A stretch of 64,000 bases of DNA. It comes from Odontocerum albicorne. Lineage: Eukaryota > Arthropoda > Insecta > Trichoptera > Odontoceridae. A program made the position numbers and the translations under genes. The stretch is taken from contig OX463842.1 of assembly GCA_949825065.1 (NCBI GenBank), positions 53,640,034-53,704,033 of the forward strand. Direction: 5' to 3'. Of the stretch, positions 1 to 64,000 are shown one piece after another; position 1 is the stretch's first letter, and every line of letters begins with the position of its first letter. Under the pieces are notes generated by a model, which saw nothing but the letters and a program-made list of their open reading frames with translations, was not told where the DNA came from and did not search any database.

Positions 1-1365
1 ATTGTGGCAGCTATGAGATTGCTAGGAGTTGGAAAGGAAGGTATAAACATATTTTGTAGTATGATGGACATTTGTCAAGGCTTGACTATTGGTACATACT
101 ACAGTTGTCTTGACAATTTATACACGGCCGCTTCAGCAGTTTACGATCAAATTATCTCAAAAGCCGTAAGAGAAGAAAAGGAATTAATATTAGAGTCTGA
201 TCCTCACGCTAATCCTAATCATTTGACTGTTTCTGGCGATGGCACGTGGAAAAAACGAGGCTTCAATTCTCTCTTTGGTGTTACTACGCTCATCGGCAAG
301 TACAGTAAAAAAGTTGTTTATACGATAGTAAAATCAAGTTTTTGTCAAGGGTGTAATCTATGGAAACACAAAAAAAATGATGACATCGAAGCTTATCGAG
401 ATTGGTATGAAGAGCATGAAGAAGTATGTACCATAAATCATAAAGGAAGCGCTGGAAAAATGGAAGTTGATGCGATTGTTGAAATGTTTGGGAGATCGGA
501 AACCAAGCATAATGCCAAATATATCCGATATATCGGAGATGGTGACTCAAAAACTTTCAAAGGCATTCTTGATATTAACCCCTACAATGATAATCCGGTG
601 GTAGAAAAAAAGGAGTGTGTTGGACACGTTCAGAAACGCATGGGTTCACGGTTACGTAAAGCCAAAAAAGATAATAACGGTATTGGTGGCAAAGGCGCTG
701 GTAAACTCACTGATAAGCTAATCAATGAATTATCTTTATATTATGGTTTGGCGATTCGTCGAAATCCAAATTCTGTTGAAGACATGAAGAGAGATGTGTG
801 GGCAACCTACTTTCATAAAATTTCAACTAACGAAAATCCTCAACACATGAATTGTTCACCTAGTTGGTGCAAGTATCAGAAAGCAGTAGAAGACGGCACT
901 ATTGACGAATTTGACCACAAAAATCCTCCTCTAAATGATAACGTTATACAAGTAATAAAACCAATTTATCAAAGTTTATCAGCTGATTCTTTATTGGAAC
1001 GATGTTTGGGTTCTGAAACCCAAAATAATAACGAATCGTTGAATTCATTGATTTGGACTTTTGCTCCGAAGCACATTCACGCTGGACTGAAGACGATTGA
1101 AATTGCCACTTTCTTCGCAGTTAGTATTTTTAATGAAGGTTATATACCCATATTAAAAATCTTAGCTGTGATGGGAATCACGATTGGCCCAGAAGCTAAT
1201 GCTTTTGCAGCGAGACGGGACGAAGCGCGTATCGAACGCTCGGAATTCCGGACTTCAGAGGCGTCAAAGGAGGGTAGAACTGCTCGTCTTCATCAGAGAA
1301 CATCGGAGAATGAGTATTTTGAAGTAGAGGAAGGATTTTTATATGGAGCAGGAATCGCTGATTAA
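1..1365 (+). CDS. Mutator-like transposase, C-terminal part (partial at window edge)
   Basis: The frame is already open at base 1 and ends at a TAA (1363-1365). The N-terminus therefore lies outside the window and the GTG at base 4 is not a real start. The visible 454 residues look like the Mutator-like transposase domain (PF20700 type) common in insect genomes. Candidate DDE acidic residues, numbered from the codon at base 4, are D79 in GDGTW, D179/D181 in GDGDSKTF and E344 in NNNESLNSLIW. A Cys/His-rich stretch (C114, C117, C205, H208) lies between them. The last residues, YGAGIAD, match the usual C-terminal ending of this family. There are no internal stops or frameshifts, so this is a young or recently active copy. 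It would cut and paste its own element. Terminal inverted repeats were not identified, so the element's limits are unknown. The family call is from memory of motifs. Confidence 0.85.
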   Translation: MVAAMRLLGVGKEGINIFCSMMDICQGLTIGTYYSCLDNLYTAASAVYDQIISKAVREEKELILESDPHANPNHLTVSGDGTWKKRGFNSLFGVTTLIGKYSKKVVYTIVKSSFCQGCNLWKHKKNDDIEAYRDWYEEHEEVCTINHKGSAGKMEVDAIVEMFGRSETKHNAKYIRYIGDGDSKTFKGILDINPYNDNPVVEKKECVGHVQKRMGSRLRKAKKDNNGIGGKGAGKLTDKLINELSLYYGLAIRRNPNSVEDMKRDVWATYFHKISTNENPQHMNCSPSWCKYQKAVEDGTIDEFDHKNPPLNDNVIQVIKPIYQSLSADSLLERCLGSETQNNNESLNSLIWTFAPKHIHAGLKTIEIATFFAVSIFNEGYIPILKILAVMGITIGPEANAFAARRDEARIERSEFRTSEASKEGRTARLHQRTSENEYFEVEEGFLYGAGIAD

Positions 1366-1977
1366 AAATATGTAAGTATTCTGTATCATTCTATAAGTAA
1401 AATTGTCGAAAACTTGTCTTAAAACTTTGAACGCGTTTTTCTCGAAACTTCTTTTTTCGATCTGGCGGTAAGGACATATCGAGTTCTAATAAACCGATTT
1501 ACTTCAAATTTGGAGAGGATGTTCTTTATACATCTCTTCATCGTGTGGTCCTTGCCCATAAATATAACTTTTCATTTAGTATTTTTAAAAAATTCGGAAT
1601 TGTTAAAAAATATACAACAAGAAAATTTTTTTTTTCAAACTGCCGCCATTTTGTAAAAAAGTTTTTTTTTAACTTATCCAAGGGTGAAACGATAGCGACA
1701 TCTATAATAATTAAGAATCCGTCTGGTTTTTGTTTTTCAGATCACCAGGAGGGTTGGTAGGATGCACGCCAGGACACCCTCTTTTATTTAGACCCTCCAC
1801 TTTGACTGCTTGTAACTTTGTTAATTTTAATTTTTTTTTTTATTAATTTTTTTATGTATGAACAACAAATCAATAAACAAATGATAAAAAAATTGATTGT
1901 AAAAAATATTTTTTGTTTCCTTTTTACAGCGCTTCAAAAACCGGGCGAAATTCATGTCTCTACACTAGAATACCCCC
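1366..1977. other. 3' flank of the Mutator-like element, no gene
   Basis: AT-rich non-coding DNA with T and A runs, probably including the 3' untranslated part of the transposase unit. A frame at 1545-1760 is low complexity (F/K-rich) and not credible as a gene. No inverted partner of a terminal repeat is visible because the left end is outside the window. Confidence 0.4.
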
Positions 1978-2050
1978 GATATGTTAATATGGAAACCAAT
2001 ATTCAGTCAGAAGGGATATGTTAATATGGAAACCAACATTCAGTCAGAAG
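1978..2050. repeat. 37-bp tandem duplication (2 copies)
   Basis: The unit beginning GATATGTTAATATGG occurs at 1978 and again at 2015, with about two differences. The second copy runs into AT-rich sequence. A recent simple tandem duplication. Confidence 0.85.
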
Positions 2051-2846
2051 TGATAAATTTCGAGTGTTGACAGTATTTTTTCTTGAGCTTTTTTTTTATT
2101 TTCCATAGTACTCGTACATCTTTAAAAATTGACATAATTTTAATGAAGTAGTGACTTATTGAGAAAAAGTGCATAACAATGCTAAAACTCAAAATTAATA
2201 AATATAGTAAACCACTTCACTAAGCAACATCTGTGATGAAGGGGTCTCGTCTCATTCCTTTCTTTAAGAAATCGTAAATCTGTGATCACTACAACGATCA
2301 GCAAAAACGGCCATACTCGTACTATGCATTCACATACTCGTACTTATTCATAAATTCCTAGCTTTTACATACGAGTATGTTACACAACTTTAACGGCATC
2401 ATAGCCTCGAAAGACCACATAAAATATATGTCCAACAACATCACATCACACGCTCTCCATTCACATCATACATCACAATGTGAAAACCTCCAAAGCTCAT
2501 CGCTCTTCATTTTCTCCACTTTTTTACATATTTTATTTAAATTCCTTTCATTCATAAAACTGGTGTTTATGGGCAGGTTGTTAGTTGAAAGTTTTACATA
2601 CTCGTATTTCTTGTAAAATTGCAGAAAGAGAATCTAAACGCATTCTGTGGGGTTTTGCCCCAAGTGTTATTATTGTACGACAAAAATGATAGATTATAAC
2701 ACCACTGTTAGTTAGTATTCAATGTTAAAGCATGAATGAACTTTAAAAAATGTTTCGATAATTCAGAGTTTTACAGCTTCATTGTTAGGTGTGTATGACC
2801 TTTTTAATAACATTTTGTCATAATATTACTCTGACAGTTCACTTAT
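2051..2846. other. AT-rich intergenic, no gene
   Basis: Single-copy AT-rich sequence. It holds five copies of the 8-mer TACGAGTA/TACTCGTA, three of them within 65 bp (2314-2377). Nothing coding is supported. Confidence 0.5.
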
Positions 2847-2947
2847 ATTTGTAATCTTCCAGTGTGTGTTATTCAACTCTTGCATTGTTCGTAAAGATTT
2901 GTAATCTTCCAGTGTGTGTTATTCAACTCTTGCATTGTTCGTAAGGA
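2847..2947. repeat. 50-bp tandem duplication (2 copies)
   Basis: The unit starting TTTGTAATCTTCCAGTGTG is repeated head to tail with a 50-bp period and about one difference. No coding content. Confidence 0.9.
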
Positions 2948-5247
2948 TTTGTTTTTATTTTATACATTTTGTGTGACTTATTTTTCTAATATGTTTTAAA
3001 CACCTCACACCCCAGAGTGCTCTTCACACCCACTTCGTTATCATTAAACCGCACCACACAGTGCACCCTCTTCGTTACCATTAAAAAAAAACTGGACCTT
3101 TTTTAGCATTTTTTCACTACAATTTTATACTTTATTCTGTTCCAAGTATTTTTATTAAAATCGTTCATTTCTTTTTTTATCCACTTTGAATGAATTTCGT
3201 CTGTTACGCAAAGATGATTTGCCTTTAGTTATCTTATTTGCAAAGAAGGGTATCAGTCAAAATTATTTTTATACTGCTAGACGGTATCGAGAATATATCC
3301 ACAGTATCATTCAGTCGGTTCAATATCTCTATACCACATTTGACTGAGTGTTTAGCCATGATATTCGTTCTGTAAGTTGGTATGTAGAACAGAAGGGGAT
3401 TCTGTTCATTTAAATATTTGTATCACGTAACATTATACTGTCCGTATGTAGTCATCGAAATGATGTCTGGTTTCGTTACCCGTGAAGTCGAAGTATCATA
3501 AATTACACAGAGATAAATGGATTTATTGTTTATCAAACACCTCAACCAGATGAATTTGTTTTCTTGTAATCTACAGTTCGGCTATGTGCTCGTAAGGGAT
3601 CCGCTGGTTTACAATCAGCATCATTTCGCACTCTCGCTGGGCTGCGCCTAAATGCTGCGAAATAAACGGCATGCACTTTGTAATGCCTTATGATCATTGT
3701 TTTGTTACGTTAGTTGATATTCTTATGTTTCGCTCATTTTCAGCACTTGGCTCCTTTTAGACAGTTTTCCTAAATGGCCAACCAACTGGATAATTGAATT
3801 TTTCAACTAGCTACTCGGGGACTCCTATTTTGAATGAGCCGTATTGTTTTTTTCATCGGAAGTCTTTCGATTTTCTTTCTCAACGGACCTTAAATATGAC
3901 CCAATATTGTCCGTTATTGTCTCTATGATAAATATCCCGACGTGTAGAAATAGTGCCTTTTCTACCGCACTCAGTTCGATATTCCGTTTTGAATCAGTGA
4001 TGATCGCTGGCCTTATGGTCTTGAGAAATGTCGAGTCACTTGATCCTTTTTGTTCTGAATCGTCAGAATCGGTGAGTGGATTAGTTTTATGACCTCTGAG
4101 CATGTTTTTAATGTTCTACAATGTCAATTTTGTTTCTTATGACTTCAGTTCGGGTTATTTATAGCGTTTTCGTACGTTTGATATTTTTTCCAGCGTTAGA
4201 GATTTTTGGGGTCGCAGCTTTGTACGAATATGTGGGTATAGTACGAGTATATTATTTGGTTGAGAACTCCCTCTTTGCTCGATAATGTTTTTTTTCCTAT
4301 TTCAATGGTCTTGCTTATTTTCATACATATTTGTCTCTGACATATTTGTCTCACTAACAGCCACTATCTTATAACATAACATATACGAGTGTAGCGCACA
4401 AAGATGCTAATCACTTATTTAATGTTCTAGGCTCGAAACCTTCCTAATCAAATACTTACATTTCCTTCTCGATATCAATACGATTCCTCGATAATAGCGG
4501 AAGTTGATCGAGACATTTTAGGTATTGAATATTTTTCCATGAATATTTGACATTTTCTTCAGATTCCGTGAAATTCAATTTTTCAAAGACCACGTGACGC
4601 TAAACTTACATCCGAGGTTGAAGCTGGACTTAATTCAACTATTTTCGTGTTAATTCATTTTTTTAATTATCCTTCTTATAATATATTAATGCGACAGAAA
4701 TACTTGTTTAAAGTAAAAGAGCCGTGATTATCTCGAATGGAATTATGACATTTCTTATAAAATAAATGTTAAATCATTTTGCGAGTATCTATGAAAATCT
4801 CAGTCGAAGAGAAATTTGAGTTTCACATTAAAAATCAGTCGAGCACAAAGCAAGATAGGATATCTGCGAGGAGCGTCTAGCGTCTAGTAAAGAGCTAGCG
4901 CCTCCTTACATTATATTATTTTAAAGTATATTATATAATATAATAATACTCGTAACATCCCCTCGCTGTAGAGAATATGACTTCAGAACTGGGAGCGCTG
5001 CAGGACAGGACAGGAAACTTGACTCATTCCACTCGTAATACATTAAAATGGATGATTTTTTATTTTTCAATTCCTCATATATCATATACAGTCAACGAAG
5101 TAACGAGTATATGCCAAATAATTTACTAGTTCGGTGCCACCACGAATAATGATTCACAGAAAAAAAACCTTTTCTATTCCCGTAATACTAATTGTGTTTA
5201 ACGATTGAATTAGTTGCAACAAACTTTCTCTCTTTCTTTATTATTGT
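2948..5247. other. Intergenic, no gene recognised
   Basis: AT-rich sequence. Overlapping opposite-strand frames at 3825-4103 (minus, 92 codons) and 3844-4092 (plus, 82 codons) are the longest open stretches. Neither shows a domain I recognise, and the minus frame is only mildly protein-like. The 8-mer occurs at 4242 and 4947. Confidence 0.4.
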
Positions 5248-5537
5248 TTTTTTCCACAGAGGCTGACGATCACCATTAATAAAGAAATGGCATCACAATA
5301 ATACACGTACAGTTCCAGCAAGTTATTAAACCAAGAGTTGTCTCTTTTTCCACAGAGGCTGACGATCACCATTAATAAAGAAATGGCATCACAATAATAC
5401 ACGTACAGTTCCAGCAAGTTATTAAACCAGGAGTTGCCTCTTTTTCCACAGAGGCTGACGATCACCATTAATAAAGAAATGGCATCACAATAATACACGT
5501 ACAGTTCCAGCAAGTTATTAAACCAGGAGTTGCCTCT
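5248..5537. repeat. 96-bp minisatellite, 3 copies
   Basis: CACAGAGGCTGACGATCACC recurs at 5255, 5351 and 5447 (period 96) with near identity. The period is a multiple of three, so a minus-strand frame stays open across all copies and gives a repetitive 90-codon ORF. That ORF is a by-product of the repeat. Confidence 0.95.
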
Positions 5538-7499
5538 TTTTTTCCTTGAATTGTACTCTGGAATATTAGTTGAGAGATTTCATATTTTAATTTCGTGTTA
5601 TACGAGTATATCCACAGTACTATAACATTCTTCTTTTAATGGTGAATAATACTTATTCATGGTTATTTATTCATTTCAAGGTGTCATAATAACGGACTTT
5701 TTCAACCCAAGATACTCTCAGCATTATTTAATAATACAATATTCCGAAAGCTTCGAGTCTCTTTGAGGGGGCCTAATTAAATGTCCATCAATACCACAAA
5801 AAAGTCCGGCGAATGTGGCAAGGCAACATGTGGCAATGCAACATTTCACTAAAGTTGAGACTTCATTATTTACTATAGAAGAGATGCTGTGTTTTAAAAA
5901 GCAGCATCACGCTACGCCACCTTAAATCCTACTCTGATCATTCTTTGAGACTGGTCCCATTGATCCCAGATGAAAAATGTTATTGTTTGGTTCGATGCTC
6001 CTATTAATGCACATGTGTGTATATTTTTCAAATTCGCGTATGTTTGGGAATAAACATGCATTTATGAATATCCAAGTTCCCACCAACTCATAGGAACTGA
6101 GATGACTAAGAACAATGCTTTTTTAAATCCCTCCGAGTCAACATCCATCGCCCCGTCACAAATGAACTTTGAACCCGCAGAGTGTATTATGGCAACCACT
6201 TAATGCGGGGGTAATTTCTCGAGAGTGATGCGCCACCTTCCACCCTCCGCTCGCCCTCCGTCCCTCCGTCCGTTCGCCACCCCGCGCTGCGCCGTGCCGA
6301 GATGCTATCGCGACTCGTCTATTCTATGTTATTTCTCCGTATATTTGCCGGTGTAGGTTGTAGATTATAAATTTGAGCTCGTTTATTGTGATAGTAAGTT
6401 ATACAACCACCTGACACTTGAGATATTGCCGCTGGAGGGCGGAAGGGTTAAAAAGTTTAAACAACAAATATTAAAACGTCCCCTTTTATGGCTTTTGTTC
6501 AGTGAAACCGCAACTTTATATTGGGTTTAGATACTCTGGATCGTGTGTTAATAATAGTGTGTAGCTGGCTAGTGGAAGGGGGGAGGGGGGAGGGGGAGGT
6601 AGTTCTAGGAAGCCGGACTTCTCTTTTCCTACTCCTCTTCCCCACTCCAAATCACGCACCTCCGGTACCGGAAAATGATTCGAGGCTCTCGATATTTAGA
6701 GGCTTTGCGTCGCACCACTCCGTATAGAATGTATTTGCTCCTATTTTAGGTTTTCCCCTTCTCGCTGGGCTAATTTCAATTCCCTTTAGTTTTGGAATTT
6801 CATCATCAACACTTTTAGATTTGAAGCGCTCCTCTGCGCAATCTAATTTACGAGTACTTTGATGCGAGTGATAGGAAGCAAAATTTGGATAATTAATTCT
6901 ACACAGAGAATGTGATATTGACGTACTCACAAATATACACCGAATAAAACCATCGATATTTTTGTCTCACAAATTTAGGGTCTACTTGAAAATGGTTAAT
7001 GGTGCCAAAATTATATATATTCTGTGTTTCATATTGCCTGAACAATCACGAGGCATCTTATACATAAGTAATTTTATCATAATTATAAGTCAACGTACAC
7101 ATTATAACTAGCAGACAGCGTATCTGGTCACAATGGTTGTCACAGCGTATCTGGTCACAACTGTATTTTTTTTTTCTTAGAAAATATTGGGTTTCTTTTC
7201 TTTTTCGTTTTGTGCAATAGATAATTAATTGAACATGTGACGTTATTTTTAAGTGGATATTTATATTAGTTAATTAGGCATGACTTAGATGAAGTCCGTT
7301 TAGTTTTTAGCATAATATACATGTTGCATACATGGCAGGATCGAGGTTTGCTTCCATATCCATCTCATCAAGGTTCTTGTTATGATAGTAAGTAATATGG
7401 AGCTGATATGGGCTGGAAGATGAAGCATTTGTGAAGGAAAGAAAATAGGGCAAAGGAACTGCGTGGTATTTTTGAGAGGAAATCTCTAGACATATAATA
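5538..7499. other. Intergenic with GC-richer patches
   Basis: Mostly AT-rich. A GC-rich patch lies at about 6180-6320 (CCCTCCG and CGCCACC runs) and a G-rich/C-rich patch at 6560-6670. A 31-bp duplication (AGCGTATCTGGTCACAA) occurs at about 7118-7165. The minus-strand frame at 6652-6930 has no recognisable domain. The 8-mer occurs at 5601 and 6849. Confidence 0.4.
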
Positions 7500-8262
7500 T
7501 TAAGGTTAAGCGAGACCAAACGGTAAGGATGTGGAACGAATGATATGCGTGAAATCAATGATAGGCGTGGTGTATGTGAATGCAGATCTCGGAAAAAAAT
7601 AATAGACAAGCGGGCATTTAGTGATGCCGATCTAGAAACGGATCGGTATATTGTAGTTACCAAGATGGAACATTTTCAGTGGTGGTGCTCTAAAACTAAG
7701 AAGCATGCTTCAGGTGAAAGTGTTAAAAACTACAATATGAGGAAGAAGCGGAAATATTCCATAGAAAGATTGATGAAAGGATGAGGAATAGTGTGAAAGG
7801 TTTAGCATTAAAAAATAATGGGTAGATGTTAAAATAATAATATGCTTTACTGCGAAAGAAGTATGCAGGTATAAAAGGTTGAAAAAAAAACGTGACACAT
7901 GGTGGGATGAAGGTGTAAGAGAGATTGTTAAGGAGAAAACTCGTACATGGATATAGTTTGTAGAAGTCTAAAAAGTATATAGTGTAAGAAGAATACGAAA
8001 GCGAAAATTGCGACGAAACGTGAAATAAAGGAAGAATGCTAAGTGCAAACCTAAGACAACGTATTAAAATCTTCTAGAAGGAAATAAAGAAAGCTCGTGA
8101 TAAATCAAATGCAGGAGAAATGGGTGAAGTTAAGGACAAAAATGGAGCGATAATAGCAGAGATAGAAAGTATGAAGAGAGCATGGAGATAGAAAGTATGA
8201 AGAGATAGAAAGTATGAAGAGAACATGGAAGGAATACTTCGAACAAGTATGTAAAAGTACAT
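7500..8262 (+). pseudogene. RTE-like non-LTR retrotransposon fragment (endonuclease end to pre-RT linker)
   Basis: Translation in shifting plus-strand frames gives pieces in the order expected for an RTE-like LINE ORF2. The end of the endonuclease is seen at 7545-7784 (SDADLETDRYIVVTK, resembling the family's ADxxSDHYLVV block). A WWDEGVREIVKEKTRTW block lies at about 7903-7950. A KEIKKARDK/GEVKDKNGAII block lies at about 8080-8150, then MKRTWKEYFEQV at 8214-8249, the typical linker just before the reverse transcriptase. Stops and frameshifts separate the blocks, and the RT core itself is absent. A short GATAGAAAGTATGAAGAG triplication (8158-8220) has disrupted the linker. The element is dead. 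Assignment to RTE rather than a related clade is by remembered motif style. Confidence 0.65.
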
Positions 8263-9324
8263 TGAGTAAAAATGAAAGAAAAAAACAGCAAAATACGAGT
8301 TTCTTTAAAACGATGATTTTAACACAATTCCTTATTTTCAATGTTCAAAAATTTAAACCTGTAATGCTGATAATGAACTCATTCGAAAAAACAACATACA
8401 GTTTGGTCAATGAGAAAGGTGGAAGTTCGGCTAATTCAAAAACTTGTTTTCGTAACTTATTAATGGACCTGGCTAATAATGTGTGTTATTTGTGCAAAAA
8501 ATTGTTTTATACACACATCGAAAGAATTGTAATATCTGAAAATGTATTTAAACGAATACGAAGAGGGAAATATAATGTTCTTTGCTTTACACCTGTTATA
8601 ATTTCAGTTTAAATTTGAATGTAAACTAATGTTTCTAGCAACCGTTTAAGTATGATATATTGTAGTATCATTGCTAAAACATCAGCAATAAATACATTTC
8701 TAAGAAGAATATTACCTGTTCTAGATTTAAGATTCAATATGACCGCAAAGTGTGCGGGAAAAAGTAATTAGGGTTTTCAAGTTTGCTATTTAAGAATTCA
8801 ACCGGAAAATTAGCCTGTCCATTGATATCTACTCGTGATCTACCTTTATAATACATACTCGTATAGTAATGCAATTATAGAATTGTACGTAAACATCCAA
8901 ATATTCAACTGCCTCAGCGCACCCTCCTTAACCGACCGAGCAGATTCGGTCTTTGGATACAAAATTACTCATTCAGTCGTTATTGAAACATCTGATACAA
9001 TATTTTAACATACTATATAGTACATTATCATTTGGGCTTAGCACAATTGATGCATACTTTTCTGCAGCATGGGGCAGCTTTCCGTTGCTTTAATTTTACC
9101 GCCACTGTAAAAAAGTGTGTTCACCTTCTGAAGCTTGAATATCTGTTATCAAACTGAAAATTGTCAAGTTTTTCCAACGTTGCTATTTTCAATAGACTTC
9201 ACGACCAACTAAGAAGTTTTTCGATTCACCAAAGATTTTTTTTAAAACGTCCACCGAAAATTATTACTTTATCCACAAAAATAAAAACATTATCGTTCAT
9301 AGTACGTTATATTACATTCAACAT
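8263..9324. other. Intergenic, no gene recognised
   Basis: An open plus-strand frame continues to 8612 but shows no reverse-transcriptase or other motif. The rest is AT-rich. The 8-mer occurs at 8856. Confidence 0.4.
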
Positions 9325-11707
9325 GACAACTGGTGTATGCTATGGGTGCTTCATCCCATATGATAACTGTTGCATGCTATGGGTACTTCATATTATATGA
9401 TAACTGTTGCATGCTATGGGTGCTTCATACCATATGATAACTGTTGCATGCTATGGGTACTTCATATTATATGACAACTGTTGCATCTTATGGGTGCTTC
9501 ATACCATATGATAACTATTGCATGCTATGGGTGCTTCATCCCATATGATAACTGTTGCATGCTATGGATGCTTCATACCATATGATAACTGTTTCATGCT
9601 ATGGGTGCTTCATACCATATGATAACTGTTGCATGCTATGGGCGCTTCATCCCATATGATAACTGTTGCATGCTATGGGTGCTTCATACCATGTGATAAC
9701 TGTTTCATGCTATGGGTGCTTCATACCATATGATAACTGTTTCATGCTATGGGTGCTTCATCCCATATGATAACTGTTGCATGCTATGGGTGCTTCATCC
9801 CATATGATAACTGTTGCATGCTATGGGTGCTTCATACCATGTGATAACTGTTTCATGCTATGGGTGCTTCATACCATATGATAACTGTTTCATGCTATGG
9901 GTGCTTCATCCCATATGATAACTGTTGCATGCTATGGGTGCTTCATCCTATATGATAACTGTTGCATGCTATGGGTGCTTCATCCCATATGATAACTGTT
10001 GCATGCTATGGGTACTTCATATTATATGATAACTGTTGCATGCTATGGGTGCTTCATCCCATATGATAACTGTTGCATGCTATGGGTGCTTCATCCTATA
10101 TGATAACTGTTGCATGCTATGGGTGCTTCATACCATATGATAACTGTTTCATGCTATGGGTGCTTCATACCATATGATAACTGTTGCATGCTATGGGTAC
10201 TTCATATTATATGACAACTGTTGCATCTTATGGGTGCTTCATACCATATGATAACTATTGCATGCTATGGGTGCTTCATCCCATATGATAACTGTTGCAT
10301 GCTATGGATGCTTCATACCATATGATAACTGTTGCATGCTATGGGTGCTTCATACCATATGATAACTGTTGCATGCTATGGATGCTTCTTACCATATGAT
10401 AACTATTGCATGCTATGGATGCTTCATACCATACGATAACTGTTGCATGCTATGGATGCTTCATACCATATGATAACTGTTGCATGCTATGGGTGCTTCA
10501 TACCATATGATAACTGTTGCATGCTATGGATGCTTCATACCATATGATAACTGTTGCATGCTATGGGTGCTTCATACCATATGATAACTGTTGCATGCTA
10601 TGGGTACTTCATATTATATGATAACTGTTGCATGCTATGGGTGCTTCATACCATATGATAACTGTTGCATGCTATGGGTACTTCATATTATATGATAACT
10701 GTTGCATGCTATGGGTGCTTCATCCCATATGATAACTGTTGCATGCTATGGGTACTTCATATTATATGATAACTGTTGCATGCTATGGGTGCTTCATCCC
10801 ATATGATAACTGTTGCATGCTATGGGTGCTTCATCCTATATGATAACTGTTGCATGCTATGGGTGCTTCATACCATATGATAACTGTTTCATGCTATGGG
10901 TGCTTCATACCATATGATAACTGTTGCATGCTATGGGCGCTTCATCCCATATGATAACTGTTGCATGCTATGGGTGCTTCATACCATGTGATAACTGTTT
11001 CATGCTATGGGTGCTTCATACCATATGATAACTGTTTCATGCTATGGGTGCTTCATCCCATATGATAACTGTTGCATGCTATGGGTGCTTCATCCCATAT
11101 GATAACTGTTGCATGCTATGGGTGCTTCATACCATGTGATAACTGTTTCATGCTATGGGTGCTTCATACCATATGATAACTGTTTCATGCTATGGGTGCT
11201 TCATCCCATATGATAACTGTTGCATGCTATGGGTGCTTCATCCTATATGATAACTGTTGCATGCTATGGGTGCTTCATACCATATGATAACTGTTTCATG
11301 CTATGGGTGCTTCATACCATATGATAACTGTTGCATGCTATGGGCGCTTCATCCCATATGATAACTGTTGCATGCTATGGGTGCTTCATACCATGTGATA
11401 ACTGTTTCATGCTATGGGTGCTTCATACCATTTGATAACTGTTGCATGCTATGGGCGCTTCATCCCATATGATAACTGTTGCATGCTATGGGTGCTTCAT
11501 ACCATGTGATAACTGTTTCATGCTATGGGTGCTTCATACCATATGATAACTGTTGCATGCTATGGGCGCTTCATACCATATGATAACTGTTGCATGCTAT
11601 GGGTGCTTCATACCATATGATAACTGTTTCATGCTATGGGTGCTTCATACCATATGATAACTGTTTCATGCTATGGGTGCTTCATCCCATATGATAACTG
11701 TTGCATG
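9325..11707. repeat. 37-bp satellite array, about 64 copies
   Basis: The head-to-tail unit contains ATAACTGTTGCATGCTATGG followed by GTGCTTCATACCATATG. The array is about 2.38 kb. Variants are shared between distant copies (CATCCCATATG, CATATTATATG, CATACCATGTG, TTTCATG, GGCGCTTC). The rare GCATCTTATGG variant recurs exactly 740 bp apart (9483 and 10223, 20 units). The GGCGCTTC variant recurs at 9640 and 10935 (1295 bp, 35 units). This shows multi-unit duplication, that is, higher-order structure. The array carries none of the 8-mer scars and has no ORF of interest. Confidence 0.97.
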
Positions 11708-13989
11708 TTATAAATTTCCTCGTTCTTGTCTTCTTTACCACTTCATATTTTATGACGCATAGAAAGGAACATTACTTTACTATATTTATCTCACAGGGCC
11801 TTCGTTCTTGTCTTCCTTACCGCTGCATATTTTTTCAAGATTTATCTTTTATTTTAATTGTTGTTAATTTTTTCAAATATTTTGTCATTTACTAAGATAA
11901 ACAATGCGTAGTTCGGATACTGATAGCAATTTTGAAACGAACTCCTAGTTGATTGAAAGAAATTGTTTCGCAGCAATTCATCAGATGAATTTTGCATAAT
12001 ATTATTACGTACGTACAAACTATTACACTATTCACCTGTTGGGGTAGGTAAAAAGGGCAGACCGCCAAATTTTGCTATCAACATACTTTCTTCATTTGCT
12101 CCATATCCATTCATCTTCTCATACAACTTCTTTGATTTCCCTTACTATTTACTCTTACTTCTGGAACAATTGTATTCACTTATCTCTTCTATATTTTGGT
12201 CGATCATCCTTTGCCATAAATTTATCTAGCCGGTCTTTTTTATACAAGTGTAAAATTGAAAAAGTCGATGGAAAATAAAGTTTGTTACAAAATCCCAAAA
12301 TTATTTTTATTGTCTCAGGAAACAAAGCTCGTATTGTACGAGTAGAACATGATGAGGAGGTCAACACTGTGGGAAGGGGAAGGGGAAGGGGAAGATAATG
12401 CTACAGAGGCCACACTCGAATAGGGGCGCGCGGGGAGGGGAGGAGAGAATAGGTTCGGAGGGGCTGCGGACTTAGCAGAGGGCTTCGTCCCTCGGAGATG
12501 CGCCATTGTATCGCTCGGAGATGCGCTATCGTATCGCTCGTTTAGCTTTGCACATACACATTTTATACAGCCAATAAAATATTTATATCTTTTTTCTCAT
12601 TTTCTTAAACTACATTCTTGCCGTTCGGTGTTCATTTTATAGTCTACAATAAATCTCAATTTCATGTTTTACGCACAAAATAAAATAGAATAGTAATAGT
12701 CGCCGCTTGCTGCTTGCTACTTGCTGCTAGTAGGATTCTGAATCGGTAAAAAATATAAAGTTTCTTCCATATTTTTTCTTGGAAACTTATTGAATTTTTA
12801 TTTTTTTTCATATATTTGCTTATGTATGAAAAAAATCAAGTAATATTTAAAGTTGTTATTTAGCAAAGTTTTGTTATTTAAAAGTAAATTGCAATTCCCA
12901 TTACGAAACAATATTTGATTTTTTCTTCACCGATTCTGTGTTTTTTTATTCGTTGAACTTTATTTCATAATAATGCAGTTTGCAAACTATCATACGAGTA
13001 CATTTATTAATTTCTATACAAGAAAGGCAAAACAATAAATTGTTACAAATGAGATACATTAATATTGATAAATTGTTGATGTACAAATATATTGTTAAAA
13101 TATTATAGTTCACTTAACCGGACAAAAATCTTTTTACAAAAAATAGTTTCATGAAACTTTCTTTACAATCTTCACAAGCTATCGAAAGTGAATAAAACAA
13201 TAAAAAGTGAGGTTTTAGTATGTCTGTGGACAATATTTACATTTTTTACAATTGTACTACATTACGAGTTATATTTACTAAAGATACGAAAAGAGACAAA
13301 AAGAGCGGATTCTCCGGTGCGAGTATATTTATAGACGTGTCCAAGTATGCCATTCGTTTCAGTTTCTTACAAAGACGAAGATGACAAAACATGCACACAT
13401 AAGTTGTGTTCTTTACATACCACAGTCACAATTATAAAACAAAAGACAAAATATTAATATCTTCTATGATAAAAACACACTGACAACTCAGGATAACATA
13501 CACACACCTTCACACCCACAACTCAGGATACGCACCTTTACATATTTCAAAATATTAAACCTTCAAATACTAATGTTAAATATAATTTATCATAATTCAA
13601 TCAACAATACTTAATTCAGTAGGAAAGGATAAAATGTCTTTCAATTGCAGCGATAATACGAAATGATAGAATTGCGGAGCAATCACAAAATATACTCGTA
13701 CTTTAGATAAAATGTAATAACCAGTCTTATCGTCATCAACCAAGATTGGGAGAAAGACGGAGTCGGAGAAGTACCGGCACGGCACGGCATGACTTGAAAA
13801 TACTCCCAAGTCTCAAAGAAATAACATCCGCTGCCTGGTTGCTTAAGTATTTGTTTCCTCGTCCGGTGATGGTGCCGGTACCGGTGGTTACTCCGTTCTC
13901 ATTGGTTCCCGAATACTATAAAAAAGGTTCACGTGTGAATCTAACTTCACGTATCAAGTTGGTTACACGGATAACTATACTACTATGCG
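11708..13989. other. Intergenic, one GC-rich patch
   Basis: AT-rich. A patch at 12360-12540 holds a GGGGAA run (12372-12392) and a 23-bp duplication (CTCGGAGATGCGC, 12491 and 12514). Short frames here (11701-12506) are low complexity. The 8-mer occurs at 12337, 12993 and 13693. The segment just before the mariner (13740-13990) is richer in GC but has no recognised gene. Confidence 0.4.
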
Positions 13990-13991
13990 TA

Positions 13992-14915
13992 TCCAGAAAG
14001 TAAGTGTACTGAGGCTCTCACGACCGGATGGATTTTATTTTCGACATGTTGGCTACACTTCCGTGTAGCTTGACCCTTCCCCTCCACAACGAGACCGGTT
14101 CGAGGTCAGTACGTTGAGAAGTGTCGACGCGACAAACGTTTCGTGAAAAATGTCAACCCAATCTTCCGCCAAGTGCGAAATTTTGTAAAAAGGCAAGAGT
14201 TTTTGAGGCGCTGCAAACTCCATGGAGATGAATTTCTCCGCTCCATCGTTACTGGAGATGAAACTTGGGTTGCACACTACACGTCTGAAACCAAAAGGCA
14301 GTCTCAACAGTGGCGTCACACCTCTTCACCCTTCGCCAAAAAGTTCAAAACCACAATTTCAGCCAAGAAAATCATGGCATCCGTGTTTTGGGACTGTCAA
14401 GGCATAATTTGAATTGAATATATGCCTCAAGGGGAGACCACCAACTCTGCAAGATACTGTGAGACCCTAAAAAATTGCGGAGGGCGATTCAGAACAAGAG
14501 GAGAGGCATGCTGACAAAGGGAGTCTGCCTGCTGCATGACAATGCCAGACCACACACGGACAACGCCACGAAGGAACTGCTCGCCTCGTTTAAATGGGAT
14601 GTCCTGAACCATCCCGCGCATTCCCCTGACCTAGCACCTTCAGATTACTATCTCTTTACCTTCCTGAAGCTATACATGGGTGGAAAAAGGTTTTCAACCG
14701 ACGAGGAGCTAAAGGAGGAGGTGGAGAAGTGGACGGAGGGGTTGGCGGGAAACTACTTCGAGGAAGGCATCAAAAAGTTGATACATCGCTTCACCACCTG
14801 CATTGAGAGGAATGGCGACTATGTCGAAAAATAGCTTACATATGTACTACGTAATTTTTTTGTTTAAATAAAAAAAATTGTAACCTACAAAAATTCAGTA
14901 CACTTACTTTCTGGA
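13992..14915 (+). mobile_element. Internally deleted mariner element with perfect TIRs and TA duplication
   Basis: Perfect 21-bp inverted repeats bound the element: 13992-14012 (starts TCCAGAAAGTAAGTG) and 14895-14915 (ends CACTTACTTTCTGGA). Each is flanked by TA (13990-13991 and 14916-14917), the classic Tc1/mariner target duplication. The total of 924 bp is shorter than the roughly 1.3 kb of full mariners. The missing part is the N-terminal DNA-binding half of the transposase. The ends could still be mobilised by an active transposase in trans. Confidence 0.93.
14104..14834 (+). pseudogene. mariner transposase remnant (DD34D catalytic domain, broken)
   Basis: The catalytic domain of a mariner transposase is readable in two frames. 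The first frame (to 14412) carries VTGDETW (first Asp codon 14257) and ends at an in-frame TGA (14410-14412). A further frameshift lies near the A run at about 14467-14473. The second frame (14475-14834) carries LLHDNARPH (second Asp codon 14538) and HSPDLAPSDYYLF (third Asp codon 14643). The spacing between the second and third Asp is 34 residues, the mariner signature DD34D. The N-terminal helix-turn-helix half is missing because of the internal deletion. It is non-functional as it stands. Confidence 0.9.
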
Positions 14916-14985
14916 TATGCCTCGTATACGCCAACAAATAATAAGAGTCGTATTGAATAGCACCAAAATAAAATACATTAAAAGA

Positions 14986-15165
14986 ATACAATGATTATTG
15001 TATATTAATAAAGTAATATTTAGGTGAATTTGCTTACTTACAACAATAATACAATGATTATTGTATATTAATATAGCAATTATATTAATTACAACAATAA
15101 TACAATGATTATTGTATATTAATATAGCAATATTTAGGTGAATGTGCTTAATTACAACAAGAAAA
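14986..15165. repeat. AT-rich tandem repeat, 3 copies
   Basis: The block AATACAATGATTATTGTATA recurs three times with TTAATATAGCAAT and TTAGGTGAAT downstream. The middle copy lacks the TTAGGTGAAT part. The core TACAATGATTATTGTA is itself nearly palindromic. Confidence 0.8.
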
Positions 15166-17524
15166 CATGTTTCCCTTACTGTTGAAACAAATAAATAAGA
15201 ACCAAAAAATGTATCGGGATAACCGCAGTAATGGATTCAACGAGAACAAAATATAAGAAAGGTATTGAGAAAATACGAAGATAGCAGTATGGGTAAGTTG
15301 AGGGTAAGGAGAGACGGCTGATGGGAGATGGGAGACGGGGCAGAGCACTGCAGGGGATCCCTGACAGCCCTGTGTTAGCCCGGCTCAGCGAGCCTTTTGT
15401 TCCTCTGTTTGTGACGTACCTATTTAAATACCTACCCTTTTCTAAACAATTCGCCAGCTCAAAAAAATTCAACGTCCAATATAATTGAGAGACTTTAATA
15501 CTTTCGAACTGAAGCACAAATATTCATTGACTTGAAACTATTGTATTTACTTTATTCCCTTTATAATCTTCGAATAAAAAATGAAACACTTAATTTAGCC
15601 CTCGATATCCTCTTTATGGAATATAATCCCAATTAACGATTTATATTAGCAGCTTAAGACCCTATTATATTTTTTCGATTCATTAAAAATAATTTGGAGA
15701 GTTGCTGGAAATCCGGCTTAATACTCGTATTTATCGGGCTACTGGGGCACCTCCTTACACTTCACCTGGTTGGGGTCTCTAGCTGCCTTACCTAATCACC
15801 ACCAGCCCGTGGCCCACATTGCTAGACGAATTGCTCACCTCCACCTTCTACCTCTCCCTTTCCTCCTACCCATCTCCCAACCCTTCAACAACCCAACCCA
15901 AAACATACATTTTCGAAGTTTTTTACTAAATCTTAATTCTATTACTATTTTATATACTTATAACAATAGTTTTTTTGTCTTTCAAATGATGTCACAATAA
16001 ATAGTAATGTGTTTTGCAGAACGATTTTTCAAATTTTCGATTTTTAAAACTTTAAGATAGTGAAATACAGAGACATGTTTATTCCTCTATAAGGATTTAT
16101 TGTGCTTTGTTAGGTAAAATCTGTGAGTTGTTTGAAAGCCGAACGGTGCCTGAAACGCTCTTTTATTTATTGGTTTGTAGCAAACTAGAAATCAATACTT
16201 ACATTTAGCGATGACATAAGACAATTAACATTAACTCAATCATGGCAGAAATTTTCATGACTCTTTTGAACAGGTCTGCTTCGGATATTGAAATATTTCA
16301 TATCACATTAACAAATGGGATATGTACTAAGTGAACGAAAGGGAAAAATCACGAGAAACAGAAGTGCATGCATGGCAGTATGTATGATTATGTATGAGGC
16401 AAAAACTGTTCGTGTGGAAAGAAAAATGAGGTGATCTATCATATTTACCTACCCGTAAGAGATGACGCGTGATAAAATGTACGTATATGATAACAACAAT
16501 ATGAAATATTTTCTAAAACATATGTAAACTTTTAAAAACATTTTTTGCAAAATAATGAAAAAGTAATTTTAAGTATTTTTACTTTGCATCATGCGTAATA
16601 AATTGCAATATTTATCAATATACATACTCGTATGTTACTGCAGTCGAGTTTAAGTTGAGGAAATAACATCAGCTTCTAAAGCTGAAGTAGATCTAGAATT
16701 AGAATTTCCATAGCCCAGCCCAGCCTGGCAGGCTCCGAAGAGATTCCTCACCTAGGGCTAGTGCCTAAGTTTTCCTCCCGTGCCCCGCACTCCACAGCAC
16801 CAGTCCCGCCGTCGCCTCGGGGCAACAGGTCCACCCGTACCATAGATGACCGATATGATAGGGCGCACCCCTATCTCGGGCACCCCCTCCTACGTTCTAA
16901 ATGAGTTTCTGTTTGATTTCATCCGGAGTTGGTGATCTGTGAAGCCATGAAACCAGCGCTCATTTAGGGTCATTACAGTTTTCCTTGACTCTGAACTAAG
17001 TTGTACGATAAGCTTCACCACACGACAAATACGAGTATTATATACCTGTGTTTATTTCAAAGAAGGGTGAGTTTTAAAACTTATATTCATTTTTTTTCCT
17101 TGAGATTGTCAGAATAATGTACCAGTATTAGTTTAGCATATCTTCAGAGCGACACCTTTTCAGTGATATGTGTCGAAAGAATAAGCTCAATCCCATATTA
17201 TTATACTCGTAGATCTTAATAGTCAACCACGAGTGGTCGTCGATTCTCAGCCTTCCTGTGGAAAGAAAAACGTTTTACGAGTACTTCAGCAAAAACACAA
17301 TCTTGGCTGTTCAAAACCGAAGTTTGTTGCAAGTCTTGTTGCCTTAAACGAGTTGAAGGTGTGCACCTGGATAGTCAAAGTGGTTTCAGAATCAATTTTT
17401 TAGCGAGTGACATGATTTTTATCTTAAAGCTAATAGAAAACCAGTAAAAAAATTCTCTCAAGGCTAATAGGAACAAGAAAAATATCGTGAGCAACGTAAA
17501 CTACTCTGCTTGATATTTTGAGTT
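15166..17524. other. Intergenic, no gene recognised
   Basis: Mixed AT-rich DNA with a GC-richer stretch at 16710-16900. Frames at 15148-15517 and 15770-16000 lack domains. The 8-mer occurs at 15722, 16625, 17030, 17214 and 17276. Confidence 0.4.
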
Positions 17525-17690
17525 ACACATTCATTAAGAATTGTACAGTACATATTTATTATGAATTGTACAGTACACATTCATTAAGAATTGTACAGTA
17601 CATATTTATTATGAATTGTACAGTACACATTCATTAAGAATTGTAAAGTACACATTCATTTGGAATTATACAGTACAAATTCATTAAGAA
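17525..17690. repeat. 25-bp tandem repeat in alternating dimers
   Basis: Units ACACATTCATTAAGAATTG and ACATATTTATTATGAATTG, each followed by TACAGT, alternate for about 6-7 copies, giving a 50-bp higher-order period. The last copies are degenerate. Confidence 0.85.
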
Positions 17691-17819
17691 TTTTCGCAGT
17701 AGCCTATTAAATGAATTACAGTAAGATTTTAATCTTTTTGTTATCAAAATACACATTTTTACTAAAAAAAAAAAAAACATTTTGTTGTCACGGGGAGCTC
17801 TGAACACTGTAATGAAAAA

Positions 17820-18240
17820 TTTACATTAAAATTAATGTCGGACAATTGGGAAGTAATTTAGAGAATTTCGTAAATAAGCGGGGAGAATATGGAACCAGAC
17901 AGAACCTTTGTATGGGATGTATGCTTGAGGTCATAAGAGCGGCATTTGGAAGCGACATTTCAGTTTGATTTATTGCCTCGAGAATGATGTAATTCGCCGC
18001 GCCTGGCAACACTTTGTGTTGATTCTTATTTCTGTTTTGCGTTACGTCGTGGAGAACCGCGTTACTATTTAAATAGTAATTCATGTTAGGTGCCGCGGTG
18101 TGCTGATAATTAAAACACGCGCGAATGATTTATAGGCCGTGGGGGAAGGAGCGAGGCAGACGGGGGTGGCGAGGGTACTCGTAGAGAGGTCCGCGGCCCA
18201 GCATTGTGCTTGCGGAGATCGCGTCACCTGGCTCCGGATA
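17820..18240. other. GC-richer single-copy island, possible conserved non-coding element
   Basis: An island of balanced base composition within AT-rich DNA. It carries homeodomain-like sites (TAATTC, ATAATTA, TTTATAGG) and a perfect 18-bp palindrome, TTACTATTTAAATAGTAA (18062-18079). It has no convincing reading frame and no repeat relation. A regulatory role is inference only. Confidence 0.3.
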
Positions 18241-18457
18241 AACATTAAAATCGAAGAGTTTTTAAAAAATGTTAGGAAAGTCAAACTTTATGGCTCAAGA
18301 TTCAAGGGAATGATCTTCAAACTTTATGGCCCAAGATTCAAGGAAATGATCTTCAAACCTGTTCCCTTAAAGGGTAAAACCAAAGTTTAAAAAAAACTGT
18401 CAGACTAGATAATTTCGTTTCAATGTTGAATGAGCATTAAAGTGTATTATATAGAAT

Positions 18458-18773
18458 TTATTAAAAAAATATAAAATTAGACAATTCGTTTTATGTCTGC
18501 GCGTGATATATAAGGGATGCCTATAACTTTTCTAAACAATGATGGTGTAATTTTAGGTAAAATGGGATGGTATTAAATTATACTGATTTAATGCAGCTGA
18601 CTGGTCCATCAAGTTACGGCTGCAGCGCAGTATGTGTAGAAACTAGGGCCGACTATAGGCAGTGATGTTAAAAGTGTTCAAGGTGCCACGCACCCCACCA
18701 TGACCTCGGCCACGTGCGAAGGCCGGCGCCGGCTCCCGAGGGCCTCGTCCTCAGCCCCCTAGCCCTGACCTAC
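18458..18773. repeat. 316-bp dispersed repeat, copy 1
   Basis: This sequence recurs at 22251-22566 with the same length and roughly 90% identity by eye. It begins TTATTAAAAAAATATAAA and ends in a GC-rich part with AGCCCTGACCTAC. There is no long frame and no clear terminal inverted repeat. It may be a short interspersed element or part of a local duplication. Confidence 0.85.
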
Positions 18774-19029
18774 CTGCCATCCGGCAGCCACATGATCGAT
18801 ATCCTTTCTCTCCTGCGCTCCACAACTCCACTTCCCCACCCTACTGGGACCGCTTTCATTATAAGTATGCGCACCTCATTAATAATCAATCGCCTTTCTG
18901 TTAATACATACGAGTAACATAATATAATTGCGTGAAGCCAGGTTGTTCAAATATGGTAAAAGTACGAGTACACGTGTGTTGACGTCTTAACTGAATTCTT
19001 AGCAAGTCGGTGATATTTTATTACACGAT

Positions 19030-19258
19030 CATTGTACGTGCACGTGTATATCTTTGTAGTACAATCAAGATTTATATCATTTTATGTGCACCTGCATATG
19101 TTCGAAGCACAACCAAGCGGATTTATATTATTCCACGTGGACGTGTATATGTTCGTAGTACAACCAAGTGGATTTATATCATTGCATGTGCACCTGCTTA
19201 ACATATGTTCGAAGTCCAACCTAGCGGGTTTATATCATTATACATAGACGTGTATATG
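19030..19258. repeat. 51-bp minisatellite, left part
   Basis: Degenerate copies of a unit of about 51 bp, containing TATATGTTCGTAGTACAACC, AAGCGGGTTTATATCATTG and TACGTGCACGTG. The array is interrupted at 19258 by the LINE insertion and resumes at 22197 and 22567. Confidence 0.85.
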
Positions 19259-22196
19259 CCAATCACGGCCCTCTTAAACTTTGCGCGACTTATCTTCCAC
19301 CTACCTCCCCACTTGTCGAGTCTGAATTGGACTCATTCCTCGCAGATAATATCCCCACCATCATGGCGGGAGATCTAAATGCTAAACACCCCTTCTGGCA
19401 CAGCCGCACTTCCAACACTCACGGTAATAAACTTGACGAAATCTCCTCCCGGAAAAGATACTTCGTGGAAGGACCCACGTCTCCCACCCTCTATCCACTA
19501 ATAGACAATCATCGCCCTGATGTCATCGACATCATAGTCCATAACGACATTCTCTATCAAACAGATCTCACGACTGTTCACCAGCTTCAATCCGATCACT
19601 ACCCGGTATTACTTCAATTGACGGATGGCTTACCACCCTTCTCGCCCTCAGCCCCCCCGCGACACACCACCTCGTGGAGCGATTTCGCTATTAACGTCGA
19701 CAGCAGCATCAAAATACCGACAACCTTCCCCGACACGAACTCCATAGACGCCGCTATAAATGACTTCACAACCACCATCAAATCCGCTCTCACATCCTCT
19801 TCAAAAGAGAGACCAGCCGATAAACCCGAACTTCCCCTTCCTCCACATATCAAAATACTGATTATGGAAAAAAACAAAACCAGAAAGTTGTGGCAAAACA
19901 CAGCTGTCCCCTCTTACAAAACCGACTACAACAGATTAGTCAAAAAAATCAAACACCTCCTACAGCAACTCCGCAATGACAAATGGTCAGACTTCGTCGA
20001 GTCTCTCGAATACAATGATGGACTCAAATGGAAACTAACGCGTAGCCTTAGAAATACGCCCTCCCGACCCAACTCTCTTCAAGGACCAAATGGCCCCGTT
20101 TTCTCTGCTCGCGACCGCGCAGAGACCTTTGCTGACTCTCTAGCTAATATCTTCTCGCCAAATGCAGACCTCTCTAACCCCTCTCACTCAATAATGGTCG
20201 ACAACGCAGTTGCCGACATATTAAATGAGCAAACCCCCCCCACCACAGACTTCTTCTCACCGTTAGAAATTCAATCTATCATAAAAAATCTCATCAACAA
20301 AAAAGCCCCCGGCCCCGATAAAATCAATAATCTCACCTTGAAAAAACTTCCGAAAAAAGCCATTTACGCCCTTACCGCCATTTACAATGCCTGCCTTCGA
20401 CATAAATTCTTTCCAACCCCATTCAAAAACGCCGACGTCATCATGTTCCCTAAACCGGGTAAAAGCCACGTTATCCCTGAAAATTACAGGCCGATCAGTC
20501 TGCTCCCGACTCTAGGTAAAGTGCTCGAAAAATTAATCCTAGAACGTCTCTCGTTAGAAACTTACTCAGGTAACATCATCCCAGATTCGCAACACGGATT
20601 TAGGCCATTACACTCTACCAACCATCAGCTTCTTCGCGTTGTAGAACACATCATCAAATACTTCAGCTCCAAAGGCCTCACGACCCTCCTTTCACTAGAC
20701 GTGGCGAAAGCCTTCGACACAGTCTGGCTCAACGGACTCATATTCAAACTGCACAAGTCAGGTATTCCCCTCAGACTAGTGCAAATCATCGCATCATTCC
20801 TTGAAAATCGCTCCTTCTCCGTCAAAATAGACGGTATAAACTCATCCCCTCGCCCCATTCTGGCAGGTGTGCCCCAAGGTGCACTGTTGTCCCCTATCCT
20901 GTATAACATATACACGAGCGATATGCCCCAATTTTCACGTACACATTGTATCACCGCGCAATACGCTGACGACACAGCCTTTCTCTCTTCATCGAAATAT
21001 GAATCCGTATCCCACAACAGACTGCAAGACTTCATTCCCATTCTGGAGCACTGGTGCACCAAATGGAAGATCAAAATAAATCCCACCAAAAGCACAGCAG
21101 TCCGCTTCTCACGCAGATACATCAAACCCATCAGAACTCTTAAACTCTTCGGCCAGAGCGTCCCATGGTCAAAACACGTAAAATACCTAGGCCTCACATT
21201 AGACAGTAGACTCTCGTGGCATAAACACGCCCTCAATATCAAATCAAAAGCTCACGGAACACTCAAATCATTATTTCCCTTGATCAGTAAATACAGCAAA
21301 CTTAGCACGCGCACTAAACTCCACCTATATAAAGCGATCGTCAGACCGCAACTGACATACGCCCTTCCGGTCTGGGGCCACGCGAAGAAAACAACGCTAC
21401 ATCACATTCAGATCATTCAAAACAAAGCCCTCCGCATAATTTTAAAAGCACCCTACATCGTCCGTAATTCAAGACTCCACGCAGATACCAAACTACATAC
21501 TATCCCCGAACATATGCGCGCTCTGGCCGAAAGGTTCTACAGCTCTATATCCCGTCATCCCAACCCAGTCATAAAAGCCTTAGATAACTACAACGCGAAC
21601 ACCAGTTACAGACACACTCGTCCGAAATCAATATTGCGAAACATCCCCCCGACCCCCCCCTCTTTAACTCTAATCATCCCCCCAAATGACCCCCCGATTG
21701 TCACTCTGAACACCCCATCATCGATAATTCCTCCGGCAGACAGTTTACCCCCATAGGCAACCGCATTTCTCACCTTCAACAAACATTTTCTATACCTTAA
21801 TATATTTATAAAAGTCACACACGTTTCCCCACTCATTTACTTATCTACATATACTATATTCATTCTTATAATTTATTCACCATCATTATTTTTTTTTTTT
21901 TTTTTTTTTTTCACCCATTCAATATAAAACAGTGTGTGACGACACAAATTTATGTATATTTGTATTTAATATTATGTATATATCATCATATTTATATATG
22001 TATTTAATCGTTTATAATTTCTCATAATCATTCATAAAATCAAAACAATTACCACAAACCTATCCTTTCCCGATTCCCAAAAAGATCCAAAAATTTCCAA
22101 TAAATATCTTAACAGTCAGAACTTATCCGATGAAGGAGTAAGGTGTCCTACCATCGGACCGAAACTCCGAACAAGCTATCCATCACTTGAAAAAAA
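19259..22196 (+). mobile_element. 5'-truncated Jockey-clade LINE inserted in the minisatellite
   Basis: Minisatellite sequence stops at 19258 and LINE coding sequence begins at once, in frame, inside the endonuclease. The element ends with CACTTGAAAAAAA at 22190-22196. The 11-mer ACGTGTATATG is present just before it (19248-19258) and just after it (22197-22207), as expected for a target-site duplication. The minisatellite unit itself contains this 11-mer, so the duplication could be partly coincidental. A T run lies at 21889-21911 in the 3' UTR. There are no 8-mer scars inside, which fits a late insertion. Confidence 0.88.
19261..21756 (+). CDS. LINE ORF2: endonuclease (partial) and reverse transcriptase
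   Basis: The frame is open from the truncation point to TAG at 21754-21756. Because the 5' end is missing, no genuine start codon is present. Residues below are numbered from the TTG codon at 19327. The endonuclease remnant has GDLNAKHPFW (15-24), RPDVIDII (63-70) and SDHYPV (89-94). The reverse transcriptase has KAPGPDK (326-332), NYRPISLLP (386-394), LDVAKAFDTVW (D458), GVPQGALLSP (514-523) and YADD (546-549). A C-terminal region with KYLGLTLD and a Pro/Thr-rich tail follows. There is no RNase H. Layout and motifs fit Jockey-type ORF2 (X-element/BS-like). It would nick DNA and prime reverse transcription, but most of the endonuclease and all of ORF1 are gone. The frame is otherwise intact, so the copy is young. 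Confidence 0.93.
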   Translation, partial: NHGPLKLCATYLPPTSPLVESELDSFLADNIPTIMAGDLNAKHPFWHSRTSNTHGNKLDEISSRKRYFVEGPTSPTLYPLIDNHRPDVIDIIVHNDILYQTDLTTVHQLQSDHYPVLLQLTDGLPPFSPSAPPRHTTSWSDFAINVDSSIKIPTTFPDTNSIDAAINDFTTTIKSALTSSSKERPADKPELPLPPHIKILIMEKNKTRKLWQNTAVPSYKTDYNRLVKKIKHLLQQLRNDKWSDFVESLEYNDGLKWKLTRSLRNTPSRPNSLQGPNGPVFSARDRAETFADSLANIFSPNADLSNPSHSIMVDNAVADILNEQTPPTTDFFSPLEIQSIIKNLINKKAPGPDKINNLTLKKLPKKAIYALTAIYNACLRHKFFPTPFKNADVIMFPKPGKSHVIPENYRPISLLPTLGKVLEKLILERLSLETYSGNIIPDSQHGFRPLHSTNHQLLRVVEHIIKYFSSKGLTTLLSLDVAKAFDTVWLNGLIFKLHKSGIPLRLVQIIASFLENRSFSVKIDGINSSPRPILAGVPQGALLSPILYNIYTSDMPQFSRTHCITAQYADDTAFLSSSKYESVSHNRLQDFIPILEHWCTKWKIKINPTKSTAVRFSRRYIKPIRTLKLFGQSVPWSKHVKYLGLTLDSRLSWHKHALNIKSKAHGTLKSLFPLISKYSKLSTRTKLHLYKAIVRPQLTYALPVWGHAKKTTLHHIQIIQNKALRIILKAPYIVRNSRLHADTKLHTIPEHMRALAERFYSSISRHPNPVIKALDNYNANTSYRHTRPKSILRNIPPTPPSLTLIIPPNDPPIVTLNTPSSIIPPADSLPP

Positions 22197-22250
22197 ACGT
22201 GTATATGTTCGTAGTACAACCAAGTGGGCTTATAGCATTGTACGTGCATG
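22197..22250. repeat. 51-bp minisatellite, short segment between LINE and 316-bp repeat
   Basis: One unit (ACGTGTATATGTTCGTAGTA onward) continues the array after the LINE insertion and is then interrupted by the second copy of the 316-bp repeat. Confidence 0.8.
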
Positions 22251-22566
22251 TTATTAAAAAAATATAAAGTGAGAAAATTGGTTTTATGTCTGCGCGTGAT
22301 ATATAAGGGATGCCTATAACTTTTCTAAACAATGATGGTGTAATTTTAGGTAAAAGGGGATGGTATTAAATGAAACTGATTTAATGCAGCTGACTGGTCC
22401 TTCAATTTACAGTTGCAGTGCAGTATATGTAGAAACTAGGGCCGACTATAGGCAATGATATTAAAAGTGTTTAAGGTGCCACGCACCCCGCCATGACCTC
22501 GGGCACGTGCGGAGGCCGGCACCAGCTCCCGAGGACCTCGTCCTCAGCCCCCTAGCCCTGACCTAC
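22251..22566. repeat. 316-bp dispersed repeat, copy 2
   Basis: Same length and same ends as 18458-18773, with mostly substitutions. It has minisatellite units on both sides, whereas copy 1 has none immediately adjacent. This suggests either insertion into the array or a larger duplication that included part of the array. Confidence 0.85.
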
Positions 22567-23005
22567 GTTCACGGTCACTGTATACGTTCATAGTACAACC
22601 AAGCGGGTTTATATATTGTGCGTGTACGGGTATATGTTCGTAGTACAACCAAGCGGGTTTATATCATTGTAAGTGCACTTGTATATACTGTACCTATATG
22701 TTCATAACATAGTACAACCAAGCGGGTTTGTATCATTGTACGTGCTCGGGTATATGTTTGTAGTACAACCAAGCGGCTTTATATCATTGTACGTGCACCT
22801 GTATCATATATGTTCGTAGTACAACCAAGTGGGTTTACATCATTGTACGTGGACGTATATATGTTCGTAGTACAACCAAGCGGGTTTATATCATTGAATG
22901 TGTGTATACTGTATATGTTCATATTACAACGAAGCGGGCTTATAAAATTGTACTCGTACGTGCACATGTATATGTTCTTAGTACAACCAAGCGGGTTTAT
23001 GTCAT
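22567..23005. repeat. 51-bp minisatellite, right part
   Basis: About eight degenerate units with GTAGTACAACCAAGCGGGTT. Most copies read ATTGTACGTG (for example 22787-22796). The copy near 22951 reads ATTG-TACTCGTA-CGTG, that is, with an extra 6 bp. Confidence 0.88.
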
Positions 23006-23609
23006 AGGAAAATTTCTTCCAACTAAATAGAAAATAGTTAAAGAAGCCTTAAATAAAAACCAGACTGAAACCCGTTTTTGAAACTTCTGAGTTCAACCGG
23101 AAATCAAATTTGCAACCCCCTATCGTAAAACAGGAACCACATACAACGGATTATACCTGTTATACTTAAATAGTGTGGGACGGGACTAATTGTTCTATTC
23201 ATGTGAAAGAATACTGGGAAGGATCCTTCTCATAGTGTTAGCCGGGGCCGAGAATATATTCGCCGTGTCTTAGCCATCATATAGTATTTGTTCTGCAAGT
23301 TTAGGGGACGTATGAAGAATAGAGGACGATTACTTGCGCGATTGTACGATTGACGGGAACATAACAACTATGTGCTTCTAATATTGCGGGACAGTTGAAT
23401 TTACATTGCAGCATTTTTAATATAGAGTGTATCGGACGTGTGCCATCACCCGTGTGTGTGTGTATGTGATATGAAAAGGACACTGTGTGTAGATCTGTAT
23501 TATTAAACTTGTATGTTATGATATCTGTTATGTTACTGTATTTGTATTTGAAATGTATATGATTTTACATGTAAATCTGCTATATAACTATGTTAATATG
23601 TATGTTTGT
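23006..23609. other. Intergenic, no gene recognised
   Basis: Non-repetitive sequence with a short GTGTGTGTGTATGTG run near 23450. No credible frame. Confidence 0.4.
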
Positions 23610-25440
23610 TCGAATCCGATTGCGCTCGCGACCGCACAGGGAAAATGTGCTGTCGGCCGAGCCATCGAGACTAAGGCCAAGGTCAGTCGGGCTAAGCGGC
23701 GCCCCGCGCCATGAAAATGATTGTGTTTTGCGGGTAACGGGCGCTTGCTATGACCAATTGACCATTGATATAGAGGGGCCCCCAATTTGGAAATCACTAG
23801 CTTGATATTGGATCTTTTAGATATCACGATACTCGCTTGCGGGTATAGAGATCGGGGAAAACCCATCCAGTGTTTTCGGGTGCTGTGTGCCGCGTGGGCA
23901 TACCGCGATATTGTGCGCGCTGAGAGGCGGGCCTTTAGGGCCGACTTATGTAGTCAATCCGTGGCTATAATCAAGTGAACAGTGAGAGCGATCGAACGCT
24001 AATTGTGATCAGTGCTAGTGCCGTGAGTGCGGGTGTTGTGAGTGCGGGCGGCGCGAAAAAGACGCTAAGATGCAGGACGGGATCAGGTGCGATCTGGTGA
24101 ACGGTGTTCTTGTGCCGCGAACCCCCGTGGGGCCAGTGGCGGAAAAATGGGAGACCCCGCGGGCACCTGCCAAAAGACGGCAGGTTGCCGGACCCGAAGA
24201 GGTGGTCCAATCTAATAAGTACACGTGCCTCCGTGAGGTAACGGAAGAAGCGCCCTGCGTAGCGCGCAGGGTGTATACAAAATCGAAAGTACCGCCGGTG
24301 GTATTAACCCTCGGTAACCTAACGCACGGAAATCTTATTGGCCTGATCCGGGTGAACGTGAAGGGCCAATTTGAAGTAAAGTATACCGGGAAGGGGACCG
24401 CGAAAATCACGGTCCACTCCATTGAGGACCATGACGGCCTCGTAAAGGAACTCGATGGGAAGAAAAAAGAATTTCATACGTTCACAAAGGTGGACGATAG
24501 GACCAAAAGGTCAGTAATCCGGGGATTACCAGAAATTCCCACGGAAGAGATCGCCGGCGATCTCGCCGCGCAGGGTTTTCCAGCGCAAAAGGTCGTCAAG
24601 ATGACGACCAAGACAGGCGCGCCCATGTACTTTGCCCATTTTGGGAAGGAAACCGATATGGGGAAAATAAAGGCGACTCTGAGGTTCCTCTGCTACTGCA
24701 GAGTGACCTTCGTCAAATACCGACCCAAGAAAGGTCTCGGTACGCAATGCTTCCGGTGCCAGTCACTGGGGCACGCTTTATCGAACTGTCACCATCGAGC
24801 CCGATGCGTCAAGTGCACCGAGTTCCACCTGACAGCCGAGTGTCCCAAGACAAGGGAGACACCGGCCACTTGCGCAAATTGCGATGGTAACCACCCCGCA
24901 AACTACTCGAAGTGCCCTACAAGGCAAGCTTACGCGGAATCAATCGCCCGCCGGATGGCACCGCGTGTGATACCGGGTCGCTCATGGAGCGGCGTCGTGA
25001 CGGGTGCGGGGAATACGCTTCCCACACAAAGTAATCAGGCCGCCGCGCGGAACGCCCGCGCTTCGCGGTCTATCGCTGGCGCAAATACTCACGAAACTGC
25101 GCAGAGCGCGAATATGCAACACGCGAGCGCGCAGCGCGAAAACTTCGCTCATCCAAGGGATCCGAGGAACGGCAGCCGACCACCGTTGCTGCCGACTCCC
25201 GAACCCTTCATCACCAAAACGAGCTTCGCAGGCGGAGAGGGATCAGAGATGACCCGTATCATCCGCCTACTCATGAAAATGAGGACGAGGCTGGACCAAT
25301 GCAAGGATAGAATCGAGAAGGCGTTTCTCATCGTCGATATGTTGGAGGAACTCAAAGACTAAAACTGTATTTATATTTTCTCCTTTTATATATTCTCTTA
25401 TAAATTAAAAAAAAAAAAAAAAATTTTTTCATATATATTC
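23610..25440 (+). mobile_element. LINE 5' part: GC-rich leader plus ORF1, no ORF2
   Basis: A GC-rich leader (about 23610-24069), unlike the AT-rich surroundings, precedes an intact ORF1. After the ORF1 stop there is a short AT-rich tail and a run of 17 A (25407-25423). No endonuclease or RT frame follows. Either the element was cut off after ORF1, or it is an ORF1-only element, or its ORF2 was lost by recombination. Exact ends and target duplications were not found. Confidence 0.65.
24070..25362 (+). CDS. LINE ORF1: gag-like nucleic-acid-binding protein
   Basis: 430 residues from ATG (24070) to TAA with no disruption. Residues 148-220 resemble the RRM-like PRE_C2HC region of Jockey-clade ORF1 proteins (IRGLPEIPTEEI, then YFAHF, then CRVTFVKYRPKK). 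Three zinc knuckles follow: C227-C230-H235-C240 (canonical CX2CX4HX4C), C246-C249-H253-C258 and C268-C271-H275-C282. An A/R/S-rich linker (about 285-380) leads to a charged C-terminal helix (about 393-430, possible coiled coil). The role is to package LINE RNA and chaperone nucleic acid during retrotransposition. There is no partner ORF2 within reach, and the RT at 19259-22196 is a separate insertion. An open 1.3-kb frame in a region of decayed elements implies recent insertion or selection. Confidence 0.85.
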   Translation: MQDGIRCDLVNGVLVPRTPVGPVAEKWETPRAPAKRRQVAGPEEVVQSNKYTCLREVTEEAPCVARRVYTKSKVPPVVLTLGNLTHGNLIGLIRVNVKGQFEVKYTGKGTAKITVHSIEDHDGLVKELDGKKKEFHTFTKVDDRTKRSVIRGLPEIPTEEIAGDLAAQGFPAQKVVKMTTKTGAPMYFAHFGKETDMGKIKATLRFLCYCRVTFVKYRPKKGLGTQCFRCQSLGHALSNCHHRARCVKCTEFHLTAECPKTRETPATCANCDGNHPANYSKCPTRQAYAESIARRMAPRVIPGRSWSGVVTGAGNTLPTQSNQAAARNARASRSIAGANTHETAQSANMQHASAQRENFAHPRDPRNGSRPPLLPTPEPFITKTSFAGGEGSEMTRIIRLLMKMRTRLDQCKDRIEKAFLIVDMLEELKD

Positions 25441-27629
25441 TAAAATTCCTTATGTATTCAAAACCTAACCGACTTTGTAAATTAAATTCACTCAAAGAGT
25501 ACCTAAATTTAACCGCTAAACTATAAAGTCACAATAAAATTTGATCAAATTCTATTAGTATTAGTGTTAAATAAACCTTACGCTTAATGCACCTCAAAAA
25601 CATACTCTCTCCAAATTTAAAGTCAATAGTAAACAAAAATCGCGTATAACAAATGAAAACTCGATACTGCCCAGCGTTTAACATTGCATTACAGATCCCG
25701 AGGAGCGGCCGGGACACGTCATCAGGACCGGTGGGCGGCACGCGGCTAAGAGAGGACAGCCAAGGGGGACGAAACGCCCTGGACTTCGAGCTACATTATA
25801 TACATTACAACACTCACACTCCACTAACAAGCCGAATGTGTTAATATCGCATAACGGAAGAGCCCAGAGGTCCTCTGAAGCTCGACTCTCCTCGATGAGT
25901 TTTCTGTGGTTTTCTCACCGAATATGTCTTCAATACATATGCGAATGCGGGGAAGCTCCAATCACACAGGCCGCAGCCGACACCTTCCCATCCCCACACT
26001 CTACACCTACACTTGATCTTATAAATATATGTATTTATTCTCCTTAAAGGTCTAGCAGAGTTCTTCATATTCGCTCTTATAGCCTACAGTCCCTCAGACG
26101 GTAGAGCATGTAGCGAAGTAAATGATAAAGAGCAAAGAAAGCTCATTTAGCCACGCCACATCTTTGCGCCTTCTTCGCCGTCTTCTTCAGCATCGTCACC
26201 TCATCTCCACCGTCTTCACCATCGTCGCTTCACTGAGACCCCCGGGAGGGGCGGGAGGACGCCTAACCTGAACTGCGCCACCAGGGCCGCTGACATGAGC
26301 TGTCGTATCCCTTTGGGTGTAGTCGCCATGCCCAACTATGGTAGATTAATTTCGGATTAATAATGGCAAGAGAGGTCAAAAGGCTCATCGAGCCTCAAAA
26401 TAAAACAGATATTATCACACAAATACTTAATATAAGTATACATATATAAATAACACTGCACACACATATGACACAACAGTGGAAAAGGTATTCCCTCAAA
26501 TCACTGACAAAAGATCGACGACGCAGTAAAATGCGCACGTTTAAAAAAGTTATTAAAAATTAAAGAAATCGTTTTGATTGATTGATTGGAAATCACTTCT
26601 CACTTGTGCTTCTCACTTGTGCTTCTCACTAGTTCTTCATTGAAATACATTCTCAGTAATACCGATTTTACCGTGTTTTTACTTGAGACCCGCTACCCTA
26701 CATCGACTGCCTGAGAGGAATCTCTCCCTGCTCGTATTCTTCTTCTTCTGCTGGATCTTCGCTACGGAATTCGCTAGCTCAATTCTCTGAGAACTACGCG
26801 GCAACCAACCATCTAGCTACAGTCTTTGTACCTGTCTGGTACATAGACTTTTCATTGCCTTATTATTTCGAGACTTATATACTTGCATACTGTAAAAAGT
26901 GATTGTAGTTTTATTTGTTGTACGAGTAGATGGAACACAAGGTTTCAAGTTTTCATACATGCGTATAAATAAGGTTACTTATTATTATTATTTCGTTGCT
27001 TTTTGGCATGATCATCTTTTCCCTTTTAAGCATCATCTCATTAATATAATAAATTGATGTCCTGCGTTTCTTTACTCTTTCCTTTTTTTATCAATTTTTG
27101 TCTGTTCATAATAAAATTAAATAAATTCAAAAGATCATACTTAAAGGCGTTCTGTTTCTACCTTCTACCAACTACGTTTTAAACATTTTCAAATCATCTT
27201 TCCTGAGGTCTATCAACACTCCGACGATTATTGACCATTATTCGAGGAATTTCACAGGGGTTTTTGCTTCACAGCCTGCCCGCTTCCATTTATGGATGGC
27301 CAACGTTAGTCCTATCAGTGATGGGTTGCTAGCCTTAGAAAATTGTGAGTTATTTCAAACAATATTTTGTTATCCACATACACGTTTATAAAATAAAATA
27401 TTTTGAGAAATCATTTCGATCCTCGAGAGAGTCTAAAAAGCAAACAAACAAACATCAAGAGTATTAAAATAAAATAACTGGTCCTGAAATCTCGTCTGCA
27501 TTTACTAATTATATTTCAGCGGCTTATTGTAGAGACTTCGAAGCATACGAGTATGTCTCTGATAAACACTCTACGGGGACTTCCTCGAGATCGAACTAAA
27601 CATCACTACATTTAATATTCTCAAATAAA
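25441..27629. other. Intergenic, with a GC-richer patch
   Basis: The region 25640-26340 is richer in GC (including CCGGGAGGGGCGGGAGG near 26240) and has short frames without recognisable domains. The rest is AT-rich. The 8-mer occurs at 26921 and 27546. Confidence 0.35.
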
Positions 27630-27830
27630 TAAAGTTGATGAAAAATATCAAGTCAGTTGGGCCGGACAAAGTGCCTACATTATTTTTTAAGGCATGCAGT
27701 GAAATGCTTACAGCACCTCTTCTTTACATATTTCACCTTATCTTCCGAGTTCATACTTTTTCAAGTGAATGGAAAAAAATGTTATATTCATATTTCAAAA
27801 TTGTTCAAGACAACTTCTAAGTATCACGAC
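27630..27830 (+). pseudogene. Non-LTR reverse transcriptase fragment
   Basis: The frame at 27635-27820 reads KSVGPDKVPTLFFKACSEML followed by LLYIFHLIF and FSSEWKKM. This matches the start of a LINE RT domain (the SxGPDxIP...FK...FPxxWK block). The next expected block (KGxxxxxxNYRPIS) is not readable, and stops follow. It is a short fossil and the clade cannot be decided. Confidence 0.7.
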
Positions 27831-28555
27831 TTAGCAACCATCGGTTCAAATTATCAATTTACTTTTCCTGCTCATTTCGTCGGGTTTCTGGAACAAATTG
27901 GTTACAAACATTTTATTGTTTCTAAGATATTTCAATTCAAAAGTTGAAACTCATTTAATTTTACACGCATCTGGGTACTAAGACATGCGAGTATTTCATT
28001 TTTGGGAAAATAGTATTTTCATTTCAAATATCAACTCCATATTGACCTTTCATGATAACTATAAAAAATGTAATTTTTTTAAACGTCCCATTTACCATTT
28101 TTAGTCAGCAACCCAACAATACGAGTATGTCCTCAGTAAGAACTTGGCCAAATCCTATTATAGTTTGCAGATATCACGAAGATGACAGAAAGTAAACCGA
28201 GATCCGTATAATGTGAAAGAATCCAACTTAAATTATAATACATTATTTGATTAATTCATTCATTTTAACAATTTCTCGCTCAGTAAGCAATTTTTAATTT
28301 TTCAAATGGATTTACAAAAAGCGATCAAAAACTTTACACAAAAAAAAAACTAAAAGAATCGTTCCAAAACGCTTGGCCGCCGACAAAATACGAGTAAGTA
28401 GAAACAATGTATACGTTATAACAAAAGAAATGCCTTTGGCTTAGCTCGCCGAATGATTAAATATTCAAATTGAATACTCATTAAAATCATTATGAAAATT
28501 CAATCATTCCTCAATTTATCTTCACTCAATACGCAGAAAAAGTATTTCAAAAAAG
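27831..28555. other. AT-rich intergenic, no gene
   Basis: No frame or repeat recognised. The 8-mer occurs at 28120 and 28389. Confidence 0.4.
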
Positions 28556-29225
28556 GAAACTGAAATCAAAGGATTCGCCGGGGTCTGGGGTCTGAAAGGG
28601 GGGGAGAACTGGAGAACTTGAGAACTGGAGCGGAGCACCTGTGAGGAGCGGGGATGAGGCGGATACGAAGAGGCGGGGGCAGAAGGGGCCACCTTCCATG
28701 GCGGAAATAAATCTAAGGTCAATGGGTCTGAAAACTCAATTCTCGTCATTATCTGACGTTTCCTTTCTCCGAAAGAAATCAAAGCTCGAGAATAAAACGT
28801 AACGGCGAGTTCACGAGGAGGGCTCATCGTCGAGGTGAGCCAGGAATCATTTTATGTGACGTCAATTCCCAGAAAACGGTTCTCTCTCCGGAGACAGCCC
28901 GAACGAGACCGTTACATTTGATATAACGACGAACGGAGAAGTGCGACCAGGGCCGGCTCCCGAACTCCGATTCCGGTTTTCTGTCATTTACCCGAGGGTT
29001 TTTTATATTTCCGAGCGATTCGGTCGGCTGCGCGTCCCCGCGGGGGATAATCCGCTGGAGCAGATTACACTCCCGAAAAGATTGCACCTATTAACTCGGA
29101 AAACAATCCCATCCTTTATGCAAATATAGATTTATCTCCCGGCGGCGCTCGTGGTGTCGCCGCGCCCCGGACTCACCACCGGGCCGAGCCGCGCGGGGTA
29201 CTCGAGTCGTGAGGGCATGAAACTG
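28556..29225. other. GC-rich island, possible regulatory or conserved non-coding DNA
   Basis: The largest GC-rich island in the window. It carries an octamer-like ATGCAAAT (29118-29125), TAATCC and GATTACA sites (29047-29068) and CpG-rich stretches near 29140-29200. Open frames on both strands (28522-29129) are short and show no domain. It could be an enhancer or a promoter-proximal CpG island. No evidence beyond composition and motif content. Confidence 0.3.
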
Positions 29226-29580
29226 GCGTTTTTTATGTTCTATACTCCTGATTGCAGCCTTTTTGTTTCGAACTCATGAAAATGTGACTTTTTTAATTTA
29301 GTATGTTTATTTCTGGGATCGATGTATGTATTTTTTTTTGTTCTACACTTGTTTTTACAAAAAAAGTTGAATTCATAATCTTCCTGTATTTCCTCGCGGC
29401 ATTCTATGTCTCACCGAAGGGTATTAAGTTATTGCCTCAGAGATTTTTATCTTACCGGTATGCACGATTCAGCAGCGTTGATCATCACAGTCAATAAACG
29501 TTTAAATGCGTTACTTGTAACCTGTGGCAGTGCAGTAGGAGTAGAGAACTCAATTAGACCATGGAAATTTTACCAATCTA
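29226..29580. other. Intergenic, no gene recognised
   Basis: T-rich sequence. The frame at 29303-29497 is low complexity. Confidence 0.35.
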
Positions 29581-30070
29581 TTTAACATGTTCGAGGGTGT
29601 GGGCTGATAAACGTCTGGTGTACCCGTGGCTGGGCTCGACCTATATTGGTAGGGTGTATCTTGGCCGGGGGGATGATATTAGACGAGCCCAGACCTTTTG
29701 ATACCTTCTGTTTTTTAATGTATTATCTTTTTAATGTGTTCTTGAAATACATCTAAATATATTACGTACATACTATGTTGCTATCAATAAACCTGTATTT
29801 AGTATTATTATTAGTATTTATTTATTTTGATACAGGTCTGTTGATAGGGCTAGAATTTCAATTGCAACGAAAATTGTCTTTATTTTTATCAATGTAAACA
29901 AATCTAAATGTGATTTATTTCGTAATTTCCATGAAAAATACACCATTATTTGAATGTTTGTACATTAAAGTCAATCTTCCCTCAAATCCTGCTTCACCCT
30001 AATGTGAATATCAATTTGTACATACTAACATATGTTGCTATCAATAAACCTATATTTATTTATTTATTTA
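29581..30070 (+). repeat. Probable LINE 3' ends (two related tails)
   Basis: ATGTTGCTATCAATAAACCT occurs at about 29774 and again at about 30032. Each is followed by TATTTA-type short repeats (TTTAGTATTATTATTAG; TTTATTTATTTATTTATG). This looks like the 3' end and tail of one retrotransposon family present twice. The GC-richer stretch 29590-29700 could be the end of its coding or 3' UTR sequence. The family is not identified. Confidence 0.45.
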
Positions 30071-30080
30071 TTTATGATTG

Positions 30081-30188
30081 AGGTAAGGATGATTCTACTT
30101 TAAGCGCTACTCTACCTTTACCGCCGGAGCGATCAGGTAAGGATGATTCTACTTTAAGGGCTACTCTACCTTTACCGCCGGAGCGATC
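30081..30188. repeat. 54-bp tandem duplication (2 copies)
   Basis: AGGTAAGGATGATTCTACTT begins at 30081 and 30135. The copies differ at about one base. Confidence 0.9.
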
Positions 30189-31429
30189 AGCTCGCAAATA
30201 GGAATAAATTGGAATTAAAACTGCTTACCGGGTGGAAATCGCGTTCCTCCAATTCGATACTTTCCAAATATTAAGTATAAATACAAGATTTGTTGGCTAT
30301 TAGACTTTGTTGAAGGACATTTAATGAGGAATTATTATTTTTCATCAGTTGAGTCATTGTCAGTAGGAGTACTTAAATAAAGAAGGAAGGGAAACGTCTT
30401 CTTATTCACAGATTTCTAATTCCATCTCTTACGAGTAAATGTTTTGCTCGCGACGGCTGAGGATTTCCATTTTATCAGTTCTAAGTTTACCTTTTGTCCT
30501 TGTTGCATCTCCTCTTAACTACGAGTAGGTGTATCGTATCCCATTAGAAATTATTTACCTTATGATACATATGTTTTGTGAATTTGAACTTAAGTGTGTA
30601 CTCGTATAATATTATCATTTTAGACTTCCCATTATAGATATTTAAAAACAGCAGAGACGTTTTAAACTTTATTTACTACCTCTTATGTATTATGTAGATC
30701 ATTTTATAGAGAAAATTGACACCTATATGGTATATTTAGATTTCGTCACTTGTTCAAAATATTGATTTAAAAAAATAAATGAATGGATATTTTAAAGTTT
30801 GACGAGGATTTTACCATAGAAATTTAATCTTGAAAAATATTAAAAGAAATTAAAAGTCAGTAAAAAAACTGTCTGGATTTAAAATATTTATTTCTCTTAA
30901 TGAGGCATAAATACACAAACTTTTTCTAATTATGATAAACTGTTTCCATTTGGTGTGAAATTGTGCAACATAAAAATGATACAATGGCTTTGAAAGTTTG
31001 TGATTTGATTGAATATTGTACAGTTGACTAATCTGATTGGAGTGTCACAATTCTGCCCCGAAGGGGAATCGGGGCTGGGGTTGGGGCTGGGGCTGGGGCT
31101 GGGCGAGAGCGAGGAAGGGGGTAAGAGGGAGCTCCCCATAATGAGGGCTTTTCAGAGCTTTGTGTATTTTACACAAATAAATCTATTTTACGAGAATCAG
31201 GCAAAAATTACTTTTGAAATTTTAGCTTTTACGTCATTTCGTCTTATTCTCTCCCGACACTTTTATTTGTGTATGCCAGTTCTGAGTATTTGATCAAATA
31301 TACGAGTATTGCGTGTCTACATCAGCAATTCGATATAAATACAATAACTCTCAATTTAATTTCTCTTCTGAAGTTTTAATACTAATAGTTACTCAATGTA
31401 AATAGAATAAGATAGCATATAATTATTTC
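30189..31429. other. Intergenic with a short G-rich repeat
   Basis: AT-rich. A GGGGCTGGGGTT/GGGGCT run lies at 31071-31102. The 8-mer occurs at 30430, 30520, 30599 and 31301. No gene. Confidence 0.4.
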
Positions 31430-31714
31430 ACCCTAGATTACGTAATTAGTATACACTATACCTATATTCTACCCTAAATGACGTAAGTAGTGCACACTGT
31501 ACCTATATTCTACCCTAGATGACGTAGATAGTGTACACTGTACCTATATTCTACCCTAGATGGCATTAGTAGTGTACACTGTACCTATATTCTACCCTAG
31601 ATGACGTAGGTAGTGTACACTGTACCTATATTCGACCCTAGATGACTTAAGTAGTGTACACTGTACCTATATTCTACCCTAGATGACGTAAGTAGTGTAC
31701 ACTGTACCTATATT
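31430..31714. repeat. 41-bp minisatellite, about 7 copies
   Basis: The unit contains CCTATATTCTACCCTAGATG followed by ACGTAAGTAGTGTACACTGTA. The left-most copy is the most diverged. AGTGTACACT within the unit is a short palindrome. Confidence 0.95.
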
Positions 31715-33825
31715 ACCAGCAAAGTAACATTTCTATCGAATCTAATGGAATTGTATGTCTACATGTTACTCGTAAATATATATTATATCGAGTGTATCCA
31801 AATATTACAGTATAATGTATCTGTTTATTGACATTAATTTCAAAAAGTGTCATTTATTGGCAAAAAATAACATATAAAGTTTCGAATTTAATATTTTCAA
31901 ATATTTACATCGGCAAGTATGGTATCTGCTACTAAACTTTATAATATACGAATCGAAAATTGATAATCATTGACTCGTATTTATCGTAGATGTCATTGAC
32001 ATTGTTAACATTGACATTGAAACTCGTACTATATTAAGAACGCGTTTTTATATGACTGTAGATGATGAAAATACTCGTAATTTAAACATTTCTATAAGAT
32101 TTATACATTTACATTACATTCCAATACTCAAAAATATATTCGACTTGAAATACTTAAGCCGCTTACCTAATCACATACTTGTAATATCTGTTAAAAACTG
32201 GCGTTTCTATTAAATCTTATGAAATCGGATGTCTTTTATGCAGATTATTCAACCAAATATATGTTATGATAGTAAAATATAGTATTATCATTTATGTCCT
32301 TATTGACATTTACCAAACAGGCATTTCAAGAAAGTAATTTTCGGAAAAAAAAACTCAACGTTTACAGTTCCACAAATAAAATGTTCCAACATTCGTACTG
32401 GCAAGTACCATATTTGACATAACAATCAACATTACGTATAATTGACTATCGTGTATGGATGCATAATAAGTATTTCAAACTAAGAATTATATTGCTATAG
32501 GAAAAACAATATTTAAAATAACTCAATGATATTTTGGCATTTATATAATTTTACAATACTCAAAAAATGACATTATAACAACTCGTATCTTCTATAACGC
32601 TACTAGGGGCTCCGCTAGATGCGCTGGCCACTCTATGGCCGCGCCTTTATTCATGTTGCGCACCCCTATAAACTAGTGGTTGGTTGGAATGGTTATTTTA
32701 CCAAAAATATCGTATGTACTTAGATTTCGTTTTTTTACCTGCCCCTATTATTTCATTTCTAAGAGTTAAATATGTCCTTCGTGTTGATGTTTTCAATAAA
32801 ATTCTCCGCTCACCGTATCAGTTCTAAAATATTCGAAACTTAAGGTGTATGATGTGTATCATTTTACTAATTGTTGTCCTTAGTTCCCTTATCTCATTTT
32901 ATTAATTTATCTCATTCTTTTTTGATGTAAATTGTCCCTCTTTCTAATTAAACGCCCATTCCCATTACGAGTAAATACTCGAATATGATTTTCTTAAATA
33001 ATCGTATTCTGTATTTAGAATTCTGAAATGAGCTACATATCGATGAATTTAATATAAATGTAGTATATTACTAATGCGTGTATAACACATAAATACAATA
33101 AGATATTATAATATTACCATTAACAAGTATTTACCATTAACAATACGGACTGGGACATGACCTCAGAGTGACCAAAGGAGGAGCGGACCCATTAGTAGTG
33201 CATTTTGTTAATGACCGTCGATATACAATATTATTTATATTTCCATGAAAAATAAGAAATCAACAGCCTGAAGAGAAAATCAAACTGATTATTTCGCAAG
33301 GAAGTTGAGTCTAAGAGCAAGTAAAAGGCGCTATATAAATGTATTTTATATGTGCTGAAGAAAAAAGCTACCAATTCTAGGGGAACTGTCCTGAAAGTTA
33401 TACCTACAACGAATCTTCCAATTATTTGGTCATACGCGCCAGAGGAAAGAGTTTGGGAACGCTCCTGTCTACTGGAGGCGTTAGTAGATGGCGCATGAGA
33501 TTCTTACTTTTTTGGTACCTTTGAATTTGAATTAATGAACCTGACATAATATATTGACACAATATATTATATACAAGCGAGGTCGGGAGTTACTATAATC
33601 TTCAGTCCCAGTAATCAAGCCTTCGGACTTAGAACCACTGAAATAAACACGAAAATTGTGGTTTGCCATTGCAACTATACTCTTAAGTAATACTACCGCA
33701 AGTGAATAGACAACACTCGCATACATACCTACTCGGTGCATACGAGTGTTGCTATTTGACAAACTCTTTCACCGCACTGAGACGTTTCTTGTTATTTTTC
33801 ATCGGAGATTGAATACAAAACCCCT
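31715..33825. other. AT-rich intergenic, no gene
   Basis: No credible frame. The 8-mer occurs at 31767, 32072 and 32966, and a one-mismatch relative (TACGAGTG) near 33740. Confidence 0.4.
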
Positions 33826-33935
33826 GTGTGGACACAAACACGTCGTATGCATGCATGCACGTACGCACACAGACGCACCCACTCACATACACACACACAA
33901 ACATATGTACGTATACACGCACACACACAAAATAA
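33826..33935. repeat. CA-rich microsatellite
   Basis: Degenerate CA-rich sequence with GCATGCATGCAC and ACACACACACAAAC. Frames here encode only His/Thr or Val/Cys runs. Confidence 0.85.
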
Positions 33936-35289
33936 CAGAAATACAAGCAAGGACCTAGGAGATCCAAACAACGCATATGTGAATAAGAATGGAGCGGTGG
34001 AAGTTATCATCACAAATACGAGTACACGATTCAAGTGGTGCCCCCAAGAAACTGTAAAGATGCAACAAGTACCGGACCCGGAGCTGACACTGGCAGACGG
34101 AGGCAGAAGCGAGGTGCGTCAATCTCGTGTGGACTTTGCGACAAACAGACAAGGAAATTAGCTGGCGTGTCACGTGAGCAGCGAACAAACAAAGCGCTCC
34201 GCGTGTCGACTCGTACCTCTTGTCTCTTTCCTCATTCTTGCCATATCATGTCCTGTCTTCACATCCCTGTTCTCTCGCCATATCATGTCCTATCTTCACA
34301 TCCCTGTCGTCTGTGATCCGACATCCTGAATTGAAACACTTTCTTTTTCAGTGCAAAATGTCAGACTTTCAGAGATGTGTCTCACTTTTAACACTACAAA
34401 CAATTAAGTTTCAATAAAAAAATATTTAAAAAGATAGTTATTTGAATTAGTACCAGTATTTTACAGTTTTATTAGATTTTTAAGGTATTTTAGAAATAAA
34501 AAAATATATATATTTCATTCTATGACAAGAATAGTTTAAATAGTTAGAAAATCACTTATAATTTTTTATTCGTTCACGTCATAAAGATAAAATTCGAACT
34601 AGAAACACACAGTTATTAGCGCCTAGAATTTACGTTACATCCCTCGTGCAAAGTGGTGTTTTTGGAATGTCACACCTTCAAATGTAAGCTGGTCACTCTT
34701 TCACAGAACTAAAGAGTGAGGGGCTTTTGAAGGTTACCACGAAGGAGTGAACAACTACGAGTACATTGCAAGAAGAGCGTGTGATGAGGAGATGGACGCA
34801 ATTTTGATATAGTTGTTGAGGTTATCGTGCGGTTGAAATTGTAACATAAGGATGTGAATGCCGAATGCCGAATGTTTAAAGACTAAATACCTCCATCCTC
34901 CAAGTCGATAGTTACGCGTTCGGTTCCCGTTAGTACCCAGTTTTATTTTAAAACACCTCTAGTCTGATTCTCATTTAAGTCTTCTTAAATACCTTTCAGT
35001 TGATCGGAAGTGATTTCCGAGTAAAAATAAACCCACCTAGTTGTAATACAAAACAAATAACGAAAGTGTAATACACTCTTATGGTATTTTTTATTAACCC
35101 TTTTAATCCCTGCATATTTTGGTGTACCATTCACTCCAATGCATGCTCTACATTCGGCGTATAGTGCTATCATATTTTTTACGTACAGTTTACTAAGTAT
35201 ATTATACTCAGCAAACTAATTGCTCTAGCTTCCATGTTTGCACCCTTGTCTATGATATATACGAGTATAGTGGAATAATTCAGATTCCC
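33936..35289. other. Intergenic, no gene recognised
   Basis: A small duplication of CCATATCATGTCCT with TCTTCACATCCCTG lies at 34240-34305. The 8-mer occurs at 34017, 34756 and 35260. Confidence 0.4.
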
Positions 35290-35840
35290 TCACTTCATCA
35301 CAGTCGGATTATTTCCTTTTTTGCATGTCTTTTACAGCCTCACGCTCACCACTTTATGTTATATCACATTAATAGTTGTTTCTACTAGTATCACTATTCT
35401 CGTACAGTTCTTCAAAATATTATGTATGCTCTATTTTTTCCTTTCACGCAGTTTTCAACTTCATTGTCTCAACATGCATCATGTCCATTGTCCTCTGCAT
35501 GCATCTCCTTTTTTACATCCAACATTCGCCGTGCTACGGAAATATTTCGCTGTGTACTCCAGTATATTTTTCATCCTCATCCATTTTTTTTAATACTCAA
35601 TCCAAGATTTATCTTTTCCGTTTTTTCTTCTACATTCTTTCTAAATTCATATTTCTTCTCGTCATCTTGCAGTTTCTCGTATCTGATTCTCACAGCCGGC
35701 ACTTCTTTGCGTATACCAGATCGCCACCCGCGAAGAATATTTATTCTACTCACCAATAAACAATGGTCTGAACTAATGTCTGCTTTTCTTATAATTTTTG
35801 TAATTGTTGGTTTTAATTTATGTTTTTTATTCTTTCGAAC
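35290..35840 (-). pseudogene. LINE endonuclease-end fragment (RTE-like)
   Basis: Read on the minus strand, sequence just below 35800 gives KIIRKADISSDHCLLVSRINI, the end of a LINE endonuclease (the SDHxLV block). RYEKLQDDEKKYEFRKNVEEK follows, the usual linker between endonuclease and RT in RTE-like elements. Further on only short blocks remain between stops. The plus-strand hydrophobic frames at 35321-35847 are antisense shadows. It resembles the fossil at 7500-8262 in type but is not an obvious copy of it. Confidence 0.6.
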
Positions 35841-36114
35841 ATTTTAAAATTGTGGCGTGTTTTCGAACTTCTAGTATTATTTTTGATATTTTAGGACTCT
35901 TCCGAGGTTTTTTGTTGTGTTTCACATTTTTGAGGTTTCAACTATTGTTTACGGTGCGAAGTCCAAAAAGAAGACAATGTCTCAAAATGTTTTTTTTAAT
36001 GAAAATTCTAGGTATTATGTTTTTGACCTTTTTTGGAGAATTTTACAACATGATAAGTATTCTGTCAAAAAACGGTGCTGGTACTAATCATGGCAGATTT
36101 TAAATTTCAAAATT

Positions 36115-36243
36115 TCTCAGTTACATATCTCGGTTTATCATACTTTGTAACAAAATGTCTCAGTTACATATCTCGGTTTATCATACTTTGTAACAAAACG
36201 TCTCAGTTACATATCTCCGTTTATCATACTTTGTAACAAAACG
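36115..36243. repeat. 43-bp tandem repeat, 3 copies
   Basis: TCTCAGTTACATATCTCGG starts copies at 36115, 36158 and 36201, nearly identical. Confidence 0.95.
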
Positions 36244-36373
36244 AGTTTGAGTTAATACGTAAAATATTGGGATAAACGTGTTTATCATTTTAATAAAAAC
36301 ATTTTATAATTTTAAATATTATTTTAATGAAAACTCTGAATATATCTGAAAACCCTAAAATGTAATACGGGTA

Positions 36374-36406
36374 GTAAAGGGAAAGGGAAAGGGAAAGGGA
36401 AAGGGG
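36374..36406. repeat. (GGGAAA)n microsatellite
   Basis: About five GGGAAA units ending in GGGGGTC. Confidence 0.9.
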
Positions 36407-37781
36407 GTCTAAACATATCATATAGTAAACCTAACATAATAAAATCGGGAAGCGTTATTTAAGCGGAGAGGTTCTGGCTCTTGATTTCCATTGTTTGATT
36501 AAAAGCCAAACACGTTTGAGTTGACCCATCGATTGAATTTAAGTTTGAGTAGTATAGTTATGCGGCGCATTGCGAAGCATTGTCGGTACTTTTGAGATTC
36601 GCATTAAATATGGAATTGGTGGGATACCGGAGCGCAGGAAGTGTGAAATATTGCAGCAGTGGGCGGGACAGGGCCGGGCCGGGAGAGTATTCGTTTTATG
36701 ATCCCGTGCAGGGCTGGGGCTGCAGCTTGGAATTGAAACGTGAATTATTAGTGGCGCCGGCTCTATCTCGGGTGGGATCTAGGATTGCGACTATCGGCCG
36801 TTTCTAACAGTTTCAGTTTCATTACTACGGAATTTATCGAGAAATTTTCAACTTACTTTTCAACAAATACAACTAATTCGAAGAACGGTTATGACCTCCT
36901 AATAATATCACAAAATAATATTAATACATTTCACACCCTAAACGTGTCATTAAAAAGAGCCAATTTATTAAATCTTGTACACTATTCATCTTAGTTTATA
37001 TACGAGTGTGTTAGTGAGCTTTACTGCACCGCTTCACAAGCCGTAATACTCGCTCAGGTGTGTTTAAGAACGCTAATAAAAAAAATCAAAAAAATCCCTT
37101 CAGTTATATTGCGTTCTTTTCTGGTTCCCAATAACCCTTCTTACCGCAATACTCTCTTGTCTCTTGTCTCCTTGTCCCTAATCAAATAACTGTACATGTT
37201 ATGTTTAAATCGTCACCTCATCGCTGTTGTCGTTTTGTCTTTCATAATAGTAATCATGAATTTATTGCACCGAAATATTCACAATTTGTTTTATAACTAA
37301 TCATAAAAACATTTTATTTACTGAAAGTATACATTTTTTATGAATGTTTCAAATTTAAAAGAACGATGTGAGCTTCTCGCAGAAAAAAAAATAATTAATA
37401 TAAGAAGCGAATGGTTTAAGAAAAAAATTACATGAGCCGTGAGAATTTTTTAAATATTACTTTTTGGATATTGACAATACGCTGAAAAAAGACGTCTTGG
37501 AAAACGATACGATGAAGCCGAACGATTCATTTTACATTTGTTACTGAAAAAAGCCGGTGAATTATAGATTGTCTCGTGACTCGTTATGTAGATGAAACTG
37601 CTAGCGATATACTCGTACTATACGAGTATATATCAGATAAGGTGACCCAAATAAATATCTATGGACCGAAAAAAAATTATCAAAAAGCCCTGGAATTTTA
37701 AATAGCATCAATGCTGCCTGATTACTTTGTAATAATTAAATTCGCTTCATGACTTTTTTGATACATTTTGACGATCATTCC
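36407..37781. other. Intergenic, GC-richer patch and paired 8-mers
   Basis: A GC-richer patch lies at 36590-36810 (GGGCGGGACAGGGCCGGGCC near 36660). The frame at 36580-36807 has no recognised domain. Two copies of the 8-mer face each other at 37610-37628. Confidence 0.4.
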
Positions 37782-37907
37782 ATAATTTGTTTTTACGCGC
37801 AGATAAACTTCTATTCCTTAGGAACCTCGCATGGCACTAGATGAATAATTTGTTTTTACGCGCAGATAAACTTCAATTCTTTAGGAACCTCACATGGCAC
37901 TAGATGA
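37782..37907. repeat. 63-bp tandem duplication (2 copies)
   Basis: ATAATTTGTTTTTACGCGCA starts at 37782 and 37845, with about three differences. Confidence 0.92.
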
Positions 37908-38410
37908 ATAAGTGTATACAAAAAGTAAGGTGTCATATAAAACAATGTGCCTATGAAGTCAAATGAGCGAGTTTTATATTTCTTGTATCATGTGGACCTT
38001 CGGGATTGGCGTATAATTTTGAAATTAATACGAGTCTTGAAAATCATTTCACTAAAGGATAAAAGCATAAATAACGAACCTGACCTTGGTGCAAGTGGTA
38101 ATGTTGTCGTGAGACGATCAGAAATTCGAGAATCGTTCTCCGTACTGTGATAATAATTACATACTCTCGTGGGTATTCTCGTGGGAGGGACAGATCTATT
38201 AGATAGTCATATCGGTTGGCATTGTACGAGTATCTCACTGCACTCTTAAAAGCGGTATTTTAGAATATTTTATCATTTGGTAGACGTGATAATAATAAAT
38301 GCACGGGTGCTGCTCAAAATCCAAAAATTCACCATGCCGTTTAGGAATCCTGAACAGAAGTTGACCAAAATGTTTATTTATGATTGATTGTTGCAATGTA
38401 ATTAAAAAAA
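37908..38410. other. Intergenic, no gene recognised
   Basis: AT-rich, short frames only. The 8-mer occurs at 38225. Confidence 0.4.
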
Positions 38411-38530
38411 GAGTTAGACCTAGATATTAAGCCAAACCTAGAGTTAGACCGAGATATTAAGCCAAACCTAGAGTTTGACCTAGATATTGAGCCAAACCTA
38501 GAGTTAGACCTAGATATTGAGCCAAACCTA
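38411..38530. repeat. 30-bp minisatellite, 4 copies
   Basis: Unit GAGTTAGACCTAGATATTAA plus GCCAAACCTA, exactly four copies, then unique sequence. Confidence 0.95.
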
Positions 38531-38620
38531 GAAATCAAAAGACTGAGGTTCTGCTGCTGACGTTCCTTCATCTAACATATAGTATGAACGGACCAAGTTG
38601 CTTATTGAACTGTCTATAGA

Positions 38621-38926
38621 AGTAAACCGAAACTTTCACATATATTATGTAAGCATCCCTATTTCAAAGGGGCTTTGAGTAACTCAGGGCAGTATACCGG
38701 AACTTCCACATATATTATGTAAGCATCCCTATTACAAACGGGTGTTGAGTAGCCCAGGGCAGTATACCGGAGCTTTCACAAATATTATGTAAGCATCCCT
38801 ATTTCAAACAGGCTTTGACTAACTCAGGGCAGTATACCGGAACTTCCACATATATTATGTAAGCATCCCTATTACAAACGGGTGTTGAGTAGCCCAGGGC
38901 AGTATACCGGAACTTTCACATGTATT
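38621..38926. repeat. 70-bp minisatellite, 4.4 copies in A-B-A-B order
   Basis: Copies start at 38621, 38691, 38761, 38831 and 38901 (partial). Copies 2 and 4 share TTACAAACGGGTGTTGAGTAG. Copies 1 and 3 share TTTCAAA and GGCTTTGA. The alternation means a 140-bp dimer was duplicated. Confidence 0.94.
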
Positions 38927-38977
38927 GTTTCTCATTAATATATAATAATAATATTGACATATTTTTATTTATTCAGT

Positions 38978-39705
38978 ATTAAGATCTGATTCTGGATACC
39001 CTCTGGATACCCGTACAAGTTCCGAGGAGAGTACCTCCCATACACGTAACATTATTAAGATCTGATTCTGGATACCCGTACAAGTTCCGAGGAGAGTACC
39101 TCCCATACACGTAACATTATTAAGATCTGATTCTGGATACCCGTACAAGTTCCGAGGAGAGTACCTCCCATACACGTAACATTATTAAGATCTGATTCTG
39201 GATACCCGTACAAGTTCCGAGGAGAGTACCTCCCATACACGTAACATTATTAAGATCTGATTCTGGATACCCGTACAAGTTCCGAGGAGAGTACCTCCCA
39301 TACACGTAACATTATTAAGATCTGATTCTGGATACCCGTACAAGTTCCGATGAGAGTACCTCCCATACACGTAACATTATTAAGATCTGATTCTGGATGC
39401 CCGTACAAGTTCCGAGGAGAGTACCTCCCATACACGTAACATTATTAAGATCTGATTCTGGATACTCGTACAAGTTCCGAGGAGAGTACCTCCCATACAC
39501 GTAACATTATTAAGATCTGATTCTGGATACCCGTACAAGTTCCGAGGAGAGTACCTCCCATACACGTAACATTATTAAGATCTGATTCTGGATACCCGTA
39601 CAAGTTCTGAGGAGAGTACCTCCCATACACGTAACATTATTAAGATCTGATTCTGGATACCCGTACAAGTTCCGAGGAGAGTACCTCCCATACACGTAAC
39701 ATTAC
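38978..39705. repeat. 65-bp minisatellite, about 11 copies
   Basis: Highly homogeneous unit with ATTATTAAGATCTGATTCTG then GATACCCGTACAAGTTCCGA. The first copy carries an extra TCTGGATACCC. One copy (39464) has TACTCGTA in place of TACCCGTA, a single substitution and not an insertion. Minus-strand 61-codon frames overlap one another here only because of the repeat. Confidence 0.97.
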
Positions 39706-39827
39706 TTGAATTGTTCGCATAAGAAGACTCGCGTATGTATTCAAGCATTATAACATGGTATGGTATGGTATATTGCACTTGTTCAATCATTAATAGATAT
39801 TATAAAATAGGTTAGTTCACGGAATCA

Positions 39828-39885
39828 CAGTATGGGGATGTTGTGCACGCTCGTTACAATAAACCTGCACAACATCCCCATACTG
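39828..39885. repeat. Perfect 20-bp inverted repeat, 18-nt loop
   Basis: CAGTATGGGGATGTTGTGCA (39828-39847) and its exact reverse complement (39866-39885) enclose an 18-nt loop. No surrounding TIR or coding context was seen. It could be a small foldback remnant. Confidence 0.95.
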
Positions 39886-41086
39886 CGTTGACAAGTTATA
39901 CGATTACTTAAAATTATTGACAAAAATACAACAAAATATCTTAGACTAACAGTTACAGGAGATACAGAAAGCAGTAGTTATAATAAAAATAATAATTACA
40001 AAGTCATTGTTTAAAATTATTTAATATAAATATGTACTCGTATATTTAAATTCAATATATGTACAAATATGTTATGTACCATATTTATAGTACCTATATC
40101 ACAACATTTTACCGAATTTAGCCAAGTAGACTTTCGCTATTGTGAAACATTTATTTTATGGCAGTTAAGAACTTAGATTTGTTTTTAGTGGAACAACGCT
40201 TATGTTACATAGAACAAGAAGAATTGGATTTTTAGAGAGTTTTATGGATTTAAAAAAACACACGGGCTCACTGGTAGAACGAGATGCAAGTTGCTTTGCA
40301 GAATCGAAACCTTCCACATGTTGATGCAGGGTTACTCAACTCCAGAGGCAAAATATTGTCCTTAATGTTATGTTTATATTACGTTATTTACATTAATAAA
40401 GGAGAGCACAAAGTTAGTAGCTATTTCTAAATATTGTTGTGATATTCTGGCGAATTCTTATATTAAAAATATCTAAATTGTTGCAAAACTCATTTCCAAG
40501 TCTTTGCATACGAATAATAGAGGGGTCAATTTTATAATTAGTGTAACAATTTTTGATATAAAAGGGATTGTGCTGTCTTGTGGATCTCGTGGGAATACGA
40601 AATGAAATGCCTGCGAGTAAGTGAGACGCATCGGTCACTGAGTGAATGATTTTGTATAGTAGTACAATATCTACAACGTTTCATTGCATTTAAGAAGCGA
40701 TGATTATTTATTTGTTCCTGTAGTATTCCTAGTTTAAAATGAATGAATGAATTTGTTTTGTACTCGTTCTAAGGTCTGTGCTGTTAGACAATTACTCGTA
40801 TGCATAAAATGAACACTAGTATACGTCCAGCATGAACACTTCGAGGAGCTAATTAAATAACTCACGCACACGTATACTGTGCTATATATTATGTATTCTC
40901 AATGAATTATATAAATTTATCTTTTCTCTTGTAAGCTGGTAACACTTAAATTTGGATAAAAAAATATTTAAAAAAAAATTAGGTAAAAGTGTGTCATTCG
41001 TTTTTCATGAGATCCCGTAGAGCTTAAATGGATTGAAAAATTGTTCAAACAAAAATATTATTACGGATGTACTACTCGTATATAGG

Positions 41087-41091
<5 letters not shown>
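39886..41091. other. AT-rich intergenic, no gene
   Basis: No credible frame. The 8-mer occurs at 40035, 40793 and 41073. Confidence 0.4.

Positions 41092-41138
<47 letters not shown>
41092..41138. repeat. (GA)n microsatellite
   Basis: About 23 GA units, almost pure. Confidence 0.97.
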
Positions 41139-41139
<1 letters not shown>

Positions 41140-43064
41140 GGTTATTGTGACTTCGTGACCCTGACTCTCGTTCCGCGCGGGGTCAATATTTATGGAGACG
41201 AAACTTGAAACTTTTGTCTTTCCTTCATTTTATTTTATTGTTTTCTAATGCTGAAGTTTCCCAATGTTTAAACTGAGGTTTGTTTAGAATCTGTTATTAG
41301 TTAAAGTAAAAATACGTAAAGCCTGTTTTATTATCAAATATGCGTTATTGTTCGGAAAATTTTTAACCATTCACCGGATAACATCGTGTTATTTAAGCAC
41401 TGTTCATCTGTTCTTTTACATAATACATTTTTGCTCGTTACATTATTCCCGGCACAATTCTGGATTTTAAACCATAAATAAATAAATGAAATAAAAAATA
41501 TAGATTCCATATGTTGAAAGTGACAAATAAAAATGATTTATCGTTTTGTGTTTTGTATTCAATATAACTCTTTTCTCAGAATGTTTAATAAAGACTAGGT
41601 GACGTCACCTATAAAAAGTGATATTGGTTATTGAATATTAAAACGTACATCTGAAAAGATAATTTGACTCGCAATGTAACGTAACGTAACGTAACGAGTC
41701 GGTGTATTTGTATAATACTCGTACATACCCTACAGGTGTTCCTCACTGGTAATGATAAAATGATCATTTCGCATTGGAATAGCGCTCGTAGGAGAAGGAG
41801 TAAGTACGAGCAAGTACCCACGGGTGGGTGATGAATGGCCATCGGTAAACAATATTATATTTTTATACTCGTACCTGACCTATGCTGAGTTCAGTTCATT
41901 TCATATTTATTATATTATACAATATTACGGGTGTTTACTATTTACTGGCGCTCGTTATTATCACATAATTTGCGAACAAATTTACACGTAATTCAGTGTG
42001 GCACTCTCTGTGTTAAATATGAGTTTTTACTGGCGCGTTAACTCGACGCAACATTATGTTCGTCGGGAGAATAAATCAAATTAATGGGCCAACTATTTGT
42101 ATGTGCCTGATCACTGATCACTGATCCTCACGTAGTCTGCTCCATCCACAGGAAAACATTTTCATATTTTATTATGTGTTCAATTTAACTCTCTCCTTTC
42201 ACCGCAATTTCAAGTCGCGCTTTACGCATTACTGTTGAGACTCAACTCACTAATAAATGATTAAACAACGTTAGACTCGCTTTTTTAATGACATGTTTCA
42301 CGAAGCGATTGAAAGCACATTCAATTTGAAATCTTACGTGTTTCGTTTCTGATTGGCTTTTTCTTCTTGTATCAATTGATTTTATTTATAGCGTTTATGA
42401 TTTTTATATTGTAAAAAATAACAATAATTAGAATAACTATGGAACAACTATAGTATTATTTATATTTGAGTTTAGTAATGAGAAGAAATTTACAATTAAA
42501 TCATTTTTATTAAATTAATTTCGATAAAAAATACATAAATTCAATTCGGGGCTGAAATGTAATCATTAGTCATAAGATGTTATTCTTTGTAAAATGTCTC
42601 CAGTCCTCAAGTTTTGTTTCAGGGAACATAATAATATCAGCAATCAATCACTTATTCATTTAAAAGAAGTAACGCTTTAAATTCCTTTGACACTTTTGAA
42701 TACACACATATTGTTAATTTTTCATTTAATGAAAAACGTTAAAATTCTTAAGTACAAAAATATACCCAAGTCTTCAATTTGATTTTGAGTCCACGCGTCC
42801 TTAGCACCGCACGGCACCGCACCATTTATGATAGGTGGAGACACCCGAAGTTCCTAGAGCAAATTATTTGTTACACATTCTTGATAGAAAGTTGGGATTT
42901 TTTTTATATTGCACCTTCAAATATAAAAATATCATAAGAATTTTTTTTCACACGAAGAGAGCGAGAAGCGAAAATATTTTAGAGGTTACCACATCGGTAT
43001 GTGAGTCAATGACGAGCATGTGATGAGGAGTTGTATTTCATTTCCGTTGTACGAGTATGTTCAA
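41139..43064. other. AT-rich intergenic, no gene
   Basis: A short (GTAAC)n run lies at 41676-41698. Frames at 41609-41842 and 42835-43023 lack domains. The 8-mer occurs at 41716, 41866 and 43050. Confidence 0.4.
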
Positions 43065-43133
43065 GTGTACACTGTACACTGTACAGTGTACAGTGTACAC
43101 TGTACACTGTACAGCACACAGTACACTATACAA
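43065..43133. repeat. GTGTACACT palindromic repeat with 36-bp perfect palindrome
   Basis: Bases 43065-43100 read identically on both strands (built of GTGTACACTGTACA units). Further degenerate units run to about 43133. It can form a cruciform. Confidence 0.95.
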
Positions 43134-44048
43134 CATGGCGCGTGGCGGCAGGTTTATTGTCAAATGGGAATATCTTCAAATTAACCAGAAATACAATATA
43201 ATGGTTAAAAGCTTAAAGATAAACAGACTCGAATTATTTTCAAATAAATAGAGTTTTAACGGTAATCGAACCCCTGACCTTCTTAAATCAATACGTGAGT
43301 TTATACGAGTATAAATAAGTGCAAAACGATTTTATTCAGCTTCAGTCGACTTATGATAGTTTACGGCAGATGAAGTTACCCGTAACATGTTTATGGTACT
43401 CGTACTTAACGCGGGGCCTAGCTTCCTTTACTGTCGAGTATAAAGGATGTGGGCTCGGCAGCGTGTATTCCCTCCTTCAGGCAGCCTGAAGTGTCCCGGG
43501 CAACGAGGGGAAGGGGGGCGTTGTCAGTGAGGGGAAGAGCGGATGACGGGGGTTAAGAGCGAGGTTGATTAGAATTAATTATCGCTTGTCTGAACATTTT
43601 AATTTTTGGTTGGGTTCCAATTAACCCGCGCGACCCGTTCTGTATTCATCATAACTTGATCGAGTTAGCAGCGGCAATTTTTGTAATTAAGCCGAGTCGG
43701 CCGGTCGGGTCACGGCCTGGGGCTGGGCGCGATGGACGGGCTGGACGGGCTGGACGGGATGGAACGAGTCACCGTCCTGACAGGCGCCCTCCACCCTGCC
43801 CGCTGCCCGCAGCTCGCGCGGGACCCGGGGATTCAATTTAGTGCCACGAATTGCAGTGATTAACAAGGCAATCAATTATGGGTTACATCTATATTTCAAC
43901 CAATTTATGGTAGATGTCGTCTAGAGTAGAAACATACAATAGTAAACCCGTCCGTCGTCAACAGTATCGGTTTGTATATTCCGGATAATTATCATATTTG
44001 AGACAACGCACCCACAGATTGTTCTATCAACCTGCCTTTGGAGATACC
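43134..44048. other. Intergenic with GC-rich island
   Basis: The region 43480-43830 is GC-rich, with (GGGCTGGAC)n near 43738-43760 and homeobox-type TTAATTAT/TAATTAAG sites beside it. GGTAATCGAACCCCTGACC at 43261-43279 is the reverse complement of a B-box-like GGTTCGATTACC and may be a SINE trace. The 8-mer occurs at 43304 and 43397. Confidence 0.35.
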
Positions 44049-44462
44049 GGTAGGTAGAGCAATCACACTGTTTCACCGTGTGTGTTCTCATAAAGGTAGG
44101 TAGAGCAATCACACTGTTTTACCGTGTGTGTTCTCATATAGGTAGGTAGAGCAATCACACTGTTTCACCGTGTGTGTTCTCATATAGGTAGGTAGAGCAA
44201 TCACACTGTTTCACCGTGTGTGTTCTCATATAGGTAGGTAGAGCAATCACACTGTTTCACCGTGTGTGTTCTCATATAGGTAGGTAGAGCAATCACACTG
44301 TTTCACCGTGTGTGTTCTCATATAGGTAGGTAGAGCAATCACACTGTTTCACCGTGTGTGTTCTCATATAGGTAGGTAGAGCAATCACACTGTTTCACCG
44401 TGTGTGTTCTCATATAGGTAGGTAGAGCAATCACACTGTTTCACCGTGTGTGTTCTCATATA
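44049..44462. repeat. 46-bp minisatellite, 9 copies
   Basis: Nine head-to-tail copies of GGTAGGTAGAGCAATCACAC followed by TGTTTCACCGTGTGTGTTCTCATATA. Each has a small CACAC/GTGTG hairpin. Differences are one or two bases. Confidence 0.97.
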
Positions 44463-44784
44463 GACGCATTTCACGTGTCGCTCAGCTCCTTCAGGAAAAA
44501 TCGCTTAAATTTAGTTTAGTACTTGAAATAATGGATTTTTTTAAATTATATTATCTAGCATGCTACATTTCGTCACAGTGTTTTAGTGTAACATGTACAT
44601 TTTTTCAATATTTTGTATACGTTTCAAAATGTTGAACCGTTTTAAACATGTTTTTTTTTGTAATTTTTATGTTATGTTTGGTCCTTGTACGAATTAGGGA
44701 AACCTGTAATGTGCAAAGTACCTGAAAAAATAAATGAATAAATGGAGTTTAATAAATAGAGATGGATAATATTGTTCTAAATAA
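44463..44784. other. Intergenic, no gene recognised
   Basis: T-rich. The frame 44450-44635 starts inside the preceding array and has no domain. Confidence 0.35.
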
Positions 44785-44880
44785 TGCTACTTTACTCGTA
44801 CATTGTCTGTTATAGGGAATGCTGCTTAGCTTGTACATTGTATGTTATAAGGAATGCTGCTTTACATTGTCTGTTATGGA
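44785..44880. repeat. Three degenerate direct repeats differing at a TA site
   Basis: The repeat AATGCTGCTTTACATTGTCT appears three times. Copy 1 has TACTCGTA (44793-44800), copy 2 has TAGCTTGTA (44827-44835) and copy 3 has plain TA (44863-44864) at the same place. This is a direct filled/empty comparison for the dispersed 8-mer. Confidence 0.88.
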
Positions 44881-46288
44881 TAGATATATGCCATGATGGA
44901 TATGAGGGACATAATTAAATTATCTTATCGTGTAGCTCATGATTGAGCATCGTGGCTCATCTTGTCGTGTAGCTCATGATTGAGCATTGTGGCTCCAACG
45001 ATAGCCTTTGACGACTGCTGTTCATCCATATCTGCAATCCGCAGTTCAAAAATCAGTTTTTAAGGGTAGTCCTGTTATGTTTCTCACTTGGTCAGTGCAA
45101 CGTGTTGAGGCTCTTCCTATTGCGCGACATCCTGGCGCGACATCCAGTGACCTCCTTGGCCACGAACAATGTTTACAAATAATCGGAGGAACACCTCCGA
45201 TTACAACAGTATTGGACGTATTATTGACAATTTGTCCGTGACTCGTTCTTCAAAAATGTGGACATTAGATCCTAACGGATAAGTCACACAAAAAATCACA
45301 AGATATCGATCCAAAAGTACTCATTTACAATACCTAATAAATGTTTTCTGGTGTTAACAGGCTAGATGTATATTCTGGCAGAATTATCTTAGAATATTTT
45401 TAAAGAAATCCCCACAGCGAGATGAAAATGATCCGTTTCCGGACAACGAGAAATCTCTCGCAGCATTGCTAAGCAAGCGGCTGTCTCAGTCGTAATATAC
45501 TCGTAGTATTATGTAACTCACTTTGTAAAGTTAGCGTAACGAAACGGCGAATTCGTTCACTCCAGCGGCCTGATTCGGGCCCGAGCACACATCCCTCGGA
45601 GAGGGGTGAAGTACGGACGGATGAACGGAAAAGAACTTTGATTGAAAGATGGTCGGATTAGAGACCCCCTATTCCGATTCAAGGGCTGAGGTAAGCGGGG
45701 CGGGGGGAAGTTGACAGCCCATAAAAAGGGCCTCGCCGCGGGGTGGAGGGTAACCGCGACACATTTCCCGATCATGTCCGGAGATACCGATGTCAGCCCC
45801 GACATAACATATACTCCTTAAAATCTATTTATTTTGTTTATATCGTTTCTGTTTCACAATATTCGGCGGCGGCGGCGGCGGTGTTAATGTTAATGTTTAG
45901 GTTCGGTGTTCAACATCGTTTTCTTCTACATTTTTTTTATTTGAGTTGCTTTATAAGGTATTCATTTTAACAAAATATAAGATTTGTTCTAAACGGGTTT
46001 ATTTTAGTGAAATTTTCGAATATTGATGTTTTTAAAACAATTAAATAATATCAGATGAAGTATGATAGTTAACAATTTATCTCGCAGCGTGAAATTAGTG
46101 TTATGCAGTTAACTCGATCTACAGCTTCGATTTCGTCTCCCCTGTTTTAATACCTTACAATGGCCTTATTATACATTTAGAAGAAAGTCAGCAATGTTTT
46201 GTTAAAACAATATGACATGTTAATATGCGCGAGGATGTTTTCCACCTAACTTTAACACGAAACGTCTCAGATCAGATGCATACATAGC
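44881..46288. other. Intergenic with GC-rich patch
   Basis: GC-rich at 45540-45800, with a GGCGGC run at 45864-45881. The frame 45008-45241 (77 codons) has no recognised domain. The 8-mer occurs at 45498. Confidence 0.4.
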
Positions 46289-46470
46289 TCCTTGTACTAC
46301 TGAATTGATCAGGTATCAGCTACTCGTACTGCTCAATTGATCAGACGTCAGCTACTCGTACTACTCAATTGATCAGACGTCAGCTACTCGTACTATTCAA
46401 TTGATCAGACGTCAGCTACTCGTACTACTCAATTGATCAGACGTCAGTTACTCGTACTGTTCAATTGATT
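46289..46470. repeat. 32-bp minisatellite carrying the 8-mer
   Basis: The unit has TACTCGTACTACTCAATTGA then TCAGACGTCAGC, about five copies from 46321, with a diverged first copy (CCTTGTACTACTGAATTG). Each good copy contains TACTCGTA, so this array amplified an existing 8-mer site. Confidence 0.93.
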
Positions 46471-46785
46471 ATTTGAGGATGAACATAGAATAATATATTT
46501 TTAGTATATTAAAATAATACGATGTCAAAACGATCTCCTCTATAGTGCGTTATCATCATATCACAGGCTTATATAGTGCGTTGGTTAGGATTTTTTTTCG
46601 GAAAAAGGTGATTAACTCGAAGTCGATCGAGAACCGTACTTCAACAAGTGGTGCAGTAAAACATAAAGTTCTTTCAGGTGATCAATGAAGAACGGTTAGG
46701 AAAATAAAAAGAGAAAAGTTTTTCGAAATGGGTCCTATTACAGAGGTTTCAAAAAACGAACAAACCCTTATTCTACCATGAACGA
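46471..46785. other. Intergenic, no gene
   Basis: AT-rich, no frame of interest. Confidence 0.35.
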
Positions 46786-46831
46786 ACGAACACCTATGGC
46801 CGATATAAGCATATCGGCCATAGGTGTTCGT
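46786..46831. repeat. Perfect 21-bp hairpin, 4-nt loop
   Basis: Left arm 46786-46806 (ACGAACACCTATGGCCGATA plus T) pairs exactly with 46811-46831 across the loop AAGC. It lies directly next to the tail of the LINE fragment at 46836-47325. Confidence 0.96.
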
Positions 46832-46835
46832 GTAT

Positions 46836-47325
46836 TTGTTTATATTTATTTATTTATCACTTTTATTGCAAATACAATCTGGCGGGTGTATTGCCAGACG
46901 GCTATCTCTTCCAACCAAGTAGACAAAAGTAAATGAAGCAAGTTACGTGGTCGCATAAATCATTCAAATAACTATCCATCCCCACGAAATCCATAAACAT
47001 ATATGTGAGCACATGCCCACGAACCCCACAAAGACGGACAATCACCCGAACATTCTTGTTCACATAAAGGGAGATATCATCAATCAAAAGGAAAGAAAGG
47101 GATGGTGGAGAGGAAAGGAAAAGAAAAATCAGGAATGAAACACGTTATTTTACTGACTAGAAATGAAGAGGCTTTTCAGTCGCTTCTTAAAGCATGCCAA
47201 GGACGGAGCGAGTCTTATATTGGTTTGTAACTGATTCCAGAGTCTCACTGCATGGACAGTAAAGGACGACGTAAAGAAAGAGGAGCGGTGAACTGGAAAG
47301 GCCAATGAACAATCTCTGTTTATTT
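46836..47325 (-). pseudogene. 5'-truncated LINE 3' end: RT C-terminus and 3' UTR
   Basis: On the minus strand, about 47320 to 47150 encodes FTSSFTVHAVRLWNQLQTNI and then LACFKKRLKSLFISSQ, ending at TAA (47152-47150). This is the typical C-terminal end of a Jockey/I-type LINE ORF2 (the rxWNxLPxxI...FKxxLK pattern). The 3' UTR and an AATAAATAAATA-type tail follow down to about 46836. A second copy of the same family lies on the plus strand at 58490-58912. Confidence 0.75.
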
Positions 47326-47354
47326 ATTTATTATAATATTGAATATACATTTCA

Positions 47355-47391
47355 AAGATTCAAGAGACAATATGATTGTCTCTTGAATCTT
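47355..47391. repeat. Perfect 17-bp hairpin, 3-nt loop
   Basis: AAGATTCAAGAGACAAT (47355-47371), loop ATG, then its exact reverse complement (47375-47391). Pairing continues outward with one mismatch. Confidence 0.95.
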
Positions 47392-47420
47392 CGAAAATAC
47401 TAAAGTTTCACTTTGTGGTG

Positions 47421-47733
47421 TCATGTTTTATGTAAAAGAAAAAACAAGTAAAAAATAAACCTATTTTATATGTGTTGTGTTCACCACAGGTTTATTTTTG
47501 GGTTTACTACCGGTTTTGAAGACCACCGTCCTCATCGTCAGGTGAAGATAAACTAAATTGCTAAAAATATATTTCCTGTTCAAGTGTAAATAGTATAAGA
47601 GGAATCCTCTTTGGTATTCCTAGAATTCCTCTTAAAGTATTTACCTCTTAAACCCAAAAACAAACCTGTGGTGAACACAAAAATACAAAATAAGTTTTTT
47701 ATTTACTTATTTTTCCTTTTACATAAAATATGA
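47421..47733. mobile_element. Foldback MITE with TIRs of about 85 bp
   Basis: Left arm 47421-47506 and right arm 47649-47733 are inverted copies. The inner 32 bp (TTGTGTTCACCACAGGTTTA...) matches with one difference, and the outer parts (TTTTATGTAAAAG) are more diverged. The centre (47587-47643) holds a nested inverted repeat, GTAAATAGTATAAGAGGAAT versus ATTCCTCTTAAAGTATTTAC. There is no coding capacity. The target-site duplication is unclear. Confidence 0.8.
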
Positions 47734-47828
47734 TTGAATCGTGAAACAAACGTTCAAATAACTTTTTAGTTTTTCAAAATGAAAAACGATTCGAGAACTC
47801 GATTTTATATTTCCAATTAACCAAAATA

Positions 47829-47912
47829 CTGTTTCATGGATTGTGTATACAAAAAACTGTTTCACGGATTGTGTATACAAAAAACTGTTTCATGGATTGT
47901 GTATACAAAAAA
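47829..47912. repeat. 28-bp tandem repeat, 3 copies
   Basis: CTGTTTCATGGATTGTGTAT plus ACAAAAAA, three copies with one base difference. Confidence 0.95.
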
Positions 47913-48148
47913 GTCGATAAATTTGTGCCTATTTTGAGAAATTTTCAAACAGTGCAAATAAAACACATTAACAATTTTAATCGATGATATATTTTCCTTC
48001 ATTGTCAACATCTTACAGGGGACTTCATTATCAACATCTCACAGGTAACTTTTTAATTCCATTCATTTTAAAGGACTCTAATTTCGATGTAATAAAACTG
48101 GAAACTTTATAGTTTTCCTTTTTACCGACAAAAAAATGTAATGAGCCA

Positions 48149-48497
48149 GAAATAAATGCTAGTCACGTGAAACAATAACTGGAGAGTGAGGGAGATGAGG
48201 CTGGAAGTGAATAGGTTGAAATAAATGCTAGTCACATGAGACAATAACTGGAGAGTGAGGGAGATGAGGCTGGAAGTGAATAGGTTGAAATAAATGCTAG
48301 TCACGTGAAACAATAACTGGAGAGTGAGGGAGATGAGGCTGGAAGTGAATAGGTTGAAATAAATGCTAGTCACGTGAGACAATAACTGGAGAGTGAGGGA
48401 GATGAGGCTGGAAGTGAATAGGTTGAAATAAATGCTAGTCACATGAGACAATAACTGGAGAGTGAGGGAGATGAGGCTGGAAGTGAATAGGTTGAAA
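48149..48497. repeat. 69-bp minisatellite, 5 copies
   Basis: Unit GAAATAAATGCTAGTCACGT...GGAAGTGAATAGGTT. Because 69 is divisible by three, a minus-strand frame runs through (48122-48541); it is not a gene. Confidence 0.96.
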
Positions 48498-49113
48498 ATA
48501 TTTAGCTGAATTAATCGTTTAATTAGTTTCAAACAGATCAAAGGGGATAAAACCGTTCATATCCCACCAAATCGATAAAATTATCTTTTTTTTAATGCAA
48601 TCCCTCCTTTCCTGTTGACAAAGTCTTTTTATCCGTAATTGCTGGCCGTCCTTTTCTCGTAACATTATGATACTATATACATTTTTCATCACCTATAAGA
48701 ATGCGGTCAAAAAACGGCTCGCGTTCAAAGCGAATTTAGAGAAAAGTACAGACGTTTATTCGCTGCTGGCAATTAGAAATTGGCTTTCGATAGCTCGTGC
48801 AGTATCTATTGCACTTTCCAAGCTTGGATACCTTTTCTATACTCTCAAGGTGAGGAAATACTGTTTCATGAGATGAACTAAGAAAATATGTTCTCAGAGG
48901 ATGGAAAGGTGAAACAATATATAGAATGACGAGCTGCAATAGAAAATAAAGTCAATGGAGAACTAAAAAAACATATTAAATTATGTAAAACAACTCGCTA
49001 AAATTATGATATAAAACATCATATTTTAGCAAACATTATGTTTCGAAGTGAAACTTGGATATGAAAAAATAACGAAAAGAGTGAAAATGTACGAGTACAT
49101 ACTGAGAAGATAA
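48498..49113. other. Intergenic, no gene recognised
   Basis: The frame 48667-48876 has no domain. The 8-mer occurs at 49090, just before the next array. Confidence 0.4.
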
Positions 49114-49523
49114 TGTGTTGTGTCGGTGTATGGCAGAATATGTGTTGTGTCGGTGTATGGCAGAATATGTGTTGTGTCGGTGTATGACAGAATATGTGTT
49201 GTGTCGGTGTATGGCAGAATATATGTTGTGTCGGTGTATGACAGAATATGTGTGGTGTCGGTGTATGGCAGAATATGTGTTGTGTCGGTGTATGGCAGAA
49301 TATATATTATGTTGCGTCGGTGCATGACAGAATATGTGTTGTGTCGGTGTATGGCAGAATATATGTTGCGTCGGTGCATGACAGAATATGTGTTGTGTCG
49401 GTGTATGGCAGAATATATGTTGCGTCGGTGCATGACAGAATATGTGTTGTGTCGGTGTATGGCAGAATATATGTTGCGTCGGTGCATGACAGAATATGTG
49501 TTGTGTCGGTATATGGCAAAATA
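49114..49523. repeat. 27-bp minisatellite, about 15 copies
   Basis: Unit TGTGTTGTGTCGGTGTATGG plus CAGAATA. The 27-bp period keeps several frames open on both strands, giving spurious ORFs of up to 153 codons. In the right half, GTATGGCAG and GCATGACAG copies alternate (54-bp dimers). Confidence 0.96.
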
Positions 49524-50161
49524 TTAAATGAAATGATTTAGGACGATTGAAGTGTTAAGTAGAGTGAAAAGAGGTCGTTGAGGTTGTAGGGACATGGGGA
49601 ACTTTAACAATGCAAGTATGAGTAAGAGTCATATCAGAGGATGATTGAAATATATATATAATAGTTGGACCAACGTTATGCAATGTTGAAAGGAGAAAAT
49701 ATATGAGAAAAGGTTCAGATGTTGAGGTATTGACGGAAATATGTGTTAGCAAAGTTTGTCACTCTGTCCTATTTGCATATCCCAAGAGGGAAATTACGTT
49801 ATGGTATGGATGAATATAAAAATAATTAAGACAACTATTTTATACACTAAGGACGTGGTCCAGGGAATGAAAAACTACTTTATGCACTTACGAGGTGATC
49901 CAGATAATGATAAACTACTTTATGCACTTAGGAGGTGATCCACGGAAGGATAAACGTAAATAAATAAACAAGCTCGTTAATCTGTAGAGTGCGTCATGGG
50001 ATAAACAAAATGACACAGTAATAACTTGAATACCTCAGAAACAGAAACAGAAAAAAAGTTTACATTAAATATGCGACTTATAATAAATTTCAATAAATAA
50101 GCACTGTACTTGTATTGTCAGATTTTGTATCGTGTAAAAGTAGACGTTGTTCGGAGAATAG

Positions 50162-50163
<2 letters not shown>
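49524..50163. other. Intergenic, no gene recognised
   Basis: A short duplication (AAACTACTTTATGCACTTA) lies near 49868-49933. No gene. Confidence 0.4.
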
Positions 50164-50209
<46 letters not shown>

Positions 50210-50240
50210 CCGGGACCGGGACCGGGACAGGGACAGGAGG
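50164..50240. repeat. (CT)n then GGGACC/GGGACA simple repeats
   Basis: A pure CT run at 50164-50206 is followed by GGGACCGGGACCGGGACAGG. Frames here are simple-sequence artefacts. Confidence 0.95.
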
Positions 50241-50787
50241 CGCGAGAGCAACGGATCCCTTCGTCCAGGAGGGACACTCCCGTATACTCGGGCGGAAAAT
50301 TAGGCGAGAACCAGCCCGAGGGGCGCAATATTTCTCCTTGTATACGTGTATGGATACAGTTCGTTCCTGGAAACGTCTCGACAGGATGGCTACAGTACAG
50401 CACAGCATAGCACATTAAGTAAGTGGAGAGCATTCATTAACACTTCTATTAAATTGTGATGTTACGCGTATTTTGGCGCCTTTACATGTATGAACATACA
50501 CTATACTCGTATTAAGAATTATTTTCAGTTTGTGCCAATGCTAAATGAAGCATTCGTCGCCAAAACGACGTTTTGGTAAAAACACGAAAGTAGGTTGACG
50601 TAGGTAGGTTGAAAGTATATTTTTGTTCGATTTACTCGATGATTAATTCTTTAATTCTGCGAAAAAAGAACTAATGAAAGACAAATTGAGTTAAAAATTC
50701 TACCATAGTATTTTTGTATTCAATATACCTACGTGTATTTTATGATAGCTTTTAAAAGCCTTCATAGTAAAAGATTCTTGTAAAATC
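50241..50787. other. Intergenic, no gene recognised
   Basis: Includes CCAAAACGACGTTTTGG (50568-50584), an 8-bp-arm palindrome. The 8-mer occurs at 50504. Confidence 0.4.
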
Positions 50788-51557
50788 TAAATCATTACCA
50801 TCACACTGTATTCCTATTAAAGTAGATAGAGAGAAGCTATATCCACTAAATCATTACCATCACACTGTATTCCTAATAAAGTAGATAGAGAGAAGCTATA
50901 TCCACTAAATCATTACCATCACACTGTATTCCTATTAAAGTAGATAGAGAGAAGCTATATCCACTAAATCATTACCATCACACTGTATTCCTATTAAAGT
51001 AGATAGAGAGAAGCTATATCCACTAAATCATTACCATCACACTGTATTCGTATTAAAGTAGATAGAGAGAAGCTATATCCACTAAATCATTACCATCACA
51101 CTGTATTCCTATTAAAGTAGATAGAGAGAAGCTATATCCACTAAATCATTACCATCACACTGTATTCCTATTAAAGTAGATAGAGAGAAGCTATATCCAC
51201 TAAATCATTACCATCACACTGTATTCGTATTAAAGTAGATAGAGAGAAGCTATATCCACTAAATCATAACCATCACACTGTATTCCTATTAAAGTAGATA
51301 GAGAGAAGCTATATCCACTAAATCATTACCATCACACTGTATTCGTATTAAAGTAGATAGAGAGAAGCTATATCCACTAAATCATTACCATCACACTGTA
51401 TTCCTATTAAAGTAGATAGAGAGCAGCTATATCCACTAAATCATTACCATCACACTGTATTTCTATTAAAGCAGATAGAGAGAAGCTATATCCACTAAAT
51501 CATTACCATCACACTGTATTCCTATTAAAGTAGATAGAGAGAAGCTATATCCACTAT
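50788..51557. repeat. 59-bp minisatellite, 13 copies
   Basis: Unit TAAATCATTACCATCACACT...AGAGAGAAGCTATATCCAC, thirteen nearly identical copies. The variants (CCTATT, CGTATT, TCTATT) are scattered. Confidence 0.97.
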
Positions 51558-51892
51558 ATTTTTTCTTGTCACACATCTTTCACTTCTGCCACGTTCAAAC
51601 GCCTCGTCACACATTCACTATTATAAAGGCTTTTCACTCTTTCCATTTTCAGAGTTGATTCATTTGGTTGCGCCTTTTTTTTGGGCCTTATCAAACTTTT
51701 CTATCATTAATTGTTTCCGCATGGTTGACCCCTTTTAATATATTCTTTCATATTTAGTACCGCGTCTTCTTTCAATCTACATTCTTTCTTTATTTTCTCA
51801 AACATTACTTACATTTATATTGTTTTTCTAAAAATTAAATATCCAAATGAAATCAAATTGGAATTTTAATTCTTATTAAAGTTTATTTATTG
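51558..51892. other. T-rich intergenic, no gene
   Basis: No frame or repeat recognised. Confidence 0.35.
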
Positions 51893-52172
51893 TACTCATA
51901 TATTGAAATGATATTTATTGTGTATTGAAATGATATTTGTTGTGTATTGAAATGATATTTATTGTGTATTGAAATGATATTTGTTGTGTATTGAAATGAT
52001 ATTTATTGTGTATTGAAATGATATTTGTTGTGTATTGAAATGATATTTGTTGTGTATTGAAATGATATTTATTGTGTATTGAAATGATATTTGTTGTGTA
52101 TTGAAATGATATTTATTGTGTATTGAAATGATATTTGTTGTGTATTGAAATGATATTTATTGTGTATTGAAA
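51893..52172. repeat. 22-bp minisatellite, about 12-13 copies, mostly in 44-bp dimers
   Basis: Unit TGTGTATTGAAATGATATTT plus AT or GT. The AT and GT forms mostly alternate, so a dimer has been amplified. Confidence 0.95.
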
Positions 52173-52400
52173 TGACAGTTTCATTGAATTTTGCAACGAC
52201 AAATAAAAGCCAGACTAGTATTTTCGATGTAATACGTCATTGAGAGACTTACACTCGTATACACTTTCTTTCCAATGCAAAAGGTGACTGACGGGATATG
52301 AAATACAAGACATTGTTTATTTTCAGTTTACATTACCTTTTATTCGAAATACACTTGTTGTGAGTCAATACAATACTTGGAAGCGGTTGTGAAATGAAAC

Positions 52401-53027
52401 TCATTCTTCTAAATTGCCTTCAAATTCGCGGTCGAAGCCTTCTTCTTCAAAGAAAATGGTGAGCAGAATCTTGATTCGGCTCTTTTTCATGCGCCCTTTT
52501 TTTCGGTCTCGGTTATTGTGGACCCTTTTATTCCAACCTCTGGCGCTTTGTAAGTGGCTCATATTGAAAACACTATGTTTCATCGCCTGTTGAAGTGCTT
52601 GACATGAAGTTAGATCTACATCAGTCACTTTTTTCATGCCTTTGCAGTACTCCACTCTGCAAACTTTTGGTCATTAGTTAGTATAGACCTTTCGTTAGCC
52701 CACATTTTCCGTTAAAATTAGATGAACAATGGATTTAGGAATTCTATTGAGCTCTTCGATGAGCATGTATTCATAGTAGACGCACACTAATCATTTTGAA
52801 GATTTTCAGCCACTTTTTGAACATTTTCTTCAATTCGAACTGTCAATGATGGTCCAGGCCGTTGATCATCTTCAATGTTCTCTCTGCCATCACGAAATCT
52901 TTCATACCATTTAAAACGTACTTACGACGCGTTGCTTCACTACCATAATAGTTTGGATCATGTCAAAAGTTTCTGTAGTACTTTGACCCAATTTAAAACT
53001 AAATTTTATGTTGGCACGTTGCTCCAT
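52401..53027 (-). pseudogene. Decayed mariner transposase (SETMAR-like N-terminus)
   Basis: On the minus strand an ATG at 53027-53025 starts MEQRANIKFSFKLGQSTTET, the usual N-terminus of mariner transposases with an HTH_48-type domain. After frameshifts near 52945, KWYERFRDGRENIEDDQRPG and then IEENVQKVAENL follow, up to a stop at 52789-52787. A later block (minus frame 52401-52655) carries KKSRIKILLTIFFEEEGF, the part of mariner that normally follows the first catalytic Asp region. The catalytic TGDETW, HDNARPH and SPDLAP motifs are absent. This is an older copy than the mariner at 13992 and of a different subfamily. Confidence 0.75.
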
Positions 53028-53219
53028 TGTTCCTTTTCCGACCGAAACTCAGAAGGTACTGTCAATTTTGACGTCAATACGAATGAATCAGTGATGCCAG
53101 TGCTTTGAAACTTTAACGGAAGATAGTCAAAATGTGTCGCTAGTCAACTTATTTGTCCATCTACAGATGGTGCTGGTGGTTATGCGAAAATAAAATCAGT
53201 CACATTTCTAAATGAACGG
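53028..53219. other. Flank of the mariner fossil
   Basis: Probably includes its 5' UTR and degenerate terminal repeat. No exact TIR pair was found. Confidence 0.3.
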
Positions 53220-53410
53220 ACTGTATATTAAATATTTTCTATAACCTACAAATTATATGTTATATATTTTCTATTACCTACACATTATATATATTTTCTA
53301 TAACGTGAAAATTATGTATAATATATTTTCTATAGCCTACAAATTATATATATTTCCTATAACCTACAAATTATATATCTTTTCTATTACCTACAAATTA
53401 TATTTATTTT
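53220..53410. repeat. Degenerate 28-30-bp AT-rich tandem repeat, about 6 copies
   Basis: Unit TATTTTCTATAACCTACAAA followed by TTATATAT, with frequent small indels. Confidence 0.85.
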
Positions 53411-54539
53411 TTACGGTGTTTTTTTAATGTCATGTCACGTTTAGTCCTTTCGTTTTCCAGCAATAAGTTACATAGTTCATTTTGACTATTTTACTTTTTT
53501 TTTTGCAATATTAAGTTTCTACACATCATATATTTCGCACCATACTTAATACCTATGTGATATCTTATGTAATACCACAGAATTCGTGCCCTAGTTATTA
53601 AGATGCCTGCCCTAGTTATCAAGATGCCTTTAACAAAATGCCACGTTGACAATTTCTGGTTGGTCGGAAGATATTTTTCATGGTTATAAACCCGCTATGT
53701 TGTACTCCAACATAACAATTCAAGATGCTACGGGACTTTGTTGACTGGCACCCAGTACGTGTATCTGTGCGATAGAGCACGCGTGGGAGAGTGCGGGTGG
53801 CTCCGGCTCTGGCTCCCCCACCGTTCGGGGAGTGGGATGAGGGGTGCAGTGGCGGGGCATAATACTAACCTGGGATTACCCGCTGCCAACAGATCGTAAG
53901 GAAAGGGATTATTTAATCCCGGCGATTTTTCTCGCAATACCCGCAACGTGCCCGCCCGCCCTCGCCCCGTCCCGTCCCCGTCCCCGTGCCCCGGTCCCCA
54001 GTCCCGTCCGCCCAACAGGAAGCGGAAAGGTCGGACAGGTAAGCACCGTCTTGTATTCACAAACTTAATAAAAAAGCTTTCTCTCCATTGTGAATGTCAG
54101 AGGTTTAATTTATGTTCGAATACAAATACAACACACACACACACACACACAAATCTTTAATATGTTACTTTCTTCATGTACTATACACACACATCTGATT
54201 TTTCATGATTGTTGGTGAAGAAAAATACTGATACGTTACAGAAACCGACAGATAATGCCGTAACGTAAATATTCATTCAAAATAAACGTGTTATTCTAAC
54301 TTAATATTTTCTTTATATTAAGATACATGTGATGATTGTACCTTGACGTTAGATGACGAACGATATCAATAGCAAAAATCTTCAAATATATAACAAATGC
54401 TCGTAACTGCAGTTACAAATGAAAAATGCGTGTCCATTAAACTGAAAGTAAAAATATGTTATTGTATTGTATATATAATAACGTCATAAGGCTGATACTC
54501 GTATATGATACTCTCGTGTGAATCTGTGTGCTGGGCAAC
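53411..54539. other. Intergenic with GC-rich patch and CA repeat
   Basis: A GC-rich stretch lies at 53740-54030, with CCCGTCCCCGTCCCCGTGCC near 53965. A (CA)n run lies at 54130-54150. Frames in the GC-rich part have no domain. The 8-mer occurs at 54496. Confidence 0.4.
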
Positions 54540-54835
54540 AGCAAAATGAATGCTACCGAAATGCGCATACTGATGGGGCGATAGATTTAAAAAATGAGGA
54601 AAAAAGACAAAAATATTTTATGAGTATGCGCGAAGCTGCTTCGATCTCTCTGAAATTGAAAAAGGCTAAGTTTCGATGATATGGGCATATACAAAGGTAA
54701 CCTGCTGAATATGTGTGAAACAAGACACTGGGAATAGAAGCAGCGTGAAATAATGCAAAGATAGCGCAAAGAGGCGATGACGATGGCGATGGAAGTGTGT
54801 TGTGGCATCGGCCGAGACATGAATCATCTCAACCT
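54540..54835 (+). pseudogene. RTE-like LINE, RT C-terminal fragment
   Basis: Reading across frames gives NATEMRILMG, then REAASISLKLKKAKFR-x-YGHIQR, then EYVxNKTLGIEAA, then RPRHESSQPASRPSH. This order matches the C-terminal end of RTE-like ORF2 (EMRxLRW...I...KLRWxGHVxRR...WxD). Stops and shifts occur in every block. Part of the minus-strand frame 54587-54820 is its shadow. Confidence 0.55.
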
Positions 54836-55119
54836 GCCTCTAGGCCATCACATGTCCACCTTGGACGGGGCACTATACACGGTACACGATACAAAGCACT
54901 GAGTTGTCGTGACGATCCTTAGTTAATGGGAAATACGAAGATAATTCGAAGAGTGTTTGGGGACTTTATAATATAAATAATACACGTGTCTGATGTAATG
55001 TCTGACAGAATAAGGAATGATAGACAATAATATATATAGGTCAGTAGAAATATATACTGTACTTGAACCGGATAGTATTAACACTTGACACAATATTTAA
55101 ACGTGTGGGAGATTGAAAC

Positions 55120-55260
55120 GTGGAAAAAGATTGAAAGGAACCGAATAAATGGTCTAGAAATACGCACACTGAGAATAATGCACGAGGTGACAATGTATGT
55201 ATGTTAGAATGCGGAATAAAGTGATTAGAGATGAATGTGAACTTAGGATTGGTGTATTAA
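55120..55260 (+). pseudogene. Second LINE RT C-terminal fragment, source of the 40-bp array
   Basis: TWKKIERNRINGLEIRTLRI followed by MHEV and, after a short break, VRMRNKVIRDECELRIGVLSD. This fits the LINE pattern kLxxxEMRxLRxxxGVTRxDRVRNExIRxELGI. The segment coding VIRDECELRIGVL is the first unit of the tandem array that follows. Confidence 0.6.
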
Positions 55261-55508
55261 GTGATTAGAGATGAATGTGAACTTAGGATTGGCGCATTAA
55301 GTGATTAGAGATGAATGTGAACTTACGATTGGTGCATTAAGTGATTAGAGATGAATGCGAACTTAGGATTGGCGCATTAAGTGATTAGAGATGAATGTGA
55401 ATTTACGATTGGTGCATTAAGTGATTTGAGATGAATGCGAACTTAGGATTGGTGCATTAAGTGATTAGAGATGAATGTGAACTTAGGATTGGCGCATTAA
55501 GTGATTAG
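55220..55508. repeat. 40-bp minisatellite, about 7 copies
   Basis: Unit AGTGATTAGAGATGAATGTG then AACTTAGGATTGGTGCATTA, with two more scattered copies at about 55690-55760. It grew from LINE coding sequence (see 55120-55260). Confidence 0.96.
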
Positions 55509-55925
55509 CCAGAGTTTTGGAGATATACGAGTATATCAGATCATGATGCGAGAAGCCTGGAGCATCAATTTGTCCATGAGTGCGAACTGCAGAGGGATTT
55601 GAGGTAATAATTAAATCTAGAAAGCTTTGGGAATTTGTTGTTACATGTGTACAGTTTAGGGGCATTATTGAGTAATTATAGTACATATGAATGTAAACAT
55701 AGGATTGGTGCATTGAGTGATTAGATATGAATGTGAACTTAGAATTGGTGCATTAAGTAAGATAAATAAGAGCATTCTGAGATTGTTTACAGAGAAGACT
55801 AAATATATGTATTGCGACAGAAAAGTCTGGCTGTCTATCATTTCTGCTTTCCCCGACAGGAAAACAGCGTGACATTATATATATTATAGTATGTATTTAT
55901 ATGATAAATTTACCCAATAATTTTA
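55509..55925. other. Intergenic, no gene recognised
   Basis: Contains outlying units of the 40-bp repeat and the 8-mer at 55526. Confidence 0.4.
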
Positions 55926-56215
55926 AGCGGAGAATTTGTAAGTCATCGGTAGCGCGTCTCGCATCGAGAGGTCGAACGACGCTGGCTCCTGACTCACGCC
56001 AAGAGTGATTCCTGGAAGCAGCGATCATCCAGATGGGTCTGATTAGATGGACCCCGCGCCACTTGACCCGCTCGCCACGCGGGGTTACACCCGCTCCGGC
56101 CAGCCAATATGAAGCTATTAAATACGGAGGCGCATTCACCATGCGGGCGGCCAATGCGCTTTGACTCTTCAATGAGGTGAATTCAGTATTTACATCCATC
56201 AACAGGGAATTGCTC
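55926..56215. other. GC-richer single-copy island, possible conserved non-coding element
   Basis: Balanced composition with CCGCGCCACTTGACCCGC and CCACGCGGGG type stretches. A 106-codon minus frame (55897-56217) has no domain. Similar in look to the islands at 17.8-18.2 and 28.6-29.2 kb. Confidence 0.3.
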
Positions 56216-56418
56216 ACCGCACGCCATGGCTCGACATAAACGATTTATTGCTTATTACAGTCGTTTAAACTCTGTTTACGGTATTCGTTTAAAATAAAAG
56301 CCATGTCTAGCCAAAATTATTTTTTTTATTATATTTGAAAAATTACGAAATCTTCGTCTCTTAACTGCTAACTGCCATAGGTAAAAAAATATTAAATTTT
56401 ACAAAAATTTACCAAGTT

Positions 56419-56478
56419 GATGACCTCTGTGGCCGTAACGCCTATCTTTCAATCCGGAGATTACAAATTCGAAATCCA
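56419..56478 (+). repeat. tRNA-derived SINE head, degenerate
   Basis: GATGACCTCTGTGGCCGTAA...CAATCCGGAGATTACAAATTCGAAATCC aligns with the better copy at 63657-63736 over its whole length. The A-box region has lost about five bases and the B box is mutated (AAATTCGAAATCC). The sequence passes directly into the 17-bp array. Confidence 0.6.
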
Positions 56479-56766
56479 TTGTTGTACTGTATACATTGTT
56501 GTACTGTATACATTGTTGTACTGTATACATTGTTGTACTGTATACATTGTTGTACTGTATACATTGTTGTACTGTATACATTGCTGTACTGTAAACATTG
56601 TTGTACTGTATAAATTGTTGTTCTGTGTACATTGTTGTATTGTATACATTGTAGTACTGTATACATTGTTGTACTGTAAACATTGTTGTATTGTATAAAT
56701 TGTAGTACTGTATACATTGTTGTACTGTATAAATTGTTGTTCTGTATACATTGTTGTACTGTATAC
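56479..56766. repeat. 17-bp minisatellite, about 17 copies
   Basis: Unit ATTGTTGTACTGTATAC with scattered substitutions. It starts at the end of the SINE head (ATCCATTG). Several long frames on both strands are artefacts. Confidence 0.96.
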
Positions 56767-56953
56767 CATCAACAATAACAAAATACAATTTTTTTCTACT
56801 TGTTGTTTTTGAAAGGTTGTACGAGTATGTTATGTATTTTTCATCCTGCTTTTCCCAATCGCTCTTTCCTTATCCTAGTTATCGATGACCTTGATAAATT
56901 TGTGTTTCTTTATTTTTATTTTTGTTTAATTTTTGTTTTGTTATTTTAGTTTT

Positions 56954-57304
56954 CTTCCCTACATCCATAGAGTAAGCCCTCCCTCCGCCTTTCTTCCCTA
57001 CATCCATAGAGTAAGCCCTCCCTCCGCCTTTCTTCCCTACATCCATAGAGTAAGGCCTCCCTCCGCCTTTCTTCCCTACATCCATAGAGTAAGCCCTCCC
57101 TCCGCCTTTCTTCCCTACATCCATAGAGTAAGCCCTCCCTCCGCCTTTCTTCCCTAAATCCATAGAGTAAGCCCTCCCTCCGCCTTTCTTCCCTACATCC
57201 ATAGAGTAAGCCCTCTCTCCGCCTTTCTTCCCTACATCCATAGAGTAAGCCCTCCCTCCGCCTTTCTTCCCTACATCCATAGAGTAAGCCCTCCCTCCGC
57301 CTTT
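56954..57304. repeat. 39-bp minisatellite, 9 copies
   Basis: Unit CTTCCCTACATCCATAGAGT then AAGCCCTCCCTCCGCCTTT. The 39-bp period keeps frames open on both strands (up to 142 codons), which are not genes. Confidence 0.97.
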
Positions 57305-57342
57305 CACTCAAAATGTTGTAAAACAAAAGAACGCATGGCTTG

Positions 57343-57435
57343 AAGGTACAGAACTAGTCAAATTGTATATTTTATAATAAATTAGGTACATAACATTAGG
57401 TACAGAACTAGTCATGTTATATACGAGTATTTTAT
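57343..57435. repeat. Direct duplication with one 8-mer-containing copy
   Basis: GGTACAGAACTAGTCA occurs at about 57343 and 57398. Both are followed by TATTTTATAATAAAT, but copy 2 has TACGAGTA (57422-57429) where copy 1 has TA (57368-57369). Removing six bases makes the two segments the same length. Confidence 0.85.
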
Positions 57436-57604
57436 AATAAATACGTAATTGTGTTTCGTGTAAGGTTCTCTTTAGTAGTCTTCCTGCAAATTAAACGTCG
57501 AGACCTTTTGTCCTAAGGTATGGGAAATTTCCATTTCATGTATATTTTTAAAATTATAAATATTTTACAAAAAATGCCTTTTTTAAGCATTTACATATTT
57601 TTGG

Positions 57605-57660
57605 GTAGTTTCGGAGTCTCCTGGTCATGATCGTAGTTTCGGAGTCTCCTGGTCATGATC
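57605..57660. repeat. 28-bp tandem duplication (2 copies)
   Basis: GTAGTTTCGGAGTCTCCTGG plus TCATGATC, twice, identical. Confidence 0.95.
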
Positions 57661-58489
57661 GTAGAAAGTGTATTGAATCTAACAGAAGTTACCACATGAG
57701 ACCCTCTGCAATAGATAGTACGAGTATTTCTATCAAAATCTACCTAAAATATTACAGATATCGTTTAGTGATAAATTACACAATGTTTTTTATAGCATAA
57801 CAGGTTATGAAAAATACTCGTACATAACCCGACAGGTTGGCTTTATTTATGTAGGATTGTTTTTAACCATTTAGAAAGATTTGAAAGACACGTTAAGTGG
57901 GCACGTGCGTAGGTCTGGAACGTTAAAAAACTGGAATCAAAGCTCAATCCCTCGATTGTAATATGTGTACACGCGTCTCATCAACTCAGCCACGGAGGTC
58001 ATCAAGAAAAGTCTTCAGCTTCATATTGTAAAGGAATACATTAGCATGATGTAAAACCGTTTGCTCTTTCATAAATCATTTATGTCACATTTGGTGTACG
58101 AGTATTTCGAAAAAAAGATTAATCTATTTTAGTTTTTATTTAAGTTTCCCGACGGTTTGTTAATGATGTTAAGCAATTTACGGGTATCGGCTGTCCGGCG
58201 CTCCGCTCCACGCTCCACTCTCCACTCTCGCAGACCTCGCCCGCTAGCTCACTCGACTCGCTCACGCCGGCTTCGCCCGCAGCTCGCTCGCCTAATTCGT
58301 ACGAGTAGGTATCCTTTAACCCCCAAATGCTAGGCTGAAAATGCATAACATATGTCATTTGAGGGATGTAGCGCAACATGGGGTTCGAATCGGCAATCTT
58401 TTGCACGGAAGTCCAGTTCATTACCATACACCTCATTTATAGATTTACATACATTGGAAATATTAAATATAATGATAACTCTGGAATAA
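57661..58489. other. Intergenic, no gene recognised
   Basis: A GC-rich stretch lies at 58180-58300, with CTCGCC/GCTCGC motifs. GGGGTTCGAATCGG at 58379-58392 resembles a Pol III B box but no A box is clear upstream. The 8-mer occurs at 57719, 57815, 58097 and 58300. Confidence 0.4.
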
Positions 58490-58912
58490 TTTACAAACCA
58501 AAATAAGACCCGCTCCGTCCTTGGCATGCTTTAAGAAGCGACCGAAATAAGACCCGCTCCGTCCTTGGCATGCTTTAAGAAGCGACCGAAAAAACTCTTA
58601 ATTTCTAGTCAGTAAAATAACATTTTATATTGGATTTTTCTTTTCCTTTCCTCTCCACCATTCTTTTTTTTCTTTTAATTGGTGATATCTCAATTTATAT
58701 GAAAAAGAATGTTCGGGTGATTGACCGTTTGTGGGGCTCGTGGGCATATGCTCACGTATGTGTTTATGGATTTCGTGCAGGTGGATAGTCATTTGAATGA
58801 TTTATGCGACCACTTAACTTGCTTCATTTACTTTTGTCTGGTTGGCTGGAAGAGATTGCCGCCTGACAATAAGTCCGCCAGATTGTATTTACAATAAAAG
58901 TGTTAAATAAAT
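58490..58912 (+). pseudogene. LINE 3' end, second copy, with internal 44-bp duplication
   Basis: Same family as 46836-47325 in the opposite orientation. It has the ORF2 C-terminus (RPAPSLACFKKRPKKLLISSQ, then TAA), the 3' UTR with GGTGATATCTCAATTTATAT, and a tail AATAAAAGTGTTAAATAAAT. AAATAAGACCCGCTCCGTCC is duplicated at 58501 and 58545 (44 bp), which shifts the frame. Confidence 0.75.
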
Positions 58913-59179
58913 AAATGATGATGATTTATTACATACTCGTATACCCTTAGCCTGCCTTTATGATACGAGTATATCGTGTGAATCATATGTTTAAGCTGAC
59001 TCTGAAAGGTTCTATTATATGTTAGATACAGGCCGCTCATTCTGCTGAACAGGTCCAGTAACACTGTTGGTAAGACCCCGTTGGAAATACGAGTATATTA
59101 TTACTTTGTTCCATTGTTAAAATCACTGACAACATTAAGCCTTGGATAGTAGCCCACAGATTGCAATGCACACCAACCA

Positions 59180-59395
59180 ACGTTCCTACCATCCGAGAAT
59201 CGTAGATTATCGAAAGACTTTCGACAACATGCAGAAAAAGAATCCTTACGTACTCGTACTTTGGGCATGTTGCTAGTAAAAAGTGTAAAAATCTGGGGAA
59301 GCTGGTAGAAGACCAGCGCCACGGTCTTACCAACAAGGTCACGCAGATCCTAAAATTTAGCTGTAACGTAACAACGTCAATCAACCCAAAAAAGT
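59180..59395 (+). pseudogene. LINE RT C-terminal fragment containing an 8-mer
   Basis: One plus frame reads IIERLSTTCRKRILTY-SY-FGHVASKKCKNLGKLVEDQRH and then TNKVTQILK. This fits the LINE ORF2 pattern (R.LxYFGHVxR...LEKLxxxG...TRWxDQI). The two extra residues SY are encoded by the 8-mer at 59251-59258. Only a short decayed piece remains. Confidence 0.55.
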
Positions 59396-59962
59396 GAACA
59401 AGTGGAGTTGATATAAATCGGATCTCCAGCAAGTACGAGTATGTAATTGGTTGTGTATGGAATTATTTGATTTAAAACATCTTTTTTCGCAAAATCCGCC
59501 GACGATAAAAGGTTGGCGATTGCAAAAATTTATGTGGTGGGAGTACACATGTTATGCGAGTACATCTCATGAGCTTGGATTGATTGTACGGGTGCCTACT
59601 GCTATCCTATATCTAATTCTTGCTAATTTTCTAATTACACCTAATCAAAAGACAGTTACTAGATTATGCCAGTTGACCTATCGTGTAATTGGTTAATTAT
59701 TCAGTTAAAGGTTTCTGTCATGTTGTTTAATAGCTGGTCTCACAAGAAAGAGCTGGAAAAGACGTACAAATATTATGCAGATAAAAACATTTCCTAAGCC
59801 TGTGTTTCAGTTCGGGGACTACGGGTTCGATTACCATTAGAATTCAATTTTAAAAAGGAATCATATTTGATTTCCACTAAAGGCTTCTAAAATGTATAAC
59901 CTCGTAGTAATAAGTAATTTAGGTTGTGCTGTATACAATCAAAGCCTAATGCAATACAATCA
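59396..59962. other. Intergenic, no gene recognised
   Basis: GGGTTCGATTACC at 59823-59835 resembles a Pol III B box and matches the reverse complement of 43261-43273. This may be a SINE remnant. The 8-mer occurs at 59434. Confidence 0.35.
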
Positions 59963-60090
59963 TCTATATAAATAAAAATGTAAATGTTTGTTAGTAGAAA
60001 ATCTCTAATCTCCGAATTTTTTTCATCGATTGCTTTGAAATTTGGACAAAAGCATTTTGCATTCGTATACAAGCACGTTTATATATTTTT
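59963..60090 (+). mobile_element. Helitron-like 5' end 1
   Basis: TCTATATAAATAAAAATGTA, preceded by A, is the common 5' start of insect Helitrons (insertion between A and T). The usual downstream block ATCGATTGCTTTGAAATTTGG follows in recognisable form. No Rep/helicase coding and no 3' CTRR hairpin end were identified. Confidence 0.55.
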
Positions 60091-60263
60091 TTTATATACG
60101 GTTGTATACAAAATATTATATAAAACAGACGAAATAACGGGAGCGCCCCCTGCAGCGACACACGCAAACTAAACAATTCTCTTTGACAGTTATATCACAT
60201 TGCATTTTCGACGTTTCGGAATTAATATTAAATATTGAATAATTAAATAATAAATATTAAATA

Positions 60264-60320
60264 TCTATATAAATAAAAATCTCCGAAATTTCTTCACGGA
60301 TTGCTTTGAAATTTTGTCAG
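60264..60320 (+). mobile_element. Helitron-like 5' end 2
   Basis: TCTATATAAATAAAAATCTC followed by CCGAAATTTCTTCACGGATT and GCTTTGAAATTTTG. Same family as the ends at 59963 and 63328, preceded by (AAATATT)-type sequence. Confidence 0.5.
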
Positions 60321-60767
60321 TTTAATTTTGATTTTATATATTAAATAATAAATATTAAATTTTTAAATATTAAAAAATTAAATATTAAATAATAAATATT
60401 AAAAAGTATATAAAACAGACGATATAAAAGGAGCGCTCTCTGTTGAACATAACGGCAACCTAGCTTTACTAAATATTTTATGCGTCATTTCGTCAAGTGT
60501 GCGTTGTTGACATCTAGCTCTAAAGAATAGTTGTTTCACTTGGTTTTTAGTGCAATTAGCGGTGAAATTGGATTGTGTTGATTGATTTTCATTTGAATTC
60601 AAACCCTGTGCCTCAAATTCATTTGAATTCATACCATTTCACGGCCATGTGCCTCAGCGAGACGGCGTGATGTTGATATGTATTTTTCTGTATGTTACGA
60701 ATGCGGATCCCTAGCCAATGCAACTAACGTAAACTTTTCACAATGTACTATATTTTTATGTTTTATA

Positions 60768-63084
60768 TCGTCGTTGTTAAGGAAAAAGTCATTTATTACC
60801 ATTTTTGATCAAAATGAGATTTTTCATTATTTGAATGAAAAACACAAATCTCTATACTCTAAAAGTCAAAAACGGCATTATTTAAGCCAATAGCGAAGTT
60901 AGGCCACTAAAAAATCATTAACTGTAAAAATTGATTGTTTGTTTGTATGGAAAAAGTGATTATATTACTTGATGAGTTCTTCCTTACTAATGATACGCAT
61001 GAAGTTGCAATTAATGAATTGTGTGAGATAGACGTTGCCAGTGTGTTTGTCATGCAATTCACTTAACAAGTGGTTTTGTTAAGTTTTGGCGATTTTATTT
61101 AACTTTATTTTTAGAAAAAGACAGTGTAGGATTGGCAAGCATTGAAATTTTAACAAATTTATGTTCATTTTAACATAAATTATATGTTTTTTTAAATTAT
61201 GCATTGAACATAATCTCAAAATATAATGACATTATTTTTTGACAAGAAACTGTCACTCAATATTAATTAAGCATTGTTAGCCAAAGAAAGTGAACATGAA
61301 TATTTTAATGACACGATCGGCGATCCGGATTACATGCCCGATCCAACGAATGTGGAATCCATAAACGAATCAACATTAAAACAAAATGTTGTAGGGGAGA
61401 ATATTGTTAACACTGATCCTGCACAAGAACATCAAAATGAGACATGCAGTTCATCTAGAGTCGCTGACATTCCAGTCTGTCTGAGGACATCTCAATTGAA
61501 CGTGATTTAAGGTGGAAGAGGGGTGTGGGTAACCCTTCTATGTGGAAAAAAATGTACCAAAGAAAAGACGAAGTGAATGCCTTCCTCACGAAACAAAAAA
61601 TGATTAAAACCTGCAAAGTTAACAAAATAAGTGAATTGTGAATTCTGTCGTTTTAAATATTATAATAATTTACCCGAAAATGATAGAGTTTCGATTTGCA
61701 AATCGTATTGGCCATTGAATAATTATAATCGTCAAAAAGAATTTATTTTCGCAAATGTACAATCAATCCGTCAAGCCAAACAATTCAATTCAAATAAAGC
61801 AAGATCGATTTCATATACTTATTTTTTGACTACTGACGGAATTAAGCATCGAGTGTGTCGGAAGTTTCTCGAGAAAACGCTTTCTATAAGTATTGGCCCC
61901 GTGAACAAAGCTTTTGAATTCACTACCGCTGAGGGGGTTTTTTTTTTCAGGAAAAGACAACCGTGGAAACAAACAGTGGTCCGGGAAATAAACATTCTGA
62001 GATAATTTTGCGGCGATTCGAGGAACACATTGAATGTTTTCCCAGGATGGAATCGCACTACGAGTACGTACGAAAATCAAGTAATAAGCTATATCTTCAC
62101 AAAAATTTGTCTATTTTGAAAATATACGATTTATATAAGGAATTTTCCGAGAAAAATAATTCAAAACGCGTTTCTCAATCAACTTACAGAAAGAATTTCG
62201 GCGACAATTATAATTATTCCTTTTTAAACCTAAAAAAGAGTTATGTTCTGTCTGCATCAAATATAAAACAACTAGTGATAAAAATGAGGAAACCGTTCAA
62301 ATGTACCACAACCATTTACGTCGGAGAAATTAATCGAATGCAGCATTTATGAGGAAGGCGAAAAAGTCAATTGGTTAAAGATAAAATGTCTGAAATATGA
62401 AAATGTGAATCCAAAACAAATTTCATACAAATATGAGCATAACGGCGCATATAAAAAAATAGTTATAACCGGCCGAGGAAGACCACGTAACACAGCAGCT
62501 GATACGGGTAACACTCTTCTTGTCAAATTGTATGACAAAATGTTGCCAATCGCAAATGCAAAACAGAAGGATTTGTTAAAATAGTGTTCTTCAGGAGTGG
62601 TGCCGGAAGAATACCCCAGCTGGTACTCGTACGCATCTCTACCAGCTGATGATAAAGAAACTATTATTGATTAGTGATTCATCCAGCTTCCAGCTTCCAG
62701 ATTGTGGCGATACTTATCATATTATTTTACATAATACTATTTCCGTTTATAAACTTGTTCAATTTTATGCTTAGTTTTACTGTGCAGAACCCTCAAAACC
62801 TCTCAAGAAAAATTTAAATTAACTGTGTAAAAAATCATTAAGTGATCTTTCTCACATATTTGATCTGTGAGGAAAAAAATCATTAAGTGTTAAAACTTCT
62901 TTTCCTACATCTTTCCAGAATCTAAACAGTTTTTTTCTACACATAAACATGTAGGCCAATACAATAAATCAAACAAGGTAAATATTTTCAATGAAACCAA
63001 TATTTTGGATTTTACAGAGAAAAAAATCGTTTTTCTCAATAAAGTCGAAAATGCAATTAATGACTTTTTCCTTAACAACGACGA
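60768..63084 (+). mobile_element. DNA transposon with 25-bp perfect inverted repeats
   Basis: 60768-60792 (TCGTCGTTGTTAAGGAAAAA plus GTCAT) is exactly inverted at 63060-63084. Looser similarity continues inward for about 35 bp. The decayed gene at 61274-62674 lies between them. No obvious target-site duplication flanks the arms, so the true ends may lie further out. CAACTAACGTAAACTTTT occurs in direct orientation near both sides (60721 and about 63157). Confidence 0.6.
61274..62674 (+). pseudogene. Broken transposon-associated protein gene (insect VCRKxFLxTL family)
   Basis: The blocks run in order with stops and shifts between them. An acidic N-terminus holds DPDYMPD (61274-61510). Then NPSMWKKMYQRK; then NCEFCRFKYYNNLPENDRVSICKSYW and YNRQKEFI (61631 on); then HRVCRKFLEKTLSISIGPVNKAF (to 62005). 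FPRMESHYEYVRKSSNKLYL and ILKIYDLYKEF follow (61963-62352). Finally VNWLKIKCLKYE, GRGRP, LPIANAKQKDLLK-stop and GVVPEEYPSWYSYASLP (to TAG at 62672-62674). I recognise the pattern from uncharacterised, transposon-linked insect proteins, possibly Sola-type, but cannot name it securely. The usual middle portion is missing. Two 8-mers (62059, 62624) add two residues each. Confidence 0.6.
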
Positions 63085-63327
63085 CATGTATGTTTTATGT
63101 GTATGTTTTATATATTTGTATGTTTATACATTTGAATTATTAAAAGTTTCACTGCAACTAACGTAAACTTTTGACAAACGTTACATTTGATTTTAACGAA
63201 CTGCCACATTTTTGCTAATTTGTAACAAGATTTATTAATTTGTCATTATTGTTAGTTTTTTGTAATGTATTTACCTAAATAACTTACTATTTATTAGAAT
63301 CGAGCCTTATATTAAATTAACCTTTAA

Positions 63328-63430
63328 TCTATATAAATAAAAAAATTATTGAAAATCTCTTATCTCCGAAAGTTCTTCACCGATTGCTTTGAAATTTTGA
63401 CAAAAGGTTGCATTTGAATAAAATGCATTG
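63328..63430 (+). mobile_element. Helitron-like 5' end 3
   Basis: TCTATATAAATAAAAAAATT followed by ATCTCCGAAAGTTCTTCACC and GATTGCTTTGAAATTTTGAC. The best preserved of the three ends. The element presumably continues toward 63600, but no 3' end was recognised. Confidence 0.55.
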
Positions 63431-63656
63431 GAATTGATCACGCAATACTAAACACTGCTCATTTACAGGTTATGTCGTATAAGCAAATGAGCGAAACGGC
63501 GATCGCGTTCTGCAGCTTCACAACTGCTTCGTTCTCAACAGAATGAACGCGACAGGCTGAGAGTGGCTGGAAGACGTCAGTAGGAATATCAAAAGTATCT
63601 TTTTAATATAGAATTTAATGTTATCTCTATGTTTATATTTCAAAATCTATCATATC

Positions 63657-63736
63657 GACGACCTCCGTGGCCTGGTGGTAAGACGCATGTCTGCCGATCT
63701 GGAGGTTGCGGGTTCGATCCTCGCTGGAATCCAGAT
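63657..63736 (+). repeat. tRNA-derived SINE head
   Basis: An A-box-like TGGCCTGGTGGTAAGACGC (63667-63685) and a B box GGTTCGATCC (63721-63730) have tRNA spacing. The T arm (GCGGG, loop, CTCGC) can pair. The acceptor stem does not pair, so this is not a functional tRNA gene. A degenerate relative is at 56419-56478. Confidence 0.7.
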
Positions 63737-64000
63737 TTTTTGAAATGGAATTCCAGTCTGGTTTTCAATTTAATTTACTTTACTTTTTTCTAATATGGTC
63801 CATACTCTTATGTGATGGATTATGAATTGTGAATAAAGAAAAGGCACATCCTGGAGTAATGTCAGCCTTAACGATTGACACATAACGGCCACTTAAGCTG
63901 CGACGTGTCCACCTATTAATAATTAGCCGCTCTCTGGCATTAGGAGCTAACCTTTATTTGTCACCGTAAAGGGTCTAATGTCCAATCATTTGTCGATCCT
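63737..64000. other. SINE body or intergenic
   Basis: Probably the tRNA-unrelated body of the SINE, with GAATAAAGAAAAGGC near 63830, but no tail was recognised before the window ends. Confidence 0.35.

Follow-up and report, generated by a model that had tools for sequence, protein, structure and literature searches.

The window, by which we mean the whole 64-kb stretch of DNA analysed, contained both a Mutator-like transposase ORF and a reverse-transcriptase ORF, and no tRNA or Rfam match was obtained in it. Judged by the appearance of its elements, the host is probably an animal of the arthropods, perhaps an insect. The regions 19327-21756 and 24070-25362 comprised the LINE reverse-transcriptase ORF and a second long ORF, and both regions were free of the 8-mer described below. 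Zinc-knuckle-like Cys/His motifs were recognized by eye in the second long ORF, for which no Pfam match was obtained. The LINE ORF had 2436 protein relatives, the best of which showed 45% identity among the matches listed, and had no match in the viral contigs or genome contigs searched. A satellite-like array with a 37-bp unit (approximately 65 units) occupied 9323-11711, and many other minisatellites were present. The array mask consisted of 37 tandem intervals (10,097 bp, approximately 16% of the window), which were a hand-picked part of the rows of the tandem-repeat table.

Abundance and distribution of the 8-mer

An exact string search for TACGAGTA and its reverse complement, TACTCGTA, gave the following sites.

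Plus strand, TACGAGTA, 36 copies starting at 2370, 4242, 5601, 6849, 12337, 12993, 17030, 17276, 18909, 18963, 26921, 27546, 28120, 28389, 30430, 30520, 31301, 32966, 34017, 34756, 35260, 37621, 38225, 43050, 43304, 49090, 55526, 56820, 57422, 57719, 58097, 58300, 58964, 59088, 59434, 62059
Minus strand, TACTCGTA, 36 copies starting at 2109, 2314, 2335, 2599, 4947, 8856, 13693, 15722, 16625, 17204, 18176, 22951, 30599, 31767, 32072, 37610, 39463, 40035, 40793, 41073, 41716, 41866, 43397, 44793, 45498, 46321, 46353, 46385, 46417, 46449, 50504, 54496, 57815, 58934, 59251, 62624

These 72 copies, 36 in each orientation, span 2109-62631 with a spacing of approximately one per 850 bases, in agreement with the sequence-only reading, which had claimed about 70 enriched copies occurring in both orientations. 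An order-3 Markov model trained on the sequence including the 8-mer copies themselves predicted 3.2 copies, corresponding to an approximately 23-fold excess. When the arrays were masked and the model was trained after collapsing the sites to TA, 64 copies were counted outside the arrays against 1.36 expected (47-fold). These two comparisons rule out a chance origin of the excess. Tandem repeats were also rejected as its cause, as they explain only 8 of the 72 copies. Outside the arrays, 64 of the 480 TA-N4-TA words were the 8-mer, with the runner-up word reaching 26, and 1.4% of the TA sites (64 of approximately 4,500) carried it. Five of the eight copies inside arrays represent one amplified site, the copy at 39463 is a point mutant, and the remaining two lie at 22951 and 44793. 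Since the five copies at 46321-46449 count as one site and 39463 is a point variant, the window holds about 67 independent copies.

No clustering of the sites was shown, because 10 intervals of at most 100 bp were observed and 7.2 were expected by chance (P = 0.15), and local hopping was rejected accordingly. The largest site-free gap (7958 bp) was unusual (P = 0.018) and covered both LINE regions. Nested scars, which would appear as 14-mers made of two overlapping sites, were absent for the three forms tested. The copy at 62059 lay inside the ORF 61933-62352, where it would insert two codons (SHY-EY-VR), and a protein database search with this ORF gave three candidates, none of them significant. 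Among other words outside the arrays, the palindromic TACGTA (15 sites against 8.9 expected) and TACATA (81 against 57) showed a mild excess and may or may not represent scars of lesser length.

Sister repeats, target site and decay

Each 8-mer was collapsed to TA and then aligned to the other copies of the same repeat within the window. Seven of the 72 copies had a sister, and these came from five loci (22951, 57422, 44793, 39463, and the array 46286-46469). With the array set aside, the four independent loci gave two clean gains, one ambiguous case, and one point mutant. These loci and a decayed site are listed below.

22951..22958, minus strand, footprint with clean empty sisters (6-bp gain from TA to TACTCGTA), within an approximately 51-bp repeat at 22708-23005
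57422..57429, plus strand, footprint whose sister at 57344-57382 is cleanly empty (sister alignment, 92% identity)
44793..44800, minus strand, copy of ambiguous polarity in a three-unit 35-bp repeat, the third unit of which is without the 6 bp
51893..51900, plus strand, decayed footprint TACTCATA with one substitution (CpG to CpA), recognized by sister alignment
39463..39470, minus strand, TACTCGTA arising by a point change within a 65-bp array, judged from the sister units and left out of the footprint count
46286..46469, minus strand, 32-bp tandem array in which one footprint was amplified to five intact copies (starts 46321-46449)

At 22951, the best empty alignment scored 97.6 bits and the best same-length alignment 82.2 bits, and at 57422 the empty alignment scored 52.8 bits while no same-length alignment was obtained. 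The decayed site at 51893 showed a 6-bp gain relative to the adjoining 22-bp units (empty alignment, 106 bits and 89% identity). In the repeat at 44793, the second unit has six different bases (AGCTTG) at the place of the 8-mer, and the same-length alignment scored 55.9 bits and the empty one 43.6 bits. In the 65-bp array at 39463, 9 of the 11 units read TACCCGTA and one reads TGCCCGTA. The array at 46286-46469, the first unit of which is changed to CTCCTTGTA, is uninformative on the gain because the site is present in all its units. As a control, 105 of 516 other TA-N4-TA sites had a sister, and three of them favoured a sister shorter by 6 bp; two of the three had only 70% identity, and the third was 51893 itself. 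The proposal of the sequence-only reading that the 8-mer arises from a plain TA by gaining 6 bp consequently held at 22951, 57422, and the decayed 51893, was ambiguous at 44793, and failed at 39463, where the 8-mer arose by substitution.

Outside the arrays, the collapsed sites showed a symmetric preference around the TA, with A at -3, R at -1, Y at +1, and T at +3. The arrangement R-TA-Y was found at 44 of 64 collapsed sites compared with 1323 of 4442 TAs (p = 2e-10), bearing out the expected flanks of A/G before and T/C after, and A-N-R-TA-Y-N-T was found at 13 of 64 compared with 189 of 4442 (p = 3e-6). A palindromic target around TA is a known habit of Tc1-type elements.

The one-substitution neighbours of the 8-mer numbered 64 against 35.6 expected (ratio 1.80), and among 900 control words, for which the mean ratio was 1.02 (sd 0.22), only 0.9% reached this value. 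These neighbour counts correspond to a decay of approximately 5.5% per site. R...Y flanks were observed in 25 of 61 neighbours (counted after removal of all sites inside arrays or up to 8 bp from them), in 125 of 386 background TA-N4-TA words, and in 44 of 64 scars. Judged by this flank preference, approximately 14 of the 61 neighbours would be true derivatives, a number that was calculated by hand and is not significantly above zero, and the decay would be approximately 3% per site. Decayed copies appear to be few, and the mean decay, which is weakly determined, is roughly 3-5% per site. The strongest neighbour was TACGGGTA, with 6 copies against 0.8 expected outside the arrays (22625, 36366, 58179, 62503, 43377, and 16450); since only one of the six had R...Y flanks, it is probably no derivative of the scar. 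The CpG observed/expected ratio of the window was 1.09. A flat density predicted 4.4 and 4.6 sites in the LINE regions and 1.7 in the Mutator-like ORF region, and none was found in any of the three. This would be the pattern of young insertions, yet these regions are also GC-richer.

Probable excision and the possible source of the scars

We consider it very probable that the 8-mers are excision footprints (TA + 4 nt + TA) of an IS630-Tc1-mariner element. This interpretation, put forward in the sequence-only reading, gains support from the 6-bp gains, the Tc1/mariner-like target, the equal orientations, and the ends and footprint length of Minos. We take the kind of event to be well supported, and put forward the source family and a genome-wide scale as proposals.

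A scar reading TA-CGAG-TA would call for a source that ends in CGAG and is cut with a 4-nt stagger. In the mechanism that we propose, an IS630-Tc1-mariner transposon with the termini CGAG...CTCG, or its non-autonomous copies, would insert at TA and duplicate it. The transposase would later excise the element by cleaving the non-transferred strand 4 nt inside, so that each flank would be left with a 4-nt 3' overhang, CGAG. Two such overhangs could pair solely at the outer C-G and G-C, with two central mismatches remaining, and after joining, the heteroduplex would be resolved toward one strand to form TACGAGTA or TACTCGTA about equally. Because independent mismatch repair would also yield TACGCGTA and TACTAGTA, which were found at one site each outside the arrays against 64 pure sites, the central pair seems to be resolved together. 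The approximately 65 scars per 64 kb would be derived from several rounds of mobilisation by elements that are now gone from the window. Within this scheme, the chemistry at the overhangs and the element responsible are inferred.

The most likely source is probably a Minos-type element of the Tc1 branch, and most of the rest of the probability belongs to a CGAG-ended mariner, represented by the relic described below, or to another unseen family. No Minos-type element (approximately 1.8 kb with inverted repeats of approximately 254 bp) was found in the window. An end-pair search of the window, which required inverted repeats with at least 17 matches in 24 and misses ends with at least two changes, covered 164 left and 212 right candidates for CGAG ends, none of which paired through matching long inverted repeats. 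The 27 TACGAG without a following TA in the window showed no common extension by eye. Fifty-nine viral contigs matched the Minos 14-mer, and these matches were taken for chance. What is unusual is the scar density together with the lack of a Minos-type source in the window.

One rival source is present in the window.

13981..14926, plus strand, internally deleted mariner relic of 946 bp with 32-nt inverted repeats (left TA-CTATGCGTATCCAG..., right TA-CGAGGCATATCCAG...)

The right end of the relic reads TA-CGAGGC and the left end TA-CTATGC, and the inverted repeats are 91% identical over 32 nt. As ends with at least two changes escape the end-pair search, the relic was missed by it. The statement of the sequence-only reading that no full-length element with CGAG termini is visible was nearly right, but it overlooked this relic with its one TA-CGAGG end. 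The C-terminal piece of the relic protein matched Mos1 and SETMAR (E about 1e-21), and 34 residues were counted by hand between the last two catalytic aspartates (DD34D) across a frame broken between two pieces. The relic repeat had no match in the viral contigs or genome contigs searched, and the relic protein had none in the viral contigs searched. A mariner family ending in TA-CGAGG, with this relic as a member, could have produced the scars if its transposase left 4 nt instead of 3, and besides the relic no CGAG-ended element was found in the window. However, its left end reads CTAT, its family is a single copy in 64 kb, and TACGATA/TATCGTA, the 3-nt scar expected of mariner, was at background (7 against 6.3). 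To our knowledge, the mariners characterised to date leave 3 nt, which would give TACGATA/TATCGTA here. Because a mariner would be expected to leave this shorter scar, which is not enriched, we favour the Minos-type source and regard the mariner origin as unlikely.

The family may have been purged genome-wide by a transposase that excised well and reinserted poorly, perhaps being domesticated or host-controlled, leaving approximately one scar per kilobase; or each generation may strip it again from its somatic DNA, in which case the DNA sequenced would be somatic. Each of these would explain many scars with no elements left, and we consider them together quite improbable. The decayed site at 51893 and the amplified array at 46286-46469 indicate that some scars at least are inherited, which argues against a process confined to the soma.

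A functional dyad site (TAC-GA-GTA) that selection maintains for binding by a host protein would agree with a near-palindrome at high density and with the small number of decayed copies. Such a site is nevertheless very improbable, given the 6 bp gained at TA between sister copies, flanks of the kind preferred by a transposon that targets a central TA, and the finding of no site against 10.7 expected from flat density in approximately 9 kb of the two LINE and Mutator-like ORF regions, which are GC-richer. Under the excision reading, the dyad symmetry would follow from both element ends being CGAG. A self-spreading 6-bp micro-insertion or a sequencing or assembly artefact, although compatible with a source element not being seen in the window, is hardly credible, since one scar was amplified with the 32-bp array and another decayed by substitution (51893), as inherited DNA would be, and we know of no mechanism for a self-moving 6 bp.

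Scars of cut-and-paste transposons are usually studied singly, in assays. We found no literature on genome-wide excision footprints, which does not prove absence from print, and among the matches listed for the string TACGAGTA, no title concerned excision scars. If the density in the window holds genome-wide, past excisions would be directly countable and datable, the ratio of excision to retention would be measurable, and the repair outcome (the winning strand and the frequency of mixed products) would be readable in natural data. One would then also have to ask why scars are many and elements few. A scar in an exon would add two codons and keep the frame, making it a possible source of coding variation.

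Comparison with known transposons

In the IS630-Tc1-mariner class, TA is duplicated and the scar consists of TA + 2-4 nt + TA; such a structure was observed at 22951, 57422, and the decayed 51893, and the palindromic, TA-centred preference of the class was also found at the scar sites of the window. A footprint span of 2-4 bp for Tc1/mariner is given in a passage of one report (PMC7913693). Sleeping Beauty and Frog Prince likewise leave end-joining scars at TA that bear terminal nucleotides of the transposon. PMC3878927 gives the length of these scars as 3 nt, C(A/T)G plus TA, whereas TACAGTA/TACTGTA was at background outside the arrays (8 against 8.0 expected). With the DD34D mariners (Mos1 and Hsmar1/SETMAR), the relic shares the C-terminal domain, the DD34D spacing, and one CGAGG end, and the TA target is also common to them; the 3-nt scar expected of these mariners was, in contrast, not enriched in the window.

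The closest likeness is to Minos of Drosophila hydei, a member of the Tc1 branch. The inverted-repeat primer Minos/IR reads TACGAGCCCCAACCACTATTAATTC and is also quoted as TACGAGCCCC in a passage of PMC3680223, which places the ends of the element at TA-CGAGCCCC; the TA|CGAG of these ends gives the letters of the scar. An excerpt of another report gives a footprint length of 6 bp (PMC10992017), which as TA + 4 nt matches the gain in the window, and the size of approximately 1.8 kb and the inverted repeats of approximately 254 bp used above are taken from part of a third (PMC2874221). Nothing of Minos itself was found in the window, neither a DD34E transposase of the Minos group nor its long inverted repeats nor any other part of its sequence. 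The density of scars is, as far as we know, far above anything known for Minos. The TA target is common to Minos and the scars of the window, and Arca et al. in 1997 reportedly described a Minos scar with the same letters as the 8-mer; here these letters were deduced from the terminal sequence of Minos and its footprint length of 6 bp.
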